Shown here: positions 1 to 64,000 of the stretch, piece by piece | Position numbering within the stretch: the first letter of the stretch is position 1 | How the letters are laid out: each line of letters opens with the position of its first letter | Source: Litoreibacter ascidiaceicola | GTDB taxonomy: Bacteria > Pseudomonadota > Alphaproteobacteria > Rhodobacterales > Rhodobacteraceae | Assembly (NCBI RefSeq): GCF_900129235.1 | Contig: NZ_FQUV01000011.1 | Coordinates: 1-64,000, forward strand | Length of the DNA stretch: 64,000 nt | Direction of reading: 5' to 3' | Notes under the pieces: generated by a model | Database searches by the model: none | Told to the model about the DNA's origin: nothing | Seen by the model: only the letters and a program-made list of their open reading frames with translations | Position numbers and translations under genes: made by a program

Positions 1-1
1 T

Positions 2-133
2 GAGAAAATCAGTGAAATTGAAGTGTCAGACTATGGTGACTACCAACCAAACTCTCGTGGGCGAAGCAGTCACGCCGATACAGAGTTTTCCGACAATGAT
101 CTTGTGAGCTTGTTCTCGACTCTTTCAAAATAA
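2..133 (+). CDS. C-terminal end of a gene cut by the window edge
   Basis: An uninterrupted reading frame enters from the left edge and ends in TAA, giving 43 residues that finish in SLFSTLSK. The visible tail is polar and acidic and shows no domain I recognise. It lies on the same strand as the RloC-like ATPase 110 bp downstream, so it may belong to the same defence-type locus, but nothing in the tail proves this. Forty-three open codons are only moderate evidence of coding. Confidence 0.45.
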   Translation, partial: EKISEIEVSDYGDYQPNSRGRSSHADTEFSDNDLVSLFSTLSK

Positions 134-242
134 TTCTTCCGCTCCAACGATTCTGCGTTTTCGCATAAAGGGCACTTGGCTTAGCCTGTGGCGAACAAAC
201 AGCGGCTCATCGCTGTTCGGCATTTTTAAGGACAATAGTTTG

Positions 243-2945
243 ATGGCATTTGAAGAGCTTATTACTTGGTCAAATCAAGAAGTACGGCCTGATTGGCAAA
301 GGGACGCGCTACGGCGGCTGGCGGCAACGGGTGAGTTGAGCGAAGAAGACTTATCTGACCTACGAAGGGTTGTTGAGAAGGCAGGCGAACTGATCGATGA
401 TGAGGTTGCTGCGGTTACTCCCCTAGCTGCGGAGCACCTGTCTGATCCGGCAGCCGACGCCCCCCGCACAATTCTTGGCGCGATTGGACCTGTTCGTCGG
501 GTAGATCGGCTGGCAAGCGACCAGCCTCCGATCAAATTCGCGAAGAATGGGATCACACTTGTTTATGGTGCCAATGCATCAGGTAAGAGCGGCTACTGCC
601 GAATAGCTAAACAGCTTTGCAGGTCTCTCAGTCCTCAGGACCTCAAAGGCAATGTTTATGAGGCCGCCGCAGCCGACCCACCAGAAGTTGACCTTGTGTT
701 CGGCATGGAAGGCGACGAACCTGAGCGTCAAGAGACAACCTGGCGACATGGCGATCCGTCTCCGGCAGAACTAGCAAGGATATCCGTATTCGATACGGCG
801 ACGGCGCGCGTTTACGTAGACAAAGACCGCAAAGTTGAATTCCTACCCTATGAGCTCGACCTTTTGAACAAGCTCGCTCTGGCAGCAAAGGCGCTGGACG
901 GTGATTTTGAGGTGCGGGAAAACGGCATCGATGTGGCGATCCGTACGCCACTTCCTGCTGGCTATACGGATGGCACCGCTGTCTCGCAGGCTCTTGCAAA
1001 ACTCGTCCCTGAAACAGAGCTAGCCGATCTTCCCGATGAAGCGGGCCTGCGCGCGCTCTCCGTATGGAATGATGAAAAGGAGGCCGCTCTCCTAAGCGTC
1101 AGCGATGAAATTCGCGATGATCCTAAGGTGCGGCTGCGGTCTCACAGATCGGCGAAGCAGGAGCTAGAGAATATAAAGACCGAGGTTTCCGGTCACCTTG
1201 GACTTCTTGCCGATGATGGTATCGCCAAGATCAAAGATGCCCACACCGATATGACGACAAAGTCCGAGGCGGCCAAGGCTGCAGCCCAAGGTCTGGGAAA
1301 AGGGATGCCGATCCCGGAAATCGGTTCGGAATCCTGGCGACAGATGCTGATCTATGCCCGCGACTTTGCCGGTGAAGCTTTCCCTGAGCGCGATGACCCC
1401 AAGCTGGCCACTGGCGAATCCTGCGTCCTTTGTCAGCAACCTTTGGAGGACGACGCGGCATCACGGATGGCGAAGTTCGATGAGTATATTTCGGGGCGCA
1501 CTGCCAGCGACAGTCAGAAAGCCACAGAAGACTACGAGGTGCTTGTCGCTTCGATCAATGCTGTCCGCCTTGGCACGCAGGATCAAACCAAAGCACTTCT
1601 TGGCGTTTTTGGCGGGTTGAGCGATGACCATCAGGCTTTTGTCGATGAGATTGCGCTTGGTTACCGTGTTCTTGCTTCGCGTCTTGAGGCGGTGAAGGCG
1701 AAGATCGAAGCGGGCATCTTTGATGGGGCGGATGCTATGGAAGTTGTCCAAGCCGATCTCATCCAAAAGATCGATGCAGCGCTTGAAAACCTGCAGGCGC
1801 AGATCGATGATCTGGTAAACGCAGATGCCGATGAAGAGCGCATGACAGCGCTCGCATCCGAAAAGGCAGAGCTCGAAGATGCAAAGAAGCTAAGTCAGGA
1901 GGTCGAAATTGTGGTCGCCCGGCTTAAACAGCTCGTGGAACGGCTCAAGATCAAAGAGGCGCGCAAGCTGTGTGGCTCAGGTCCCATTGCACGCCAGCTC
2001 ACGGCCCGTCGCCGTGTGATATTGACCAAGAGCCTGAAATCGCAACTCACAGACGAACTGGATACCCTTAAGCTCTCGCATATTCCCATCGATCTTTCCG
2101 ACCGCAGTGCGGGCTCTGACAGTATTATTGAAGTTGGTTTGACTGCCCATCAGCGTGTAGCAAACAATAGCGATGTGCTCAGCGAGGGTGAGCAGAGAGC
2201 GCTTGCGTTGTCATGTTTTCTTGCCGAGCTGATCGAAGTTGGTGCCGAACACGGCATCATAGTCGATGATCCGGTTTCCTCTTTGGATCACTCCCGAATG
2301 GAAGCAGTTGCAAAGCGGCTTGCGGCAGAGGCCTCGGCTGGCCGCCAAGTCATCATCTTTACGCACAATATCATGTTTCATTACATGATGGAGAATGAGG
2401 CACGCCGTGCCGATATTCCCTGCCATACCGAATGGATGTCGAGTCTAGGTGGAACTAAGTTCGGGATTATTGATGACTCGGGTAAGCCGAACCACACCAA
2501 GAAGGCAAAGCAGCGCATCGGCGAGCTCAACGAAGCTAAGGCCAAATTTTATAAGGGTGGATATGATCCGGCGGTTCAGGAATTTCGCGATTCACTCGTA
2601 TCCATCTATACGCTGATGCGCGAGACTTGGGAGCGGATCGTTGAGGAAATCCTATTCAACGGTACTATCCAGCGCTTCCAGCCAGGTGTAATGACCCAAA
2701 GTCTAAAACATGCCTGCTATCATCCTTCAGATGACTACCCAGCGATCTTCGAGGGAATGAAGCGATGCTCGCATTATTCCGGGCACGATAGGGCGGCAGA
2801 CTTGCCGCAAGACCTGCCAACTAAGATCGAAATCGATGCAGATTTGCAAGCCTTGAGCGATTTTCACAAGACGGTCTCAGATCGAAAAGCCATTCTTGAG
2901 AAAGGTCATCAGTATGAGAAGGGTCCAGTGCCAGAGTTTCTGTGA
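243..2945 (+). CDS. RloC-like AAA_13 family ATPase with zinc-hook motif
   Basis: A protein of about 900 residues of the SMC/Rad50-like AAA_13 family that includes the anticodon nuclease RloC. Seen directly: Walker A GANASGKS near residue 109, a long helical middle with a CVLC motif (Cys394, Cys397) of the zinc-hook type, the ABC signature SEGEQRALA near 647 and Walker B IIVDDPVSSLD near 673. The end of the protein (RETWERIVEEILFNG) resembles the usual AAA_13 C-terminus. Related proteins act in phage defence; whether this one cleaves tRNA cannot be read, and I could not place an anticodon-nuclease triad. An in-frame TTG at 240 directly precedes ATG 243; AAGGA at 228-232 could serve either. A DUF2130 gene follows 219 bp later on the same strand. 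Confidence 0.85.
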   Translation: MAFEELITWSNQEVRPDWQRDALRRLAATGELSEEDLSDLRRVVEKAGELIDDEVAAVTPLAAEHLSDPAADAPRTILGAIGPVRRVDRLASDQPPIKFAKNGITLVYGANASGKSGYCRIAKQLCRSLSPQDLKGNVYEAAAADPPEVDLVFGMEGDEPERQETTWRHGDPSPAELARISVFDTATARVYVDKDRKVEFLPYELDLLNKLALAAKALDGDFEVRENGIDVAIRTPLPAGYTDGTAVSQALAKLVPETELADLPDEAGLRALSVWNDEKEAALLSVSDEIRDDPKVRLRSHRSAKQELENIKTEVSGHLGLLADDGIAKIKDAHTDMTTKSEAAKAAAQGLGKGMPIPEIGSESWRQMLIYARDFAGEAFPERDDPKLATGESCVLCQQPLEDDAASRMAKFDEYISGRTASDSQKATEDYEVLVASINAVRLGTQDQTKALLGVFGGLSDDHQAFVDEIALGYRVLASRLEAVKAKIEAGIFDGADAMEVVQADLIQKIDAALENLQAQIDDLVNADADEERMTALASEKAELEDAKKLSQEVEIVVARLKQLVERLKIKEARKLCGSGPIARQLTARRRVILTKSLKSQLTDELDTLKLSHIPIDLSDRSAGSDSIIEVGLTAHQRVANNSDVLSEGEQRALALSCFLAELIEVGAEHGIIVDDPVSSLDHSRMEAVAKRLAAEASAGRQVIIFTHNIMFHYMMENEARRADIPCHTEWMSSLGGTKFGIIDDSGKPNHTKKAKQRIGELNEAKAKFYKGGYDPAVQEFRDSLVSIYTLMRETWERIVEEILFNGTIQRFQPGVMTQSLKHACYHPSDDYPAIFEGMKRCSHYSGHDRAADLPQDLPTKIEIDADLQALSDFHKTVSDRKAILEKGHQYEKGPVPEFL

Positions 2946-3164
2946 CGATTCATCATAAGGCTTGGCTGGTTCATCTCAAACGTTCGAAGAATAAAATTTC
3001 TACAGGTTGCTCCATTGTCAGCCCACGGGGCTTGATTAAGGAGAGCTGACTGTAAGCGCAACGCAGTATGATCAGGCGAAACATTGTTGGTCAGAAGTGC
3101 CGCTCTGGAGGTGCATTGAGTTACATGATAGCTTGTATTTTCTCCGAATTTCTAAGGCGAACGC

Positions 3165-4316
3165 ATGTCCGAGTTGAAGATCCAGTGCCCAAAATGTTCC
3201 AATGAAATTGAGCTGACCGAGCAACTAGCTGGCCCCATGTTGGCCGAGCTCAGGGCGACTTTCAATGATGAGTTGGCCAAGCAAGAGGCACAAGCGACAA
3301 AGGCGCTGGCAGCTGCACGGGCGCAGGCTAAGGATGCGGCCAAAGCTGAAACCGCAGCAGAACAGGCAGCTCTTGAAGAACGCATCAAAGAGCAGGGCGA
3401 AAAGCTGCGCGAGGCTCAGATGGTCCAAGCTGCTGCGCTGAAACGGGAACAGGAGCTCAAAGACAAGGAGGCCGAAATGGAGCTGACTTTGCAAAAAATG
3501 CTTGCGGCGGAACGTCCTGCACTGGCCGAAAAACTAACCCGCGAGGCGAATGAAAAAGCCGAATTAAAACTGGCCGAGCAAGAACAAGTCATGCAGGGCA
3601 TGAAACGTCAAATCGAAGCGCTGAAACAAAAATCCGAACAAGGTTCGATGCAGACCCAAGGTGAGGCGGCAGAGATCGTGTTGGAAGAAACCATTGGTGC
3701 GGCTTTTCCGATGGATTCCTTTGTTCCGATCGCCAAAGGCGTAAGCGGTGCCGATGTGCGTCAGGACGTGACCGCAACCAACGGCATTGCAGGCAGTATC
3801 TTATGGGAAAGCAAACGGACAAAAAACTGGACCGCCAGTTGGCTGGCCAAATTACGCGATGACCAGCGGGCCGCGGGATGTGAGGTGGCTGTGATTGCTT
3901 CCCAAGCCTTGCCTGAGGGGATTGACAGCTTCGGCATGATTGATGGCATTTGGGTCTGCGCGCCGCGCTATGCGGTTCCGCTGGCGTCTTCATTGCGCCA
4001 AGGTTTGATCGACTTGGCAAATGCCAAGGGCCGCGCGATGGGTCAGGAGACCAAGATGGAAATGATCTATGATTACCTGACCGGAACGCAATTCAAGCAG
4101 CGCGTCGATGCGATCGTCGAGCGCTTCGAGGACATGCAAGATAACCTACGCAAGGAACGCGTTTTCATCGAAAAGCAATGGGCTTTGCGAGCCAAACAGA
4201 TTGATCTGGTGATAGCGTCAACGGTTGGGATGCACGGCGATTTGCAAGGGATCGCAGGACGTTCGATGCCTGACATTGAAAGCGTTGAAGCGTTGTTGAT
4301 CGGGAAAGATGACTAA
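3165..4316 (+). CDS. DUF2130 protein, coiled coil with nuclease-like C-terminal domain (copy 1)
   Basis: A 383-residue DUF2130 protein. It opens with a small CPKC motif (Cys8, Cys11), followed by an Ala/Glu/Lys-rich coiled coil over about residues 30-160. The C-terminal domain contains GADVRQD and then ILWESKRTKNW; the order Asp197...Glu215-x-Lys217 fits a PD-(D/E)XK nuclease core, which is inference. Family function is not established to my knowledge. A copy differing at only about 43 of 383 positions lies at 33768-34919, also next to an RloC-like ATPase. The start ATG has AAGGCGA eight bases before it. It is probably cotranscribed with, or at least functionally linked to, the ATPase upstream. 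Confidence 0.85.
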   Translation: MSELKIQCPKCSNEIELTEQLAGPMLAELRATFNDELAKQEAQATKALAAARAQAKDAAKAETAAEQAALEERIKEQGEKLREAQMVQAAALKREQELKDKEAEMELTLQKMLAAERPALAEKLTREANEKAELKLAEQEQVMQGMKRQIEALKQKSEQGSMQTQGEAAEIVLEETIGAAFPMDSFVPIAKGVSGADVRQDVTATNGIAGSILWESKRTKNWTASWLAKLRDDQRAAGCEVAVIASQALPEGIDSFGMIDGIWVCAPRYAVPLASSLRQGLIDLANAKGRAMGQETKMEMIYDYLTGTQFKQRVDAIVERFEDMQDNLRKERVFIEKQWALRAKQIDLVIASTVGMHGDLQGIAGRSMPDIESVEALLIGKDD

Positions 4317-4377
4317 GGCTCGATAATGCCTCGAAATAGGCGGTTGGTATTTTGTCGGCAGCTTTATTGATGCATGT

Positions 4378-4448
4378 GCAGCGAATGTCTCCTTCGACGG
4401 GCCGCACCGCGGCATTGCCGGGTATCAGCCAACGGCGGCTCTGGGCCG
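4378..4448 (-). repeat. Hairpin intergenic repeat, copy R1
   Basis: Read on the minus strand it runs from GGCCCAGAGCCGCCGTTGG through ATGCCGCGGTGCGGCCC to GAGACATTCGCTGC, matching the family seen at 13214, 29811 and 31796. It lies 62 bp after the DUF2130 stop codon. Confidence 0.7.
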
Positions 4449-4571
4449 TGCCTGTCCGAGGCAACGACGCCCTAGCGATCAGATGCTGCGATCGATCTAA
4501 CGGCAGGTGAGAGCCCTGAGTTACCTAATGCGCAAATTGACACTTCGCTTCAAATCGAGTGACCTGACCAC

Positions 4572-4994
4572 ATGTTCTTGTATCAATTGGTGTCTTCTGA
4601 CAAATCAACCTTGCTCCCGTCTCAGCTCGGCAAGTACAAATGCTTGTTGTTGATTGAAAGGGTTGTCGAAGATGGCTTCCGACATCAACTAAGCCGTTCC
4701 TTAGTCGATAGCGGGTGCCTGTATACCATGGCGTGGGGTCTCGATTGTTCTCTTTGGGATGACAGCGTAGATTATGCAAGCATTGAGAAATTTGGCGATG
4801 GCGGTATTCCTGACGATCAATTCGTGATGACGACATGGCACACGGATGACACACTGGAAGAAGTGGTTAGGTTTGCAAAGATAGATGCGATGTTCTCCTA
4901 TACGGACGAACCACTCACCAATCTTTTGGTGCTTGATCTTAGAGACGAAAGCCGAGCTGAGGCCATCGAAGAACTATTCAATAAAGTTGGATGA
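4572..4994 (+). CDS. Conserved hypothetical protein, DUF7684-like
   Basis: A 140-residue soluble protein without signal peptide or membrane segment. The centre (AWGLDCSLWDDSVDYA, then FVMTTWHTDD and EVVRFAK) resembles small proteins grouped as DUF7684 as I remember them, whose role is unknown. The frame starts with ATG but has no strong ribosome site. It stands alone between repeat R1 and the next hypothetical gene, as expected for a single-gene accessory insertion. Confidence 0.6.
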   Translation: MFLYQLVSSDKSTLLPSQLGKYKCLLLIERVVEDGFRHQLSRSLVDSGCLYTMAWGLDCSLWDDSVDYASIEKFGDGGIPDDQFVMTTWHTDDTLEEVVRFAKIDAMFSYTDEPLTNLLVLDLRDESRAEAIEELFNKVG

Positions 4995-5256
4995 TATTGC
5001 GACAATTGTAACCTAAAAGAAGGTAGCTTTGTCCCGCACAGCAGACCTTGCGGCCATCTGAGGGTAAACTGTCGTACAAAGCAGTTGATCCAACTGATCA
5101 GTAGCTCAGAACCCGAACGGCTGCCTTCGTTGCGTGGATGGCGATCCATCTCAAGGCCAAGTTATCTCAATTGGCACCGGGCGAAGTTGCCGAAATGTTG
5201 ACTATTCAGTCAGCATGTTCTATTTTTGTTCTAAATCAGTAAGAGAGGACAAGATT

Positions 5257-5604
5257 ATGGTATTTGCTCTCCAGTCTCAACCGAACTCTCAGGCGAACCC
5301 TTATGGCGGACCCGATCAGTCTGAGTTGCCGGCTACAGAAAAACAGATCCGGTTCGCGCGACGAATTGCATTGACTGGTGGGATTGTGTTGCCATGGGAA
5401 GCACAGGTGTCGCGTCGCTCGCTGTCTCAATGGATTGATGCCAATGCTGCTGTTCTCAATTCGCCGAGCGAGTTTTCCCAGTATGCGAGCTCAAAACAGG
5501 TTGCTTTTGCTGAACGCATTGCCCGCATCAAACGGCGCCAAGTTCCCCATGAGTGTTTCAAAGATCGCCAGCTGATGTCACGCTGGATCGACAGCAATAA
5601 GTGA
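5257..5604 (+). CDS. Small hypothetical protein with two internal repeats
   Basis: A 115-residue protein with no recognised domain. Two similar halves are visible: ATEKQIRFARRIALTGG...SRRSLSQWID (residues about 24-61) and SSKQVAFAERIARIKRR...KDRQLMSRWID (about 74-110). Each half carries a basic helix followed by an S-x-W-I-D ending, which suggests a duplicated helical unit. The start is set by AGAGAGGAC, 8-15 bases before ATG 5257; the frame is open upstream but lacks a better start. It is a monocistronic accessory gene. Confidence 0.65.
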   Translation: MVFALQSQPNSQANPYGGPDQSELPATEKQIRFARRIALTGGIVLPWEAQVSRRSLSQWIDANAAVLNSPSEFSQYASSKQVAFAERIARIKRRQVPHECFKDRQLMSRWIDSNK

Positions 5605-5955
5605 TCAATTGACCTTCAGGAATAGTCGGCATCCCGATTTGATACAACATAATCAAGCTTATAGGTAAAAAGTACTGACCTAATTTTCCTCTGCTTTTTT
5701 CATTTAAACCTCTTGAACCGGTCTCCTAACCCTTCAGCTTTAGGAAAATCGGCACTTGGACCGTCTTGTCCAGAAGCTGTCCGTCCTTTGGAATCGAAGG
5801 TTAAGAATATTCCGCCATTTTGCCCGGGATCTGAGCTAACGCAACCGCAGTCCCACCGAACCCGCACCTTGCCGCCCAGTCAGCGGCGGTCAGTACATTG
5901 CAGTATAGCGCAGATGTCCGCAGCGCGGACTTTGCCGCCGTTTGTATCCAGATGA
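5605..5955. other. Gene-free stretch with weak repeat-like sequence
   Basis: No coding frame here has a plausible start and composition. The right part (about 5870-5945) contains several GC-rich inverted segments around GCAGATGTCCGCAGCGCGGAC that resemble a degraded copy of the hairpin repeat family. The left part is AT-rich with a T-run near 5690. Confidence 0.35.
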
Positions 5956-6651
5956 TTAAAGTCGGGTTTCGGTTTTTTCCGCATGCCAAAACATGGGTGG
6001 CGGCAACGCTAATGAAGATAGATCAATCCGCAAAACTCTTCGTCCCGATTGGACTGTCGCAGGTTTTGAACGATGAAGTGTCAGCATTTTGAGAATAAGT
6101 ACGTCGCCGCGTTTGGCGTTGCACACCTCGATTGGATAAGCGTTTGCAGTCTCTTCAGCTTTGGCTGACGGGACGATGCCGCCGATATGACTTCCAACAG
6201 AGATTTCCATAGCGCCATTAGATTCGCTTGATTCATCAAGGTGAACGCGAACAAACAGCATGCTATCCAAGATGGCCTCAGGTGGTTCACAGTGCCAAGT
6301 ACCTGATTTTTTGGTCCAGTTGTGATAACCTTCAATTTCAACCTTATCGTTCACAGCTATGACGCGATCTTGATGCCACGGAACGCCCCAATTGGCACCT
6401 TCTGACTTATTGAAAGCAACAGTTCGGACAGGTACTGCCATTGGATCAAGCCTCTGGATCGAAGTCAGCAATGAGCTGTTCTTCGAAAGAACCGTGTCGA
6501 GCGCCGAAGATGAGCCAAGCCTTTGGCCAGCCTTGGTGTTGTCAGCAGTAGCCTGGTCCAAAAGCTTAAGATCGGCATCCGAAACAGCATCCCGAAGCCA
6601 AACGCGGCCATATTGTTCAAATTCATCTTTAAGTTTTCGATCCGTTGTCAT
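5956..6651 (-). CDS. Phytanoyl-CoA dioxygenase (PhyH) family protein
   Basis: A protein of about 231 residues of the Fe(II)/2-oxoglutarate-dependent PhyH family. The metal site is visible as WHQD (His-x-Asp), with the distal His in LTLHRSKPA and the 2-oxoglutarate Arg shortly after in VLRIDL. A serine/glycine stretch (NGAMEISVGSH) is typical of the fold. The substrate is unknown; the family hydroxylates lipids, amino acids and small natural products. I chose the ATG at 6651, preceded by TAGGAAG at a somewhat long distance. A further in-frame ATG at 6687 would run into the repeat-rich spacer. No partner genes are near. Confidence 0.75.
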   Translation of the reverse strand: MTTDRKLKDEFEQYGRVWLRDAVSDADLKLLDQATADNTKAGQRLGSSSALDTVLSKNSSLLTSIQRLDPMAVPVRTVAFNKSEGANWGVPWHQDRVIAVNDKVEIEGYHNWTKKSGTWHCEPPEAILDSMLFVRVHLDESSESNGAMEISVGSHIGGIVPSAKAEETANAYPIEVCNAKRGDVLILKMLTLHRSKPATVQSGRRVLRIDLSSLALPPPMFWHAEKTETRL

Positions 6652-7018
6652 TACGCGCGAGTACTTCCTAACTACTTGAGCGGACATTAGCTGCGCCGCC
6701 GAATAATGTCACTTCGGGCTCTTTCCAGCCATTCTCCGCCCCGCAGCATGAGCAGTAAGCGCGCCGAGCGGCCCAAAGCCGACATCCAGCGGGCATTCCA
6801 GATGCTGCGGTTGCAGCCCCCATTGCCGCCATTCGCTGCATAAGCAGTAACCTGAACTGGTTGAACTCACAGTCTGCGGACATAACTGCCTTTCGTAAGT
6901 TCAGCTATCGCGAACGATGGCAATTTAGCTACTGCCAAGGCTAGCTTAGATACCCCTAGCGTTTACTTACTTGGGAAAGCAGTTTGATGTCTGACTAGAG
7001 GACCCTAGTGCCTCGAGT
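6652..7018. other. Repeat-rich spacer
   Basis: This gene-free interval holds the long repeat copy R3 (6769-6880). Just before it, at 6690-6745, is a second, oppositely oriented relative, recognisable by CATGCTGCGGGGCGGAGAAT on the minus strand. Nothing else is recognisable. Confidence 0.5.
6769..6880 (+). repeat. Hairpin intergenic repeat, copy R3 (long form, 112 bp)
   Basis: Begins CGGCCCAAAGCCGACATCC, continues through GATGCTGCGGTTGCAGCCCC and CCGCCATTCGCTGC, and ends AACTCACAGTCTGCGGA. It matches 11947-12058 over the full 112 bp with no gaps and seven differences by hand count. Confidence 0.85.
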
Positions 7019-7522
7019 TCACGGAAGGGTCGCTGGATCTACCAGCTCTAGGGTTTGCTCGAAAAGTATCAGATCATTTTCCCAAAGCTCAAACGTCCAA
7101 TCACCCAGTACGAGCTCGTATTCGTCTTCGAGACGGTATCCGACAAATAGCCTTCCCCCAAAAAAATGCTTTTCGAGTGGCCAAGTTTGGTTGGTCCTGC
7201 TCTCCGGTCCCATCGCAGGGTGGTGAACTGACCCTCGCAATGGTTTTGCAAATACATTACTTGGCACTTCGACCCAGAAGCCAAAGGCGACACCTACAGT
7301 TGCAGGCACCTTGCGAGAATTTACGAACAATGGTTTTTCGGTGGAGCGAGATCGTATCAGTTCACCATCAACAGTGTCGAAACCCGAAACGATGTGCTGC
7401 TGCTGCGGAAAGTCCGCAGTGTAGCCATACTCAAGGAATAGTGGGGTCTTGCCGTTTCCCGGAAAAATTCCAGAGATGATCGTAGCAAGCATGATTGCTC
7501 CTCCTACCATTCGCCATGTCAT
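7019..7522 (-). CDS. DUF3859 domain protein, probably exported
   Basis: About 167 residues. A hydrophobic N-terminus (VGGAIMLATIISGIF) looks like a signal peptide or anchor. The second half (VEVPSNVFAKPLRGSVHHP, then LFVGYRLEDEYELVLGDWTF and ELWENDLILFEQ) fits DUF3859, a beta-rich domain of unknown role. ATG 7522 was preferred because GAAGGTG stands about 11 bases before it and the signal peptide then begins the protein; a GTG at 7588 would add 22 residues. It sits alone between repeat copies. Confidence 0.65.
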   Translation of the reverse strand: MTWRMVGGAIMLATIISGIFPGNGKTPLFLEYGYTADFPQQQHIVSGFDTVDGELIRSRSTEKPLFVNSRKVPATVGVAFGFWVEVPSNVFAKPLRGSVHHPAMGPESRTNQTWPLEKHFFGGRLFVGYRLEDEYELVLGDWTFELWENDLILFEQTLELVDPATLP

Positions 7523-7845
7523 GTTACGAAGCACCTTCAAGAGCTTGAAACACGCTCCCCATAGCGTAACTCTTGTCCATTCGTCCACTCACCAAGGTGA
7601 CCCAGATAAATTTCATCCTAGGATACCATGTTGAGTTAACTCGATCCTGACAAGGGCATTATGCGTTGGTGAGTTTGGATAGGCGGACGAATCTGGCATT
7701 GAACACATTTGGCAATGTCTATCTCACTGACCCCCTACCTGCACGTAGTTAGCCTCAGGAAAAATGCTCGAATTCGGCAGTGTTATTATCCCTCATAGAA
7801 ACTATCCACGACCTTTCCAGACTACCGCAAAGAGATCGCGGTGGA

Positions 7846-7915
7846 CGGCCCCCATTAGCGGACCTTCGCCGATTGCTTAAAATGCTGCGACAGCATCCAG
7901 CTTTGCGGACATTGG
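7846..7915 (+). repeat. Hairpin intergenic repeat, copy R4
   Basis: Starts CGGCCCCCATTAGCGGACC, has AATGCTGCGACAGCATCC in the middle and ends TTTGCGGACATTGGC. The bases from the repeat end up to the pseudogene start at 7967 are very similar to those between R14 and the intact gene at 31524. Confidence 0.7.
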
Positions 7916-7966
7916 CTTCCCTGATCAGTGCTTCTATCTTCTACCCCAGATCAAAGAGGTATTCAG

Positions 7967-8050
7967 ATGGTACTTGAACCCAACCTTGTCATTTCCAGCG
8001 CCTCGCAACGCATTGTTTAGGATGGGGTGCCATTGAAGGTGGACATGTCA
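7967..8050 (+). pseudogene. Broken 5' copy of the 88-residue gene at 31524-31790
   Basis: Translation from ATG 7967 gives MVLEPNLVISSASQRIV, then a TAG stop, then DGVPLKVDM. The intact gene at 31524 reads MEREPNLVISSVSQRIVEDG and APFKVDI at the same places, so one codon (GAG in the intact gene) is now a stop. The ribosome site (CAAAGAGGTATTCAG) and the sequence upstream are also shared. Similarity ends near 8050, so the rest of the gene is missing or replaced. Confidence 0.75.
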
Positions 8051-8161
8051 CGGATGGCAATCTATCGGGCGCTGAGTTTGCCCGATGCTCCCCAGTAGAC
8101 GTTGATGTTGATCTTGCCCCACGATCCAAACTAGCCTCGAAGGCAAACAATGAGGTTGGCA

Positions 8162-9055
8162 ATGAAGCGCATTCTGACAGCAAGTATTTTCTATTGTGTG
8201 GCATCGATGGCGGGAGCCGAAGTGCCAACGGAAGTTATCGATGAGTGCAATGAGGTGCACGCAGACTCATACAACAATATGCCACAATGCTTGAAGGAAG
8301 GCGTTGTTGCCCACGAGATGCTGGAAACGGCGCTTCTGGATGATTTGTACGGACCGAGTGCGCAACGCGTCATAGATGGATGCAGGGAGCGCAATGATAC
8401 TTACGAAAAAGTTTGGATCTGCTTTGAGAATGCCGCAGAGCAAGCCGCAGAAACACGAGGAATGATCGGAGTCGAAAACATGAAAGACGCTTGTTTTGCG
8501 TCGATTTCGGACCCGAGCATCTACGACCGGATTGTGGAAGAGAACAAGCAAGCGCGCCGCAACCATATTGGGGAAGAGTATTTCTACGGCGGGCAGACGT
8601 ACTTTCCCTTCAAAGGTTGCCCCCAAGAAGATCAGACAGCGGAGAGGCCCACCGAAGCAGGAAATGATGGAAAAGATCATGGGTTGAGTGCACAAGCGTG
8701 CTCCGCCTACCGAGACTTCGAACAAGTTCTTTCGTCGAACACTGCTGCTGACTTTGAGTCAGCCTTTTCTGCGGCAGAAGCGCTTCCGGAAGATGAGCGT
8801 TTTAATAGTATCTTGGCACTTGGCGTGTCTCAGTCCTCTATCGAGTTCTTGCAGGCAACAGATGAAAAGCAGGCGATGGGCACTGCTTTCATCTTGGCGG
8901 CACTCATGAACAAGCATCATCCTGATCTGCTAAAGAGGTTCATGGAGAGTGGCGAAATGAATTCGAACCCGAACTTGGATGCTCTGGGCGATCAAATGAT
9001 TGCAGGTTTTTTGAGCATGGCAATTGAGGGGTATGAAGAGCAGTGCGCCGAATAG
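8162..9055 (+). CDS. Exported hypothetical protein
   Basis: A protein of about 297 residues beginning with a clear signal peptide (KRILTASIFYCVASMAGA, likely cut before EVP). The mature part is acidic and carries several cysteines (near IDECNEV, PQCLKEG, DGCRER, WICFEN, KDACFA, KGCPQ), fitting a disulfide-bonded periplasmic protein. The C-terminal half looks helical. I do not recognise a family. A start at 8150 would add MRLA; the TGAGG before ATG 8162 favours the shorter form. It lies next to the left end of the insertion sequence, 9 bp from its terminal repeat. Confidence 0.65.
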   Translation: MKRILTASIFYCVASMAGAEVPTEVIDECNEVHADSYNNMPQCLKEGVVAHEMLETALLDDLYGPSAQRVIDGCRERNDTYEKVWICFENAAEQAAETRGMIGVENMKDACFASISDPSIYDRIVEENKQARRNHIGEEYFYGGQTYFPFKGCPQEDQTAERPTEAGNDGKDHGLSAQACSAYRDFEQVLSSNTAADFESAFSAAEALPEDERFNSILALGVSQSSIEFLQATDEKQAMGTAFILAALMNKHHPDLLKRFMESGEMNSNPNLDALGDQMIAGFLSMAIEGYEEQCAE

Positions 9056-9064
9056 GCTGGATGC

Positions 9065-10598
9065 GGCCGATTGTGTTGAAAAACTCTTCTTGTTTATGAC
9101 GTTGATGGCTGATTCAATCTTTGTATCGATGCAGGGGATTTATCGCGATGATGGGACCGAAGCAGGAAGCGCAAGCGGCGTTATTCTATGAGTTTTCGCT
9201 TGAGGATCACATTCCACCGGATCACCTGTTGCGCGCGATTGATAGGTTCACGGATCTGAGCTGCATTCGCGCCCATCTTTCGGATTTTTATAGTCATACT
9301 GGCCGCCCTTCGATTGACCCGGAACTGATGATCCGCATGTTGTTGGTGGGCTATTGCTTTGGCATCAGGTCAGAGCGCCGCTTGTGCGAAGAGATCCATC
9401 TTAACCTTGGCTACCGTTGGTTTTGCAAGCTCGATCTCTCAGATCCGATCCCAGATCATTCGACCTTCTCCAAGAACCGACACGGCCGGTTCCGTGATAG
9501 CGATCTGTTCCGGCATTTGTTTGAGGCCGTCGTGGCACGCTGCATGGCAGAGGGTTTGGTGGGTGGCGAGATTTTTGCGACGGATGCCAGCATCATCCAG
9601 GCTGATGCCAACAAGCAGTACTCGGCGCCAAAAGCGGACTGGGACGCGGCGCAGATAGACCCCGCGGTCGTGCCACGAGCCGTGCAAGAATATCTTGAGA
9701 CCTTGGATGATGCCGCATTCGGTGCAGCCAGCGAAGTGACACCAAAGTTCACATCGTTCTCAGACCCGGCCAGCCAGTGGACCGGTGCGTTGAAGGGGCC
9801 AGCGTTCTTTGCCTATTCGACCAACTACCTGATCGATACAGACCATGCGATCATCCTCGACGTTGAAGCGTCCCGCGCCATTCGTCAGGCCGAAGTCGGT
9901 GCGACCCGAACAATGCTGACGCGCACGCGAGACCGGTTTGACCTGTCTCCGGACCGCTTGGCTGCTGATACAGCTTATGGTTCCGGCAACATGCTTGGTT
10001 GGCTTGTGGATCAGGACATCGAGCCGCATGTTCCGGTCATTGATAGATCCGATCGCAAGGACGGTACGTTCTCCAATCTCGACTTTAGCTATGATCCTGC
10101 GACAGATGAGTACACTTGTCCGGGTGGAAATCCCCTCAAAAAGTACTGGCGAAAGATGCGCACCGCACGCACGGGCGTCAGCAAGGATGGTATCAAGCGG
10201 TACTATGCCAGCAAGACAAACTGCTCAACTTGCGCCCTCAAAGAACAATGCGTCCCAAACAAAGACGCGCGCATCGTCTCACGACATGTCCATGAGGCCG
10301 CCCGCGACAAGGCACGCCAGATTGCCAAAACGGACGCCTACGCCGATGCGAGCCGACGACGAAAGAAGGTCGAAATGCTCTTTGCACATCTCAAGAAGAT
10401 CATGCGGCTCGACCGCCTCCGCCTTCGTGGACCAAACGGCGCAAAAGACGAATTCCTCCTGGCAGCTACCGCCCAAAACCTTCGGAAACTCGCAAAACTG
10501 CGCCCAATGGGCCCGGCGATGGCATAAGATCAACGCGGCCAACAACAAACCGGCAGATCATGACAACGCTCAAGCCGAGTTTTTCAACACAATCGGCC
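9065..10598 (+). mobile_element. IS1182-type insertion sequence
   Basis: A perfect 22-bp inverted repeat bounds the element: 9065-9086 (starting GGCCGATTGTGT) and 10577-10598 (ending ACACAATCGGCC). Pairing continues partly inward to 28 bp. One transposase gene fills the interior, so the element is about 1.53 kb and looks intact. I see no convincing target-site duplication: the outer bases are GATGC on the left and CTAAC on the right. Confidence 0.85.
9148..10527 (+). CDS. IS1182 family transposase
   Basis: About 459 residues. It opens like IS1182 transposases (LFYEFSLEDHIPPDHLLRAID) with the N-terminal DUF772-type region (GYCFGIRSERRLCEEI, PDHSTFSKNR). A DDE-type catalytic Asp follows in FATDASI, a second likely acidic residue in LAADTAYGSG, and the C-terminal region HLKKIMRLDRLRLRG closes the domain. 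A cysteine cluster (CSTCALKEQC) is present, as in many IS1182 members. GCAGGGGA at 9131-9138 precedes the ATG pair at 9148/9151. The frame is full length, so the element may be active. Confidence 0.9.
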   Translation: MMGPKQEAQAALFYEFSLEDHIPPDHLLRAIDRFTDLSCIRAHLSDFYSHTGRPSIDPELMIRMLLVGYCFGIRSERRLCEEIHLNLGYRWFCKLDLSDPIPDHSTFSKNRHGRFRDSDLFRHLFEAVVARCMAEGLVGGEIFATDASIIQADANKQYSAPKADWDAAQIDPAVVPRAVQEYLETLDDAAFGAASEVTPKFTSFSDPASQWTGALKGPAFFAYSTNYLIDTDHAIILDVEASRAIRQAEVGATRTMLTRTRDRFDLSPDRLAADTAYGSGNMLGWLVDQDIEPHVPVIDRSDRKDGTFSNLDFSYDPATDEYTCPGGNPLKKYWRKMRTARTGVSKDGIKRYYASKTNCSTCALKEQCVPNKDARIVSRHVHEAARDKARQIAKTDAYADASRRRKKVEMLFAHLKKIMRLDRLRLRGPNGAKDEFLLAATAQNLRKLAKLRPMGPAMA

Positions 10599-10642
10599 CT
10601 AACCGGACATTCGAGCTTAGCAAAATTCAACAGGTTGCCTTC

Positions 10643-10714
10643 CCGAAAGCTGCCGTTCGTGTTGGGCGCGGCATATTCGGCTGGTCGGGTGACTGCTTTG
10701 CGGACATTCCTGCC
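10643..10714 (+). repeat. Hairpin intergenic repeat, copy R5 (diverged)
   Basis: Contains CGAAAGCTGCCGTTCGTG and then TGCTTTGCGGACATTCCTGC, the two flanking half-sites; the central part (GGGCGCGGCATATTCGGC) is diverged. It lies 45 bp outside the right end of the insertion sequence. Confidence 0.5.
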
Positions 10715-10929
10715 GTTCGCCGCGGTTGCGAAAGCTCGGACGGTGCTGGCGCGGCGGACGTCATCTTGGGTAGAAAGACGAAGTTCGCCGCGTGTTCACT
10801 TGGTCTTCACTTGGCGCATAGTGCGGACCTTTACATCTTCAAGCAATCGAGGCTACTGTTGCATCGCTGCTCGGCTGAGAAGCTTTTGGATGCCATGATG
10901 CCGCATTTGCACCTTTTGGGGACGCTGTC

Positions 10930-11817
10930 TTGATTTCAATTGCCGCCGATCACCGCGAGAACCTGCTCGGCGGGAGCTTCATGATCGGCGCTATGGCCGC
11001 CTTCGCCGCCGAAGACGCGCTGATTAAGGCAGCCTCCGAAACGCTGCCTACCGGCCAAATCCTGATCCTTTTCGGCCTTGGTGGCGCGTTTGTTTTCGCC
11101 GCGCTTGCCATGATCGATGGACAGCCGCTGTTCAGTGCGGCTGTCGTTTCACGGACGATGTTGGCCCGTGTCGTCTTCGAGGTCGCTGGCCGGCTATTCT
11201 ACGTACTCGCCCTGGCGCTGATCCCCCTTTCGACAGCGACGGTCATCCTGCAAGCCACACCGCTCGTCGTCGTGGCTGGAGCTTCGATTGTCTTTGGCGA
11301 AAGCGTTGGCTGGCGCAGATGGGGGGCCGTCCTGCTGGGCATGATTGGGGTCTTGGTTATCGTGCAGCCGGGAACGGAGGCCTTCTCCCTCCTCTCCCTT
11401 CTGGCAATCTTCGGTATGATAGGGTTCGCGGGGCGGGACCTTGCGAGCCGCGCGGCACCCCGGTCGCTCTCCACGTCTATCCTCGGGCTCTACGGGTTCC
11501 TTGCCGTTTTCGTCGCAGGCGCGCTCTTCACCCTCTGGCAGCGCGCGCCGCTCGTTATTCCCGGTCGCGACGCAGCCTTCTGCCTCGCGGTTGCCGTGCC
11601 TGTCGGGGTCGGTGCTTATGCACTTCTTATGCGAGCCATGCGGACCGGTGATGTATCTGCCGTCACACCGCTCCGCTATACGCGACTCCTCTTCGGCATC
11701 ACGCTCGGGATCGCCCTCTTCGGCGAACGATTAAGCACCAACATGATAATAGGGTCTGCCTTTATTCTCCTGTCGGGTCTATTTGTCATTTGGCGCGCGA
11801 AGACCGTGGAACTTTAG
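10930..11817 (+). CDS. EamA/DMT family inner-membrane transporter
   Basis: A 295-residue protein with about ten hydrophobic segments arranged as two EamA halves; the conserved mid-protein stretch STATVILQATPLVVVAGA and the C-terminal SAVTPLRYTRLLFGI...FGERLS are typical of drug/metabolite exporters. The substrate cannot be predicted. I take the TTG at 10930 as start because the family's first helix needs the residues before Met18 and GGGG stands about eight bases upstream; ATG 10981 is the alternative. The gene is isolated between the insertion sequence and repeat R6. Confidence 0.75.
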   Translation: MISIAADHRENLLGGSFMIGAMAAFAAEDALIKAASETLPTGQILILFGLGGAFVFAALAMIDGQPLFSAAVVSRTMLARVVFEVAGRLFYVLALALIPLSTATVILQATPLVVVAGASIVFGESVGWRRWGAVLLGMIGVLVIVQPGTEAFSLLSLLAIFGMIGFAGRDLASRAAPRSLSTSILGLYGFLAVFVAGALFTLWQRAPLVIPGRDAAFCLAVAVPVGVGAYALLMRAMRTGDVSAVTPLRYTRLLFGITLGIALFGERLSTNMIIGSAFILLSGLFVIWRAKTVEL

Positions 11818-11946
11818 GCCCGGCCCTACGTCCTAACTGCAGCATGACTTGTCACTGATCCATGTTATGCAAAGCGGAATAAAGGGCTCGTGCACTAAAT
11901 CGCTTCGCGCATCCATTCGGATCAACCCAGATCGCGCCAGCACAGA

Positions 11947-12058
11947 CGGCCCAAAGTCGACATCCAGCGGGCATTCCAGATGCTGCGGTCGCAGCCCGCA
12001 TTGCCGCCATTCGCTGCATAAGCAGTATCCTGGGCTGGTTGAACTCACAGTCTGCGGG
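11947..12058 (+). repeat. Hairpin intergenic repeat, copy R6 (long form, 112 bp)
   Basis: Second long copy, gap-free against 6769-6880. It ends with AACTCACAGTCTGCGGG. The gene-free interval 11818-12174 contains this copy and nothing else I can identify. Confidence 0.85.
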
Positions 12059-12174
12059 ACTTTTGAGACATTCGCTACGGCCGCAGCAATGTCGGCTTCT
12101 GGTACGAGTTGGGTCGAAGCCCTATTTCAGCGACAAGCCTTTAATCCGCCAAAACATGCTGATAGCTTCGGCGC

Positions 12175-13068
12175 ATGGAGAGAACAGACTTTACCTTTCG
12201 ACAGGCGCAATCTGCCTTTGATCTAATTTCCATTCTTCAATCGTACGATGACGAAATGCTGCTTCAGTCTGGGGGCAGCGACCTTCCTAGAATAGTGAAG
12301 CATGCCGCCTGTCGGTTAGAAGGCGAAGCTGATGCCGGATGCTATGAAACGCTAATATCAACAGTGTTGGAGCCAGACTTGGGTGCTGAAGTTGCAGTGG
12401 CCGCACTCGTGAGTAATGAACTTCAACGCGGTTTCTGCTCGGGTGATGCAAAAGAGTTGGCCGAGATGGCAACTGAGAGCATTAGAAGCGCGCCATCGAA
12501 GCTGCGCTCAGCTATTCTTCGCGGGTTAGATACTTTGGAAGACTACGCTCATAGGTACGAACCCGCGTCTTATCTGCTACCGGATCAGAGCCGTCTCACA
12601 AGGCCACAGGATCAGATACTCCAAAGACTATGCCAAATCGCGCGTGGAATGGATCAGCAAACCCGCCAGAGCGTCGCAAAGGCTGACTACGGCTATCGTG
12701 CAGATGAACACCTGCACGCGTTAGATGAAGTTTTGTCGTCGGAGAACTGCCAATTTCCGAAAGACGAAACATGGTTTCCTAGTGAAGTTGTCGAACTCGT
12801 TGCTCATGTGCGTGAAACACCAGGTTTTGTAGTCTGCACAGCGCTTTTGTTGGCTAACGCACTTCCCACCAATGATAGTATGGGGTGGTTCGAATTCCGC
12901 TGGGAACGCCTTGCCGCTGAGTACAACGCACTACCCGACTCTGTTCGTTATCCAATTTTGGCTGGCTTTCGCTACCTATATGAAGCGGACAAGGAATTTC
13001 TCTGGTATTCGGAACGGAAGAATTGGCACCCTGTCGAAGCACCGGAATTTATGATCTCGTGGGCCTAA
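12175..13068 (+). CDS. Hypothetical protein, helical, cassette-like
   Basis: A 297-residue soluble protein of mostly helical character with no recognised family. A Trp/Tyr-rich C-terminus (GWFEFRWERLAAEYNALP...FLWYSERKNWHP) could be an interaction surface. ATG 12175 lacks a good ribosome site, so the exact start is uncertain. The gene is flanked by repeat copies R6 (117 bp upstream) and R7 (146 bp downstream), the clearest case of one gene between two repeats. Confidence 0.6.
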   Translation: MERTDFTFRQAQSAFDLISILQSYDDEMLLQSGGSDLPRIVKHAACRLEGEADAGCYETLISTVLEPDLGAEVAVAALVSNELQRGFCSGDAKELAEMATESIRSAPSKLRSAILRGLDTLEDYAHRYEPASYLLPDQSRLTRPQDQILQRLCQIARGMDQQTRQSVAKADYGYRADEHLHALDEVLSSENCQFPKDETWFPSEVVELVAHVRETPGFVVCTALLLANALPTNDSMGWFEFRWERLAAEYNALPDSVRYPILAGFRYLYEADKEFLWYSERKNWHPVEAPEFMISWA

Positions 13069-13213
13069 TTACTTCGCCAAGACGACTTGAGTTTGAGTAA
13101 ATCAGCCGAACCGGACGTTGGCTGCGTCGCAGAAAATTTGCACTCTGGGCTCACAGCCGCCATTAGATCGGTCGCAGCATGTTTGCCTGACAGGGCGCAT
13201 CCCCCCTCGGGAA

Positions 13214-13283
13214 CGGCCCAAAGCTGACCTTGGCCGACCATTTGATATGCTGCGGTGCGGCCCACCGAAGCGGACTTTGGTGC
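13214..13283 (+). repeat. Hairpin intergenic repeat, copy R7 (near-consensus)
   Basis: CGGCCCAAAGCTGACCTTGG, then ATATGCTGCGGTGCGGCCC, then CCGAAGCGGACTTTGGTGC. The outer AAAGCTGACCTTGG and GAAGCGGACTTTGG are direct repeats around the central imperfect hairpin. A related minus-strand segment may precede it at 13120-13190. The rest of 13069-13487 shows no gene. Confidence 0.8.
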
Positions 13284-13487
13284 ACAGTGCAGCAATTCAG
13301 GATGTCCAGATGACTGCATCGGGACATTTGTGCCGTTTATGCTGTGGACAGCAATGGCCGCTCCAACGATCGTAGCCCGATAAACTGTTCTGCAGCCAAG
13401 CTCATTTACAATACGTTTCGGGTCAACTCAAAGTACTGCTTCTCGTTCTTTGCGCTTGAACCGATGGCGAAAAGCGGCGTCGATGAT

Positions 13488-14042
13488 TTAGAAGAGTGGC
13501 GCATACTTCCAGTTGTCCGCATCCGGCGTCACTTCATCCAGATCATACTCGGCTCCCTGAAGACGCTTCGCAATTTCCAAACCATCTTCTGCGGCCTGAT
13601 CCACAAAGCGACGACCCAATTCCACGTCCTGTGCAATGCCATGACCACGCATCAAGTTCAGTCCATGGTTGAAGCGCCCGACCGGGTCGCCCGCTTCGGC
13701 GGCGCGACGGTCCCACTCGGCGGCCTCATCAGGATTGTACTCTCCGCCTAATCCATTGTTTTCCATCTGACTTACCCAGGTCATTGCCTTGGTGAAGCCC
13801 GCTTCGGCACATTGCTTGGCCAGCTTTTTCGCCAGCTCGTGATTGTCGTATTTGGTTGCGTTAACTCCAAGAGAGCAGGTCACAGAGTCGATGACTCCCA
13901 TCTCGATCTTGCGTTGCAGCATTTCCCGACCGGTATCTTGCGGGTTGAGAATTCCAAGCTCATCTTCGGACGTGAGACGCGGTTCTGCGTTGGCGACACT
14001 CGCCAGAAAAACTGCAGCCAGAGATAGTTTCGATCGTCGCAT
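13488..14042 (-). CDS. Exported Sel1-repeat protein
   Basis: About 184 residues with a signal peptide (LSLAAVFLASVANA). Sel1/TPR-like repeats follow: LAKKLAKQCAEAGFTKAMTWVSQM, NPDEAAEWDRRAAEAGDPVGRFNHGLNLM (pieces of the AEAGdxxAxxxLGxxy pattern), and VELGRRFVDQAAEDGLEIAKRL. Such proteins scaffold protein contacts in the periplasm or at the membrane. ATG 14042 was chosen over ATG 14048 because GCGGAGG is eight bases before the inner ATG and only two before the outer one. Confidence 0.75.
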   Translation of the reverse strand: MRRSKLSLAAVFLASVANAEPRLTSEDELGILNPQDTGREMLQRKIEMGVIDSVTCSLGVNATKYDNHELAKKLAKQCAEAGFTKAMTWVSQMENNGLGGEYNPDEAAEWDRRAAEAGDPVGRFNHGLNLMRGHGIAQDVELGRRFVDQAAEDGLEIAKRLQGAEYDLDEVTPDADNWKYAPLF

Positions 14043-14162
14043 TTTCATGTCCTCCGCAAGAAGGTGATACCAATAACCCCAAAGAAAGTCGTCGTTACTT
14101 TAGTCGTAAGCCCAATTGCTCACCTGCAAAACGTAGGTGGTCAGCCCCGCCGAAAAGTTTCC

Positions 14163-14220
14163 AGTCAGCCGACATTCGTGCATCGCGCAGCATCGGTCGA
14201 AGAGGGCTCGAAGCCGACCT
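14163..14220 (-). repeat. Hairpin repeat copy R8, upstream of recombinase 1
   Basis: On the minus strand: GGTCGGCTTCGAGCCC, then GACCGATGCTGCGCGATGCA, then CGAATGTCGGC. The same sub-type (GACCGATGCTGC) occurs upstream of the second recombinase at 24761-24813. Confidence 0.65.
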
Positions 14221-14307
14221 CGGATGCGACGCAGCAACCTGTGATATGGTGGCATCGTCAACGTCGGGTTGTCGTTGGGGAGGGCATGGCGGATCGGAGG
14301 ATCAGTC

Positions 14308-14940
14308 ATGGAAACACCAAACTTACCGGCCATTCGCGCACTTCGCCCGGCTTGGAACAAGGGGCGCATCGTCGGGCAAAAACGGCCACTGAAACCAAAA
14401 CACGTCTGGGCAATCCGTGTTCGACTTGAACTCGCCGAGAACCATCGAGACCTCGCGCTGTTCAACATGGCAATCGACAGCAAACTGCGTGGCTGCGATC
14501 TCGTGAAGATGAAAGTCGTCGACGTGATGGCGTCCGGCCAGATCAAGGAACGAGCTTCGGTGTTGCAAAGCAAAACGCAGAAGCCGGTTCGTTTTGAAAT
14601 CTCCGAAGGCACACGCGCATCGGTTGAAAAGTGGATGGAAGACGAGCTCATGGTAGGCTCCGAGTACCTTTGGCCTGGACGTTTCCACGAACGCCTGCAT
14701 ATCTCGACCCGCCAATATGCCCGCATCGTTCGGGATTGGGTGAAATCAATCGGACTGGAGGCGAGCGCATATGGCACGCATTCCATGCGACGGACAAAAG
14801 TGACACAGATCTACAAGAAGACTGGAAATTTGCGGGCGGTCCAGCTCCTGTTGGGGCATACCAAGATGGACAGCACCGTCCGGTATCTCGGCGTTGAACT
14901 GGAAGATGCCCTTGCGATTGCAGAGGCCATTGAAATCTAA
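14308..14940 (+). CDS. Short tyrosine recombinase/integrase (paralog 1)
   Basis: 210 residues. The catalytic set of tyrosine recombinases is visible: Arg61 in SKLRGCDL, a Lys near 90 in SKTQKP, His158-x-x-Arg161 in GTHSMRRT, His184 in LLGHT and Tyr193 in VRYLGV. Only a short N-terminus precedes the catalytic domain, so the usual SAM-like core-binding domain seems absent. It is strongly similar to 24938-25570, with the same length and residue positions. ATG 14308 follows GGAGGATCAGTC. A repeat copy of the same sub-type lies upstream of both genes and another repeat directly downstream of each. Confidence 0.85.
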   Translation: METPNLPAIRALRPAWNKGRIVGQKRPLKPKHVWAIRVRLELAENHRDLALFNMAIDSKLRGCDLVKMKVVDVMASGQIKERASVLQSKTQKPVRFEISEGTRASVEKWMEDELMVGSEYLWPGRFHERLHISTRQYARIVRDWVKSIGLEASAYGTHSMRRTKVTQIYKKTGNLRAVQLLLGHTKMDSTVRYLGVELEDALAIAEAIEI

Positions 14941-14961
14941 CAACTTGGGCCGTCTTCACGG

Positions 14962-15029
14962 ACGGCCCGGAGCTGACATTGGTCAGCCAGTCTTGTGCTG
15001 CGTTGCAGCTTTCGCAATGCGGACATTGG
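14962..15029 (+). repeat. Hairpin intergenic repeat, copy R9
   Basis: ACGGCCCGGAGCTGACATTGG, interrupted here for length, then TGTGCTGCGTTGCAGC (perfect GCTGC/GCAGC stem) and AATGCGGACATTGG. It begins 21 bp after the stop of recombinase 1. Confidence 0.75.
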
Positions 15030-15033
15030 TCTA

Positions 15034-15579
15034 CTACACCGCATTTTTCCATTTCGCCGCGGTGAAGTACACGATGCTATCATCAACACTGACCATCACA
15101 TCGCCGTCCTGAATATTCACCTGTAGTTTCATCGCGCGACTCGCGAGTTTTTCCAGTGCGCTGGTGTCCGTTTGAGAAAAGTTAACAACCTGAAGATTGT
15201 CAAACCGGGTGGTGCTGTTTTTGATCTTTTCCCACCAGATGTCAGCTGTTCTGCCGCCGTAGCTATAGACGCTCACCTTGTCCGCTTTACCGCAGGATTG
15301 ACGCACGACCTTCTCGCTGGGAAGCCCTAACGCGACCCACAATTCCAGCTCGCCGCTTAGGCTCTTTTGCCAGATGTCGGGTTCGTCATCCGTTGAAAGT
15401 CCCTTGGTCATTTCTAGGCGTTCATGGGCATTCAGTGCAAAAGCGAGAATGCGTACCATCAATCGTTCATCCGTTTCTGACGGGTGTTTCGCTACGGTCA
15501 GTTTATGGGTCTCGTAATAGTGACGGTCCATATCCGAAACGGACAGTTCAACTTTATAGATAGTGGCCTTTTGCGCCAT
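15034..15579 (-). CDS. YaeQ family protein
   Basis: 181 residues, matching YaeQ in length and in the blocks KATIYKVELSVSDMDRHYYE, HKLTVAKHPSETDERLMVRI and WVALGLPSEKVVRQSCGKAD. YaeQ has a PD-(D/E)XK-like fold in known structures; its role is unsettled. The start ATG 15579 gives the canonical MAQKATIY beginning; the frame is open further upstream without similarity. It is the last gene on the minus strand before the oxidation operon and is separated from the cytochrome gene by 122 bp. Confidence 0.85.
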   Translation of the reverse strand: MAQKATIYKVELSVSDMDRHYYETHKLTVAKHPSETDERLMVRILAFALNAHERLEMTKGLSTDDEPDIWQKSLSGELELWVALGLPSEKVVRQSCGKADKVSVYSYGGRTADIWWEKIKNSTTRFDNLQVVNFSQTDTSALEKLASRAMKLQVNIQDGDVMVSVDDSIVYFTAAKWKNAV

Positions 15580-15701
15580 GATTGTCCCCAGCTTTGCAAA
15601 GCTATTGATGCCTAATGCGTCTGGTGACCTTGTGAAAGCAGATAAAAACCGTCCGAAACCCAAGCCTTTAAGGGATACTGATCACACTCTGCAGCACCCC
15701 G

Positions 15702-16022
15702 TCATTCTGGAACGTCGACAGTGACCACAAAAGATGAATACCACGCCGCTAAGTCCTTGATGTCGTCGTCGCTAAGGTTCTTAACAATCAGCGACATCCG
15801 GCGATCTTCGCGGATGCCGTTGCGGAAATCCTTGAGACTCTTTTCAAGGTAAAATGCAGATTGGCCCGCGAGGTTGGCAACTTCGGGGTCTTTGGCAATG
15901 CCGTTCTTGCCGTGGCAAACCGAGCATTTGCGCGACAGCTTTTGCCCGTTCTCGGGGTCAGCTGCAAAGGCAGGCATGGCGAGACACCCAATCGCGACCA
16001 TAGCCGCAGCAATACGTTTCAT
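15702..16022 (-). CDS. Class I c-type cytochrome, periplasmic
   Basis: 106 residues with a signal peptide (KRIAAAMVAIGCLAMPAFA) and one CSVCH haem site. Other class I features are the LAGQSAFYL and FRNG segments and a C-terminal DDDIKDLAAWYSS helix with a Met ligand candidate in RRMSLIV. It is the last gene of the minus-strand operon with the GMC flavoprotein and beta-propeller dehydrogenase and probably carries electrons from those enzymes to the respiratory chain. Confidence 0.85.
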   Translation of the reverse strand: MKRIAAAMVAIGCLAMPAFAADPENGQKLSRKCSVCHGKNGIAKDPEVANLAGQSAFYLEKSLKDFRNGIREDRRMSLIVKNLSDDDIKDLAAWYSSFVVTVDVPE

Positions 16023-16081
16023 TCAAAGCTCTCCGTTAAGGGATGGCTGCCCACACCTGCGTGCAGGCAGCCAGTGTTTCG

Positions 16082-17320
16082 TCATTCCGAATAGGTGATC
16101 CGGTAAATCGCATTCGCAAAGTCGTCCGACACAAGGATCGAGCCGTCTTTCATCATGGCGACATCAACGGGACGACCATCATATTCGCCGTTCTCGTCAA
16201 TCCAGCCTTCCGCAAAAGGCTCAGTGGTTGCGTTTCCTTCATCGTCGATGAACGTCACCATGACCCGCGCGCCAACCGGCGTTGTGCGGTTCCAAGAGCC
16301 GTGCTGCGCAGAGAAAATGGCGTTCTTGTATTTCTCCGGAAACATATTTCCGGTGTAGAACGTCATGCCCAGATCAGCCGCATGTGCGATGGTTTCAGAC
16401 ACCGGATGCACCACGTCCACGGGGACCTCTTGGCCTGCGTATTCATTGGTGCGTGTTGTCCCGCCGCCGTACCAAGGGTGCCCAAAGTGCTGGCCCATTT
16501 CAGTCTGACGGTTGATCTCACCGGGGGGGATGTCGTCGCCCATGCCGTCAACTTGGTTATCGGTCCACCACAGCTCTCCGGTGACGGGATGGAAGTCATG
16601 CCCGACCGAGTTGCGTACCCCGTAGGTATAGACCTCGCGGTCCGTGCCGTCGCGGTTCATGCGGATAATGCCGCCGATGCCCGTCTCGGCATAAAGATCC
16701 AGCTTTTCAGCTGGCGCGACGTTAAAGGGCTGGCCAAGCGAAATGTACAACTTGTCATCCGGCCCCACCTTCACGACACGTGCCGTGTGATTGTAGCTTT
16801 CCTCTTCGACAGGGATCAGCGTGCCTTGGGGCACGATCGGGACGGCAACCACATCGGGGCTTTCGTGGAAGAACTCTGCTGCCGGATACATCATCACGCG
16901 GTTACGCTCTGCGATGAACAAAAACCCGTCCTTCGAGAAGGTAACGCCGTTGGGCACGTCCATCTCCAGCGACGGTGCGAAGTCTTTGACCTCGTCGGCC
17001 ACGCGGTTGCGGTCGCGGTCCATCACGGCCCAAACCTTGGTTTTCTTGGTGCCGACAAACAGCACGGTGCCTTGGGGGGCCATCGCCATGTGACGGGCAT
17101 CTGGAACCAATGCGTAAAGCTCGATCTTGAAGCCTTCGGGCACAGTGATGCCTGTCAAAACCTCCCGGATGGAATCCGCAGCGGGGCCGTTTTGGTCGAC
17201 GAAGGTGTGCTCTGTAGTGCCCGTTAACTTGAACGCCCCGAGCTTTTCCAGATTGGTTTGAGCCGAGGCTGCGCTGGCTATCAGTGCTGTGGTTGCGCAG
17301 GCAGATAATAGTGATTTCAT
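16082..17320 (-). CDS. PQQ-dependent sugar dehydrogenase-like (sorbosone dehydrogenase type), exported
   Basis: About 412 residues with a signal peptide (LLSACATTALIASAASA). The body is a six-bladed beta-propeller of the glucose/sorbosone dehydrogenase family, with blocks such as VLFVGTKKTKVWAV, NGVTFSKDGFLFIAERNRV, YISLGQPFN, RNSVGHDFHPVTGELWWTDN and FSAQHGSWNRT. It probably oxidises a sugar, aldose or polyol in the periplasm. ATG 17320 follows GGAGGATAGAATA. A terminator-like hairpin precedes it (17335-17367), suggesting it is partly uncoupled from the GMC gene upstream. Confidence 0.8.
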   Translation of the reverse strand: MKSLLSACATTALIASAASAQTNLEKLGAFKLTGTTEHTFVDQNGPAADSIREVLTGITVPEGFKIELYALVPDARHMAMAPQGTVLFVGTKKTKVWAVMDRDRNRVADEVKDFAPSLEMDVPNGVTFSKDGFLFIAERNRVMMYPAAEFFHESPDVVAVPIVPQGTLIPVEEESYNHTARVVKVGPDDKLYISLGQPFNVAPAEKLDLYAETGIGGIIRMNRDGTDREVYTYGVRNSVGHDFHPVTGELWWTDNQVDGMGDDIPPGEINRQTEMGQHFGHPWYGGGTTRTNEYAGQEVPVDVVHPVSETIAHAADLGMTFYTGNMFPEKYKNAIFSAQHGSWNRTTPVGARVMVTFIDDEGNATTEPFAEGWIDENGEYDGRPVDVAMMKDGSILVSDDFANAIYRITYSE

Positions 17321-17334
17321 TATTCTATCCTCCC

Positions 17335-17367
17335 AAAAATAAACCGCGCCCCAGTATGGGACGCGGC
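17335..17367 (-). terminator. Intercistronic terminator or attenuator hairpin
   Basis: On the minus strand CCGCGTCCCATACTGGGGCG continues to CGG: a CCGCG/CGCGG stem extended by CCCA/TGGG, followed by TTTATTTTT. It lies between the GMC gene and the beta-propeller gene, so it may set their expression ratio. Confidence 0.6.
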
Positions 17368-17373
17368 GGTTGT

Positions 17374-18945
17374 TTAGATCGTACCTTTGGCCATTTCGCT
17401 GGCCAGATGGTCGGCTTGGCGAATGGCCAATGCGACAATGGTCAGCGTGGGGTTTTCCGAGGCCCCCGTGGTAAACTGCGACCCATCCGAGACGAACAGG
17501 TTCGCAATGTCGTGGGTTTGGCCCCATTTGTTGACAACGCCGTCTCGCGGATCCTCGGACATCCGGTTGGTGCCAAGGTTGTGGGTCGACGGATACGGCG
17601 GCGTCGGGAACGTGCGTGTCGCCCCGACCGCATCATAGACCGCTTGCCCCTGCTGATAGGCATGGTTGCGCATCGCGATGTCATTAGGGTGATCGTCAAA
17701 ATGCACGTTGACCACCGGCAGACCCCATTGGTCTTTCACATCGTGGTTGATGGTCACACGGTTGGTTTCTTGCGGCATGTCTTCGCCCACAATCCACATC
17801 CCCGCCATGTTCTCATAGGCATCCAAGGCGGATGTAAACTCACGACCCCACGCACCGGGGTCAAGGAACGCAGCCATGAAGGGCAGCCCCAGCGACAGGG
17901 TCTCAAGCTCGTAGCCGCCGACAAAGCCACGCTCGGGGTCATGTTTGGATTCGTCCTGAATGATCCCCGCCATGGTCGTGCCGCGCCACATCTTCACGGG
18001 CTTATCGAAGACCGCGTAGACCGAGCCCGTCATGTGCCGCATGTAGTTGCGCCCGACTTGGCCAGAGCTGTTGGCCATGCCGTCGGGGTACATCTCCGAC
18101 GCGGAGTTCAGCAAAATGCGCGGGCTCTCAAACGAGTTGCCCGCCACGCAGACAACGCGCGCCATTTGCGTTTGCAACGTGCCTTCCTTGTCGAAATATT
18201 CGACGCCGGTGACCTTGCCCGTGTCATCATGCAGAATACGGGCCACATGGGCATGATCGCGCACCTCCAGGTTGCCGGTCGCCTCGCCCTCAGGGATGTC
18301 TGTATAGGCGGCGGACCATTTGGCGCCCCATTTACAGCCTTGAAAGCAAAAGCCAGTTTGCTGGCACATTGTGCGGTCGCGGTTCTCGTCTGAATTAATC
18401 GCCATGCGGCCAGTGTGGACTTCCTCGTAGCCGAGCGCCTTCGCGCCTTTCTCAAACACAAGGTAGTTGTTGCTGCCCGGCAGGCCCGGGCGGTCGCCCG
18501 TGCGAGTCACACCCAGCTTGTCCTCGGCCAATGTATACCAAGGGTCCATCTCGTCCGCGTCAATCGGCCAGTCCAGCAGGTTCGCGCCTTGAACGTCGCC
18601 GTAAGTGGTCTTTGCTTTCCACTCATGGGGCTGAAAGCGCAGCGATGCGCCCGCCCAATGGGTAGTCGTGCCGCCCACTGCCTTGACGATCCACGCAGGT
18701 AGCCCTGAGAAGTCCTTGGCCACACGCCAGTCGCCAGAGGTCGTGCGTGCGTCGACCCAAGCCAATTGGCCGAAGCTTTCCCATTCGTCATTCACGTAGT
18801 CTTCGGGCAGATACCGTCCGCCTGCCTCTAGGGCGACAACGCTCACGCCTTTTTGCGCCAACTCGTTGGCCAGCACGCCGCCGCCTGCGCCAGTTCCGAT
18901 AATGACAACAACGGAGTCGTCGGTGAGATCAAAAGGTGCCGTCAT
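17374..18945 (-). CDS. GMC family oxidoreductase (FAD)
   Basis: 523 residues. The FAD-binding motif GTGAGGGVLANELAQKG lies at the N-terminus (about residues 17-33). GGTTTHWAGASLRF and the C-terminal block THNLGTNRMSEDPRDGVVN...FVSDGSQFTTGASENP are the GMC signatures found in gluconate, fructose and sorbitol dehydrogenase large subunits. No signal peptide is seen; such subunits are exported with a Tat-signal-bearing small subunit, encoded here by the gene 15 bp upstream. The substrate is not decidable from sequence. Confidence 0.85.
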   Translation of the reverse strand: MTAPFDLTDDSVVVIIGTGAGGGVLANELAQKGVSVVALEAGGRYLPEDYVNDEWESFGQLAWVDARTTSGDWRVAKDFSGLPAWIVKAVGGTTTHWAGASLRFQPHEWKAKTTYGDVQGANLLDWPIDADEMDPWYTLAEDKLGVTRTGDRPGLPGSNNYLVFEKGAKALGYEEVHTGRMAINSDENRDRTMCQQTGFCFQGCKWGAKWSAAYTDIPEGEATGNLEVRDHAHVARILHDDTGKVTGVEYFDKEGTLQTQMARVVCVAGNSFESPRILLNSASEMYPDGMANSSGQVGRNYMRHMTGSVYAVFDKPVKMWRGTTMAGIIQDESKHDPERGFVGGYELETLSLGLPFMAAFLDPGAWGREFTSALDAYENMAGMWIVGEDMPQETNRVTINHDVKDQWGLPVVNVHFDDHPNDIAMRNHAYQQGQAVYDAVGATRTFPTPPYPSTHNLGTNRMSEDPRDGVVNKWGQTHDIANLFVSDGSQFTTGASENPTLTIVALAIRQADHLASEMAKGTI

Positions 18946-18960
18946 GATACGCGCCCTCCC

Positions 18961-19485
18961 CTAAAGCCAGTTGATGTCGTTGAAGCCGCGCTCGATGTAG
19001 CCACCAAGCTCGAACGAGGCGCCCTCATAGCCAAAGAGCGGCCAGACCGCCTTTTGGTTATAAAGTCCCGTGACAAGCCCGCCGCGGATCTGCTGGAAGA
19101 ACGCGCCGTCTTCCATCCCGCGCAAGATGTCGACGCGGTCGCGTTCCCATCCGGTGCCAAGGTAGCTTGTGTGGCCTTTGCCCTGCGCTGCTGCGTTCAG
19201 GGCCGCAATGCCGACTTCGATACCGGGGGCAGCCTCTGCCGTGTCGTAACCTTTCACGGCGATCACATAGAATTCGTCACCGATTTGGTCATGCGGATAG
19301 ATATCGCGTGCCATCTGCACCAGCGTCGCGAACGTCTCTGGCTGCAATGCGTTCAGCTCTGCGGCCCATGCGGCATCTGTCGCTGCAAGAAATCCACTGC
19401 CAACCACAAAAGTTGCACTTGCTGCCGTTGCGCGCGAAAGCAATTCGCGCCGTGTTAGCCCCTTTGGGCTTTGCTTGGGTTCCAT
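18961..19485 (-). CDS. Gluconate 2-dehydrogenase subunit 3 family protein
   Basis: 174 residues. The N-terminus carries a Tat-type signal (TRRELLSRATAASATFVVG). The remainder, including FATLVQMARDIYPHDQIGD and FFQQIRGGLVTGLYNQKAVW, matches the small subunit 3 family that escorts GMC flavoprotein subunits through the Tat system. AGGGGAGGA precedes ATG 19485. It is translationally close to the GMC gene and begins 20 bp after the VOC gene stop. Confidence 0.85.
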   Translation of the reverse strand: MEPKQSPKGLTRRELLSRATAASATFVVGSGFLAATDAAWAAELNALQPETFATLVQMARDIYPHDQIGDEFYVIAVKGYDTAEAAPGIEVGIAALNAAAQGKGHTSYLGTGWERDRVDILRGMEDGAFFQQIRGGLVTGLYNQKAVWPLFGYEGASFELGGYIERGFNDINWL

Positions 19486-19505
19486 CTTGTATCCTCCCCT
19501 ATTGT

Positions 19506-19907
19506 TCATTGAAAACGTCCGCTGCGCTCAAGCACTTCGATCTGGTAGCCGTCAGGATCGGCCACGAAGAAGAACCGCCCCACCAATTTTCCGGCAGGTG
19601 CGAATTCGACGAGTTTTCTGGGCGCGAGGCCCGCAGCCTCAAATCGCGCATGTTCTGCATCAAGATCGTCTACCGACACGGCAAGGTGGCCATAGCCGTC
19701 CCCCAAGTCGTAAGGCGCGGTCCGGTCCTTGTTGAGCGTCAGCTCAAGCTCGAAGCCGCTTTCCGAGTTGCTCATGTAGACAAGTGTGAAGTCTGGAAAA
19801 TCCAGACGGTCCGCCACGCTAAGCCCGAACGCCGTTTCGTAGAACGCGACAGAGCGGTCCTCGTCGAGCACGCGGATCATGGAATGTATTGTTTTGGCCA
19901 AAGCCAC
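19506..19907 (-). CDS. VOC family (glyoxalase I-like) protein
   Basis: 133 residues forming the two beta-alpha-beta-beta-beta units of the vicinal oxygen chelate fold. Candidate metal ligands are His8 (TIHSMIRV), a Glu in GFELELTL, His in YGHLAVSV and Glu in GYQIEVLE, the glyoxalase I spacing. Lactoylglutathione lyase is the closest family I recognise. It is the first gene of the minus-strand oxidation operon, so a role in removing a reactive dicarbonyl from sugar oxidation is possible. Confidence 0.8.
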   Translation of the reverse strand: MALAKTIHSMIRVLDEDRSVAFYETAFGLSVADRLDFPDFTLVYMSNSESGFELELTLNKDRTAPYDLGDGYGHLAVSVDDLDAEHARFEAAGLAPRKLVEFAPAGKLVGRFFFVADPDGYQIEVLERSGRFQ

Positions 19908-20012
19908 CTCTCCCCTTTTTGGTCGTAAGAAAAGGCTACAAGAGGCGGCGTAGGGGCGGGGTAGTATCGGATTACTACCCGAATGGTTTATTTCTATGGG
20001 AGCCTGAGAGGG

Positions 20013-20306
20013 CTACTCAGCGGCAATGATTACAGTTTCCTCACGAGGGGAAAGCTCCATGAACTTGAGACAAGCACAGCGCAAAAGAGAGGTGAAATTG
20101 ACCGGCTCGCCACGCAATTCCAACACCTCGGAGTGCAATCTGGAGATGAAGATCGGAGTCGTCATCTTGTCATTTTTTGCAATTATATCAATCACCTGCC
20201 AATATGCATTCTCAAGCCGGATACTGGTGCTTTGACCATTCAGGCGCAAACGGCGGGTTGTACTGGCATAACGATCCGGATCTTGGCCGGCAAACACTTG
20301 GCACAT
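20013..20306 (-). CDS. Ribbon-helix-helix domain protein
   Basis: 97 residues. The segment NGQSTSIRLENAYWQVIDII, followed by PIFISRLHSEV and NFTSLLRCACLKFME, fits the RHH_4 family of putative DNA-binding proteins common in alphaproteobacteria; MCQVFAGQDPDRY is its usual opening. ATG 20306 follows AGGGAGGACATCCA. It lies just upstream of the oxidation operon on the same strand, and divergent from the GntR gene, so it could act on either; target unknown. Confidence 0.75.
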   Translation of the reverse strand: MCQVFAGQDPDRYASTTRRLRLNGQSTSIRLENAYWQVIDIIAKNDKMTTPIFISRLHSEVLELRGEPVNFTSLLRCACLKFMELSPREETVIIAAE

Positions 20307-20467
20307 TGGATGTCCTCCCTTGGGGCTGTCCTTCCAAACGATCCTCGCCTCTCTAAATGCGAGTCGTTTTCCCTCTCGTATTTCGTATACGAAATGCAAA
20401 ATAGAGTCTATCCACCTGCGTCAAAGATGATAGATGTCGACTCGCTTAACGATATCGGAATTGACCA

Positions 20468-21136
20468 GTGGACTCAGTAAAACCGAAACGCACACTGGTC
20501 GAAGAGACTTACAATATCCTCATCGATGCCATTTGCAGCGGCGAGCTCCCACCGGGAGAGCGGCTCAATCAAGATGAGATTGCAGCAAAACTCAACGTCT
20601 CGCGGCAGCCTGTAAACAGCGCAATATCAATCCTCAAAGCCAACGGCCTCGTCGAGGATACCGGCAGGCGCAGCGTCGTCGTGTGCAGCTTTGACTCGGG
20701 GCTTTTCCGCTCGATTTTCGAATACCGCATGGTGATTGAACCATTTGCGGTGCGGTTGGCAGGGCGCAATCTTGCGGTAGCCGACAGGCAGCAAGCGGAC
20801 AAGGTTCTGCGCGCGGGCGATAAGGCCTTCAAAAGCGGCAAACTCAGCGACCTGCTGCAAGCTGATATGCAGTTTCATGAAATGATCTACGGGTGGAGTT
20901 GCAACCATGTGATTCAGGCATCCATGAAAACGAACTGGCACCATATCCGCAGGTCCATGGCTGAAGTCCTGCGTGGCCCCGACGCTGTCCTTCAGATTTG
21001 GGATGAACACTCGGAGATCGTTGACTGCCTCTTCAAAAGGGATACGGAAAAGGCATCACAAGTCATGGAGCACCATATAAATGGGGCCTATGAGGCGATT
21101 GCAGAAGCAATTTCTGCCCCCGAAAAATCGAGTTGA
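20468..21136 (+). CDS. GntR family regulator (FCD/FadR subfamily)
   Basis: 222 residues. The N-terminal winged helix is visible in ICSGELPPGERLNQDEIAAK and LNVSRQPVNSAISILKANGL. The C-terminal all-helical FCD domain carries likely metal-site histidines (ADMQFHEMI, HHIRRSM, EHSEIVD, MEHHING). The start is GTG 20468, with only a weak CGGAA upstream. FCD regulators usually sense organic acids or sugar acids; its position opposite the GMC/cytochrome operon makes it the likely repressor of that operon. Confidence 0.8.
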   Translation: MDSVKPKRTLVEETYNILIDAICSGELPPGERLNQDEIAAKLNVSRQPVNSAISILKANGLVEDTGRRSVVVCSFDSGLFRSIFEYRMVIEPFAVRLAGRNLAVADRQQADKVLRAGDKAFKSGKLSDLLQADMQFHEMIYGWSCNHVIQASMKTNWHHIRRSMAEVLRGPDAVLQIWDEHSEIVDCLFKRDTEKASQVMEHHINGAYEAIAEAISAPEKSS

Positions 21137-21616
21137 GTTGCGATCATCATTGCTCATCTGAAATCTGATCGCGTTTTAGGGAGCTTTAGTCATGTTGTGA
21201 GGGGCTTCTGTCACCTGCTCCGAAAATCTGCTTTCCGCCCAACGTGGCTGGCGAGTAAGGACAGCCAGTGCTCCCAGTCTGAAGGTCCACTTCTTCATTT
21301 GGGGTGGGAGTCTCTCGCACTCGCAGCGAAAGTCCGGTTTCCGCCCTTGGTGTCGAACGTTTAACTGCGATGAAGCCGTGGGTCCCCTGCCCTAACAAGC
21401 CCATAGACCGCCCCTAGACATTGTTCCCAAAGCGACAGGTTAAGGCGATTTGGATCAGCTCAGTTCTGCACCGGAGTTATGCACCAGCTCCCCGGGCCTT
21501 ATTCTTATGATTGGCTGTGTTCGTTGCAAATATCATGAATTTCGTTCCACACTGCCAATAGCGGTCGTTGACGGACAGCAAACTGTGGCTGATGGGCCTG
21601 TCATAAACAGCGCTAC
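21137..21616. other. Gene-free stretch with diverged repeats
   Basis: No plausible gene. Two places (21225-21245 and 21318-21345) carry CTTTCCGCCC-type sequence; the second, CGCAGCGAAAGTCCGGTTTC, closely resembles 37663-37690. These may be a second, related repeat type. Confidence 0.35.
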
Positions 21617-22216
21617 CTACAGAACTAAATCGTCCCCGTAGAGATCGAGCACCCAATTGGGAAGCTGCGGCAAGGCGAAGGTGAGGGTTCCGTTTGTGAA
21701 GGACAACGCCCGCACCGGCGGTTGGTTCAGCTGCGAATTGTCAAAGACATGACCGATATCACTGCTCAGAATGGCTTGGCGGATCAAGGGACCCGATCGA
21801 TCATATCGGTTTCTAATCTTCTCTTCAGGTACGGGATGACCACCCTCAATGACCCTTTCACCGACGCGAGCGACGGATAGGTCGGGATGCGCTACCGAGA
21901 TATGAAACGTCATAACGCGATAACCTAAGGCTTTGGCTTGGGTAATAAGGTCAAGCTTAGAAGGATGAGAGAACACGGTTTCCGTAGCAAAGCTTTTACG
22001 ATCCGCCATCAAGGACGTGCGGCGCTCGGTGGCGATTTGTGCCGCCTCGTATGCTGCATTGACATCACCGTCCTTGAGCTCATCACGCTGGATGACGTCT
22101 GCGTTGATAAAGGGCACGGCAAATTTTGGCGCGATCCGCGTCTCGTAAAGCGTGGATTTACCTGATCCGTTCGGACCTGCCAGCATCACGAATATTGGAC
22201 GCGGGACAGGGGCCAC
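21617..22216 (-). CDS. Zeta-toxin-like P-loop kinase
   Basis: 199 residues. The P-loop LAGPNGSGKSTLYE sits at the N-terminus, followed by FINADVIQRDEL, the substrate-side Asp of zeta-type kinases, ATETVFSHPSKLDLI and a Lys/Arg-rich lid (VPEEKIRNRYDRS). Zeta toxins phosphorylate UDP-N-acetylglucosamine; this short form is typical of chromosomal relatives. GTG 22216 starts two bases after the antitoxin stop codon, so the two are one transcription unit. A standalone nucleotide kinase is the alternative reading. Confidence 0.8.
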   Translation of the reverse strand: MAPVPRPIFVMLAGPNGSGKSTLYETRIAPKFAVPFINADVIQRDELKDGDVNAAYEAAQIATERRTSLMADRKSFATETVFSHPSKLDLITQAKALGYRVMTFHISVAHPDLSVARVGERVIEGGHPVPEEKIRNRYDRSGPLIRQAILSSDIGHVFDNSQLNQPPVRALSFTNGTLTFALPQLPNWVLDLYGDDLVL

Positions 22217-22218
22217 GC

Positions 22219-22569
22219 TCAGGCTGCGGCCTCAGGGTAGACCACCTCGCCTTTGTCATTCAGCCCAACACCACGCCCGAGTTGGCGACGCTGAGCGAAC
22301 AATGCTTCTTCTTGTTCGGATGGTTTGGTGACGTCCTCCGCAAATTGCGTAAACCAGACTTCTTGCTCCTCAGCGCTCAACTCATCGGGGGAAAGCTCAC
22401 CTGCAAGGGCAGCATTGATGTGCTGATAGTCAAACGCACTCGATTGCTCGATCGCGCGACCGATGTTGATCCAATGGGTGATTTGCCCCGCAACGGACCG
22501 GCTTTGCAAACCAGACTCGCGGCGGACAACCGACATAACGTCATCGGAAAGCTTGATAGATTGGGCCAT
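22219..22569 (-). CDS. ParD-like antitoxin
   Basis: 116 residues. MAQSIKLSDDVMSVVRRES, SRSVAGQITHWINIGRAIE and the acidic LSPDELSAEEQEVWF segment are those of the ParD_like family often paired with zeta-like kinases in proteobacteria. It should fold as a ribbon-helix-helix DNA-binding domain with a toxin-binding tail and repress its own promoter. Confidence 0.8.
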   Translation of the reverse strand: MAQSIKLSDDVMSVVRRESGLQSRSVAGQITHWINIGRAIEQSSAFDYQHINAALAGELSPDELSAEEQEVWFTQFAEDVTKPSEQEEALFAQRRQLGRGVGLNDKGEVVYPEAAA

Positions 22570-23006
22570 AACAACTCCATTCTTAGAAAAGGTAGCAAAA
22601 TGCCACCTGCATCACATATATGGCGATAAACCCGTAAATGTCCAGTTAATTGGTAGGCCTGTGCACCGGGTTTCATCCGTTGCAGCTGCAAAGCAGCTAT
22701 TGGTGCATAACGCAGCGAACGGCGACAGAGAGCCCGACCCAGTCATTGTGATTTTGTGCTGCGCGCGCACGCAGCACGAAGAATGCGGCACGAGCGAAAG
22801 AACCTTCGCTGCGGCGCAGCGAGACAAGCGGTCATTTATGCAGAGCGCGGCATAGATTGGAGCGCGGATTTACAGGTTGCGGGACAAAACCGCCAACCGG
22901 ACGGCACCAATGAATGTCCTCTTCGCGGCAAAATAGAATTTGTATCTGAGGCAACAAATGCCCGGCGACCATTGGCCGCCGGGCACTCGATAAAGGCACT
23001 CGTTAC
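22570..23006. other. Gene-free stretch with strong hairpins
   Basis: Contains two perfect inverted repeats: GTGCTGCG/CGCAGCAC (22756-22777) and CGCTGCG-G-CGCAGCG (22807-22821). The second is followed by AAGCGGTCATTTATGC, which marks it as part of a hairpin-repeat copy (about 22790-22840). No gene is seen; the toxin-antitoxin promoter should lie at its left end. Confidence 0.55.
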
Positions 23007-23732
23007 TTACTTGATTGCCAGAATGTCGAAGTTACTGACGTTGGCGACCACGCCGTCGTCCCAGCCGCCCTCGACCAGAACCGACGCTTTTTCGTTCAGA
23101 AGCCCGGCAACCTGCCCAGCAAAGTGTGCCTCGCGACCTGAGTTGTCGGCGAAGATGTCAAAGATTGCGAAGTTGTTTTCGTCAATCTGCAAAGCCGCCC
23201 AGAACAGCGTCTTTGGCTCTGTATCGGCCACGATCGGGCCAGCCGCCGTCAACAATGCAGCCAGATTATCGGCCTGTCCTGGAGCCGCTTCGAGCCGGAT
23301 ATATGTTGCAGTTGTGGCACTGTAGAGATCAACCGGTGCTTTGGCTGACAGAACGTCCGAGTTGTTGATGTTGGCGACAACTCCAGCATCCCAACCGCCG
23401 TCCACTAATGTGTCTGCGTTTCCATTCAGTGCGCCTGCGACAGCACCTGAAAAATGGGCATTGCGGGCAGCTTCATCCTCAAAGACATCGAAGATCGCTA
23501 GGCTGTCGCCTGCTTGCAAAGCAAACCAGAGTTTGGTGCCGGGCTCGGTTTCTGCGACCAGTGGGGCAGCACCTGCAAGAAACTCGGCAAATGCGTCGGT
23601 CTGGCCGGATGCGGCGGGCATTTCGATAAAGCTGGCAGTGTGATCGTTCATGACGTTTTCCTGTGCGTTTGCGGAAGTTGTTGCAGAAATCAAAGCGAGT
23701 GCTGAGATGGTGTGAAGGATTATGGATTTCAT
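23007..23732 (-). CDS. Exported tandem ABM-like (monooxygenase-fold) protein
   Basis: About 241 residues with a signal peptide (IILHTISALALISATTSANA). Two similar domains follow, each with the pattern IEMPAASGQTDAFAEFLAGA / IRLEAAPGQADNLAALLTAA, then WFALQAGDSLAIFDVFEDEA / WAALQIDENNFAIFDIFADN, and a closing NSDVLSAK / NFDILAIK. This is the antibiotic-biosynthesis-monooxygenase (dimeric ferredoxin-like) fold, duplicated in one chain. Catalysis is unproven. ATG 23732 was chosen for the signal peptide. It is divergent from a LysR gene, which probably controls it. Confidence 0.75.
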   Translation of the reverse strand: MKSIILHTISALALISATTSANAQENVMNDHTASFIEMPAASGQTDAFAEFLAGAAPLVAETEPGTKLWFALQAGDSLAIFDVFEDEAARNAHFSGAVAGALNGNADTLVDGGWDAGVVANINNSDVLSAKAPVDLYSATTATYIRLEAAPGQADNLAALLTAAGPIVADTEPKTLFWAALQIDENNFAIFDIFADNSGREAHFAGQVAGLLNEKASVLVEGGWDDGVVANVSNFDILAIK

Positions 23733-23817
23733 TGGTCTTCTCCTGAGTTTGGGTTCATCGTTCGTTTTCGATGAGCCCTTGTCCCATGTGCCACCCTCAT
23801 GACTCCAATCTTGAAGT

Positions 23818-23833
23818 CCTATACTTCGATAGG
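23818..23833. promoter_or_regulatory. Inverted repeat between the LysR gene and the ABM-like gene
   Basis: CCTATACTTCGATAGG: five-base arms (CCTAT/ATAGG) with a six-base spacer, placed in the 150-bp divergent promoter region. Spacing and place fit a LysR-type binding site; this is inference. Confidence 0.45.
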
Positions 23834-23882
23834 CATTGACTATGATTGATGCGCGGTTGAGGTTGCGTATGAGGAGGACGTC

Positions 23883-24749
23883 ATGGAAATGAATCAGGTC
23901 CGCTACTTTTTGGCGGTTTGCGAGCATCGCAATTTCACCCATGCCGCGAGTGCTTCCAACGTATCGCAACCCTCGCTTACGGCGGCGATCAAAAAACTTG
24001 AGGACGAATTGGGCGATGCATTGTTCATCCGAGATCGTGCTGGCTGCCGCCTGACAGCGCTTGGTAAGCTTATGCAGCCAAGATTGGAACGTATGCAGTC
24101 TGAGGCAAGGGAGGCAAAAGCCGAGGCTGTCCGACATACGCGGCTAGAAAGAGTCCCGATTAGCATCGGAATAGGTGAAACGATAGGCCATGCCAAAGTC
24201 TCGGAGGCCGTCGAACGGTTTCGTCAACGCGTGCCGCAAGCCGAGATAGAACTGATCGTCGACGCAAACGACACTTTGTTGGCGGGACTTCGCGAGGGAG
24301 AATTTGATCTCGTGATATCAACAGTAGAGGTCAGTGAGGAGCTTTATCGCATAGACCCACTCTATCAAGAGGCCTATCGTGTGGTTGTGGCGAAAGGTCA
24401 TCCCCTGTCTGAGTTGCCGGCCGTATCGCTTGCTGATTTGGCAGATACAACCATGTTGGATCGCCCAAATTGTGAAATGCGAGAGGCATTGCATGGGGCG
24501 TGCACGGACCATGGTCATACGCTCTATGCGGCATACCGGTCAAACCGCGTGGACTGGTTGGTCGAGCTCGCGCGGCGAGGCTCGGGGGCCGTTATCCTTC
24601 CCGAAACGTCGATCCCTGACCATGACAATCTCGTCTCACTTCCGATAGCCGACATGGAAATTGCAAGAGATGTGGCAGCGCTTCGTTTCCGCCATCAGGC
24701 TTCTCGCTCAGAAACAAACGAACTGGTGCGGGAGTTTTCGCGGAACTGA
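23883..24749 (+). CDS. LysR family transcriptional regulator
   Basis: 288 residues. The N-terminal helix-turn-helix is clear (QVRYFLAVCEHRNFTHAAS, SQPSLTAAIKKLEDELGDAL) and the rest is a periplasmic-binding-like effector domain (ISIGIGETIGH, FDLVISTVEVSEE, RGSGAVILPE). GAGGAGGACGTC precedes ATG 23883. It probably activates the divergent exported ABM-like gene; the effector is unknown. Confidence 0.85.
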   Translation: MEMNQVRYFLAVCEHRNFTHAASASNVSQPSLTAAIKKLEDELGDALFIRDRAGCRLTALGKLMQPRLERMQSEAREAKAEAVRHTRLERVPISIGIGETIGHAKVSEAVERFRQRVPQAEIELIVDANDTLLAGLREGEFDLVISTVEVSEELYRIDPLYQEAYRVVVAKGHPLSELPAVSLADLADTTMLDRPNCEMREALHGACTDHGHTLYAAYRSNRVDWLVELARRGSGAVILPETSIPDHDNLVSLPIADMEIARDVAALRFRHQASRSETNELVREFSRN

Positions 24750-24760
24750 GCTTTGTAAAG

Positions 24761-24813
24761 AGCGGACATTGGCGCTTCGTGCAGCATCGGTCAAAGTGGG
24801 CTCCTTGCGGCCC
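24761..24813 (-). repeat. Hairpin repeat copy R10, upstream of recombinase 2
   Basis: On the minus strand: GGCCGCAAGGAGCCCAC, then GACCGATGCTGCACGAAGCG, then CCAATGTCCGCT. Same sub-type and same place relative to the gene as R8 at recombinase 1. Confidence 0.65.
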
Positions 24814-24937
24814 GATGCGTTCGCAGAAACACCGCTTGGCAGCGACTTCGGGCACCAGCCGTTCAATAGGATGCTATGCTATTGTCGTCTGCGCTGTGCT
24901 GATGTCTGGGTTTGGAGGGAGGATTGGAGGGCATATT

Positions 24938-25570
24938 ATGCCAAGAGTGCAACTTCCTGCAGTTACCCCAAAACACAAAGCCTGGAACAAGGGTCGGATC
25001 ATCGGCCAAAAACGTCCCCTTCTTCCCAAACAAGTGTGGGCCATCCGGGCGCGGCTTGAACTTTCGGGTTATCTTCGTGACCTTGCGCTGTTCAACGTTG
25101 CGATTGATAGCAAGCTGCGCGGCTGTGATCTGGTAAAACTCGCCGTGGCCGATTTGGTCAAAGATGACCGCGTTCGCGAACGCGTTTCAATAGTCCAGAG
25201 TAAAACCAAGAAACCCGTTCAGTTCGAAATCACTGAAAACACAAGAGATACCGTCATTGCGTGGGTGCGATCTCCTGAGATGATCGGGTGCCGGTTCATG
25301 TTTCCGAGCCGTTTCCACGACCGCCCGCATATCTCAACACGTCAATATGGTCGACTTGTTCGTGACTGGGTTACAGCGATTGGCCTGGAACCCAGCGGAT
25401 ACGGAACACACTCGATGCGCCGAACCAAAGCTGCGGAGATTTACCGCAAGACGGGGAACCTCCGCGCCGTACAACTTTTGTTAGGCCATACGAAGGTCGA
25501 TAGCACAGTGCGTTATCTGGGCGTTGAGCTGGAAGATGCGCTAAGCATTGCTGAACGGATCGACATCTGA
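24938..25570 (+). CDS. Short tyrosine recombinase/integrase (paralog 2)
   Basis: 210 residues, collinear with 14308-14940. The catalytic residues are Arg61 (SKLRGCDL), Lys near 90, His158/Arg161 (GTHSMRRT), His184 (LLGHT) and Tyr193 (VRYLGV). As in its paralog, the N-terminal core-binding domain is missing; the chain begins with a basic segment (KHKAWNKGRIIGQKRPLLPK) that may take over DNA contact. The ribosome site GGATTGGAGG is strong. The gene is bracketed by repeat copies R10 and R11. Confidence 0.85.
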   Translation: MPRVQLPAVTPKHKAWNKGRIIGQKRPLLPKQVWAIRARLELSGYLRDLALFNVAIDSKLRGCDLVKLAVADLVKDDRVRERVSIVQSKTKKPVQFEITENTRDTVIAWVRSPEMIGCRFMFPSRFHDRPHISTRQYGRLVRDWVTAIGLEPSGYGTHSMRRTKAAEIYRKTGNLRAVQLLLGHTKVDSTVRYLGVELEDALSIAERIDI

Positions 25571-25630
25571 ACGAAGTTGGCGTGCGGCTATTGCCGTTCG
25601 CCAATCAAGACCAGGCCTTCATGGTTCCCG

Positions 25631-25800
25631 CAGCGGTCGGCAGGACTGAGCCCAATATCAACGGATGCTGCGCCGCGCACCAATGGCCGGTACGGGGATA
25701 GGTTCACAATGGCTCTCGAACAGACGGCCCATAGCCGCCATTCACCCTGTGTTGTTCATGCTGCAGCGCGGCTCGTCAAAGCGGTCGTTCATTGCGGGCA
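25631..25800 (+). repeat. Hairpin intergenic repeats, copy R11 and a partial copy
   Basis: From 25724: ACGGCCCATAGCCGCCATTC, then TCATGCTGCAGCGCGGC, then AAAGCGGTCGTTCATTGC. Before it, 25655-25690 (GGATGCTGCGCCGCGCACC) looks like a partial copy. The gene-free interval 25571-25898 holds nothing else recognisable. Confidence 0.6.
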
Positions 25801-25898
25801 TAGTACTCACAGTTATTTGGTCAACAGTTCGACACTCCCGAAACCAAATTTGCATTTTCAATGAGACCAACCCCGCGCATAGCCGGGACCGATCTGTT

Positions 25899-27311
25899 TT
25901 ATTTGCGACCACGTGTTCGACGTGTGAAACGTGGCAACTCACCAGCCATAATGCTGCCGACCGGATCAATCCAATCTTCTACCGTAGCCAAGCCGAACTG
26001 ATCGATCTGCGCCTCGACTGCCACCGCCGGCTTGTAGCTCGACGGCAACTCGGATGCATCGACTTTGCCTTCGTAGAACCGAACATCCAAACCTGCCGTT
26101 TCCTCTGCAAGGGCTTCGGCCGGGGTCTTGCTTCCCAACCTGCGCATATGCTCAGTCCGAGACCAGTTGCGCCCAGCACCGTGTGGGCTGAAGCCCAAAG
26201 CGTTCGACGCATCGGATCCTCGCACGATCAAAATAGGTTCCGCCATGTTCATCGGTATGATCGTGCGCCCATTCGGATCTGCGTCTGCCGCAAACCCAGA
26301 CCAAGCCGGTGTCGCACCTTTACCGTGCAGATAGATATCGCCGCGCCGGAAGACGAAGTTATGCTCGTTCCAGAAACGCTCCCCTGCCGAAGCACAAGCT
26401 TTTTCCATGGTCGCCTGATGAATGGAATTGTGGTTGGTCTTGGTCCACTTTCGGATCAATTGCAGCGCATCCCAATAGGCTTGACCTTCTTCGCTGTCAG
26501 CCGGAATCCACGCGTTCTGCTTCAAGGTCATCGGCGAATGGCGCTTACGATATTTTTCCGCTACTTCCATACCCGCCTTATACAGTTTCGCCCCCGGCCC
26601 GCGTGAACCGTGATGCGTCACAAGTATGGTATTGCCCGTTGCACGAGACTTTCCGACGAACAGGAAGTGGTTCCCGTCGCCCTGCGTCCCCATATGCTCC
26701 TGCGCGGCGCGAACAGTTTTTGCATTGCTCAGGAACGGGTTGGCCCGAAATGCGTCAAGCAGATCAAGCGAGACCGTAAAGCGGTTGCCTTGAGGCCGTC
26801 CGCCGGGACCAAAATGCGTCACCGCCGATGCGGCGTCCAGCACAGTGGTCGGATCGGCATCGCCAAGATCAGTCAACATGAGCGAGCAACAGATATCGGC
26901 CGAATGCATGCCCGGATGGATGGCGTTCTGCGCCGCGACGACACCGCCGACGGGAATTGTCCCGACAGGCCCTGCAGGACAAGCATCAGGCAAGATCGCA
27001 CCACCGACAACCGTGGGTGTCCGCATTACCGCGCGCATCGTCTCTCGCACTTTGGCGAGGTTCTTTTCCTCATCTGCATCAGCTGGTGTCAGGTTCTCAT
27101 GGAACACAACCTCGCCATCCTCGTGCAAACTGATCTGCGCAGGCTGCTTGGGGATTTCAGCTGCAAGCGCTGTTTGAATCGCATCTATATCAGCGCCAGA
27201 GCGGAGCATGTCGTTTGCGCGATCAATCAGGTTCGGGAAAGCAGGGCCGGGCGTATGGCCCCATCCTTTCAAAATAGTGCCAGTTATGGGCGTCATCGTC
27301 ATGTCGTTCAT
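25899..27311 (-). CDS. rtcB: RtcB family RNA-splicing ligase
   Basis: About 470 residues. RtcB joins RNA 2',3'-cyclic phosphate or 3'-phosphate ends to 5'-OH ends using GTP and Mn2+. Visible landmarks are HPGMHSADICCSLM (metal Asp/Cys), GTQGDGNHFLFVG with the metal His, LVTHHGSRGPG, and SPHGAGRNWSRTE with the His that becomes guanylylated. ATG 27311 follows GAAGGACGAAGACA. It is divergent from rtcR with a structured leader between them. No rtcA or rsr is beside it. It may counter the tRNA-cleaving activity typical of RloC proteins, which is inference. Confidence 0.9.
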   Translation of the reverse strand: MNDMTMTPITGTILKGWGHTPGPAFPNLIDRANDMLRSGADIDAIQTALAAEIPKQPAQISLHEDGEVVFHENLTPADADEEKNLAKVRETMRAVMRTPTVVGGAILPDACPAGPVGTIPVGGVVAAQNAIHPGMHSADICCSLMLTDLGDADPTTVLDAASAVTHFGPGGRPQGNRFTVSLDLLDAFRANPFLSNAKTVRAAQEHMGTQGDGNHFLFVGKSRATGNTILVTHHGSRGPGAKLYKAGMEVAEKYRKRHSPMTLKQNAWIPADSEEGQAYWDALQLIRKWTKTNHNSIHQATMEKACASAGERFWNEHNFVFRRGDIYLHGKGATPAWSGFAADADPNGRTIIPMNMAEPILIVRGSDASNALGFSPHGAGRNWSRTEHMRRLGSKTPAEALAEETAGLDVRFYEGKVDASELPSSYKPAVAVEAQIDQFGLATVEDWIDPVGSIMAGELPRFTRRTRGRK

Positions 27312-27335
27312 TGTCTTCGTCCTTCGGTCAATGCT

Positions 27336-27352
27336 CCCCTGACGCTCAGGGG
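27336..27352 (-). promoter_or_regulatory. Stem-loop in the rtcB leader
   Basis: CCCCTGA and TCAGGGG form a perfect 7-bp stem with a 3-base loop, about 25 bases upstream of the rtcB start codon and just before its ribosome site. It could regulate translation or be a cleavage site; no direct evidence. Confidence 0.5.
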
Positions 27353-27360
27353 TGACTTTC

Positions 27361-27396
27361 AAAAAAATCAGCGGGCCGGAAATGGGCCCGGCCCGC
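27361..27396 (-). terminator. Intrinsic terminator immediately upstream of rtcB
   Basis: GCGGGCCGG (27371-27379) and CCGGCCCGC (27388-27396) form a perfect 9-bp stem. On the minus strand it is followed by TGA and seven T residues (27361-27367). It ends about 50 bases before the rtcB start, so transcripts from further upstream must terminate here or read through. Confidence 0.75.
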
Positions 27397-27480
27397 CGCA
27401 GCTACGGATGCGTATTCATCCGCCTGTCCAGGTTCTTCTCTTCTGGTGGGATATGTTTGGCAGCTAATTACTCCCACTCC
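27361..27480 (-). ncRNA. Candidate small structured RNA or rtcB leader with attenuator
   Basis: On the minus strand, from 27480: GTGGGA pairs with TCCCAC 20 bases on; CGGATG/CATCCG forms a perfect stem with a 6-base loop (27401-27424 region); a terminator hairpin closes the transcript at 27361-27396. Three consecutive helices ending in an intrinsic terminator describe a discrete RNA of about 110-120 nt between rtcR and rtcB. The 5' end is a guess. I cannot assign it to Y RNA or any family. Confidence 0.45.
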
Positions 27481-27602
27481 AAAACAATTGTGAAAAGTCG
27501 TGAAGTAACTGTTTTATAAAGATAATAAGCCATCTTGCGGATAATGAACCATATCGATACGATATATATAAATCGTAACTTATCCATTTGGAGCGCAGGC
27601 TC

Positions 27603-29165
27603 GTGCGAAACGTCGTCATCGGATTCCTAGGCACGCAGTTGGACATGGGCAAACGTCGCCGCTGGCGCCCAACCGTTGATCTGTGCCGGACGGAAGGCTT
27701 TCCCGTTGATCGGCTCGAGTTGATCCACGACCACAAGTTCAACAGGCTCGCACATAGCGTTAAGCGCGATATTGAAGAAGCATCGCCTGAAACCGAGGTC
27801 TTGCTTCATCGTATGGATATGGACGACCCGTGGGATTTGGAGGAAGTCTACACGAAGCTGTTCGATTTCGCCTCAGATTATGGTTTTGACGAAGATCGCG
27901 AACGCTACCACATTCATCTGACGACGGGCACACATGTTGGGCAGATTTGCTGGTTCCTGCTGTCTGAATCCCGTCATATCCCAGCCGCTCTGATACAAAC
28001 TGGCCCGCCACGGGGAGGCGACGATGTCGGTACGTTTGACCTTATCGATCTCGATCTCAGTCGCTACGACGCCCTGCAACAGCGGTTCGATCAACAAACG
28101 CGCGAATATGGAGACCTACTCAAGGGCGGGATTAAGACGCGCAATGTGGCATATAACAGGCTAATTGACAGGATTGAACAAGTGGCAGGACTGTCGGATG
28201 CGCCCATCCTGCTGCAGGGCGAGTCTGGCACCGGGAAATCTGAACTTGCGCAACGGATCTACGAATTGAAGCTGCAACGTAGGCGCGTGAAAGGCCGCTT
28301 AGTTCATGTGAATTGTGCCACGCTTCGTGGTGGCACCGCGAATGCTACTCTGTTCGGTCAACGCCGCAGCTTTACAGGGCAGGCCGGCACAGAACGCGCA
28401 GGGCTCTTGCGGGAAGCAGATGGCGGTGTTTTGTTCCTCGATGAGATCGACGCGCTCGGACTGGAAGAACAAGCCCTGCTGCTCCACGCCATTGAGGCGG
28501 GGCAATACTATCCGCTTGGTTCTGATGCGGAAGTCACTAGCCGGTTTCAGGTCATCGCCGGGGCCAGCGGCGATTTGTCCGCCATGGTCTCTGAAGGCGT
28601 TTTCCGAATTGATCTGTTAACGCGCTTGAACCTGTGGACGTTCCATTTGCCCGCGCTGCGTGATCGCCCTGAGGACTTCGAAGTCAATCTCAGGCACGAA
28701 CTGGCACAGGCCGAAAAGACGCTCGGTATACGTGTAGGTTTTAATTCCGACGCCTCTGAAGCTTGGCTACGGTTCGCCAGTGCGCCCGGTACGCTTTGGC
28801 CTGGTAATTTTCGGGATTTCAGCGGGGCTATCTTGCGCTTATGCACCCTCGCCCCACGGGGGCGGATCACCAGGGCACAGGTTGTTGATGAAATTGCAAC
28901 GCTTGAACGAAGATGGCGTGCGGCAGATACTGACCAGAACTCCCAGCTTGTCGCCAAATATGTTAATGGACCGGTAGATCCATTCGACATCCCGCAACTC
29001 GCGAATGTCCTTCATACTTGTCAGACCTCGGCGACCATCAGCGAGGCCGGGCGGCGGCTATTTGCGGTATCACGCGAAGATCGCAAGAGTCGGAACGATG
29101 CAGACCGGTTACGCAAATATCTTGCGAAATTTGACCTCAGCTGGGCCGAGCTAAATGATGGCTGA
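27603..29165 (+). CDS. rtcR: RtcR, sigma-54-dependent activator of the rtc RNA-repair genes
   Basis: 520 residues. The N-terminal CARF-like RtcR domain is evident (VIGFLGTQLDMGKRR, ETEVLLHRMDMDDPWDLEEV, HIHLTTGTHVGQICWFLLSE). The AAA+ domain follows with Walker A GESGTGKS and Walker B GGVLFLDEID. A C-terminal helix-turn-helix ends NDADRLRKYLAKFDLSW, as in E. coli RtcR. The loop that contacts sigma-54, normally GAFTGA, reads RSFTGQ here. GTG 27603 was chosen because family members begin directly at MR(K/N)xV; GCAGG stands upstream. It should activate rtcB when it senses cyclic-phosphate RNA ends or tRNA fragments. Confidence 0.9.
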   Translation: MRNVVIGFLGTQLDMGKRRRWRPTVDLCRTEGFPVDRLELIHDHKFNRLAHSVKRDIEEASPETEVLLHRMDMDDPWDLEEVYTKLFDFASDYGFDEDRERYHIHLTTGTHVGQICWFLLSESRHIPAALIQTGPPRGGDDVGTFDLIDLDLSRYDALQQRFDQQTREYGDLLKGGIKTRNVAYNRLIDRIEQVAGLSDAPILLQGESGTGKSELAQRIYELKLQRRRVKGRLVHVNCATLRGGTANATLFGQRRSFTGQAGTERAGLLREADGGVLFLDEIDALGLEEQALLLHAIEAGQYYPLGSDAEVTSRFQVIAGASGDLSAMVSEGVFRIDLLTRLNLWTFHLPALRDRPEDFEVNLRHELAQAEKTLGIRVGFNSDASEAWLRFASAPGTLWPGNFRDFSGAILRLCTLAPRGRITRAQVVDEIATLERRWRAADTDQNSQLVAKYVNGPVDPFDIPQLANVLHTCQTSATISEAGRRLFAVSREDRKSRNDADRLRKYLAKFDLSWAELNDG

Positions 29166-29187
29166 CAGTAGGTGGAGGCGACCAACC

Positions 29188-29257
29188 CGGCCCATAACGG
29201 ACCTTGAGCCTTTCAATCAAATGCTGCGATGCGGCCCGCAGAACCGGACGTTCGTTC
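29188..29257 (+). repeat. Hairpin intergenic repeat, copy R12
   Basis: CGGCCCATAACGGACCTTG, then AAATGCTGCGATGCGGCCC, then GAACCGGACGTTCGTTC. It starts 23 bp after the rtcR stop codon. Confidence 0.7.
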
Positions 29258-29375
29258 CGTAACGCTGGGTCACTAGTGGACCAAAGGGCTCCGGAACGTT
29301 CAGCCGTTAGACAGAAACGAAAACTAATGCGATGGTGGTCAGAATTTCGATGTCTATTTGACTCTCGAGGCAAGC

Positions 29376-29810
29376 ATGAGCCTGAAGAAGATCCAAATCG
29401 AGAGCCTCCTTTCGGAACATGAGGTCGACTTTAGCCCCGTTCAATCCAACGAAAGCGAGCAATTCAAGAGACTTTGGCTAGTTGCCTATGCCGCGAGAGT
29501 GAAGAAAGAGACCGGTGTGTGGATACACAATCGTTTTCGATGGCATGGCTTCAGCTACGGCTTTCAATCCGCAGTTTCGGGATCAGATGCTCTGACTGCT
29601 TACCAAAGCCAATGGCAAGCCCCCTATGTGATTTTCGATGAGGAGGACACTTGGGCGTATCACTGTACTTCTGAGAAGTATCCCGACCTTACTTCATCAC
29701 GAGCAGACATCTACGTGGCTCACCATAATATGAAATGGACGATGGTCTTCACTCATGAACAACCACACATCGGGCCTTATCTCGCCTTTAAGTCTAAGAA
29801 CGTTGATTGA
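29376..29810 (+). CDS. DUF4275 family protein
   Basis: 144 residues. RWHGFSYGF, then YVIFDEEDTWAYHC, and the C-terminal ADIYVAHHNMKWTMVFTHEQ and HIGPYLAF are the hallmarks of DUF4275, small proteins often found as single accessory or immunity-like genes. Function is unknown. The ATG at 29376 has GAGGCAAGC upstream. The gene is enclosed by repeats R12 and R13, and R13 begins at the base after its stop codon. Confidence 0.75.
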   Translation: MSLKKIQIESLLSEHEVDFSPVQSNESEQFKRLWLVAYAARVKKETGVWIHNRFRWHGFSYGFQSAVSGSDALTAYQSQWQAPYVIFDEEDTWAYHCTSEKYPDLTSSRADIYVAHHNMKWTMVFTHEQPHIGPYLAFKSKNVD

Positions 29811-29880
29811 CGGCCCAAAGCTGCCGTTGGCGAGTTGGACCGACGCTGCGGTGCAGCTTCCCCGAAGCGGCCATTGATCG
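29811..29880 (+). repeat. Hairpin intergenic repeat, copy R13 (abuts a stop codon)
   Basis: CGGCCCAAAGCTGCCGTTGG, then ACGCTGCGGTGCAGC (perfect GCTGC/GCAGC stem), then CCGAAGCGGCCATTG. Its first base follows the DUF4275 TGA directly. Confidence 0.8.
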
Positions 29881-30004
29881 GTCGCCCAGCACTGTGATGG
29901 AACCGATGACTGCAATGCGGGACAAAGCGCCATTTTGCTGCGGCTGCGCAAATGGCTGCTTTAGGCCTGGCGCACCAATAGAACATTGCAGCAGGACACG
30001 TCGG

Positions 30005-30355
30005 TTAATCCGTATAGCTTCGGCAGGCATCGACCCCTACGGCTGTCGAGGCAAGTAGTTGATCTGCGTCGCGGATGAGATCAGCGATCCGCCTGTCCGC
30101 AAGGCGATACCGGACGAACCGACCTTCGTTCCTGCGACTGACCAGACCGCAATCCAAAAGGCAGCGCAGATGGTTCGAGACATTGGGCTGACCAAGCCCT
30201 GTTTGGGTAACGATTTCCTGCACGCTGCGTTCGTCCGACAGTAGCGCATCGAGGATCGCAAGACGGCTGGGGTCGCCGAGACCCCGGAAGAGCTTTGCCC
30301 GCGGCTCAAGGGTGTCAGCTGCCGAAAGATCGTCTTGAATGTTTTGCAATGTCAT
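30005..30355 (-). CDS. ArsR/SmtB family metal-sensing repressor, CmtR-like
   Basis: 116 residues with a winged helix (DPSRLAILDALLSDERSVQE, LGQPNVSNHLRCLLDCGLV). The Cys-x3-Cys in the recognition-helix end (RCLLDC) plus a C-terminal Cys (GVDACRSYTD) reproduce the three-cysteine site of the CmtR Cd(II)/Pb(II) sensors, so soft-metal sensing is likely. ATG 30355 is preferred; a GTG at 30367 would add four residues and run through the inverted repeat. It is divergent from the CDF exporter it probably represses. Confidence 0.8.
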   Translation of the reverse strand: MTLQNIQDDLSAADTLEPRAKLFRGLGDPSRLAILDALLSDERSVQEIVTQTGLGQPNVSNHLRCLLDCGLVSRRNEGRFVRYRLADRRIADLIRDADQLLASTAVGVDACRSYTD

Positions 30356-30372
30356 ATCATTATCCACTGATA
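30355..30372. promoter_or_regulatory. Inverted repeat, likely operator of the metal repressor
   Basis: TATCA (30355-30359) and TGATA (30368-30372) form a dyad with eight bases between, at the 5' end of the repressor gene and facing the CDF gene. Size and location suit an ArsR-type operator; inference. Confidence 0.5.
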
Positions 30373-30418
30373 CGTTAGCGGCGACTTCTTTCGCACGCTA
30401 CCTTCAAGAGGATCGCAT

Positions 30419-31270
30419 ATGAGCCGAGCAGATAACACCACATTGCCTACAACGTCTTTGCCGATCCGGATGCGGGTGCATGGCATGGACTGCGCCAAGG
30501 ATGCCGCTGAGATCGAACGGGCCGCTCGGTCTGCGGGCGTGGCTGAAGGCGATGTGAAGGTGTCTGCCGCAACCCATGTCATGACATTGCGGATCGCCGA
30601 AGACGACTTGCCGAAAGTGCGTCCAGCACTGGACGCAACCGGCTATGGCTTTGAGCTGATCAAGAGCGGGGATACATCGTCCGATCCGGCTTACAAAGAC
30701 CCGAGCTATCGCCGCGCGCTCTGGATCGTGGTCCTGCTCAATCTCGGCTACGGGGTGATCGAGATGTTCGGCGGGTTCCTGTCCGGATCGCAAGCTTTGA
30801 AAGCAGATGCCCTGGATTTTTTGGGCGACGGCGCAATCACCTTTCTGGGCCTGCTCGCTATCGGTTGGAGTCTGACATGGCGGGCGCGGTCGGCGATGAT
30901 CCAGGGCGTGTTCTTGGGATTTCTGGGGCTTGGCGTTGTCGGCAGCACAATCTTGCGTGTCCTGAATCAGACGACACCAGAGGCCGGGTTAATGGGAGCC
31001 TTCGCCGTGGGCGCGCTGATCGTAAACATTCTTGCGGTGCTGCCGCTGCTAAAACACCGCAAGGGCGACGCCAACATGCGGGCCGTATGGCTGTTCTCCC
31101 GGAACGACGCCATCGGCAACCTCGCCGTGGTGATCGCTGCCGGACTGGTCGCCTGGCTCGGCAGTGCCTGGCCTGACCTCATCGTTGCTTTCGCCATCGC
31201 AGGGCTGTTCCTGCATTCGTCATGGATGATCATCCGGGATGCGCGGAGTGATCTGTCAGAAACCGAGTGA
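30419..31270 (+). CDS. CDF-family cation transporter with N-terminal HMA-like domain
   Basis: 283 residues. Residues about 15-62 form a heavy-metal-associated domain (MRVHGMDCAKDAAEIERAA) with only one Cys of the usual CxxC pair. From about residue 95 come six hydrophobic segments; KADALDFLGDG and SRNDAIGNLAVVI take the place of the two metal-binding helices of cation diffusion facilitators, with His replaced in the second. Probably a heavy-metal (Cd/Zn/Co class) exporter driven by protons. AAGAGGA precedes ATG 30419. It pairs with the divergent CmtR-like repressor. Confidence 0.8.
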   Translation: MSRADNTTLPTTSLPIRMRVHGMDCAKDAAEIERAARSAGVAEGDVKVSAATHVMTLRIAEDDLPKVRPALDATGYGFELIKSGDTSSDPAYKDPSYRRALWIVVLLNLGYGVIEMFGGFLSGSQALKADALDFLGDGAITFLGLLAIGWSLTWRARSAMIQGVFLGFLGLGVVGSTILRVLNQTTPEAGLMGAFAVGALIVNILAVLPLLKHRKGDANMRAVWLFSRNDAIGNLAVVIAAGLVAWLGSAWPDLIVAFAIAGLFLHSSWMIIRDARSDLSETE

Positions 31271-31274
31271 TCTG

Positions 31275-31346
31275 GCGGAAAAGCTGACGTGCGAACCGGA
31301 AACCGACATTCGCCACTGCGCAGCGAGTCCGGAACTTTGGGCTCGT
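31275..31346 (-). repeat. Hairpin intergenic repeat, diverged minus-strand copy
   Basis: On the minus strand: CGAGCCCAAAGTTCCGGAC, then TCGCTGCGCAGTGG, then CGAATGTCGG. It starts within ten bases of the CDF stop codon. Confidence 0.5.
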
Positions 31347-31405
31347 TGCAGCCATCGTGGTTAGTGCAGCATCTGGGCTCTTAAGCTGACTTCCTCAGTT
31401 GAGGA

Positions 31406-31473
31406 CGGCCCAAAGCCGACACCTAGCGGATGTTCCTAATGCTGCGGGCGCAGCCCGCTTTGCGGACATTGGC
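31406..31473 (+). repeat. Hairpin intergenic repeat, copy R14
   Basis: CGGCCCAAAGCCGACACC, then AATGCTGCGGGCGCAGCCC (perfect GCTGCG/CGCAGC stem), then TTTGCGGACATTGGC. Its downstream flank is shared with copy R4. Confidence 0.8.
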
Positions 31474-31523
31474 TTCCGTGATCAGTGCCTCTATCATTTA
31501 TGGCAGCTCAAAGAGGTATTCAG

Positions 31524-31790
31524 ATGGAACGCGAACCCAACCTTGTCATCTCCAGTGTCTCGCAGCGCATCGTTGAGGATGGGGCGCCATTCAAGGTGGA
31601 CATTTACAAACTCGAAGGCGGGGACGGTTGGTCACTGGAAGTTGTGACCGAAGATGGGACATCCATTGTCTGGGACGATCTTTTTGAGGACGACCGAGCC
31701 GCACTCGAAGAGGCAATCAGCACCATTCGAACCGAGGGCGCAGTTGCTTTCGCCAACGGTGGCTCAAACGTCGTCCAGTTTAAGCAGTAA
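31524..31790 (+). CDS. Small acidic hypothetical protein (88 residues)
   Basis: An acidic soluble protein: NLVISSVSQRIVEDGAPFKV, then KLEGGDGWSLEVVTEDG, WDDLFEDDRAALEEAISTIR. Two or three strands followed by a helix are likely; no family is recognised. CAAAGAGG precedes ATG 31524. The gene is enclosed by R14 and R15, the latter starting six bases after the stop. A broken 5' copy together with its upstream repeat occurs at 7846-8050, so gene and repeat have been copied as a unit. Confidence 0.7.
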   Translation: MEREPNLVISSVSQRIVEDGAPFKVDIYKLEGGDGWSLEVVTEDGTSIVWDDLFEDDRAALEEAISTIRTEGAVAFANGGSNVVQFKQ

Positions 31791-31795
31791 GTGAC

Positions 31796-31867
31796 CGGCC
31801 CATTGCTGCCGTTGGTCAGGCACTGGCCATGCTGCGGTGCGGCCCCTCAGACCGGACCTTCGCTGCG
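31796..31867 (+). repeat. Hairpin intergenic repeat, copy R15
   Basis: CGGCCCATTGCTGCCGTTGG, then CCATGCTGCGGTGCGGCCCC, then AGACCGGACCTTCGCTGC. It begins six bases after the preceding stop codon. Confidence 0.8.
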
Positions 31868-31981
31868 CCTGCATGATCTTGTTGCCTTCGAACTCACATG
31901 AGTTCCCATCAGGTACCAGCCTTTGCTGACCGCCGCTTACCGAACAAGAGCAACAATATGATCTATACCTGCCCGATCAAA

Positions 31982-33532
31982 TTACTCCGCCCTACTGTGA
32001 TGATCATCCCACCACGGTAAAACTTCACCAAGTCTGTGGGCAAACGGATATTTTTCGCCCCTTGGCATATCATCGCCCATCAACCTTTTATGGACACCGT
32101 CCAGCATCCAACCAATGCACTCATTTGCGCCCTCCGCGACGGCGGCAAGAAATGCGTCTTCATCTGCCGTGGCCAGTGTTCGCTCCAACTGGTCGATTGC
32201 AACGAAAACAACTGGGCGTCGGTCCTCGTCTATAATTAAGGCGTCCTTTGCATCTGCCATCTTGCCCGCTTCTGCAAGAACGTGATCGCGCAAAGGCCCG
32301 CTCATCGCCAACCAGTTGTCTAAAGTCAGTATAACCCCCAATGCGCCGGGAGAAAGGTCGTGTCCTGTCAACCCACGACGACAATGCGAGAAGTAGCGCC
32401 AAAGTTGAAACACTGCTTTTGCCATATCTTCGAAACCGCGTTCATCGGTCGGTTTTCTCCCAAACATAGCGGCCTGCGACATACGGGTTGCTTTGCATTC
32501 AAGCGCAAGCTTAATCTGCCCATCCAACTTACAGATAATGTCAGGTGTATCAAATTTCGCTTTTCTAGTTCCGTATTTTGTTTCGCCGCACCAAATCAAT
32601 CCGGGAAGCATCAAGGTTAAGTACTCAAGACAGTACGCTTCAAATCGCCTCGCATAATCATTCCGCACCGCACCACCACCATCTGCAACGTCATAGAATA
32701 GACCGGATGTCGTGCGTTCGAGTATCAATTCGGGTATTGGGCATCGAATGCGTCTAGCACTATCCGTGAACTCGATACACGGGAACTTTCGGAACTCACT
32801 CGCACGGTAAGCAGTGGGCTGTAGCACCTTTAGATTCAATCGCGCCTTTTGCTCGGCCTTTGTGAAAGGCTGACAGATTAGCGCCAAAGTCTTGTTAACG
32901 TCATCCTGCGTTACACCCAAGCGCTCCCAGTCTTCATCAAGTTTCAGGATAGGCCTTCCTGTAAATGCAGCATGAAGGACGAAGCCTGTCCTATTGAAGC
33001 TGTTGATGCTCAAACCATTGGTTTCCTTGAAATACTTGGCACACTCTCCCTGACCATAGATATAGACGTTCCGATAGAATTGCGCCATGTTCGCGTAACC
33101 GCGTTGCCAAGCGAACTGACGGCTGGCTAAGCGCGCCATTTCAACAAGCACACCACCGTCCTTTTTCCAAAACCAACTTTCTTCATCCTCCAACGACCTA
33201 AGTGTGTTCACGCAAGAAATAGCATTTCCGAAAGAACGCCAGCTTCGCTCTTTACGGTTTTTCCGACTCTTGAACTGTGCCGTCTTTGGAACGGTCAAGA
33301 TTTGGTTTGCAAGCGTTTCTAATTCCCACGGGTGAATCCGATGCGTAGCGTTAAACCCTACGTTCTCCGCACCCTTTGGGATAGTGTTTGGGTCAAGGAA
33401 CTTCGCTCCTACCCCTGGCTTTTCGGATTGCAGCATTTTGACCGACCAAAGAAGTTGTATGAATCCTTCACTGCTAAATGAGCCAAGTAGCTTGTTCAGT
33501 TTTTTTCGGTGGCGTTGTTTCAAATTTGACAA
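31982..33532 (-). CDS. PD-(D/E)XK-type nuclease-like protein of unknown system
   Basis: 516 residues, basic N-terminus (LKQRHRKKLNKLL). In the C-terminal half a restriction-endonuclease-like core is visible: RRFEAYCLEYL (Glu298), TPDIICKLDG (Asp331) and LALECKATR (Glu345-x-Lys347). A large N-terminal domain of unknown fold precedes it. No helicase or methylase is adjacent. The start is TTG 33532, chosen because AAGGATGGG stands 6-14 bases before it and the next Met is residue 33. It is separated from neighbours by repeats R15 and R16. Defence or mobile-element function is inference. Confidence 0.65.
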   Translation of the reverse strand: MSNLKQRHRKKLNKLLGSFSSEGFIQLLWSVKMLQSEKPGVGAKFLDPNTIPKGAENVGFNATHRIHPWELETLANQILTVPKTAQFKSRKNRKERSWRSFGNAISCVNTLRSLEDEESWFWKKDGGVLVEMARLASRQFAWQRGYANMAQFYRNVYIYGQGECAKYFKETNGLSINSFNRTGFVLHAAFTGRPILKLDEDWERLGVTQDDVNKTLALICQPFTKAEQKARLNLKVLQPTAYRASEFRKFPCIEFTDSARRIRCPIPELILERTTSGLFYDVADGGGAVRNDYARRFEAYCLEYLTLMLPGLIWCGETKYGTRKAKFDTPDIICKLDGQIKLALECKATRMSQAAMFGRKPTDERGFEDMAKAVFQLWRYFSHCRRGLTGHDLSPGALGVILTLDNWLAMSGPLRDHVLAEAGKMADAKDALIIDEDRRPVVFVAIDQLERTLATADEDAFLAAVAEGANECIGWMLDGVHKRLMGDDMPRGEKYPFAHRLGEVLPWWDDHHSRAE

Positions 33533-33654
33533 ACTAACCCATCCTTTGATCGACCAGGTAACTGTGAATGTTTGATAGCCTCAGGGCTACCTAAACGCTA
33601 AGGCTGCGAAGTTATCGGCGGCTTTGGCTCCTGTTTAGAAGCCGCTTCGCTCTT

Positions 33655-33743
33655 CGGCCCAAGCTGCCACTAGTGTTGTTCAGTTCGTGGGACTGCAAGT
33701 TTTCCGAAGCAGTCACTTACGGCCTGCATTGCAGGCATTCGCC
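33655..33743 (+). repeat. Hairpin intergenic repeat, copy R16 (diverged)
   Basis: CGGCCCAAGCTGCCACTAG, then GACTGCAAGTTTTCCGAAGC, then GCCTGCATTGCAGGCATTCG. The last part contains a perfect GCCTGCA/TGCAGGC inverted repeat. It lies between the convergent-side ends of the nuclease-like and DUF2130 genes. Confidence 0.55.
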
Positions 33744-33767
33744 GCACTAGAGCAGCGGTTTGGGGGT

Positions 33768-34919
33768 TTAATCGTCCTTCCCGATTAACAGCGCATCAAC
33801 GCTCTCAATTTCAGGCATTGATCTCCCTGCTATACCTTGCAGATCACCATGCATCCCGACTGTAGACGCAATCACCAAGTCGATTTGTTTGGCTCGCAGC
33901 GCCCATTGTTTCTCGATAAAAACACGTTCTTTACGTAGATTGTCTTGCATATCCTCGAAACGCTCAACAATTGCGTCAACACGCTGCTTGAACTGCGTAC
34001 CTGTAAGATAATCGTAGACCATTTCCATCTTACTTTCTTGACCCATGGCGCGCCCCTTCGCACTTGCCACATCAATCAATCCTTGCCGCAACGACGTCGC
34101 TAAAGGTACTGCATATCGCGGAGCACAGACCCAAATGCCGTCGACCAAGCCGAAACTTTCGACCCCCTCAGGCAAGGCATGGGACGTGATGACCGCAACC
34201 TCGCACCCTGACGTCCTCTGATCGTTGCGTAACTTGGCGAGCCAACCGGCAGTCCAGTTTTTCGTGCGTTTGCTTTCCCAAAGAATGCTGCCTGAGGTTC
34301 CATTCGGCCCTGTCACATCTTGACGTACATCCGCCCCGCTGACACCTTTAGCTATCGGCACAAATCCATCGGTCGGGAAAGCTGCGGCCAAAGTTTCCTC
34401 CAGAACGATCTCAGCCGCCTCTCCTTGGGTTTGCATCGATCCCTGTTCGGATTTTTGCTTAAGCGCTTCAATCTGGCGTTTCATGCCCTCCATGACCTGC
34501 GCCTGCTCAGCCAATCTCAATCCGGCTTTTTCGTCTGCCTCACGGGACAACTTTTCAGCTAAGACTGGGCGTTCTGCTGCCAGCATCTTTTGCAACGTCA
34601 GTTCCATCTCAGCTTCTTTATCTTTGAGCTCTTCTTCCCGTTTAAGCGCGTCAGCTTGGGCTTTCTGAGCCTCCCGCAGCTTTTCGTCCTGCGCTTTTAT
34701 ACGTTCCTCAAGTGCAGCCTGTTCTGCTGCAGTTTCGGCTTTGGCCGCATCCTTGGCCTGCGCTTGTGCGGCGGCCAACGCCTTAGTTGCTTGCGCCTCC
34801 TGCTTGGCCAGCTCATCATTGAAAGACGCCTGGAGATCGGCCAGCATCGGGCCAGCTAGTTGCTCGGTCAACTCAATTTCGTTGGAACATTTAGGGCACT
34901 GGATCTTCAACTCGGGCAT
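33768..34919 (-). CDS. DUF2130 protein, coiled coil with nuclease-like C-terminal domain (copy 2)
   Basis: 383 residues, same length as 3165-4316 and differing at about 43 positions, mostly conservative. The CPKC opening, the coiled coil, GADVRQD and ILWESKRTKNW (Glu-x-Lys) are all kept, and the last 60 residues are almost unchanged. Here the gene is head-to-head with the RloC-like ATPase at 35131, 211 bp away, whereas copy 1 follows its ATPase. AAGGTGAG stands before ATG 34919. Confidence 0.85.
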   Translation of the reverse strand: MPELKIQCPKCSNEIELTEQLAGPMLADLQASFNDELAKQEAQATKALAAAQAQAKDAAKAETAAEQAALEERIKAQDEKLREAQKAQADALKREEELKDKEAEMELTLQKMLAAERPVLAEKLSREADEKAGLRLAEQAQVMEGMKRQIEALKQKSEQGSMQTQGEAAEIVLEETLAAAFPTDGFVPIAKGVSGADVRQDVTGPNGTSGSILWESKRTKNWTAGWLAKLRNDQRTSGCEVAVITSHALPEGVESFGLVDGIWVCAPRYAVPLATSLRQGLIDVASAKGRAMGQESKMEMVYDYLTGTQFKQRVDAIVERFEDMQDNLRKERVFIEKQWALRAKQIDLVIASTVGMHGDLQGIAGRSMPEIESVDALLIGKDD

Positions 34920-35130
34920 GCACTCACCTTGGCCATTCAGAGGGCGTTCAACCTACCACGTAACCGAATGCGTCTCCAGAGTGGATGCATATGGTTCGCG
35001 CACGTTGGGACTGATTACTCGCGCATATCTAATTCAAAACGCCTCTGGGTGGTGGCACTTGACCCGCGCGCAGCCCGTGGATCTATTGGCTCTCAATTGC
35101 TAAGCTGAATTGAAATTTGAGTGATTTATT

Positions 35131-37467
35131 ATGAGCACACTTCCAAAACCTAGCTTTTTGATTTCTGCAAATTTCCTGGGACCGGTACTTTCCCTCAATG
35201 GAGAGTTTACCAATAAAGCCCAGAATCTGGTTTTTGCAAGAAATGGTACAGGTAAGTCCTTCCTGTCACGCGCGTTTCGCTACCTCGATCTGCATGGGCA
35301 AGGACGAGATGTAGATGATGCCGCAAAGAACTTGGTTTCCGATGAATCTGTAGATGGCAAGGCAGCGTTTTCATTTGCGCGAGGTCCAGCAGCTATGGGA
35401 ACGCTCTCCCTGGACAAAAACGGCGATGTGGTGACGCCCCAACTAGGCAGCACGATCTTCCACGTCTTTTCTGAGGATTTTGTTCAGGAGGAGCTTCGGG
35501 AGCGCCAGTATGAGGTCGATGGTGAGATAGAGAACCAGATTGCCGTCGATAGCGAAAGTATCAAGATTAAAGACGCACAAGATGCGCTCGCTAAAGCGCA
35601 AACGGATGAGCAGGCCGCTGAAGCCGCGCTGCGGGAAAAATTCGACAAAGATAAGCTTGCTGAACTTGCTGAGAAGGTCGGAATCAATAAGCAGCTGAAG
35701 GAATATAAAGAACTGACTTTTGATCGTCTGCTTGAGCGCTTCTCAGACAAGCCTGAACCACCCAAACCAAGCGTTGCCGAAATCATTAAGGACCTCGATG
35801 CCCTTAAGGCCATACCATCTGATCCGATCTATCCTGATGATGTTGGGCTCGTTCCTAGCGATAATATTTATCTGAAGGCAATAGAGGACTCTTTGGGCAG
35901 GATTACCTCACCTTCAAGCGTCTCAGAAGACATTAAGAAAAAGATCGATGACCATCGTGAATTTTACGCAACCGGCACGAACATTGTGCAGGATGAACAT
36001 CTTGAGAACTGTCCTTTTTGCGAACAAGGGATTTCAGCCGGTGATCCCAAAGCAATAATAGATGCATATGTCGAATATTTTTCAGACGCAGAAGAAAAGC
36101 ACAAGAATGAGCTGCGCGTCTTCTTCCGCGCCCTGTTAGAAAAGGAGGCAACGTTCAAAGAACTCGAGAATCAGCTTTCCCGCCAAAAATCACGGTTTGA
36201 TACCCTTAAGAGCTTTGTTCCATCTCAAAAGGATGTTGCGCTTGACGATGGTGCAGAAGAGCTCAAGAACCTGCGAGCCAGTCTCTTCACGCTAAAGGAT
36301 GTAATTCAAAAAAAAGCAGATGCGCTGACAGCGGCGCTTTCGATGCCGGAGAGTAATCTGTCAGTGAACATTACGGCAGTTAATGATCTCATCGCTGCCA
36401 ACAATTCTAAGGCACAAAAGCTTACGCGAGCGGTTGAAAAATCTGGTGAAGAACGCCGTGATCTGCAGCGCAAAGCTTGCGCTGCCTTTGAGGCCGAGTT
36501 CGCAATTACCAACTGGACCGACATTGAAACGCTTAGAACCCTTCTCAAGGCGACAATTGCAGCCGGCACAGCACTACTTATTGTTGAAAAGTCGAGCCCG
36601 TCTACTGACGCGCGGACTAGGGTTGCCGAGACTTTTGAGTTGCTGCTGAAAGACTTCTTCTCTGACAAGTATGTACTCGATAAGGACAAGTTCATTCTAA
36701 AGCGCGGCACATGCGAGATGACACGCGGTCCGCATCGTACGCTTAGCGATGGTGAGAAAACGGTGATTGCGTTCTGCTACTTTGTGGCCTGCGTTCATAG
36801 AAAGGTTGAGGCTAACAGCGACTATCGAAAGTTGTTTCTTGTCTTTGATGATCCTGTCACCTCGATGTCCTATGATTATGTTTTTTCAATTGCCCAGACA
36901 CTCAAAAATCTGAGCATCTCAGATCAAGGTGAAGTCTCAATCAATCCGGGCCAGATAGATGGCAACAAGTACCTACGGCCAGAGCTTCTGATCCTCACGC
37001 ACAGCAGCTATTTTTTCAACATATGTCTAACCAACAGGATCGTAGATGAAAGAAAGGGGGCTGCATTCGCTTTGCAGCCAGATTCAGGCATCCACAAGCT
37101 AGTTCGCCTCAAGGAATATGTTGCCCCCTTTAAAGAGCAACTAAGAGACGTCTATGATGTTGCCAAGGGCCGTGATCCGGACCACCGAACGGCGAACTCG
37201 GTCCGATCCGTACTGGAGGCTATTGGCCGTTTTTGTCGCCCGGATAAATCAGAGAGCCTTTCAACGTTTGTGCAGCATCTAGCTGGCGACGAGGGTATTG
37301 CCGTAAAAAGCGTGCTCATTAACTCCCTTTGTCACGGAACGTACTATGAGGAGACGCCGGTGCCTGGCGATCTCAAGCTCGCTTGTGAGGAAACCATTGT
37401 CGTTGTAGGGCGTTTTGCAGTTGGCCAGCTAGAGTTGATCGAGGGTGCTGCTGATACGGGAAAATGA
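35131..37467 (+). CDS. RloC-like AAA_13 family ATPase with zinc-hook motif (second, divergent)
   Basis: 778 residues. Walker A ARNGTGKS lies near residues 36-43, a long helical region carries a CPFC zinc-hook motif (Cys294, Cys297), the signature is LSDGEKTVIAF near 538, and Walker B is LFLVFDDPVTSMS near 570. It shares architecture but little sequence with the ATPase at 243-2945, so it is not a recent duplicate, unlike the DUF2130 neighbours. The C-terminal 150 residues (YDVAKGRDPDHRTANSVRSV, CHGTYYEETP) could be an effector domain. Function in defence is inferred from the family. Confidence 0.8.
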   Translation: MSTLPKPSFLISANFLGPVLSLNGEFTNKAQNLVFARNGTGKSFLSRAFRYLDLHGQGRDVDDAAKNLVSDESVDGKAAFSFARGPAAMGTLSLDKNGDVVTPQLGSTIFHVFSEDFVQEELRERQYEVDGEIENQIAVDSESIKIKDAQDALAKAQTDEQAAEAALREKFDKDKLAELAEKVGINKQLKEYKELTFDRLLERFSDKPEPPKPSVAEIIKDLDALKAIPSDPIYPDDVGLVPSDNIYLKAIEDSLGRITSPSSVSEDIKKKIDDHREFYATGTNIVQDEHLENCPFCEQGISAGDPKAIIDAYVEYFSDAEEKHKNELRVFFRALLEKEATFKELENQLSRQKSRFDTLKSFVPSQKDVALDDGAEELKNLRASLFTLKDVIQKKADALTAALSMPESNLSVNITAVNDLIAANNSKAQKLTRAVEKSGEERRDLQRKACAAFEAEFAITNWTDIETLRTLLKATIAAGTALLIVEKSSPSTDARTRVAETFELLLKDFFSDKYVLDKDKFILKRGTCEMTRGPHRTLSDGEKTVIAFCYFVACVHRKVEANSDYRKLFLVFDDPVTSMSYDYVFSIAQTLKNLSISDQGEVSINPGQIDGNKYLRPELLILTHSSYFFNICLTNRIVDERKGAAFALQPDSGIHKLVRLKEYVAPFKEQLRDVYDVAKGRDPDHRTANSVRSVLEAIGRFCRPDKSESLSTFVQHLAGDEGIAVKSVLINSLCHGTYYEETPVPGDLKLACEETIVVVGRFAVGQLELIEGAADTGK

Positions 37468-38275
37468 AATGGCTCCAATAGTTCCGTGATCCTAGCGTTA
37501 GTCCTTTGGCAATAGACTCTCGGCTAGCTGCTCGCGAGGAACTCCTCACGGTTATCGCCCAACCCCACCGAGACCCACCTAGTGCCGAAACCATCTCGCC
37601 TTTGCACTTCAGCTCATTCGCAAATGTCTGCTTTCGCAGTGCCGCCATTCGAGTTCGTACCCGCAGCGAAAGACCGCTTTCCGCCCGAGGTGCTTTTCGC
37701 TGCAAGTGCAGCCCTGGAAAAGCGGCCATTAGTTGAAAAAGTCGCAAGGTCGGTTCTGTCCCGCCCTCTGTCAATTCGTGCAAGATGCGGCGAAGGGTCG
37801 GTCTGAAATCCACTGACGTCGGCATCAATGAATGGCTGCTTCCGCGACTTGGGCTGCATCGCAGCATGAAATCTGCTGCAACTGCGAGGAAATGCTGCGT
37901 TAGCAATAGCCGCGCGTGCATAAGGCCGCTTAGTCCGCTAACCAGACCTCTCCAAACAATTCAAACAAGCTCCTGCAGCGAATGTCTGCTTTCCATTCTT
38001 TGTGTGCCGTAGATATTAGGCTGCAGCTTGGAATGCTCTTTAAGGTCAGTTGTAGAGGGGCGCATGTGCCTCTCGGATACATTTCGAACCTGCGGTTTTA
38101 TTTGTCCGGTGCGGTTTTGGGGAGCTTCAAGCCGGCTCTTTTCCCCTAGACTGCTCTGGTGTTTCAGGTGGTCGTGGCAACTGGCTGACCCCTAGCCGGA
38201 TGCACGTCAGGTTGCTCATGACGCCCGACGGCAGTAACAATCGCGGGAGAGGCTGGTTGAGGAAGGGAACGCTTT
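37468..38275. other. Long gene-free stretch at the boundary between accessory and metabolic DNA
   Basis: Over 800 bp without a credible gene. 37607-37740 carries diverged repeat material (CGCAGCGAAAGACCGCTTTC, GAAAAGCGGCCATTAG) and 37972-37998 another fragment (GCAGCGAATGTCTGCTTTCC); these are the last copies in the window. From about 38150 to 38270 short inverted repeats (GGCT/AGCC, CGTCA/TGACG) suggest a structured leader of the following exporter gene. Confidence 0.4.
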
Positions 38276-39910
38276 GTGCCGCAAAGTACATCCACACTGA
38301 CGCTTTTTCGAAACCAGACTTTCCGGATGCTCTGGATCGCCGCCCTTGCCTCGAATTTCGGAGGGCTCGTGCAGGCGGTCGGGGCGGCGTGGATGATGAC
38401 GTCGCTGACGGAGTCCCAAAGCATGGTGGCGCTGGTGCAGTCCTCGGTGACTCTGCCGATCATGATTTTCTCATTGTTGGCGGGTGTGTTCGCCGATAAT
38501 TGCGACCGCCGCAAGGTTATGCTGATCGCGCAGTCCTTCATGCTCATGGTGTCGATCATGCTTGCTTTTATGGCCTATGAGGGATGGCTGTCACCCTGGC
38601 TGTTGTTGGGTTTCACCTTTCTGATCGGGTGCGGCACGGCGTTGCACAACCCGTCCTGGCAGGCGTCCATGGGCGATATCGTGTCGCGGGAGGAATTGTC
38701 GGCGGCGGTTTCGCTCAACAGTATGGGGTTCAACCTGATGCGCAGCATCGGGCCTGCTGCGGGGGGCGCGATTGTGGCCATTGCGGGAGCGGCTGCTGCG
38801 TTTACGGTGAATGCCCTCAGCTATATCGGCATCATCACCGCCCTATGGTTCTGGAAGCCGTCGACGCCGCAGCGGCGCTTGCCGCGTGAGCGAATGGGCA
38901 GCGCGTTTTCCGCGGGTCTGCGCTATGTTGCAATGTCGCCCAACCTCATCAAAGTGATCTTTCGCGGCTTTCTGTTCGGCCTCTCCGCCATCGCGGTTCT
39001 GGCGCTGTTGCCGCTGATCGTTCGCGAATTGCTACAGGGCGGGGCCTTTGTCTACGGTGTCTTGCTGGGCTGTTTTGGCGCGGGCGCTGTGGGCGGCGCG
39101 TTGATGAATGCGCGCCTTCGGGCAAGGTTTCAAAACGAGCGCATTACGCAGGCGGCATTTCTTGCGTTTGCGGTCAGCAGCATCACGCTGGCGTTGAGCC
39201 GTCACTATGTCTTTAGCGGGGCCGCATTGATGCTTGCGGGCGCAAGTTGGGTCATGGCGCTGTCGCTGTTCAATGTCACCATTCAGCTGTCTACCCCGCG
39301 TTGGGTCGTCGGGCGGGCGATTGCGCTGTATCAGACTGGCGTCTTTGGTGGCATGGCGGGCGGGAGCTGGGCATGGGGTGTAATGGCGGAGAACTTCGGC
39401 GCGGATCGTGCGATGCTTGGCGCAGCGGTCCTGCTGGTCATCGGGGCCTTGGCGGGGCTGAGCGTCCCGTTGCCAGATTCCGCCGACCTTAACCTTGATC
39501 CGCTGAACACGTTTACCGAGCCCTCCCTGCGGCTGGACCTGAGACAGCGCAGCGGGCCTATCATGGTCATGGTCGATTATGAAATTGCACAAGAGGACGT
39601 GAGCGAATTTCTGGCGGCAATGAGCGCGCGGCGTCGCATCAGAATTCGCGACGGGGCGCAGCAATGGGCGCTTCTAAGGGATCTTGAAAACCCCGATGTC
39701 TGGACCGAGACCTATCACGTCCCCACATGGCTTGAATATGTGCGCCACCACGAACGCCGCACTCAGGCGGATGCTGAATCCTACGAACGGATTTTGAAGC
39801 TACATCGTGGCAAGGAACGGCCCAAGGTGCATCGCATGATCGAGCGGCAGGCGATCTCGCTGCGTGACGACACGCCGTTGAAGGATGCGCCTGAGGAAGC
39901 TGCTGAATAG
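38276..39910 (+). CDS. MFS exporter of the EntS-like (MFS_3) type
   Basis: 544 residues. The first about 400 form 12 hydrophobic segments with the MFS loop motif AGVFADNCDRRKVMLI between helices 2 and 3 and the helix-5 segment MGFNLMRSIGPAAGGAIV. About 130 extra hydrophilic residues follow (VDYEIAQEDVSEFLAAMSAR, TWLEYVRHHERRTQAD), a cytoplasmic tail found in this subfamily that resembles an antibiotic-monooxygenase-like domain. Substrate unknown. GTG 38276 follows GAGGAAGGGAAC. It stands alone. Confidence 0.8.
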   Translation: MPQSTSTLTLFRNQTFRMLWIAALASNFGGLVQAVGAAWMMTSLTESQSMVALVQSSVTLPIMIFSLLAGVFADNCDRRKVMLIAQSFMLMVSIMLAFMAYEGWLSPWLLLGFTFLIGCGTALHNPSWQASMGDIVSREELSAAVSLNSMGFNLMRSIGPAAGGAIVAIAGAAAAFTVNALSYIGIITALWFWKPSTPQRRLPRERMGSAFSAGLRYVAMSPNLIKVIFRGFLFGLSAIAVLALLPLIVRELLQGGAFVYGVLLGCFGAGAVGGALMNARLRARFQNERITQAAFLAFAVSSITLALSRHYVFSGAALMLAGASWVMALSLFNVTIQLSTPRWVVGRAIALYQTGVFGGMAGGSWAWGVMAENFGADRAMLGAAVLLVIGALAGLSVPLPDSADLNLDPLNTFTEPSLRLDLRQRSGPIMVMVDYEIAQEDVSEFLAAMSARRRIRIRDGAQQWALLRDLENPDVWTETYHVPTWLEYVRHHERRTQADAESYERILKLHRGKERPKVHRMIERQAISLRDDTPLKDAPEEAAE

Positions 39911-40047
39911 AGGGTCGGGTCTTGACCTGCATCGACTGACAACAGTGCTCCGACTTCTGAAAGGCGGGGAGTTGATGGGAGAACTTCAACAAATTGATTG
40001 ACGTACCTCAAATCACATTTTACCGTGATGAACAGGGGGAGTCGAAG

Positions 40048-41055
40048 ATGAGTGGACCGACAGTTCATGACGTTGCGAAGGCGGCTCAGGTGAGCCTCGC
40101 CACTGTGGATCGTGTCTTGAACAATCGCGGTGGTGTGTCGTCCAAGGCCGAGGCAAAGGTCAAAGCTGCCGTTGCCCAGACCGGCTACGTGCGCAACATG
40201 GCCGCTGCAAATCTGTCGCGTCGTCGTGTTTATCGGTTCTGTTTCGTGGTCCCGTCTGGTGACACCGGTTTTGTTGCTTTGCTACAGGCCGCACTAGAGC
40301 GTGAACGCGACAGGTTGGTTGAAGAGCAAATCCTGATCCAGATCATTCCGACCCACGCGTTCGACGTGGCCGGACAGGTTGCAGCCTTGCGCAATCTTGA
40401 CTGTGACGCCGTTGCGATCATGGCAAGTGAGGCACCAGAAATTCAGGAGGAAGTGAGCCGCCTGCGCGCGTCGGGCGTGCGGGTCGTCACCCTTGTTGCC
40501 GACCTTCCTCAATCCGATCGCGAGGCCTATGTGGGGCTTGATAACGTCGCTGCCGGGCGCACGGCTGCGGAATTCATGGGGCGCTTTCTGGGCGACTCTG
40601 GTGAGATTCTGATGATTGCGGGCTCGCTATCGTCCCGCGACCACAATGAACGCCTTATGGGGTTTCGACGGGTCATGCAGGAGCGTTTCCAGCACCTGAC
40701 GCTCTTGCCAGCGGTCGAGGGCAATGACGACGCACAAAGTGTTGAAAGGCTGGTGTCCGAGGCATCCGCCGCGCGGCCCTTGGTTGGCATTTACGCCATT
40801 GGCGCGGGCAACAAGGGATTGGTGCGCGCCGTCCAAAAGGCTGATGCCAAACCCGTCACCATCGTTCACGAACTGACCCCGACATCGCGCCAGGGCTTAC
40901 GCGACGGGACTATTGATTTGGTGCTGGACCAAGACACCTCCGCCGCCGTTGTGGCTGCTGTCCGGATCATGCGCGACCTGACCGAGGGGCGCGACTTGCC
41001 AGCAGACACAGGAAAAATCCGATTAAACATATTCAGCCGAGAGAACATCCAATGA
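40048..41055 (+). CDS. LacI family regulator of the xylA sugar operon
   Basis: 335 residues. The DNA-binding headpiece is [20 protein letters not shown], with the hinge [15 protein letters not shown] leading to a periplasmic-binding-like sensor domain ([41 protein letters not shown]). ATG 40048 follows CAGGGGGAGTCGAAG. Its stop overlaps the xylA start by four bases (ATGA), so it is the first gene of the operon it probably controls. The sensor resembles sugar-acid or pentose-type LacI proteins; the effector is unknown. Confidence 0.85.
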
Positions 41056-42362
41056 GCAGATACTTCGCCGACATCGAACCCGTTACCTTTGGTGGACCTG
41101 ACAGCACAGATCCGCTGGCGTTTCGCCACTATAATCCGACCGAGACTTTGGGTGACAAAACCATGGCCGAGCATCTGCGCTTTGCGGTTTGCTACTGGCA
41201 CAACTTCGTCTGGGAAGGGAGCGATCCGTTCGGCGGGCAGACGTTCGAGCGCCCGTGGTTTCCGGCGGATACGATGGCGCTGGCCAAGCAAAAGGCCGAC
41301 GACGCGTTCGACATGTTCCGCATCCTCGGGGTGCCGTATTTCTGCTTTCACGACCATGACGTCCGGCCAGAGGGCAGCAGCCTGCAAGAAAGCCACGACC
41401 GCCTGAACGAAATGGCGGACTACTTCGCCGAGAAAATGGCGAATGGCGGGCCGAAGCTGCTGTGGGGCACGGCCAACATGTTCTCGAACCGGCGGTATAT
41501 GTCGGGAGCATCCACCAACCCGGACCCTGACGTGTTCGCCTATTGCGCCTCGACAGTGAAAAGCTGCATGGACGTCACCCACCGCCTGAATGGCGAAAAC
41601 TACGTGCTGTGGGGCGGGCGCGAAGGGTACGAGACGCTGCTGAACACCGATCTGGACCGGGAGCTGGAACAGATGGGCCGTTTCCTGAGCATGGTGGTCG
41701 AGTACAAGCACAAGATCGGCTTCAAAGGCGCGATCCTGATCGAGCCAAAGCCGCAGGAGCCGACCAAACATCAGTACGACTACGACGTGGCCACGGTGTA
41801 CGGGTTCCTCAAGCGGTTCGGGCTTGAGAACGAAGTGCAGGTGAATGTCGAGCAAGGCCATGCAATTTTGGCGGGCCACTCGTTCGAGCATGAGCTGGCG
41901 ATGGCGCGGACGTTGGGGATTTTCGGCTCTATCGACATGAACCGCAATGATTACCAGTCGGGATGGGACACTGACCAGTTCCCGAACTCGCCGTCCGAGG
42001 CGGCGCTGGCTTACTATGAGGTATTGAAGGCGGGCGGGTTTACCACCGGCGGCACCAACTTCGACGCCAAATTGCGCCGACAATCCTTGGATGCCAGCGA
42101 CCTGATTGCGGCCCATGTGGGCGGGATGGATGTCTGCGCGCGTGGCCTGAAATCGGCCCACGCCATGTTGGCGGACGATGCGTTGGAAGCCCCGCGCCGC
42201 GCCCGTTACGCAGGCTGGGAGAGTGACGCCGCGCAAGCGATGCTGGCCGAAGGCGCGACACTGGACGGGATTGCCGCAAAGGCCGAAGCCGCTGGCCTGA
42301 ACCCGCAACCCGCATCGGGTCAACAGGAAAAACTTGAGAATATCGTCAACCGTTACGTGTGA
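41052..42362 (+). CDS. xylA: Xylose isomerase
   Basis: 436 residues, the length of class II xylose isomerases. [12 protein letters not shown] holds the catalytic His and Asp, [15 protein letters not shown] and [16 protein letters not shown] the metal Glu/Lys site, and [19 protein letters not shown] plus GSIDMNRND the second metal ligands. It interconverts aldose and ketose (xylose/xylulose or a relative). Four-base ATGA overlap with the regulator gene. No xylulokinase gene is nearby, so the true substrate may be another pentose. Confidence 0.9.
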
Positions 42363-42378
42363 CGGCAAGGAGGAAGTT

Positions 42379-43437
42379 ATGAAAACGATCAAAGGTCCAG
42401 CGCTGTTTCTAGCGCAGTTCGCAGGCGACGACGCGCCGTTCAACTCGTGGGATGCCATCAGCAAATGGGCGGCAGATTGTGGCTACAAAGGCGTGCAGGT
42501 TCCCAGCTGGGATGCGCGCATGATTGATTTGGACAAGGCCGCGGCCTCGAAAGGGTATTGCGAGGATTGGGCTGGCCAAGCGAAAGCCAACGGCGTTGAG
42601 GTCACCGAATTGTCGACCCACCTGCAAGGGCAGTTGGTCGCGGTGCATCCGGCCTATGACGACGCTTTCGACGGCTTTGCCGCTCCCGAAGTGCGCGGCA
42701 ATCCGAAGGCGCGTCAAGAATGGGCTGTGGATCAGGTGAAGAAGGCGCTGTCCGCGTCGAAAAACCTCGGGATCGGTGCGCATGCGACGTTTTCGGGCGC
42801 GCTGGCGTGGCCTTATGTCTACCCTTGGCCGCAGCGGCCCGCAGGTCTGGTGGAGCAAGCCTTTGACGAATTGGCGAAGCGGTGGCTGCCGATCTTGGAC
42901 CATGCCGAGGATTGCGGCGTTGACGTGTGCTACGAAATCCACCCCGGTGAAGACCTGCACGACGGTGTCACCTACGAGATGTTTCTGGAGCGCACAGGCA
43001 ACCATGCGCGCGCCAACATGCTGTATGACCCATCGCATTATGTGCTGCAATGCATGGATTACATCGACAATATCGACATCTACAAAGACCGCATCCGCAT
43101 GTTCCACGTCAAGGATGCGGAGTTCAACCCGACGGGGCGGCAGGGTGTCTATGGCGGATATCAATCGTGGGTCAACCGCGCGGGCCGGTTCCGGTCGCTT
43201 GGCGACGGGCAGGTCGATTTCGGGGCGGTGTTCTCGAAAATGGCCGCCAACGATTTCGACGGCTGGGCCGTGGTCGAATGGGAATGCGCGATCAAGCACC
43301 CAGAGGATGGCGCACGCGAAGGGGCGCAGTTCGTCAACGACCACATCGTCCGCGTGACGGAACGTGCGTTCGATGACTTTGCGGATGGCGGCGCGGATAC
43401 GGCGTTGAACGCCAAGATGATGGGGATCACATCATGA
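42379..43437 (+). CDS. TIM-barrel sugar phosphate isomerase/epimerase family protein
   Basis: 352 residues of the AP endonuclease family 2/xylose-isomerase-like barrel. Metal-site residues are visible in VCYEIHPGEDLHDG (Glu, His), NMLYDPSHYVLQ (Asp, His), RMFHVKDAEF (His, Asp) and WAVVEWECAIK (Glu). GGAGGAAGTT precedes ATG 42379. It probably acts on the sugar or keto-sugar handled by this operon; the reaction is not predictable. The next gene overlaps its end by four bases. Confidence 0.85.
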   Translation: MKTIKGPALFLAQFAGDDAPFNSWDAISKWAADCGYKGVQVPSWDARMIDLDKAAASKGYCEDWAGQAKANGVEVTELSTHLQGQLVAVHPAYDDAFDGFAAPEVRGNPKARQEWAVDQVKKALSASKNLGIGAHATFSGALAWPYVYPWPQRPAGLVEQAFDELAKRWLPILDHAEDCGVDVCYEIHPGEDLHDGVTYEMFLERTGNHARANMLYDPSHYVLQCMDYIDNIDIYKDRIRMFHVKDAEFNPTGRQGVYGGYQSWVNRAGRFRSLGDGQVDFGAVFSKMAANDFDGWAVVEWECAIKHPEDGAREGAQFVNDHIVRVTERAFDDFADGGADTALNAKMMGITS

Positions 43438-44567
43438 AACCCATTCGGTTAGGCATGGTAGGCGGCGGTAATGACGCCTTTATCGGCGGGGTTCACCGCA
43501 TCGCGTCGCGCATTGATGGGCGGTTTGAGTTGGTGGCCGGCGCGTTGTCCTCGACGGCCGAGAAGTCCAAGGCGTCGGGCGCGGCTTTGGGTCTGGACGC
43601 GGACCGCTGCTACGGTGATTTCACTGAGATGGCCAAGCGTGAAGCACGGTTGAAAAATGGCATTGAGGCTGTCGCGATCGTGACGCCCAACCACGTCCAT
43701 TATCCTGCCGCGCGCGAGTTTCTGAAACGCGGCATCCATGTGATTTGCGACAAGCCGCTGACCTCGACCTTGGCAGACGCCAAGAAGCTGGTGGCGGCGG
43801 CGGAAAAGTCGAACGCGCAGTTCATTCTGACGCATAACTACACCGGCTACCCGATGGTGCGTCAAGCCCGCGCGATGGTTGCGGAGGGTCTGATCGGCGA
43901 CATCCGCGTTGTGCAGGTGGAGTATCCGCAGGACTGGCTGACCGAGCCTTTGGAAGGCGAAGGCCTGAAGCAGGCAGAGTGGCGCACCGACCCCGCGCGC
44001 TCCGGCGCTGGCGGGTGTGTCGGTGATATCGGGACGCATGCCTACAATTTGGCAGGCTTCGTGACGGGGCTGAAACTGGACAGTCTGGCCGCCGACCTGA
44101 CCAGCTTTGTGGAAGGTCGCAGGCTGGACGACAACGTGCATGTGATGCTGCGCTATCAAGGCGGAGCGAAGGGTATGTTGTGGTCGTCGCAGGTGGCTCC
44201 CGGCAACGAGAATGCGCTGAAGTTGCGGGTTTACGGCGACAAGGGCGGTTTGGAGTGGTCGCAGGAAGACCCGAACTATCTGTGGTTCACGCCTCACGGC
44301 GAGCCAAAACGCTTGCTGACCCGCAACGGGGCAGGGGCGCATGCTGCAAACCAAAGCACCTCGCGCATTCCGCCGGGCCACCCGGAAGGGTACCTTGAGG
44401 GGTTTGCGAACATCTACAACGAAGCCGCTGACGTGATCGTCGCCGCCCGTGACGGTGCCGCGCCGGATCACCTGTTGCCGACGGTTCATGATGGCCTCGA
44501 CGGTGTGGTGTTCATTGACGCCTGCGTGTGGTCCTCTGCGCGCAATGCGGCGTGGGTTAAGATATGA
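43434..44567 (+). CDS. Gfo/Idh/MocA family oxidoreductase
   Basis: 377 residues. Rossmann start RLGMVGGGNDAFIGGVHR, nucleotide-proximal Lys in the family EKP position as CDKPLTSTL, and the catalytic-region GGCVGDIGTHAYNLAGFV with the conserved Asp/His pair. It should oxidise a sugar or inositol-like polyol with NAD(P)+. ATGA overlaps link it to both neighbours, so translation is coupled. Confidence 0.85.
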   Translation: MKPIRLGMVGGGNDAFIGGVHRIASRIDGRFELVAGALSSTAEKSKASGAALGLDADRCYGDFTEMAKREARLKNGIEAVAIVTPNHVHYPAAREFLKRGIHVICDKPLTSTLADAKKLVAAAEKSNAQFILTHNYTGYPMVRQARAMVAEGLIGDIRVVQVEYPQDWLTEPLEGEGLKQAEWRTDPARSGAGGCVGDIGTHAYNLAGFVTGLKLDSLAADLTSFVEGRRLDDNVHVMLRYQGGAKGMLWSSQVAPGNENALKLRVYGDKGGLEWSQEDPNYLWFTPHGEPKRLLTRNGAGAHAANQSTSRIPPGHPEGYLEGFANIYNEAADVIVAARDGAAPDHLLPTVHDGLDGVVFIDACVWSSARNAAWVKI

Positions 44568-46072
44568 CCGAACCGCTCGCCCTGTCCCTGACCAAAATTT
44601 GTCGCAGCTTTGGACCCGTCCAAGTTCTGCACGACGTGGATATCACGCTGGCAGCGGGCGAGGTCCACGCGTTGATTGGCGAGAACGGTGCGGGTAAATC
44701 CACCACGATGAAAATCATGTCGGGTTATCTAGCACCGACGAGCGGGGCCGTTGCCCTGAACGACGCGCCGGTGTCTTTTGCCAATTCGCAAGACGCCGAG
44801 GCGCAGGGCGTGGTTCTGATCCATCAGGAATTCAACCTTGCGGAGCAGTTGAGCGTTGAGCAGAACATTTTCCTTGGGCACGAAAAAAAGCGCGGCTTCC
44901 TTTTGGATAAGGCGGCGATGCAGGCTGAGGCGCGCGCGTTACTAGCGCGTCTGAACTGTCAGGTTGATCCGTCAGCGCGTGTCAGCGACATCGCCAATGC
45001 CGACAAGCAAATGGTCGAGATCGCTAAGGCGCTGTCCCGTAATGCCCGTGTGTTGATCATGGATGAGCCAACTGCTGTCTTGACCGAGCGCGAGGCCGAA
45101 GTGCTGTTCGTTCAGGTTGAGCGGTTGAAAGCGGAAGGCGTTGCGATCCTGTTCACCTCTCACAAGCTGGACGAGGTGAAGCGGATTTCCGACCAGATCA
45201 CCATTTTGCGCGACGGCCATGTCGTGTCCCAAGGCCCGACGAGCGACTACAACGAGGACCAGATGGCCGAGGCGATGGTCGGGCGCGATGTGTCCTCGCT
45301 GTATCCTGAGCGTACTGTGCCCATCGGATCCGATATCGCGCTAGAGGTCAAAGGGTTGTCGGTCGCGGGGTTTGCCCATGATATTTCGTTTACCTTGAAG
45401 AAGGGCGAAATTCTGGGGGTGTCCGGCCTGATCGGATCGGGCCGTACTGAGACGATGGAAGGGCTGGTAGGCCTGCGCTCAACGACGGGGGAGGTGCGGC
45501 TGAACGGCGAGGTTGTTCATCTCAAGTCGCCGCAACAGGCGCAGAAAGCGGGCATGTGCTATCTGACCGAGGATCGCAAAAGTCGTGGCTTGCTGCTGAC
45601 CAAGGGCATGAGGGAAAACCTGACGCTGCAATGTTTGCCTGATTTCACCAATGTCCTGATTGATCAAAAGTCCGAAGATGCAGCTTTGACCAAAGCGATC
45701 GAGGATTTCGACATTCGCGCGCCTTCGCGTGACGTGGCCGTTGGCAACCTGTCGGGCGGCAACCAGCAAAAGCTGCTGATCGCCAAGGTCATGCTGGCCG
45801 ACCCGGATATCGTCATCATCGACGAGCCGACGCGCGGCATCGATATCGGCACCAAGCAGCAGATATACGAATTCATTCACGCGCTCTCGGGGCAGGGCAA
45901 ATCCATCATAGTTATCAGCTCCGAGATGCAAGAGGTCATCGGCCTCGCGGACCGCGTTCTGGTCATGCGCATGGGCCGCATTGCGGGTGAAGTTTCGGGC
46001 GCTGAATTGACTGAAGATAAAATCGTGCGGCTCGCTATGGGCCTGGACGTGAACAAAGAAGAGGCAGCGTAA
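44564..46072 (+). CDS. Sugar ABC transporter ATP-binding protein (RbsA/XylG type)
   Basis: 502 residues with two ATPase domains. The first has Walker A GENGAGKS and Walker B VLIMDEPTAVL with signature-equivalent VSDIANADKQMVEIAKAL; the second has a degenerate P-loop (GLIGSGRTE), signature LSGGNQQK and Walker B VIIDEPTRGID. This two-domain design is that of ribose/xylose-type importers. It overlaps the dehydrogenase gene by four bases and the permease start by one. Confidence 0.9.
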   Translation: MTEPLALSLTKICRSFGPVQVLHDVDITLAAGEVHALIGENGAGKSTTMKIMSGYLAPTSGAVALNDAPVSFANSQDAEAQGVVLIHQEFNLAEQLSVEQNIFLGHEKKRGFLLDKAAMQAEARALLARLNCQVDPSARVSDIANADKQMVEIAKALSRNARVLIMDEPTAVLTEREAEVLFVQVERLKAEGVAILFTSHKLDEVKRISDQITILRDGHVVSQGPTSDYNEDQMAEAMVGRDVSSLYPERTVPIGSDIALEVKGLSVAGFAHDISFTLKKGEILGVSGLIGSGRTETMEGLVGLRSTTGEVRLNGEVVHLKSPQQAQKAGMCYLTEDRKSRGLLLTKGMRENLTLQCLPDFTNVLIDQKSEDAALTKAIEDFDIRAPSRDVAVGNLSGGNQQKLLIAKVMLADPDIVIIDEPTRGIDIGTKQQIYEFIHALSGQGKSIIVISSEMQEVIGLADRVLVMRMGRIAGEVSGAELTEDKIVRLAMGLDVNKEEAA

Positions 46073-47067
46073 TGGCCACGGCAGACACAAACCCAAAACC
46101 CACCATGCGACTGGACCTGAAAGTCATGGGGCCGATTTTGGCTTTGGTCGTGCTGGTGGTCATCGGCGCGTTAATGAACGGCAACTTCCTGAGCGCGGGG
46201 AACATCACCAATGTACTGTCACGCTCGGCCTTTATCGGGATCATCGCTGTCGGCATGACTTTTGTGATCACCGCAGGCGGTCTGGATTTGTCGGTGGGGT
46301 CGATGGCGGCTTTTATTGCGGGCCTTATGATCCTTGTGATGAACGGGTTGCTGCCCGTTATGGGCGTTGGGTGGCCGCTTGTTTTCGTCGGAATGCTGAC
46401 GGCCATCGTTGCGGGGACCGCCGCCGGTTTCATAAACGGCTTCCTTATCACAAACATGCGGATCGAGGCGTTTATTGTCACACTTGGCACCATGGGCATT
46501 TACCGTAGTCTTGTGACATGGCTGGCGGATGGCGGCACCCTGTCGCTTGATTTCGGGATGCGGGCGATCATCCGGCCAATTTATTTCGACGGCATCCTTG
46601 GTATTAGCTGGCCGATCATTGTGTTCGCCTTGGTGGCGATCCTTGGTGAGGTTGTCATGCGCCGCGGTGCGTTCGGGCGTCACGCCGCCGCCGTCGGGTC
46701 GAACGATCAGGTGGCGCGCTATTCATCCGTGAACGTGAACCGCGTGCGCATGATGACCTATGTCGGCTTGGGTGTATTGGTCGGGATCGCCACGATCATG
46801 TATGTGCCGCGACTGGGCTCTGCGTCTTCCAGCACTGGCGTACTTTGGGAGCTGGAGGCCATCGCCGCTGTGATCATTGGCGGCACCATGCTGAAAGGCG
46901 GATTTGGCCGCGTATGGGGCACTGTGATCGGCGTGCTGATCCTGTCCCTGATCGGGAACATATTGAACCTGACCGACGGGGTTTCACCCTACCTGAACGG
47001 TGCGGTCCAAGGCGTCATCATTATTCTTGCTGTGATCTTACAGCGCGACAAGAAGGCGGAGGGGTAA
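46072..47067 (+). CDS. Sugar ABC transporter permease (RbsC type)
   Basis: 331 residues with 8-10 hydrophobic segments. ITAGGLDLSVGSMAAF is the conserved BPD_transp_2 motif, and IEAFIVTLGTMGIYRSLV and the EAA-like GSNDQVARYSSVNV loop are present. TAATG start/stop overlap with the ATPase gene. It forms the membrane channel of the importer with 44564-46072. Confidence 0.9.
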   Translation: MATADTNPKPTMRLDLKVMGPILALVVLVVIGALMNGNFLSAGNITNVLSRSAFIGIIAVGMTFVITAGGLDLSVGSMAAFIAGLMILVMNGLLPVMGVGWPLVFVGMLTAIVAGTAAGFINGFLITNMRIEAFIVTLGTMGIYRSLVTWLADGGTLSLDFGMRAIIRPIYFDGILGISWPIIVFALVAILGEVVMRRGAFGRHAAAVGSNDQVARYSSVNVNRVRMMTYVGLGVLVGIATIMYVPRLGSASSSTGVLWELEAIAAVIIGGTMLKGGFGRVWGTVIGVLILSLIGNILNLTDGVSPYLNGAVQGVIIILAVILQRDKKAEG

Positions 47068-47109
47068 GACCCGTCGCATAAAACGAATGGTTAATAGGAG
47101 GAAAAAACC

Positions 47110-48057
47110 ATGAAACTCACTCACTCATTTGGTGCATTCGCACTGGCTGCAACACTTGCGCTGCCAGCATTTGCGCAGGATACAAAAGTTATCGGCGTGT
47201 CCATTCCGGCAGCGACCCACGGCTGGGCCGGCGGCATGAACTTCCACGCACAGCAAGCTGTTGACCGGCTTGAGGCCGTCTATCCACAATTGGATTTCGT
47301 TCTGGCGACGGCATCCGACCCGGCGAAACAGGTCAACGACATCGAAGACATGATGGCGACCCGCAATATCGACGCCTTGGTCGTGCTGCCCTTTGAATCC
47401 GAGCCACTGACAAGCCCGGTCAAAGCCGTCGCTGACAGCGGCGCTTGGGTCACGGTTGTCGACCGTGGTCTGGCCATTGAAGGCATTGAGGACCTTTACG
47501 TTGCGGGAGACAATTCGGGCTTTGGTAAAGTGTCGGGCGAATACATGGTTTCGGCCATGCCCGATGGCGGCAAGATCGTTGCGTTCCGTGGCATCCCGAC
47601 CAGCATCGACAATGAGCGCGTCGCCGGATTTGAAGCCGCAATCGAAGGCTCCGGCATCGAGATTATCGGCATGGAGCACGGAAACTGGAACCGCGATGAC
47701 AGCTTTGTGGTCATGGAGGACTTCCTGTCCAAGCATGAGCAGATCGACGCCGTTTGGGCCTCTGACGACGACATGGCGATTGGTGTACTTGCCGCAATCG
47801 AAGCTGCAGGCCGCGACGACATCAAATTCGTTCTGGGCGGCGCTGGCATGAAGGAAATGATTGCGCGTACACGCGACGGCGACGTGATGATCCCTGCAAA
47901 CGTCACCTATCCGCCTGCGATGATCGCAACAGCGATTGAAATGACAGCGGTTGGTCTGACGTCGACGGCACCAGTGTCCGGTACCTTCGTCATCGGCTCG
48001 GTTTTGATCACACAAGAGAACGCGGCCGAGTTCTACTACCCAGACAGCCCGTTCTAA
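47110..48057 (+). CDS. Sugar ABC transporter substrate-binding protein
   Basis: 315 residues with a signal peptide (SFGAFALAATLALPAFA). The mature part is a type I periplasmic-binding fold (VIGVSIPAATHGWAGGMNFH, NIDALVVLPFESEPL, VWASDDDMAIGVLAAIE). TAGGAGGAAAAAACC precedes the ATG. It is the last gene of the xylA operon; a strong terminator follows. Ligand probably a pentose or related sugar, unproven. Confidence 0.9.
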   Translation: MKLTHSFGAFALAATLALPAFAQDTKVIGVSIPAATHGWAGGMNFHAQQAVDRLEAVYPQLDFVLATASDPAKQVNDIEDMMATRNIDALVVLPFESEPLTSPVKAVADSGAWVTVVDRGLAIEGIEDLYVAGDNSGFGKVSGEYMVSAMPDGGKIVAFRGIPTSIDNERVAGFEAAIEGSGIEIIGMEHGNWNRDDSFVVMEDFLSKHEQIDAVWASDDDMAIGVLAAIEAAGRDDIKFVLGGAGMKEMIARTRDGDVMIPANVTYPPAMIATAIEMTAVGLTSTAPVSGTFVIGSVLITQENAAEFYYPDSPF

Positions 48058-48067
48058 GGCGAGACAC

Positions 48068-48104
48068 GCAGCGGGGGGCCAGGTGGTTCCCCGCTGCAAT
48101 TTTT
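48068..48104 (+). terminator. Intrinsic terminator of the xylA-ABC operon
   Basis: GCAGCGGGG (48068-48076) pairs perfectly with CCCCGCTGC (48089-48097), followed by AATTTTT, 11 bases after the stop codon of the binding-protein gene. Confidence 0.85.
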
Positions 48105-48275
48105 GCGAAAATTATCGCGGCTGCGGACCGATCAAGGGGCCGTCAGCACCAATCCCCCTCAATCGACAAGCATAAACTCCGCTAGGGATTCCTAGGCGGG
48201 ATGAAGTTCTGTTCTATCCAGTCGTTGGGGAGATTGCGGACCTCTGAGCGTTTTGGAGCGATTGTCGCTCAAAAG

Positions 48276-48289
48276 TGCAACCGGTTGCA
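48276..48289. promoter_or_regulatory. LacI-type operator upstream of the inositol-type ABC operon
   Basis: TGCAACCGGTTGCA, a perfect 14-bp palindrome with a central CG pair, the hallmark of LacI-family operators. The identical sequence, again followed by AAAT, is at 56161-56174. Confidence 0.8.
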
Positions 48290-48355
48290 AAATTGTTGAA
48301 ACGCCTCTAAGGTGATTCAATAATTGGACAAACTACATCGGAGGACGCCGCCTTT

Positions 48356-48540
48356 ATGTTGCAATTTGCGCTAAATCGCATGACGGCGCCGAATTTGCCG
48401 TTAGAGGACTTCTTCGATGTGGTGGGGGGCTTAGGCTGTTTAGGGGACGAATTGCGCAACGATCTTGCAACCGGTCTTTTTTATGCAGGTTGTGCCGAAA
48501 ATGCAGCGCAGGGCATCGTTCCAATCCCGCAAGTGACCGG
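48356..48540 (+). pseudogene. Truncated TIM-barrel (sugar isomerase/epimerase) gene remnant
   Basis: Starting at ATG 48356, behind TCGGAGGACGCC, the first about 45 codons read like the N-terminus of TIM-barrel proteins from inositol clusters (QFALNRMTAPNLPLEDFFD, GGLGCLGDELRNDL); the usual family text has VE(F/V)RNDL. After about residue 60 the similarity is lost and the frame ends at 48676 after 106 codons, against 260-300 in intact members. The rest of 48541-48749 shows no gene. Confidence 0.55.
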
Positions 48541-48749
48541 GACTGTTCCTGAAATTGAACTGTGCGCGGCAGACTATCGCACCGGAATTTCACGCTATCA
48601 CCGACCCAAGAGCAAAGCTTTTGAAGTCAAAACGCTTCATCGAAACCGAATGTCGAGCACTGGCCGCATGAGGTGACGTTGAGCCAATCGCCCCTAAGGG
48701 GTCCCGGTTCTTTTTTCGCGTGTGCCGGGCACGTTTCTGGGAGGAAATC

Positions 48750-49688
48750 ATGAAGAAACTACTACTTACCGCCGGCCTGACTGTCCTGATGGGCACTTCT
48801 GCGATGGCGCAGCAAATTGGCGTCTCTGTTGCACGTTTTGACGACAACGGACTGACAGTGATGCGCAACGGCATGACCGCACATGAAGAAGCGCTGGACG
48901 GTGTCAGCTTGCAAATCGAAGATGCCACAGACGACGTGGCAAAGCAGCTAGACCAGATCAACAACTTCATCGCCTCTGGCGTTGACGCGATCATCGTGAA
49001 CGCTGTCGACACCAATGCGACCGAAGCGATGTCAGCCGCTGCGGCCTCTGCCGGTGTTCCGCTGGTCTATGTCAACCGCCAGCCGGTCAACATGGACACC
49101 TTGCCAGATGGTCAGGCATTTGTTGCCTCCAACGAGATCGAGTCCGGCACGCTGGCCGCGTTCCGCATGTGTCAAGACCTGCGCGCGCAGGGCAAATCGG
49201 GCGGTGCCAAAGCATATATGCTGATGGGTCAGCTTTCCAACCAAGCAGCTGTTCAGCGTTCGAAAGACTTCGAAGATGTCATCGGCATGGACATGTGCAA
49301 TTTCATCACGCTGATCGACAAGCAGACCGCCGAATGGTCCCGTGACAAAGCATCCGACTTGATGACCAACTGGATTTCCTCTGGCGAGCCGTTTGATGCT
49401 GTGTTCGGCAACAATGACGAAATGGCAATCGGAGCAATTCAGGCTATGAAAGCTGCGGGCATTTCCATGGATGATGTCGTGGTGGGTGGCGTTGACGCGA
49501 CTTCTGATGCGCTGGTTGCGATGCAAGCCGGTGATCTGGACGTCACCGTGTTTCAGGACCTTGCAGGTCAGGGGGCAGGTTCCATTGATACCGCGCTCAA
49601 GCTGATCAAGGGCGAAGACGTCGACAAAACAGTCTTCATCCCGTTCAAGCTGGTCACGCCTGAAAATATCGACAGCTTTCTGAACTAA
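48750..49688 (+). CDS. Sugar ABC transporter substrate-binding protein (inositol/ribose type)
   Basis: 312 residues with a signal peptide (KLLLTAGLTVLMGTSAMA). The type I binding fold is evident in QIGVSVARFDDNGLTVMRNG, ASGVDAIIVNAVDT, VNRQPVN and VFGNNDEMAIGAIQAMKAAG. Given the operator shared with the iol operons, myo-inositol or a derivative is the likely ligand. GGGAGGAAATC precedes ATG 48750. A stem-loop follows the gene, consistent with the higher level at which binding proteins are made. Confidence 0.9.
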   Translation: MKKLLLTAGLTVLMGTSAMAQQIGVSVARFDDNGLTVMRNGMTAHEEALDGVSLQIEDATDDVAKQLDQINNFIASGVDAIIVNAVDTNATEAMSAAAASAGVPLVYVNRQPVNMDTLPDGQAFVASNEIESGTLAAFRMCQDLRAQGKSGGAKAYMLMGQLSNQAAVQRSKDFEDVIGMDMCNFITLIDKQTAEWSRDKASDLMTNWISSGEPFDAVFGNNDEMAIGAIQAMKAAGISMDDVVVGGVDATSDALVAMQAGDLDVTVFQDLAGQGAGSIDTALKLIKGEDVDKTVFIPFKLVTPENIDSFLN

Positions 49689-49708
49689 GCGTTCGGAATT
49701 AGACACGA

Positions 49709-49740
49709 TTTGCAGGGCAGTCAGCGGATTGCCCTGCAAA
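49709..49740 (+). promoter_or_regulatory. mRNA stem-loop between binding protein and permease genes
   Basis: TTTGCAGGGCA and TGCCCTGCAAA form a perfect 11-bp stem with a 10-base loop and no T-run. Such hairpins after binding-protein genes protect the upstream mRNA or cause partial termination. Confidence 0.65.
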
Positions 49741-49783
49741 GCCGACAAACCTCATGACCAACAGATTTAAGGGGAGCTGACCC

Positions 49784-50857
49784 ATGTCAGATACAAGCCA
49801 CGGGACAGGCGGGCTGACTTTCGACAAGTCCAAGCGCCAATGGCCGAACGAGTTGAATGTTCTGGCCGCGCTTTTTCTGATTATCGGAATCTTTGAGGTG
49901 CTCGGCGCTATCTTCGTCGGACAGAGTCTTCTGTTCGATAGCAACGACCGCTTTGACAGCATCTTCAACGAGCAGCGTTTGCGGATCATCATCATTCAAG
50001 TCGCCATTGTGGGCATTATCGCCCTTGGCGTGACGCAGGTGATCATCACGGCTGGTATTGATCTGTCGTCCGGTTCCGTACTGGGTGCGACCGCGATGAT
50101 CGCGATGAGTTTCGCGCAGGTGTCGGTCGTGAACGGCAACCCCAACCCCAAAGCGATCTTTGGTCCGGCGTTTCTGGATCTGCCTGTGATTGTGCCCATA
50201 TTTGTGGGGCTTGGATGCGGGATATTGGCAGGGATCATCAACGGTATCCTTGTGGCGTATTCCCGCATTCCCCCATTTATTGCGACCCTCGGCATGATGC
50301 TCTTTGCGCGCGGCGTTGCGCAGTGGTGGTCCAGTGGCAACCCTGTTTCCTTTCCCACCGAGAGCTATGCCAAGATCGGTGCCGGCATGATGCCCGTGAT
50401 CATCTTCCTTGCATTGGCCGTGCTGTTCCACCTTGTCATGAACTACACGATTTATGGCAAGCACACTTACGCCATCGGCTCGAACGAGGCCGCGGCAAGG
50501 ATGTCCGGGATCAACGTGCCGCGCCATCTGGTTTTGGTCTACGCGATTGCGGGCATGCTGGCCGGTTTATCTGCGGTGATCCTGACCTCCAAAAACCTGA
50601 CCGCGCAGTCGGGCATGGGTCTGTCCTATGAACTGGATGCGATTGCCATGGCGGTTATTGGCGGCGTGTCCCTGTTTGGCGGGCGCGGGTCAATTATCGG
50701 CACAGTGATCGGAGCCCTGATCATCGGGGTCATCACGTCCGGCTTCACTTTCCTGCGCTTGGGTGCGTTCTATCAGGAAATGGTGCTTGGGTGCATTATC
50801 GTGGGTGCGGTTGCACTTGATCAATGGCAGCAAAAACGCGCTGCAGCAAAAGCTTAA
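49784..50857 (+). CDS. Sugar ABC transporter permease (inositol/ribose type)
   Basis: 357 residues, about 9-10 hydrophobic segments. VIITAGIDLSSGSVLGATAM is the BPD_transp_2 signature; IPPFIATLGMMLFARGVAQW and IGSNEAAARMSGINV match the family. The N-terminus has an extended soluble start (about 35 residues). AAGGGGAGCTGACCC precedes ATG 49784. Partner of 48750 and 50873. Confidence 0.9.
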   Translation: MSDTSHGTGGLTFDKSKRQWPNELNVLAALFLIIGIFEVLGAIFVGQSLLFDSNDRFDSIFNEQRLRIIIIQVAIVGIIALGVTQVIITAGIDLSSGSVLGATAMIAMSFAQVSVVNGNPNPKAIFGPAFLDLPVIVPIFVGLGCGILAGIINGILVAYSRIPPFIATLGMMLFARGVAQWWSSGNPVSFPTESYAKIGAGMMPVIIFLALAVLFHLVMNYTIYGKHTYAIGSNEAAARMSGINVPRHLVLVYAIAGMLAGLSAVILTSKNLTAQSGMGLSYELDAIAMAVIGGVSLFGGRGSIIGTVIGALIIGVITSGFTFLRLGAFYQEMVLGCIIVGAVALDQWQQKRAAAKA

Positions 50858-50872
50858 GGAAGGGGTCTAAAG

Positions 50873-51646
50873 ATGTCGGATACTATTCTGGAAACCTCGG
50901 ACCTGACCAAGCATTACGGCGGGGTCCATGCCCTGGAGGGGGCGAACTTCGTTCTCAAGCGTGGGGAACATGTCGCCATCATGGGTGACAACGGCGCGGG
51001 CAAATCCACATTCGTTCGCCAGATCACAGGTGTCGAACAGCGCACTCGTGGCACGGTTGTCTTTGATGGCGAGAAGGTCAATTTTGCAGGACCGTTGGAC
51101 GCCCGCGAAGCTGGCATTGAAACGGTGTTTCAAACCCTTGCGCTGGCCGATGATCTGAACGTGCCTGACAACTTGTTCCTGGGCCGCGAAAAGACGAAAT
51201 GGAACTTTCTAGGGCCCTTCCGTGTGCTGGATTACAAAGCGATGCGTGCAGACACCATTGCCGGTCTTGAAAAGACAGGCGTCAAAATTCCCAACATCAA
51301 AAACACCATTGCCAACATGTCGGGCGGTCAGCGCCAATGCGTGGCCATTGCGCGCACGGCCACGTTTGCAAGCAAGCTGACCATCATGGACGAGCCCACC
51401 GCGGCCTTGGGCGTGCAGGAGACCGCGCAGGTGGAGAACATCATCCGCACCCTAAAAGAGCAGGGCGAGAGCTTGATCCTTGTTTCCCACAATATGCGGC
51501 AGGTATTTGATCTGGTTGACCGGATTATCGTGTTTCGTAGGGGGCGTATGGTCGCCAATCTCAACAAGGAGGACACCAACGGCGAGGATGTGGTGTCCTA
51601 CATCACAGGGGCAAAAACGGGCGCGGAGTATGAAGGTGCGGCTTAA
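50873..51646 (+). CDS. Sugar ABC transporter ATP-binding protein (single domain, FrcA/IatA-like)
   Basis: 257 residues with a single ATPase domain: Walker A GDNGAGKSTF, signature MSGGQRQCVAIAR and Walker B LTIMDEPTAALG. This differs from the two-domain ATPase of the neighbouring operon at 44564. Single-domain members serve fructose/ribose/inositol importers in alphaproteobacteria. A small membrane-protein gene overlaps its end by 17 bases. Confidence 0.9.
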   Translation: MSDTILETSDLTKHYGGVHALEGANFVLKRGEHVAIMGDNGAGKSTFVRQITGVEQRTRGTVVFDGEKVNFAGPLDAREAGIETVFQTLALADDLNVPDNLFLGREKTKWNFLGPFRVLDYKAMRADTIAGLEKTGVKIPNIKNTIANMSGGQRQCVAIARTATFASKLTIMDEPTAALGVQETAQVENIIRTLKEQGESLILVSHNMRQVFDLVDRIIVFRRGRMVANLNKEDTNGEDVVSYITGAKTGAEYEGAA

Positions 51647-51851
51647 GCTGTTCGATCTGGATATTCCGTTCTTTCTTCCCGTATGGCGGCGGGTTCTGGC
51701 GGTTACCATTCCTGCGCTATGGGGGGTGTTCGAATTCTCGTCGGGCGCTGCGCTTTGGGGTGTGATCTTCTGGGGTATGGCCGGAATAGCGGCCTGGAAA
51801 TTCTGGACCGCTGACTGGTCAGCGGTCGCAGCAATGGATAAGGATACATAA
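51630..51851 (+). CDS. Small membrane protein overlapping the ABC ATPase gene
   Basis: 73 residues. Two hydrophobic stretches (VWRRVLAVTIPALWGVFEF and ALWGVIFWGMAGIAAWKFW) suggest a two-helix membrane hairpin. ATG 51630 lies inside the ATPase gene, in another frame, after GGCGCGGAGT. The frame fits neatly between ATPase and regulator genes, supporting it as real. It may be an accessory component of the importer; no family recognised. Confidence 0.6.
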   Translation: MKVRLKLFDLDIPFFLPVWRRVLAVTIPALWGVFEFSSGAALWGVIFWGMAGIAAWKFWTADWSAVAAMDKDT

Positions 51852-51872
51852 CACTGGACTGGGGGGCATAAT

Positions 51873-52877
51873 TTGGCGGTCACGCTCAAAGACGTTGCAG
51901 AGCGCGCAGGCGTTTCCCGCTCCGCTGTTTCCCGCACCTTTACCGAGGGTGCATCGGTATCGGAAAAAACCCGATCGAAGGTTCAAAAGGCTGCTGACGC
52001 TTTGGGCTATAGCCCGAATGCACTGGCGTCATCGTTGACAACTGGCCGAACCAAATTGATCGGGCTGGTTTCCAACAATTTTCACAACCCTATATTTTTG
52101 GAAGTATTCGACGGGTTCACCAAGGGGTTGCAAGCCCGTGGTTTGAGGCCATTGCTGGTCAACCTCACGGATGAGGTCAGTCCGGAAAACTCGATCCGTA
52201 TGCTGCGCGCCTATTCGGTCGATGGCGTCATAGTCGCGTCTTCCACCTTGCCCGCCAGCTTTGCCGAAGCCTTTAAAGATGCGGGCGTCCCGGTGGTCCA
52301 TTCCTTTGGCCGTCAGTCGGCAAGCCCCAAGGTCAATGTGCTCGGGATCGACAATATCGAAGCGGGCCGGTTGGCCGCAACGACGCTTCTTGCCCGAGGT
52401 TACAAACGCGTGGCCTTTATGGGGGGGCCGAAAACCGCGACCTCGACACAGGACCGTCTGAAGGGTTTTGAGGAGGTTATAACAGCCGCGCCGGATGTCG
52501 GGCTGTCGGTGAGTTTCGCCAGCAACTATTCTTTCGATGCTGGGCGCACAGAGATGACCCAATTGCTGCAATCCAACCCTGCCGAAGCGTATTTTTGCGG
52601 TGATGATGTGCTGTCCATCGGCGCGTTGTCTTCCATTCAAAGTGCCGGAAAAAGAGTTCCCGAAGACATTGGCGTCATTGGTCTGAACGACATGGAAATG
52701 GCTGGTTGGCAGAATATCAACCTGACGACGATCCATAACCCGATAAAGCAGATCATCGCTTCTTCGATTGAGCTGATTGAATCGTCGTTGAACGATGACA
52801 CGCGCTACCCCGAAGCGCGACTGTTCGCGTGTCACGTGGTCGAGCGCGGAACCTTGCGCCCGCTACCACAGCCCTAG
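51873..52877 (+). CDS. LacI family regulator, likely of the inositol regulon
   Basis: 334 residues. Headpiece TLKDVAERAGVSRSAVSRTF with hinge SPNALASSLTTGRTKLIGLV, then the sensor domain (FHNPIFLEVFDGF, SVDGVIVASST, VLGIDNIEAGRLAATTLL, YFCGDDVLSIGALSSIQ). TTG 51873 is the start, after GGGGGGCATAAT. It is the last gene of the ABC operon that begins behind the TGCAACCGGTTGCA operator, so it probably regulates itself, the importer and the iol genes. Confidence 0.85.
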   Translation: MAVTLKDVAERAGVSRSAVSRTFTEGASVSEKTRSKVQKAADALGYSPNALASSLTTGRTKLIGLVSNNFHNPIFLEVFDGFTKGLQARGLRPLLVNLTDEVSPENSIRMLRAYSVDGVIVASSTLPASFAEAFKDAGVPVVHSFGRQSASPKVNVLGIDNIEAGRLAATTLLARGYKRVAFMGGPKTATSTQDRLKGFEEVITAAPDVGLSVSFASNYSFDAGRTEMTQLLQSNPAEAYFCGDDVLSIGALSSIQSAGKRVPEDIGVIGLNDMEMAGWQNINLTTIHNPIKQIIASSIELIESSLNDDTRYPEARLFACHVVERGTLRPLPQP

Positions 52878-52898
52878 GTTGTGATCCTAAGGCTGTGG
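52866..52898. terminator. Hairpin shared by convergent genes
   Basis: CCACAGCC (52866-52873) and GGCTGTGG (52891-52898) form a perfect outer stem extended inside by TAGG/CCTA. It overlaps the stop codon of the LacI gene and lies before the end of the convergent dehydrogenase gene. No clear T-run, so terminator function is likely but not certain. Confidence 0.5.
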
Positions 52899-52910
52899 CT
52901 TGAGGTCGCT

Positions 52911-54065
52911 TTATCTGAACATCGGCGGGCGTGCGTCCAGCCAGATTCCGTCTTTCTTACCCGACTCTGCAACGGCATAGACCGCCGCCATTGACCGCAG
53001 GCCATCTTCAGCCCTCGGATAGAGATTGGCCGCCGGATCCATGTCGCGACCTTCCTTGCGCGCGGTGATCGCTTCGGCCAGATCGGTATAGATATTGGCG
53101 AAGGCCAGCGGCATCCCTTCGGCATGACCAATGGTGACGCGGGTGGTTCGGTCAGCTTCGGGCGAAAGGTTCGCCTCGCCCCGCTCGATGATTTGAAGTC
53201 GTTCACCAAGAGGCATGTAGTAGAGTTGGTTCGGGTGCTCTTGCGACCAGCGCAATCCTCCGGTTTCGCCAAAAACCTGAATGCTGAGGCCGTGTTGGCG
53301 GCCAATGGCGATGGAACTGGTCCAGAGCCGCCCAACCGCACCGCCATCCATGCGGAAGTTTACCATCGCGTCATCTTCGAGCGTGCGAACGTCGATACAT
53401 GAAACGGTATCTGCTGCCAGTTTGGTCACTTCCTGACCAGTCACGAAGCTGGCCATGTGCATCGCGTGGATACCACAATCAGCGAACTGAGCGGACACCC
53501 CAGCTTGAGCCGGATCATACCGCCAGCGGACGCGGGGGTTGTCGGCATCGGCTGCGTCGGCGTGGTGTCCATGGGCGAATTCGGCGTTGACCAGCCGGAC
53601 CTTGCCGATGTCACCACGGGCGACCATTGCTTTCATGTGGCGAACCAGAGAATAGCCCGTGTAGCCGTAGTTGACCGCGCAGATGTTGCCTGTTGTTCGG
53701 GCAATTTTAACGATCTCTTCGCCTTCCTCCACCGTCATGGTCATGGGTTTTTCACACAGCACGTGAAAGCCGTTTTCCAAGAACGCTTTGGTGATTTCGA
53801 AGTGGGTCGAATTTGGTGTCGCAACTGTCACTAGATCAACGCGGTCATCACGCTTTTTCTCGGCACTCAGCATGTCTTGCCAGCCACCGTAGGCACGATC
53901 GCCAAGGCCCAGACTTTTGCCGTAGTCGATGCCTTCTTGTGGCCGGTGGTCAAGCGCACCCGCAGTGAACTCGAACAGGCTATCAAGTCCGGAGCCAAGC
54001 CTGTGTGCCGGTCCGATCTGGCTGCCTTCGCCGCCACCAATCATGCCCCATTTTAGTTTCTTCAT
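52911..54065 (-). CDS. Gfo/Idh/MocA family oxidoreductase (inositol-cluster type)
   Basis: 384 residues. N-terminal KWGMIGGGEGSQIGPAHRLG, catalytic-side CEKPMTMTVEEGEE, and QFADCGIHAMHMASFVTGQE with the conserved Asp/His region. Similar dehydrogenases accompany iol genes and act on inositol isomers or inosose derivatives. Last gene of the minus-strand iol-linked operon. Confidence 0.85.
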   Translation of the reverse strand: MKKLKWGMIGGGEGSQIGPAHRLGSGLDSLFEFTAGALDHRPQEGIDYGKSLGLGDRAYGGWQDMLSAEKKRDDRVDLVTVATPNSTHFEITKAFLENGFHVLCEKPMTMTVEEGEEIVKIARTTGNICAVNYGYTGYSLVRHMKAMVARGDIGKVRLVNAEFAHGHHADAADADNPRVRWRYDPAQAGVSAQFADCGIHAMHMASFVTGQEVTKLAADTVSCIDVRTLEDDAMVNFRMDGGAVGRLWTSSIAIGRQHGLSIQVFGETGGLRWSQEHPNQLYYMPLGERLQIIERGEANLSPEADRTTRVTIGHAEGMPLAFANIYTDLAEAITARKEGRDMDPAANLYPRAEDGLRSMAAVYAVAESGKKDGIWLDARPPMFR

Positions 54066-54128
54066 GGCATATGTCTTTCGCTAAAATCTATCTTGCAGGT
54101 TTTGTATTCGGGCAAATGTCGCGTTTTC

Positions 54129-55016
54129 CTAGAACCCGATGCTTTCGAGGTATTTGCGGTTGCTTTCCGCGTCTTCCAACGGGGTGCCGGGCATCGATGG
54201 GTCGCAATCCTGCTCGACAGTGCACCAACCTTCGAAACCAGCATCGAGCAGCACTTGCCGCACAGCCGGGAAGTCGACGTCGCCTTGGCCGAGGTTGCAG
54301 AAAATCCCCTGACCGCAGGCTTTGTAGAAGTCGGTGCGCTTGTCGACCACGTCAGCCTTTACCGCGGGATTAATGTCTTTGAAGTGCATGTAGCTGATCC
54401 GGTCGACATGGCGCTTCATGAACGCGACGGGGTCGAAGCCCGCATAGGAGTGGTGGCCGGTGTCAAAGCAAATTTTCAGGATGCTTTCGTCGACCTCTGA
54501 CAACAACCGCTCCAGCTCGGGTTCGAAATCCATGAACCCGCCTGCGTGGGCGTGTATGCCGACGGTGAGCCCGTATTCTTCCGTTCCCATTCTGGCGATC
54601 GCTGCGATCCGATCGCGGAATGCTGCCCATTCCGCATCTTCCATTTGTTCAGCCTCGTCCGCACGACCTGCCGTGGGTGCGCGACGCGGGGAGATGCTAT
54701 CAATCAGCACCAGATGCTTCGCCCCGTGCGCAACAAGCGCCTTGCAGGTCCGAACGGAGGCGTCCATGACCTCATCCCACTTCGCCGCATCATGGAAGGG
54801 CCGAAAAACCACCCCGCCGATGATACCAAGGTCGTTCTTGGCCAGCTCATCGGCCAAAATGGCGGGGTCTTCCGGCATGTAGCCGATGGGTCCAAGCTCG
54901 ATCCCTTTATACCCGGCCTTGGCACATTGCTGCAGGACGGATTGCCAAGATGGGTAGGCTGGATCGGACGCAAACTCGATGCCCCATGAACAGGGCGCGT
55001 TACCTATTTTGATCAT
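54129..55016 (-). CDS. IolE/MocC-like TIM-barrel protein (sugar isomerase/epimerase or inosose dehydratase)
   Basis: 295 residues. It begins IKIGNAPCSWGIEFASDP, followed by AGYKGIELGPIGYMPEDP and metal-site motifs VGIHAHAGGFM, CFDTGHHSYAG, YMHFKDINP and WCTVEQDCDPS. The layout is that of the inosose dehydratase/MocC group, and the operon context supports 2-keto-myo-inositol dehydration, the one iol step otherwise missing here. ATG 55016 gives the family start. Confidence 0.8.
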   Translation of the reverse strand: MIKIGNAPCSWGIEFASDPAYPSWQSVLQQCAKAGYKGIELGPIGYMPEDPAILADELAKNDLGIIGGVVFRPFHDAAKWDEVMDASVRTCKALVAHGAKHLVLIDSISPRRAPTAGRADEAEQMEDAEWAAFRDRIAAIARMGTEEYGLTVGIHAHAGGFMDFEPELERLLSEVDESILKICFDTGHHSYAGFDPVAFMKRHVDRISYMHFKDINPAVKADVVDKRTDFYKACGQGIFCNLGQGDVDFPAVRQVLLDAGFEGWCTVEQDCDPSMPGTPLEDAESNRKYLESIGF

Positions 55017-55030
55017 AGTCTTGAACCTTA

Positions 55031-56134
55031 TCAGTAGTCTTTGAGCGTGACCCAAGCCTGCTTCTGGCTGGAATCAAGCGCAGCCATAACGACGCGATTG
55101 ACCTCCATACCTTCGGCAAAGGTGGGCCAGATTGGACGGTTTTCGTGGATCGCGCGCAGGAAATCACGCGCCTCGATGATGATTTGGTCTTGGTAGCCAG
55201 TGCCATGACCCGGCCCCTGACAGAATGGCAGGTAATCCGGATGGGCAGGGCCGGTCAGGATTTTGCGGAAACCGCGTTCAGCCTCCGGCCCGTCCATTGT
55301 GTAGAGGTGGAGCGCATTCTGGTCTTCCTGATCGAAGCGGATGGCCCCTTTGGTTCCATGGATCTCGTAGGCGTAGCCCATTTTGCGACCTGTCGCGACA
55401 CGGCTAAAGAACAAGTGCCCCTGCGCGCCACTGTCAAAGCGGACCATCATCTGGGCTTGGTCATCGTTGGTGACAGGCACGTCGCCACGCGTCTTGTGCA
55501 CGGTTTCAACCGATGCGCATAGCGCTGCAATTGGCCCGATAATCGCCCGCGCTGCGTTGATCATGTGCGGGGCCAAATCCCCCATGGTACCATTCGCGTC
55601 GCCATCTGTTCGCCACGAAGCTGGTGCTTTCGGGTCGGCATAGAAATCTTCTGTGTGCTCGCCGCGAAACCATGTGATGTCGCCGATGCGCCCGTCCGCT
55701 ACCAGCTGTCGGGCATATTGAGAGGCAGGTGTGCGGATGTAGTTGAAGCCGACCATGTTTATCGCACCTGCGCGCTCTGCGGCGGCGACCATGGCGCGGC
55801 TGTCTGACAGATCGGCGCCCAGCGGTTTTTCGCAAAACACGGGCTTGCCTAGGGCAAAGGCGGCTTCGGCAATTTCGCGATGGGTTTCTTGTGGCGAGGC
55901 GATAATAACTGCATCAATGTCGGGGTCGTTAACCAACACCCGCCAGTCGGTTGTTGCGCGGGCGAATCCGAACGATTTGCGGTACCGCTCAGCTGACTCC
56001 TCGGACCTTGCGCAAACCATCTCCAACTTGGGCCGGAGAGGTGTATCGAACACGCCGCCAACGGCTGAATAGGCTACAGCATGCGCCTTGCCCATATAGC
56101 CCCCGCCGACAATCCCGACCTTCAATTCCGTCAT
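55031..56134 (-). CDS. Gfo/Idh/MocA family oxidoreductase
   Basis: 367 residues. KVGIVGGGYMGKAHAVAYSA is the Rossmann start, CEKPLGADLSDSRA carries the family Lys, and MGDLAPHMINAARAIIGPI the catalytic-side residues. GAGAAGGACGTTGCA precedes ATG 56134. It is the first gene of the minus-strand operon; the LacI operator lies 27 bp upstream. It probably oxidises an inositol isomer or glycoside. Confidence 0.85.
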   Translation of the reverse strand: MTELKVGIVGGGYMGKAHAVAYSAVGGVFDTPLRPKLEMVCARSEESAERYRKSFGFARATTDWRVLVNDPDIDAVIIASPQETHREIAEAAFALGKPVFCEKPLGADLSDSRAMVAAAERAGAINMVGFNYIRTPASQYARQLVADGRIGDITWFRGEHTEDFYADPKAPASWRTDGDANGTMGDLAPHMINAARAIIGPIAALCASVETVHKTRGDVPVTNDDQAQMMVRFDSGAQGHLFFSRVATGRKMGYAYEIHGTKGAIRFDQEDQNALHLYTMDGPEAERGFRKILTGPAHPDYLPFCQGPGHGTGYQDQIIIEARDFLRAIHENRPIWPTFAEGMEVNRVVMAALDSSQKQAWVTLKDY

Positions 56135-56160
56135 TGCAACGTCCTTCTCAAAAAACCGAT

Positions 56161-56174
56161 TGCAACCGGTTGCA
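56161..56174. promoter_or_regulatory. LacI-type operator between the divergent iol operons
   Basis: TGCAACCGGTTGCA, identical to the site at 48276, located between the divergent genes at 56134 (minus) and 56256 (plus). One bound repressor could silence both promoters. Confidence 0.8.
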
Positions 56175-56255
56175 AAATGCGTAACCTTGTTTGGCACAGG
56201 TGGTCAATAAGAAATGTAGCCCACCCGAATTTGAACCTGCTTTCAGGAGAACGCC

Positions 56256-58121
56256 TTGGGACAGCCTACAGTAACCTTGACGACCGCGCAGGCAATTGTT
56301 CGATACCTTGCCGCCCAGTTTATCGAAATTGACGGCGAGAAGACGCGGGTGTGCGGCGGCGGGTTTGGTATTTTCGGCCATGGCAATGTGACCTGCCTGG
56401 GGGAGGCTCTTCATGCCCACCAAGACGAACTGCCGCTTTATCGTGGTCAGAACGAACAGGGGATGGGGTTCGCCGCCGCAGCCTATTCCAAAGCGCATCT
56501 GCGTCGTCGCTTCATGTTCTGCACCGCGTCTGCTGGCCCCGGCACGGCGAACTTGCTGACGGCAGCAGCGCTCGCCCATGCAAACCGCTTGCCGATGCTG
56601 ATGCTTTGCGGCGATGCATTTCTGACCCGATTGCCCGACCCTGTCCTTCAGCAATTAGAGCATTTCGGAGATCCGACGTTTGGAGTTAACGATGCGTTCA
56701 AGGCGGTCAGCCGCTATTGGGATCGGATCACCCATCCTGCACAGATTTTGCAGTCCCTGCCCGCCGCTTTGAATACAATGCTGGATCCGGCGGATTGCGG
56801 TCCGGCGTTCATTGGCCTGCCGCAGGATGTGCAGGGGTGGACTTATGACTATCCGCTGTCCTTTTTTGACGAGCAAATACACCGCATTCGTCGCCAAGCT
56901 GCTGACGAGGAAGAGATTTCAGACGCAGCGGCTCTGCTTAGCTCTGCAAAGCGCCCGATGATCATCGCAGGGGGTGGTGTTCAGTACTCCGGTGCCGTGG
57001 CAGAACTGACCAAATTCGCCGAAGCGCACGGTATCCCGGTCGTGGAAACCATCGCGGGTCGTGCCAACCTGCTGGACGATCACGCCCTGAACATTGGCCC
57101 AATCGGTGTCACAGGATCGGACTCGGCAAATACCATAGCGGAGAAGGCTGACGTGATCTTGGCCGTTGGCACGCGGTTGCAGGACTTCACAACAGGCTCG
57201 TGGACGGCTTTCGCCCATGACGCCCGCATCATCGGGTTAAATGCTGCGCGGCATGACGCGGCCAAGCACATGTCGATGACGGTAGTCGGTGATGCAAAGC
57301 TGGGGCTGGCTGCTTTGGATGATGCATTGGGCGGCTATAAATCACCGTCTGACTGGACTGTAATGGCGCAGAATGAGCGCGCCAAGTGGAACGACTACGT
57401 CGCTGAAAACACCCGCATCAAAAACGGGCCTGCGTCCTACGCGCAAGCGATCGGTGCGGTGAATGCCGCATGCGATCCGCGTGACCGCGTTGTGGCTGCG
57501 GCGGGTGGTTTGCCTGCCGAGGTGACCGCGAACTGGCGGACGCTTGATATCGGCACCGTGGACGTGGAGTTCGGCTTTTCGTGCATGGGGTATGAGATTG
57601 CAGGCGGCTGGGGGGCTCGTATCGCCCAAGCGGAAAAGGAGCCTGATAAAGACACCATCGTGTTTACCGGTGACGGATCTTATTTGCTGATGAACTCCGA
57701 CATTTATTCCTCGGTACTGACCCAGAAGAAGTTGATCATTCTGGTTCTGGATAACGGGGGCTTTGCGGTCATCAACAAGCTGCAAAACAATACCGGGAAC
57801 GAGAGTTTCAACAATTTGATCGCCGACACACCAACCGCCACGCATCAGGTGAGTGTCGATTTTGAGGCCCATGCGAAGTCGATGGGCGCGCTGGCGGAAA
57901 CAGTTGATGCGCCCTCGGGGCTGGCGGAGGCATTTACCCGCGCCAAAGCCGCTGACCGCACATACGTGATTTGCATGAAAGTCGACCCTTACGAGGGTTG
58001 GACCACGCAAGGCCATGCTTGGTGGGAAGTTGGCACGCCGCGTATTTCCGAAAGCGGGAAGGTACGCGCCGCCCACAAGGATGTCGAAAGTACACGTCCG
58101 AAACAGCGAAAGGGCGTGTAG
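56256..58121 (+). CDS. iolD: 3D-(3,5/4)-trihydroxycyclohexane-1,2-dione hydrolase (IolD)
   Basis: 621 residues of the thiamine-diphosphate enzyme family. IolD opens the ring of the dione to 5-deoxy-glucuronate. Visible: FGHGNVTCLGEALH near the N-terminus with the catalytic Glu-region, the central domain PMIIAGGGVQYSGAV, and the ThDP motif FTGDGSYLLMNSDIYSSV ending near VLDNGGFAVINKLQ. Start TTG with CAGGAGAACGCC upstream. First gene of the rightward iol operon. Confidence 0.9.
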   Translation: MGQPTVTLTTAQAIVRYLAAQFIEIDGEKTRVCGGGFGIFGHGNVTCLGEALHAHQDELPLYRGQNEQGMGFAAAAYSKAHLRRRFMFCTASAGPGTANLLTAAALAHANRLPMLMLCGDAFLTRLPDPVLQQLEHFGDPTFGVNDAFKAVSRYWDRITHPAQILQSLPAALNTMLDPADCGPAFIGLPQDVQGWTYDYPLSFFDEQIHRIRRQAADEEEISDAAALLSSAKRPMIIAGGGVQYSGAVAELTKFAEAHGIPVVETIAGRANLLDDHALNIGPIGVTGSDSANTIAEKADVILAVGTRLQDFTTGSWTAFAHDARIIGLNAARHDAAKHMSMTVVGDAKLGLAALDDALGGYKSPSDWTVMAQNERAKWNDYVAENTRIKNGPASYAQAIGAVNAACDPRDRVVAAAGGLPAEVTANWRTLDIGTVDVEFGFSCMGYEIAGGWGARIAQAEKEPDKDTIVFTGDGSYLLMNSDIYSSVLTQKKLIILVLDNGGFAVINKLQNNTGNESFNNLIADTPTATHQVSVDFEAHAKSMGALAETVDAPSGLAEAFTRAKAADRTYVICMKVDPYEGWTTQGHAWWEVGTPRISESGKVRAAHKDVESTRPKQRKGV

Positions 58122-58159
58122 ATGCAGCCGATTGAACGAGTGACTGCGGTGGCCGAGAA

Positions 58160-59143
58160 ATGAAACAGCTCCTCGATGGCATCAAAGCAAATAACTTTGT
58201 GATCGTGGGGCGGGCCGGTATGGATTTTTTCCCTGATCCGCCCGGCACCAAGACCGAAGACGGCGTGATGTTTACGGCGAGCCTTGGCGGCTCGTCGGCC
58301 AATATCGCGGCGGGGATTTGCAAGCTTGGGGGCAAGGCTGCCTTGGTCACGCGGGTCAGTGATGACAGTATCGGACGCTACTGCGTGAATCAGTTGAAGC
58401 ATTACGGGGTAGATACACGCTATGTGACGCCCGTTGGCGGTGAATTCCGCAATTCGCTGGCGGTGTATGAAAGCCGTGTCGAGGACCACCAGTCAGTCAT
58501 CTACCGCAATGGCGCCGCCGATTTTCAGATGGATGAAAGCGACGTTGCTGCGGTGGATTACAGCCAATATGGCGCGTTGATCACGGCGGGTACTGTCTTT
58601 GCGGCAGAGCCGTCGCGGACGGCCACTTTCAAGTCCTTCGCCTTGGCCAAACAGGCCGGTTTGCCGATTATTTTCGATGTAGATTACCGTCCGTATTCGT
58701 GGCCGTCCCCGCAAGTGGCGGAAGAGATTCTGAGCCGCGCTGCGACCGAGTGCGACATGATCGTAGGCAATGACGAAGAGTTTGGCTTCATGGCCGGCGA
58801 TATTTCCAAAGGTCTTGATAAAGCCCGTGCGTTGTCTGAGAACACAGCCAAAATCGTCGTGTATAAAATGGGCCATGAAGGGGCGATCACCTTTGCACAA
58901 GGCCGCGAAATTCGCACAGGTATCTATCCCGTCGAGGCACTGAAACCCACGGGTGCAGGTGACAGCTTCATGGCTGGAATGATGACATCTCTTGCCGAAG
59001 GGTATGATCTGGAAGACGCAATTTTGCGTGGGTCTGCCTGTGCCTCAATCACGGTGTCGCGTCCCGGCTGTGCTCCGGCGATGGCTGATACACCGACACT
59101 CGACAAATTTTTGGCCGATCACCCCGGCCCAACCGACGCTTAA
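58160..59143 (+). CDS. iolC: 5-dehydro-2-deoxygluconokinase (IolC)
   Basis: 327 residues of the PfkB sugar-kinase family. FVIVGRAGMDFFPDPPG is typical of IolC; TASLGGSSANIAAGICKLG is the first PfkB signature and LKPTGAGDSFMAGMM the second, with the catalytic Asp. It phosphorylates 5-dehydro-2-deoxy-gluconate. 38 bp after iolD and 12 bp before iolB. Confidence 0.9.
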   Translation: MKQLLDGIKANNFVIVGRAGMDFFPDPPGTKTEDGVMFTASLGGSSANIAAGICKLGGKAALVTRVSDDSIGRYCVNQLKHYGVDTRYVTPVGGEFRNSLAVYESRVEDHQSVIYRNGAADFQMDESDVAAVDYSQYGALITAGTVFAAEPSRTATFKSFALAKQAGLPIIFDVDYRPYSWPSPQVAEEILSRAATECDMIVGNDEEFGFMAGDISKGLDKARALSENTAKIVVYKMGHEGAITFAQGREIRTGIYPVEALKPTGAGDSFMAGMMTSLAEGYDLEDAILRGSACASITVSRPGCAPAMADTPTLDKFLADHPGPTDA

Positions 59144-59155
59144 AGGAGCCCGCCC

Positions 59156-59998
59156 ATGCATATCGCCCCGTTTGACAACCAGAACAAACCGATCGTAGAT
59201 GTCGAGGATCCGACCGTTCCGCTGAACTATTTCAACATCGTTAAGCTGAAGAAGGGCGAGGCCTTTGAATATGTCGTTCCGGGATACGAGACCTGCATCG
59301 TACCGGCGACAGGTACTGTGGATGTCGATATCGAAGGCTTTAAGGCGGACTCGCTGGGGCATCGCGTAGAAGATGTCTGGGACGGTGAACCGGAGGGTGT
59401 CTATGTACCCACTGCGGCCCGCGCCACCATGGTGTGCCAGTCGGATGAGGCGGAGGTGTTCGTTTGCGGCGCACGCTATGACAAGGTGCTGGAGGCGTTT
59501 ACCGTCCGTTCGGATGAGCTGGACAGGGTGCAATACGGGTCTGACGACACCAAGACCCATCGCAAGATCAAACATATCCTAGGCACGAAGTATCACGGCA
59601 AGGTGGGCCGCTTGCTGGTGTCAGAATTGTTTACTGTGGGGGAAGGGGGCTGGTCCGGATTCCCGAGCCACAAGCACGACACCGACCGCCTGCCGGACGA
59701 GACCCGCCATGATGAAACATACAACTTCCGGTTCAAGCCGAACCACGGGTCTGGTGTGCAAATGCTCCAACGTGAAGATGGCAAGGCCGGAGACGCCTAT
59801 CACATCGTAGACGGATCGACGATCTGCATTGATAACGGGTATCACCCCTGCGCGGTGCTGCCAGGATATCAGATGTATTATTTCACCATTCTAGGTGGTT
59901 TGTCACAGCGCTCGTTGGTCCAGTATTTCCAGCCGTCCCATGCCTATCAGATCGAGACGATTCCGGGCATCAAGGACATGATAGCTAAGTTCAAATAA
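59156..59998 (+). CDS. iolB: 5-deoxy-glucuronate isomerase (IolB)
   Basis: 280 residues forming the double cupin of IolB. KLKKGEAFEYVVPGYETCIV, GGWSGFPSHKHDTDRLPDET (metal His pair) and YHIVDGSTICIDNGYHPC, then YQMYYFTILGG are family blocks. It isomerises 5-deoxy-glucuronate to 5-dehydro-2-deoxy-gluconate. AAAGGAGCCCGCCC precedes the ATG. Confidence 0.9.
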   Translation: MHIAPFDNQNKPIVDVEDPTVPLNYFNIVKLKKGEAFEYVVPGYETCIVPATGTVDVDIEGFKADSLGHRVEDVWDGEPEGVYVPTAARATMVCQSDEAEVFVCGARYDKVLEAFTVRSDELDRVQYGSDDTKTHRKIKHILGTKYHGKVGRLLVSELFTVGEGGWSGFPSHKHDTDRLPDETRHDETYNFRFKPNHGSGVQMLQREDGKAGDAYHIVDGSTICIDNGYHPCAVLPGYQMYYFTILGGLSQRSLVQYFQPSHAYQIETIPGIKDMIAKFK

Positions 59999-60052
59999 CG
60001 CGAATGCACTGCTCCGATTACACGCTGATTTCCACTTGAAGAAGGATGGCCC

Positions 60053-60880
60053 ATGCCTCTCGTTACACTTGCTGAAGTTATGCAGCCCGCCAAAGCAGGC
60101 GGATATGCTGTTGGGGGGCTGGTCACGCTAGGCTGGGAAGATATGCGCGCATTTGTGGCGGCAGCAGAAGCGGAAAACTGTCCAGTCATCTTGCAAGCTG
60201 GCCCCGGTTGCCGGGCACATACACCCCTTCCTGTTTTAGGGGCGATGTTCCGGTATTTGGCCGAAGCCGCCAGCGTGCCTGTGGTGGCTCACCTGGACCA
60301 TGGCTATACGTTTGAGGAGTGCAGGGAGGCGCTGGACAGCGGGTTCACATCCCTGATGTTCGATGGATCGCGAAAGCCGCTGGCCGAGAATATCGCCGAA
60401 ACGAAGGTGATCGCGGATATGGCCCATGCCGCTGGAATATCATGCGAAGGCGAGATCGGATTTGTCGGGTATGCCGACGGTGAAAGCTCTGCGGGGACCG
60501 ACCCGGAAGAGGCTGCCCGCTTTGCCGCCGAGACTGGGGTGGATGCAATGGCCATTTCGGTTGGAAATGTGCATTTACAGCAGGACAAGGAAGGCGGGCT
60601 GGACGAAGACCGGATCGCCGCCATTCAGGCTATGACAGATGTGCCTCTGGTGATACACGGCGGCTCTGGCGTTCCGGTGGAGCAACGCGGACGTCTGGCG
60701 CGAACCACGAACATCTGCAAGTTCAACATCGGGACAGAGTTGCGCATGGCATTTGGCGCGGCCATGCGTGCGGCGGTGAATGCGGATAAGGACAGGTTCG
60801 ATCGCGTATCAATCCTCAAGGAAACACATGATCCGATGGTGAAAGCGACGCGTGGCGTCCTCGCTGTTTTGAAAGGTTAA
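60053..60880 (+). CDS. Class II aldolase of the fructose-bisphosphate aldolase family (IolJ-like)
   Basis: 275 residues. AHLDHGYTFEECREALDSGF holds the catalytic Asp and the first zinc His; EGEIGFVGYADG and LVIHGGSGVPVEQR hold the further zinc and phosphate residues, and CKFNIGTELRMAF the C-terminal signature. In this operon it most likely splits 6-phospho-5-dehydro-2-deoxygluconate to malonate semialdehyde and dihydroxyacetone phosphate. Many iol operons use a separate iolJ for this. Confidence 0.85.
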   Translation: MPLVTLAEVMQPAKAGGYAVGGLVTLGWEDMRAFVAAAEAENCPVILQAGPGCRAHTPLPVLGAMFRYLAEAASVPVVAHLDHGYTFEECREALDSGFTSLMFDGSRKPLAENIAETKVIADMAHAAGISCEGEIGFVGYADGESSAGTDPEEAARFAAETGVDAMAISVGNVHLQQDKEGGLDEDRIAAIQAMTDVPLVIHGGSGVPVEQRGRLARTTNICKFNIGTELRMAFGAAMRAAVNADKDRFDRVSILKETHDPMVKATRGVLAVLKG

Positions 60881-60884
60881 GAAA

Positions 60885-61871
60885 ATGCTAAATGTCGGTC
60901 TTTTGGGATGTGGACGGATAGGTCAGGTTCATGGGGCCACTTTGCGCAACATGTCGACGGCGCGTGCTGCTGCGGTCTCCGATGCGGTACCAGCGGCCGC
61001 GGACGCGCTGGCCGCCTCGCTGGGGGCCAAGGTAATGAGCAGCGACGAGATGCTGACCGACCCGACCATCGACGCGGTTGTGATCGGCACCCCCACAACG
61101 ACCCACTACGATTTGATCCATCAGGCCGCCGCGAACGGCAAAGCGATCTTCTGCGAAAAGCCGGTCGATTTGTCGGTGGAGCGGATCAAGGAATGCCTAA
61201 GCGCGGTCGACAGCGCTGGTGTCCCGTTCATGACAGCATTCAATCGCCGCTTTGACCCGAACTTCGCCCATTTGGAACGTCAGATCAGAGATCAGGTTAT
61301 TGGCAATGTCGAACTGGTCACGATCCTGTCTCGTGATCCGGCCCCGCCGCCGATTGGCTACATCAAAACGTCAGGTGGCATTTTCCGCGATATGATGATC
61401 CATGATCTGGATATGGCGCGTTTCTTGCTGGGTGAAGACCCGGTGGAGCTTCACGCAGTGGGGTCGTGTGTTGTTGATCCAGCGATTGGTGAGGCAGGCG
61501 ATTTCGATACCGCCACGGTGACGCTGAAAACGGCGAGTGGAAAGATTTGCCAGATATCAAATTCCCGTCGTGCGACTTACGGCTATGACCAGCGGATTGA
61601 GGTTCATGGCGAAAAGGGCTTGTTGCGTGCTGAGAACCAGCTTCAGCATAGCGTCGAGCTTGCGAATGGAGAGGGGTATCGACGCGCGCCCACCGAGCCG
61701 TTTTTCCTTGAACGCTACGCGGCTTCATATCGTGCAGAGATGGCGCATTTCGTGGACACCATCGTTTCCGGAGGCACGATGACACCTACCGGAATGGACG
61801 GCCTGAAAGCGCAGATCCTTGCCGATGCCGCGAGCGAGAGTGCCCGTGACGGGTTGCTAAAGCAGGTTTAG
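60885..61871 (+). CDS. iolG: myo-Inositol 2-dehydrogenase (IolG)
   Basis: 328 residues. LNVGLLGCGRIGQVHGATL, CEKPVDLSVERIKE, FNRRFDPNFAHLE and GGIFRDMMIHDLDMARFLLG are characteristic of IolG, including the catalytic Lys and Asp/His. It oxidises myo-inositol to scyllo-inosose with NAD+. It starts four bases after the aldolase gene and closes the iol operon. Confidence 0.9.
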   Translation: MLNVGLLGCGRIGQVHGATLRNMSTARAAAVSDAVPAAADALAASLGAKVMSSDEMLTDPTIDAVVIGTPTTTHYDLIHQAAANGKAIFCEKPVDLSVERIKECLSAVDSAGVPFMTAFNRRFDPNFAHLERQIRDQVIGNVELVTILSRDPAPPPIGYIKTSGGIFRDMMIHDLDMARFLLGEDPVELHAVGSCVVDPAIGEAGDFDTATVTLKTASGKICQISNSRRATYGYDQRIEVHGEKGLLRAENQLQHSVELANGEGYRRAPTEPFFLERYAASYRAEMAHFVDTIVSGGTMTPTGMDGLKAQILADAASESARDGLLKQV

Positions 61872-62081
61872 TCACTGCGCTCGGGTGCGCTGTTTCGCTA
61901 TTCTCTCGATTGAGTCCGGTTCTGGATTATTCGCCAGTCCAAGGGCGTTGTCTTGGCGGCTGAATGCTACTGAACTCTAACGCACATCGCGTTCAATGTT
62001 TTGGGTTGCGAACTGTCCTGCCGCGCGTTCCAATCAAGACAATGTTTGCCGGTTTGATCCCAAGCCAGTCATTGCGCGATC

Positions 62082-62095
62082 CTGACGCGCGTCAG
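62082..62095. promoter_or_regulatory. Perfect palindrome upstream of hmgA
   Basis: CTGACGCGCGTCAG, a 14-bp perfect palindrome 28 bp before the hmgA start codon. It may be the operator of the homogentisate operon; the regulator is not in the window. The rest of 61872-62123 shows nothing I recognise. Confidence 0.5.
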
Positions 62096-62123
62096 TGGGG
62101 CTTTGCGAAGAAAAGGAAACCCG

Positions 62124-63467
62124 ATGAGTGAATTGAGACAATCGACGACTGCGTCTGGTGCGCATGCTGGGTATATGCCGGGCTTTGGCAACGATTTCGA
62201 AACCGAGGCCCTGCCGAACGCCTTGCCGCAGGGTATGAACAGCCCCCAGAAGTGTAACTACGGGCTATATGGCGAACAATTGTCGGGCACCGCCTTCACT
62301 GCGCCTAAGCACCAGAACGAGCGGACATGGTGTTACCGTATCAGGCCCTCCGTCAAACACACGCATCGCTTCGCGCGCATTGATATGCCGTACTGGAAAT
62401 CTGCGCCGCAAGTGGACCCGGACGTGATCTCTTTGGGTCAATACCGGTGGGATCCCGTGCCGCATTCAGAGGCGCCGTTTACCTGGCTGACAGGCATGCG
62501 CACGATGACCACGGCGGGGGATGTGAACACGCAAGTCGGCATGGCAAGCCATATCTATCTTGTGACTGAAAGTATGGTGGACAGCTATTTCTTCTCGGCC
62601 GACAGCGAGCTGCTTGTGGTGCCGCAAGAAGGCCGTCTGCGATTTTGCACGGAGTTGGGTATCATCGACATAGAACCGCAGGAAATCGCGATTATTCCAC
62701 GCGGCTTGGTCTACCGCGTTGAAGTTTTGGAAGGCCCTTGCCGTGGTTTCGTTTGCGAGAATTACGGGCAAAAGTTTGATTTGCCGGGGCGCGGTCCGAT
62801 TGGCGCAAACTGCATGGCCAACCCGCGGGATTTCAAGACGCCTGTTGCTGCCTTCGAGGATCGCGAAACCCCGTCAACAATGACAATAAAATGGTGCGGT
62901 CAGTTCCATGAAACGAAGATCGGCCATTCGCCCTTGGACGTTGTCGCATGGCACGGCAACTATGCGCCCTGCAAATACGACCTGCGCACTTATTGCCCTG
63001 TGGGTGCGATCCTGTTTGACCATCCTGACCCGTCAATCTTTACGGTGCTCACGGCACCATCGGGTGTGGAAGGCACTGCAAATATCGATTTTGTTCTGTT
63101 CCGAGATCGCTGGATGGTCGCTGAGAACACGTTCCGCCCGCCGTGGTACCACAAGAATATCATGTCGGAATTGATGGGCAATATTCACGGAATTTACGAC
63201 GCTAAACCTGTCGGTTTTATTCCGGGCGGCATGTCTTTGCACAACATGATGCTGCCCCACGGGCCCGACAAGAACGCATTTGAGGGCGCGTCGAACGTGG
63301 AACTTGAACCGGCGTATTTGGCCAACACAATGAGCTTCATGTTTGAGACACGCTTTCCCCAGCATCTCACCAAGTTTGCTGCGGATGAGGCCCCGCTACA
63401 GGATGACTACATTGATTGCTGGACCGATCTGGAGAAGAAATTCGACGGCACGCCCGGCAAGAAATAG
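62124..63467 (+). CDS. hmgA: Homogentisate 1,2-dioxygenase
   Basis: 447 residues. [19 protein letters not shown] and [16 protein letters not shown] are the family N-terminus; the Fe ligands are in [16 protein letters not shown] and [18 protein letters not shown], with the closing [15 protein letters not shown]. It opens the ring of homogentisate in tyrosine and phenylalanine breakdown. ATG 62124 gives the usual beginning; AAGAAAAGGAAA stands upstream. fahA follows 11 bp downstream. Confidence 0.92.
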
Positions 63468-63478
63468 AGGGAAGCCTG

Positions 63479-64000
63479 ATGTCCTTACGAAAAAGCTGGG
63501 TCACCTCTGCTAATCATGCCGACTGTCCGTTCCCGCTGAACAACCTGCCTTATGGCGTGTTTTCGGTAGCTGGTGGCCCACGCCGCTTGGGCGTAGCGAT
63601 TGGCGATCAGATACTTGACGTGGCTGCCGTAAGTGACAGGCTTCCGGTCGACAGCGGTGCACTGACCGATCCGCGCGGATGGAACGCCGTCATGGCCTTG
63701 GGGCAGGAAGCGTGGGCGACGCTTCGTAGCGCCCTGACCGCGCTCTTGTCTGAAACGGCTGAACCCCGACCGGACGTTCTGGTCAAGCAAACGGATGCGA
63801 CGCTGCATATGCCGTTTGCCGTGACTGAGTTTACAGATTTTTACGCGAGCAAGTCGCATGCGATAAATGTTGGCACGATGTTCAGGGGGGCAGAAAACGC
63901 GTTGCCACCGAACTGGCTTCACATACCGATCGGCTACAACGGGCGGACGTCCTCCGTTGTCGTATCGGGGACGGACATTCGCCGCCCATGGGGGCAACTT
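63479..64000 (+). CDS. fahA: Fumarylacetoacetase, N-terminal part (cut by window edge)
   Basis: 174 residues are visible before the window ends. SWVTSANHADCPFPLNNLPYG (shortened motif), FTDFYASKSHAINVGTMFRG and NWLHIPIGYNGRTSSVVVSG are diagnostic of fumarylacetoacetase; they hold the metal Asp and the catalytic His. It cleaves fumarylacetoacetate, the last step after HmgA. Start ATG 63479 has GAGGGAAGCC upstream. Confidence 0.9.
   Translation, partial: MSLRKSWVTSANHADCPFPLNNLPYGVFSVAGGPRRLGVAIGDQILDVAAVSDRLPVDSGALTDPRGWNAVMALGQEAWATLRSALTALLSETAEPRPDVLVKQTDATLHMPFAVTEFTDFYASKSHAINVGTMFRGAENALPPNWLHIPIGYNGRTSSVVVSGTDIRRPWGQL

Follow-up and report, generated by a model that had tools for sequence, protein, structure and literature searches.

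Integrons are the best known system in which gene cassettes are stocked and reshuffled, their attC sites having the core G/TTRRRY. Two further systems invite comparison: the pdif (Xer-dif) modules of Acinetobacter plasmids, which are bounded by ~28-bp XerC/XerD sites of alternating orientation, and the strand-biased integrative elements of Vibrio, in which several recombinase genes belong to one large element. According to one study (PMC9024848), integrons occur only very occasionally in the Alphaproteobacteria, for reasons that are unclear.

In a 64,000-nucleotide stretch of the Litoreibacter ascidiaceicola genome (the window), we analyzed a family of dispersed repeats which, judging from sequence comparison, are very probably the sites of recombination in cassette arrays resembling integrons, with a small cassette-borne tyrosine recombinase as the most likely enzyme. 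With integrons, including CALINs, these arrays share directly oriented cassettes having one site each, precise joints, reordering, a nearby tyrosine recombinase, accessory gene content, and placement in islands and on plasmids. However, the joint read in Phaeobacter is CGGCCC rather than the attC core; the conserved site lies at the cassette start; strand folding over positions 0 to +90 is not unusual; the recombinase, of ~210 aa, is encoded inside a cassette and not outside the array beside attI; and cassettes hold several genes on both strands. Against the IntI-type integrase model (TIGR02249, cut-off 265 bits), the recombinase fell far short, with scores of 23.9 and 22.5 bits, and none of the eight matches genome-wide exceeded the cut-off. 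On the basis of integrase, joint sequence, folding and recombinase location, membership in the integrons or CALINs was rejected.

The pdif modules are similar in that plasmid gene modules are joined at short tyrosine-recombinase sites, but the sites described here have one orientation, a 6-bp core and a long one-sided leader. In the Vibrio elements (PMC9345347), tyrosine recombinases likewise move marine accessory genes, whereas here arrays of small cassettes have a common site. REP/BIME sequences and MITEs, too, are short repeats that are dispersed between genes and partly inverted; here, in contrast, the repeat marks joints and moves with the block of genes to its right. A REP/RAYT origin was rejected, as the genome has no match to the Y1 transposase (PF01797), for which 5 of 14 control genomes were positive. 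We found no description of such a system in the open-licence literature, and it is apparently undescribed.

A previous sequence-only reading had proposed a family of ~70-bp hairpin repeats with at least 15 copies. The family itself is real and far above chance: GAAGCGGACATT has 27 matches at no more than two mismatches (7.0 expected), CGGCCCAAAGCTGAC has 13 at no more than three (2.8 expected), and model matches range from E 8e-5 to 1e-18. The window, however, holds 12 full copies (Table 1), besides half copies such as those at 13108, 14167, 24761 and 31301, and the repeat is not mainly a hairpin element. In agreement with that reading, which saw none from 38.3 to 64 kb, there are no copies past 38.0 kb, only weak half matches at 37.7–38.0 kb. 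The proposed clustering in accessory DNA also stands: of 18 copies in the genome (E ≤ 0.01), 12 are on the 82-kb contig of the window, two on contig C3, and one each on C9, C14, C7 and C12, a clustered rather than even distribution.

Table 1. Cassette sites, cassettes and recombinase genes in the window. Each full site on the plus strand begins with its CGGCCC.
Feature	Position	Strand	Remarks
Cassette site	4366..4448	-	CGGCCC 4443-4448; 50 nt past the 3' end of a DUF2130 gene
Cassette site	6769..6849	+	Model match
Cassette site	7846..7931	+	3-nt insertion after CGGCCC
Degenerate cassette site	10594..10673	+	Weak; E 8e-5
Cassette site	11947..12028	+	Model match
Cassette site	13214..13296	+	Model match
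Recombinase unit	14204..14968	+	Left GGGCTC 14204-14209, right CGGCCC 14963-14968; ends set by comparing units across genera
Small tyrosine recombinase I	14308..14940	+	PF00589, 2.4e-17
Cassette site after recombinase I	14963..15041	+	Model match
Tyrosine recombinase II	24938..25570	+	67% identical to recombinase I
Cassette with RtcB (-) and RtcR (+)	25725..29187	+	Starts with site 25725-25803
Cassette with DUF4275 gene	29188..29810	+	Site 29188-29261
Cassette with predicted ArsR-type regulator and cation transporter	29811..31405	+	Site 29811-29890; genes read from translations
Cassette with one 101-aa ORF	31406..31795	+	Site 31406-31488
Final full site of the array	31796..31878	+	Model match

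Instead of a unit with two like ends, we determined that conservation is one-sided, with CGGCCC as a sharp left edge. At 181 sites outside recombinase units, CGGCCC carries 1.8–2.0 bits per base and the DNA to its left at most 0.23 bits, while conservation to its right reaches about +80 and, weakly, +115. Within this leader of ~80–115 nt lie two boxes, which read AGCNGACNTT when placed at +8 and +55 of each copy and NNAGCNGMCNTT when placed at +6 and about +53, in line with the earlier proposal that the outer parts are direct repeats; the proposed inverted centre corresponds to a small, 5-bp inverted repeat near +34. Mean column identity is 59% among 67 aligned copies. The copies sit in arrays that nearly always have a single orientation (192 of 196 sites in 76 named loci), and CGGCCC is the point at which adjacent gene content changes. 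In the window, only one full site (4366..4448) lies on the minus strand.

The centre does keep some ability to pair: stems of at least five pairs with a 3–5-nt loop are found at 64% of 247 sites but in only 22% of shuffles (at least four pairs: 78% and 52%). Stems of at least six pairs are not enriched (4% and 8%). Selection on hairpin structure, the main point of the sequence-only reading, is not borne out, as the stem is mostly invariant sequence with little covariation: a single stem position varies between T-A, T-G and C-G, and the few rarer pair changes occur in one geometry. For 15 copies, RNAalifold proposed pairs that differ from the centre stem, with a compensatory change in one of 11 and an unfavourable covariation term (+0.36). 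Computed folding stability (70 of the 247 sites, 20 shuffles each, DNA parameters) was ordinary over 0 to +90 (mean z -0.13 for the top and -0.19 for the bottom strand) and weak over -20 to +170 (mean z -0.77 and -0.72, with 23% and 17% of values below -2). Given this scant covariation and the absence of matches in the window at the Rfam gathering score, a structured RNA was rejected. The copies are explained by their position, as joints between mobile cassettes, rather than by hairpin structure.

A cassette would extend from one CGGCCC to the next, comprising this hexamer, a leader of 80–115 nt, and then a single gene or several, encoded on either strand. Integron cassettes carry one promoterless ORF; among 180 site-to-site intervals here, the median length is 2,274 nt, and ORFs of at least 100 aa number 299 on the site strand and 238 on the other. 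In the window, the site at 6769 is 95% identical to 11947–12057 from CGGCCC onward while the left flanks differ. In a further genome of the genus, a copy of the DUF4275 cassette at 74% identity is flanked by two sites, and the RtcB/RtcR cassette matches its counterpart on Phaeobacter inhibens pP30_a at 68.9% identity across 3,286 nt.

A search for filled and empty sites, as the earlier reading had proposed, found both states in Phaeobacter plasmids, with joints at CGGCCC. Five of these plasmids have in common a left flank that ends at CGGCCC and is identical at 439–440 of 440 nt. It is followed directly by a block X in M634; by a block R and then X in M635 and P54, with 1,775 nt between the flank and X; by the RtcB/RtcR block and then X in P30 pP30_a (3,372 nt between); and by R, without X in the stretch read, in M623. 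Furthermore, the order is X-R in P92 pP92_b and M643, and R-X in M635, P54, P92 pP92_a and P. piscinae P18. Block X, of 6,643 nt, is whole in 16 plasmid records; the 12 copies read are 98.4–100% identical, have seven left and eight right neighbours on four replicon types, and every one of their joints falls at CGGCCC. In six conjugative plasmids, one secretion gene has its stop codon immediately before CGGCCC, which has four different followers. By comparison of these sequences, cassettes in Phaeobacter are shown to have been inserted, lost and reordered precisely, the joints lying inside CGGCCC. As arrays lie beside a type IV secretion gene on conjugative plasmids, cassettes can therefore move between replicons and species.

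Similar boundaries are evident between genera. Recombinase units of 767–769 nt are 99.35% identical between a Sulfitobacter and a Tateyamaria record, and the unit is 99.87% identical between an Aliiroseovarius and an Actibacterium record; in both pairs the right flank switches at CGGCCC. Right ends of recombinase-unit HSPs fall at +4 to +8 of CGGCCC in 110 of 270 cases (random expectation 0.08% of positions), with a second cluster (75 of 270) at -22 to -28, the ORF end. Only 2 of 249 left ends fall at 0 to +7 of CGGCCC; the unit's own left boundary is GGGCTC. In 44 of 72 loci, GGGCYS stands 107–114 nt upstream of the ORF start as counted, and a pattern search detected a left-arm box at this boundary in 17 of the 44. 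The two boundary types are not explained by the model, and we count this against it. Likewise counted against the model are 27 mixed-genus HSPs filtered as recombinase-free: only 2 of 21 left ends were at 0, and of 26 right ends just four were at +5, all four involving recombinase units missed by the motif filter. A between-genera screen for insertions gave two weak candidates, which were not used, as the strain-level plasmids settled the question.

The enzyme would most likely be the small tyrosine recombinase of a cassette, represented in the window by recombinases I and II. Profile match and alignment show the tyrosine-recombinase catalytic domain of recombinase I with R, K, HxxR, H/W and Y residues present, the predicted catalytic residues being R59, K87, H156, R159, H182 and Y191 (counted from the T at 14314). 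In 65 of 76 loci a gene of this type is followed by a site, which lies about 20–28 nt after the last sense codon on the same strand, and sites are also upstream in many; the other 11 loci, one of them at a contig end, have no site within 120 nt after the gene, which was counted against the model. The 192 sites of prevailing orientation share the direction of the recombinase. Across 71 loci, mean amino acid identity is 96.6% and third codon positions are 52% identical, a sign of strong protein constraint. A circular cassette would be the intermediate in the insertion, loss and reordering of cassettes, and the leader boxes would be binding sites of the recombinase. Tyrosine recombinases normally bind both sides of a joint; the unconserved DNA left of CGGCCC is odd for such an enzyme and was counted against this explanation.

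It is unlikely, although less so than the other alternatives, that the sites are cassette joints at which another enzyme acts (host XerC/XerD or an unknown recombinase), the small recombinase being a frequent passenger. The recombinase does occupy a cassette like any gene, and it is absent (E 1e-10) from 3 of 27 family genomes having at least four sites (61 genomes analyzed). In a sample of 149 genera, 45 of 97 recombinase-free genomes have at least one site and 12 of 97 at least five. Conversely, sites occur in 49 of 52 recombinase-bearing genera (Fisher p 1e-9 against the 45 of 97), and none of 10 family genomes with two or fewer sites has the recombinase; because its gene is itself a cassette, however, this co-occurrence is weaker evidence than it appears. 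The strong protein constraint is in keeping with an enzyme linked to numerous sites, favouring the cassette-borne recombinase.

Direct repeats can also recombine through RecA, and the sites are alike over 85–115 nt, so that REP- or MITE-like repeats of other origin might have rearranged the region. The low column identity, the restriction of Phaeobacter joints to the 6-bp CGGCCC rather than a scatter across the leader, and, for the REP/MITE part, the lack of the REP-associated Y1 transposase make this very improbable. Hardly credible at all is a role of the repeats at gene ends, whether in terminating transcription or as processed RNA elements. Of 268 sites that have an upstream ORF, 110 lie within 60 nt of a same-strand ORF end (of which ~65 would follow recombinase genes), but neither strand folds in excess over 0 to +90, Rfam gives no match in the window, the first ORF past the site runs on the other strand in 102 of 172 cases, and gene content joins at CGGCCC.

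Returning to cassette arrays with their own recombinase, sites were seen in 94 of the 149 sampled genera of one family. We think it rather likely that the Rhodobacteraceae, in the broad sense, have an independently evolved cassette-shuffling system of their own, in which a frozen, self-mobile ~210-aa recombinase and a one-sided site with a 6-bp core, acting as double-stranded DNA, serve a gene pool shared by several genera, whole operons being traded between chromosomes and plasmids, both large resident and conjugative. If so, a second system that differs in sites as well as enzyme would answer part of the puzzle of integron scarcity in the Alphaproteobacteria. CGGCCC with its leader would provide a simple marker by which cassette genes can be found, among them RtcB/RtcR, transport operons, and retron or other defence genes, and it becomes a mechanistic question how a recombinase works where just one side of its site is conserved.

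A structure model of the recombinase was discarded (mean pLDDT 44.7), and the 72 phage records are all below 60% identity. In Phaeobacter the recombinase travels as part of block R, and contig C14 carries a third recombinase with a different layout.

The dispersed repeat family that the sequence-only reading had placed at 4.4-33.7 kb and described as hairpins of some 70 bp proved to be real: searches for its end motifs yielded 27 occurrences where 7.0 were expected, and 13 where 2.8 were expected; no Rfam family matched the repeat. Using a profile made from the first copies, and later R1, a sequence model built from 67 copies, we counted 12 window sites (CGGCCC plus the leader on its right) and 18 for the whole 3.74-Mb genome: 12 on the window's 82,322-nt contig, two on contig C3, and one each on C9, C14, C7 and C12.

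Among 247 sites from the window, its relatives and the named genomes, CGGCCC is almost without variation (1.8-2.0 bits per base), and in the 181 sites remaining once recombinase units are excluded it forms a sharp left edge, all leftward positions carrying at most 0.23 bits. To its right, NNAGCNGMCNTT at +6 is separated by a spacer from TGCTGC-N3/4-GCRGC, which begins at about +34; then come a second leader box from about +53 that ends in CATTCGCTGC and weaker motifs as far as about +115. A central stem of at least five pairs can form in 64% of sites versus 22% of shuffles; its pairs are largely fixed, one position varying among T-A, T-G and C-G. Compared with shuffles, excess folding over 0 to +90 was absent on both strands (mean z -0.13 and -0.19; 70 sites), and a weak folding tendency was seen over -20 to +170 (mean z -0.77 and -0.72 for the two strands).

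Phaeobacter plasmids, reached via a recombinase search of a plasmid collection, reveal what the sites bound. Two blocks, X (6,643 nt; metallophosphoesterase, ABC transporter, LysR) and R (1,775 nt; alpha/beta hydrolase and recombinase), are more than 99% identical among strains P92, M635, P54 and P18, but X precedes R in one and follows it in the others; their HSPs start at base 0 of a CGGCCC site (once at -2) and end at +5 or +6. Complete X is present in 16 plasmid records. The 12 records read, from replicon clusters 377, 558, 579 and 636 in P. inhibens and P. piscinae, place it beside seven different left neighbours and eight different right ones. One locus forms a series of filled and empty sites, in which five plasmids share a left flank (439-440 of 440 nt identical) leading to CGGCCC. 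Directly behind CGGCCC, M634 has X, M635 and P54 have R before X, P30 (pP30_a) has RtcB/RtcR before X, and M623 has R plus other DNA; P30 also has a shortened R (931 nt) behind X. This comparison shows that gene blocks bounded by CGGCCC are inserted, lost and reordered exactly at CGGCCC, between replicons and between two species. Six conjugative plasmids (L177, L181-L185) carry CGGCCC right behind the stop codon that ends a type IV secretion gene, and four different sequences come next; this stop codon, where the six arrays begin, is possibly a preferred entry site. Defence genes are annotated in blocks just right of X (L181, L182); the block right of X holds a TrlF-type ATPase in M625, and a retron St85 effector with a reverse transcriptase in M631.

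The RtcB/RtcR cassette of pP30_a matches the window with 68.9% identity over 3,286 nt, where it lies between sites 25725 and 29188, oriented as on pP30_a, and the DUF4275 block has a 74% identical copy in a congener, also between two sites. The window array is thus a system of the same kind as the Phaeobacter cassette arrays, partly decayed, with half sites among the decay marks (Table).

Features of the window array, its surroundings and contig C14
Feature	Position	Strand	Remark
DUF2130 gene, first	3165-4316	+	inverted pair with second
7.9-kb copy	7881-8046		86% identical to 31438-31603
IS1182 transposase gene	9121-10527		listed among signs of array decay
Degenerate site	10594		decay mark
GGGCTC and the arm before it	14167-14209		arm resembles inverted leader
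Recombinase I	14308-14940		
Zeta-toxin-like and ParD-like genes	21617-22569		Pfam; within long 14963-25725 interval
Recombinase II	24938-25570		
RtcB/RtcR match	25,918-29,166		
DUF4275 block	29188-29810		
DUF2130 gene, second	33768-34919	-	Pfam match run
AAA protein	35131-37467		just beyond array
Third recombinase (C14)	L031 4215-4859		own contig

Arrays in relatives are unidirectional, with 13 strong sites within 17 kb on a congener contig (L085) and nine across the 60 kb read of another genome (G006; L080-L082); two contigs of genome G020 (L092, L093) terminate within sites. Over 180 intervals, the median inter-site distance is 2.3 kb, with 299 and 238 ORFs on the two strands.

In the relatives sample, R1 at E 1e-3 detected sites in all 20 congeners and in 11 of the 16 further genera from the same family, and in none of the 24 genomes belonging to other families. 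Family here means Rhodobacteraceae, taken as broadly as the named hits take it; NCBI assigns Phaeobacter to Roseobacteraceae. With the cut-off at E 1e-4, sites were found in 94 of 149 family genomes (one per genus) and in 7 of 190 in a class sample spanning the family and others: the window's genome itself, two further family members and four genomes from other families. Sites occur in 49 of 52 genomes with the recombinase versus 45 of 97 without it (p 1e-9), and at least five sites in 33 of 52 versus 12 of 97.

The window's two recombinase paralogues, 67% identical, match PF00589 by the catalytic domain only, apparently retaining R, K, HxxR, H and Y. Four solved relatives were found (E 1e-4 to 5e-3): XerA, an XerC-like protein and two entries for XerD. 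Identification as IntI was ruled out by a score of 23.9 bits, the cut-off being 265. Among the matches listed, relatives at 94-100% identity occur in many genera, and mean amino acid identity is 96.6% versus 52% agreement at third codon positions (71 loci), so selection maintains the protein; broken copies exist too. From at least 510 candidates, 76 loci were retained; among these listed matches, 192 of 196 sites share the recombinase gene's orientation, and a site starts about 20-28 nt past its last sense codon in 65 of the 76 loci. The recombinase unit, GGGCTC...CGGCCC, is 99.35% identical in Sulfitobacter and Tateyamaria records with different flanks, so the gene is itself mobile. The arm preceding GGGCTC resembles an inverted leader (AAAGCNGACATTCGTGCA..GCAGCATCGGTCACTTT in outline), and boundary and arm together may represent a second kind of site.

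We infer that the small recombinase would carry out cassette exchange by binding the leader boxes, with circular cassette intermediates. The following observations are either contrary to this mechanism or unexplained: no arm is conserved left of CGGCCC, the recombinase unit has a differing left boundary (GGGCTC), three site-rich genomes have no recombinase gene, 11 of the 76 loci among the matches listed have no site close behind the recombinase, and in a mixed-genus test few HSP ends fell at sites outside recombinase units.

Integrons are described as very rare in Alphaproteobacteria (PMC9024848). The present system works like one, yet five of six tested integron features are absent (one judged against the attC core sequence). 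We class it as an integron-like variant having its own sites and its own enzyme; on a bolder reading it would be an independent system. No description of a CGGCCC cassette system was found in a search limited to open-licence papers. A third recombinase, on C14, shows 41-43% identity; it lies some 200 nt from a site and diverges from it, as the integrase of an integron does from the first site. Two other genomes with a C14-type recombinase had no site in the stretch read.

In the window, the 7.9-kb copy seems to be a truncated duplicate of the cassette with the 101-aa ORF. The DUF2130 genes (79.5% DNA identity over 1,217 nt) flank the repeat-bearing region, which recombination between them could invert. 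The AAA protein matches PADLOC candidate defence model PDC-S06 (E 1e-130).
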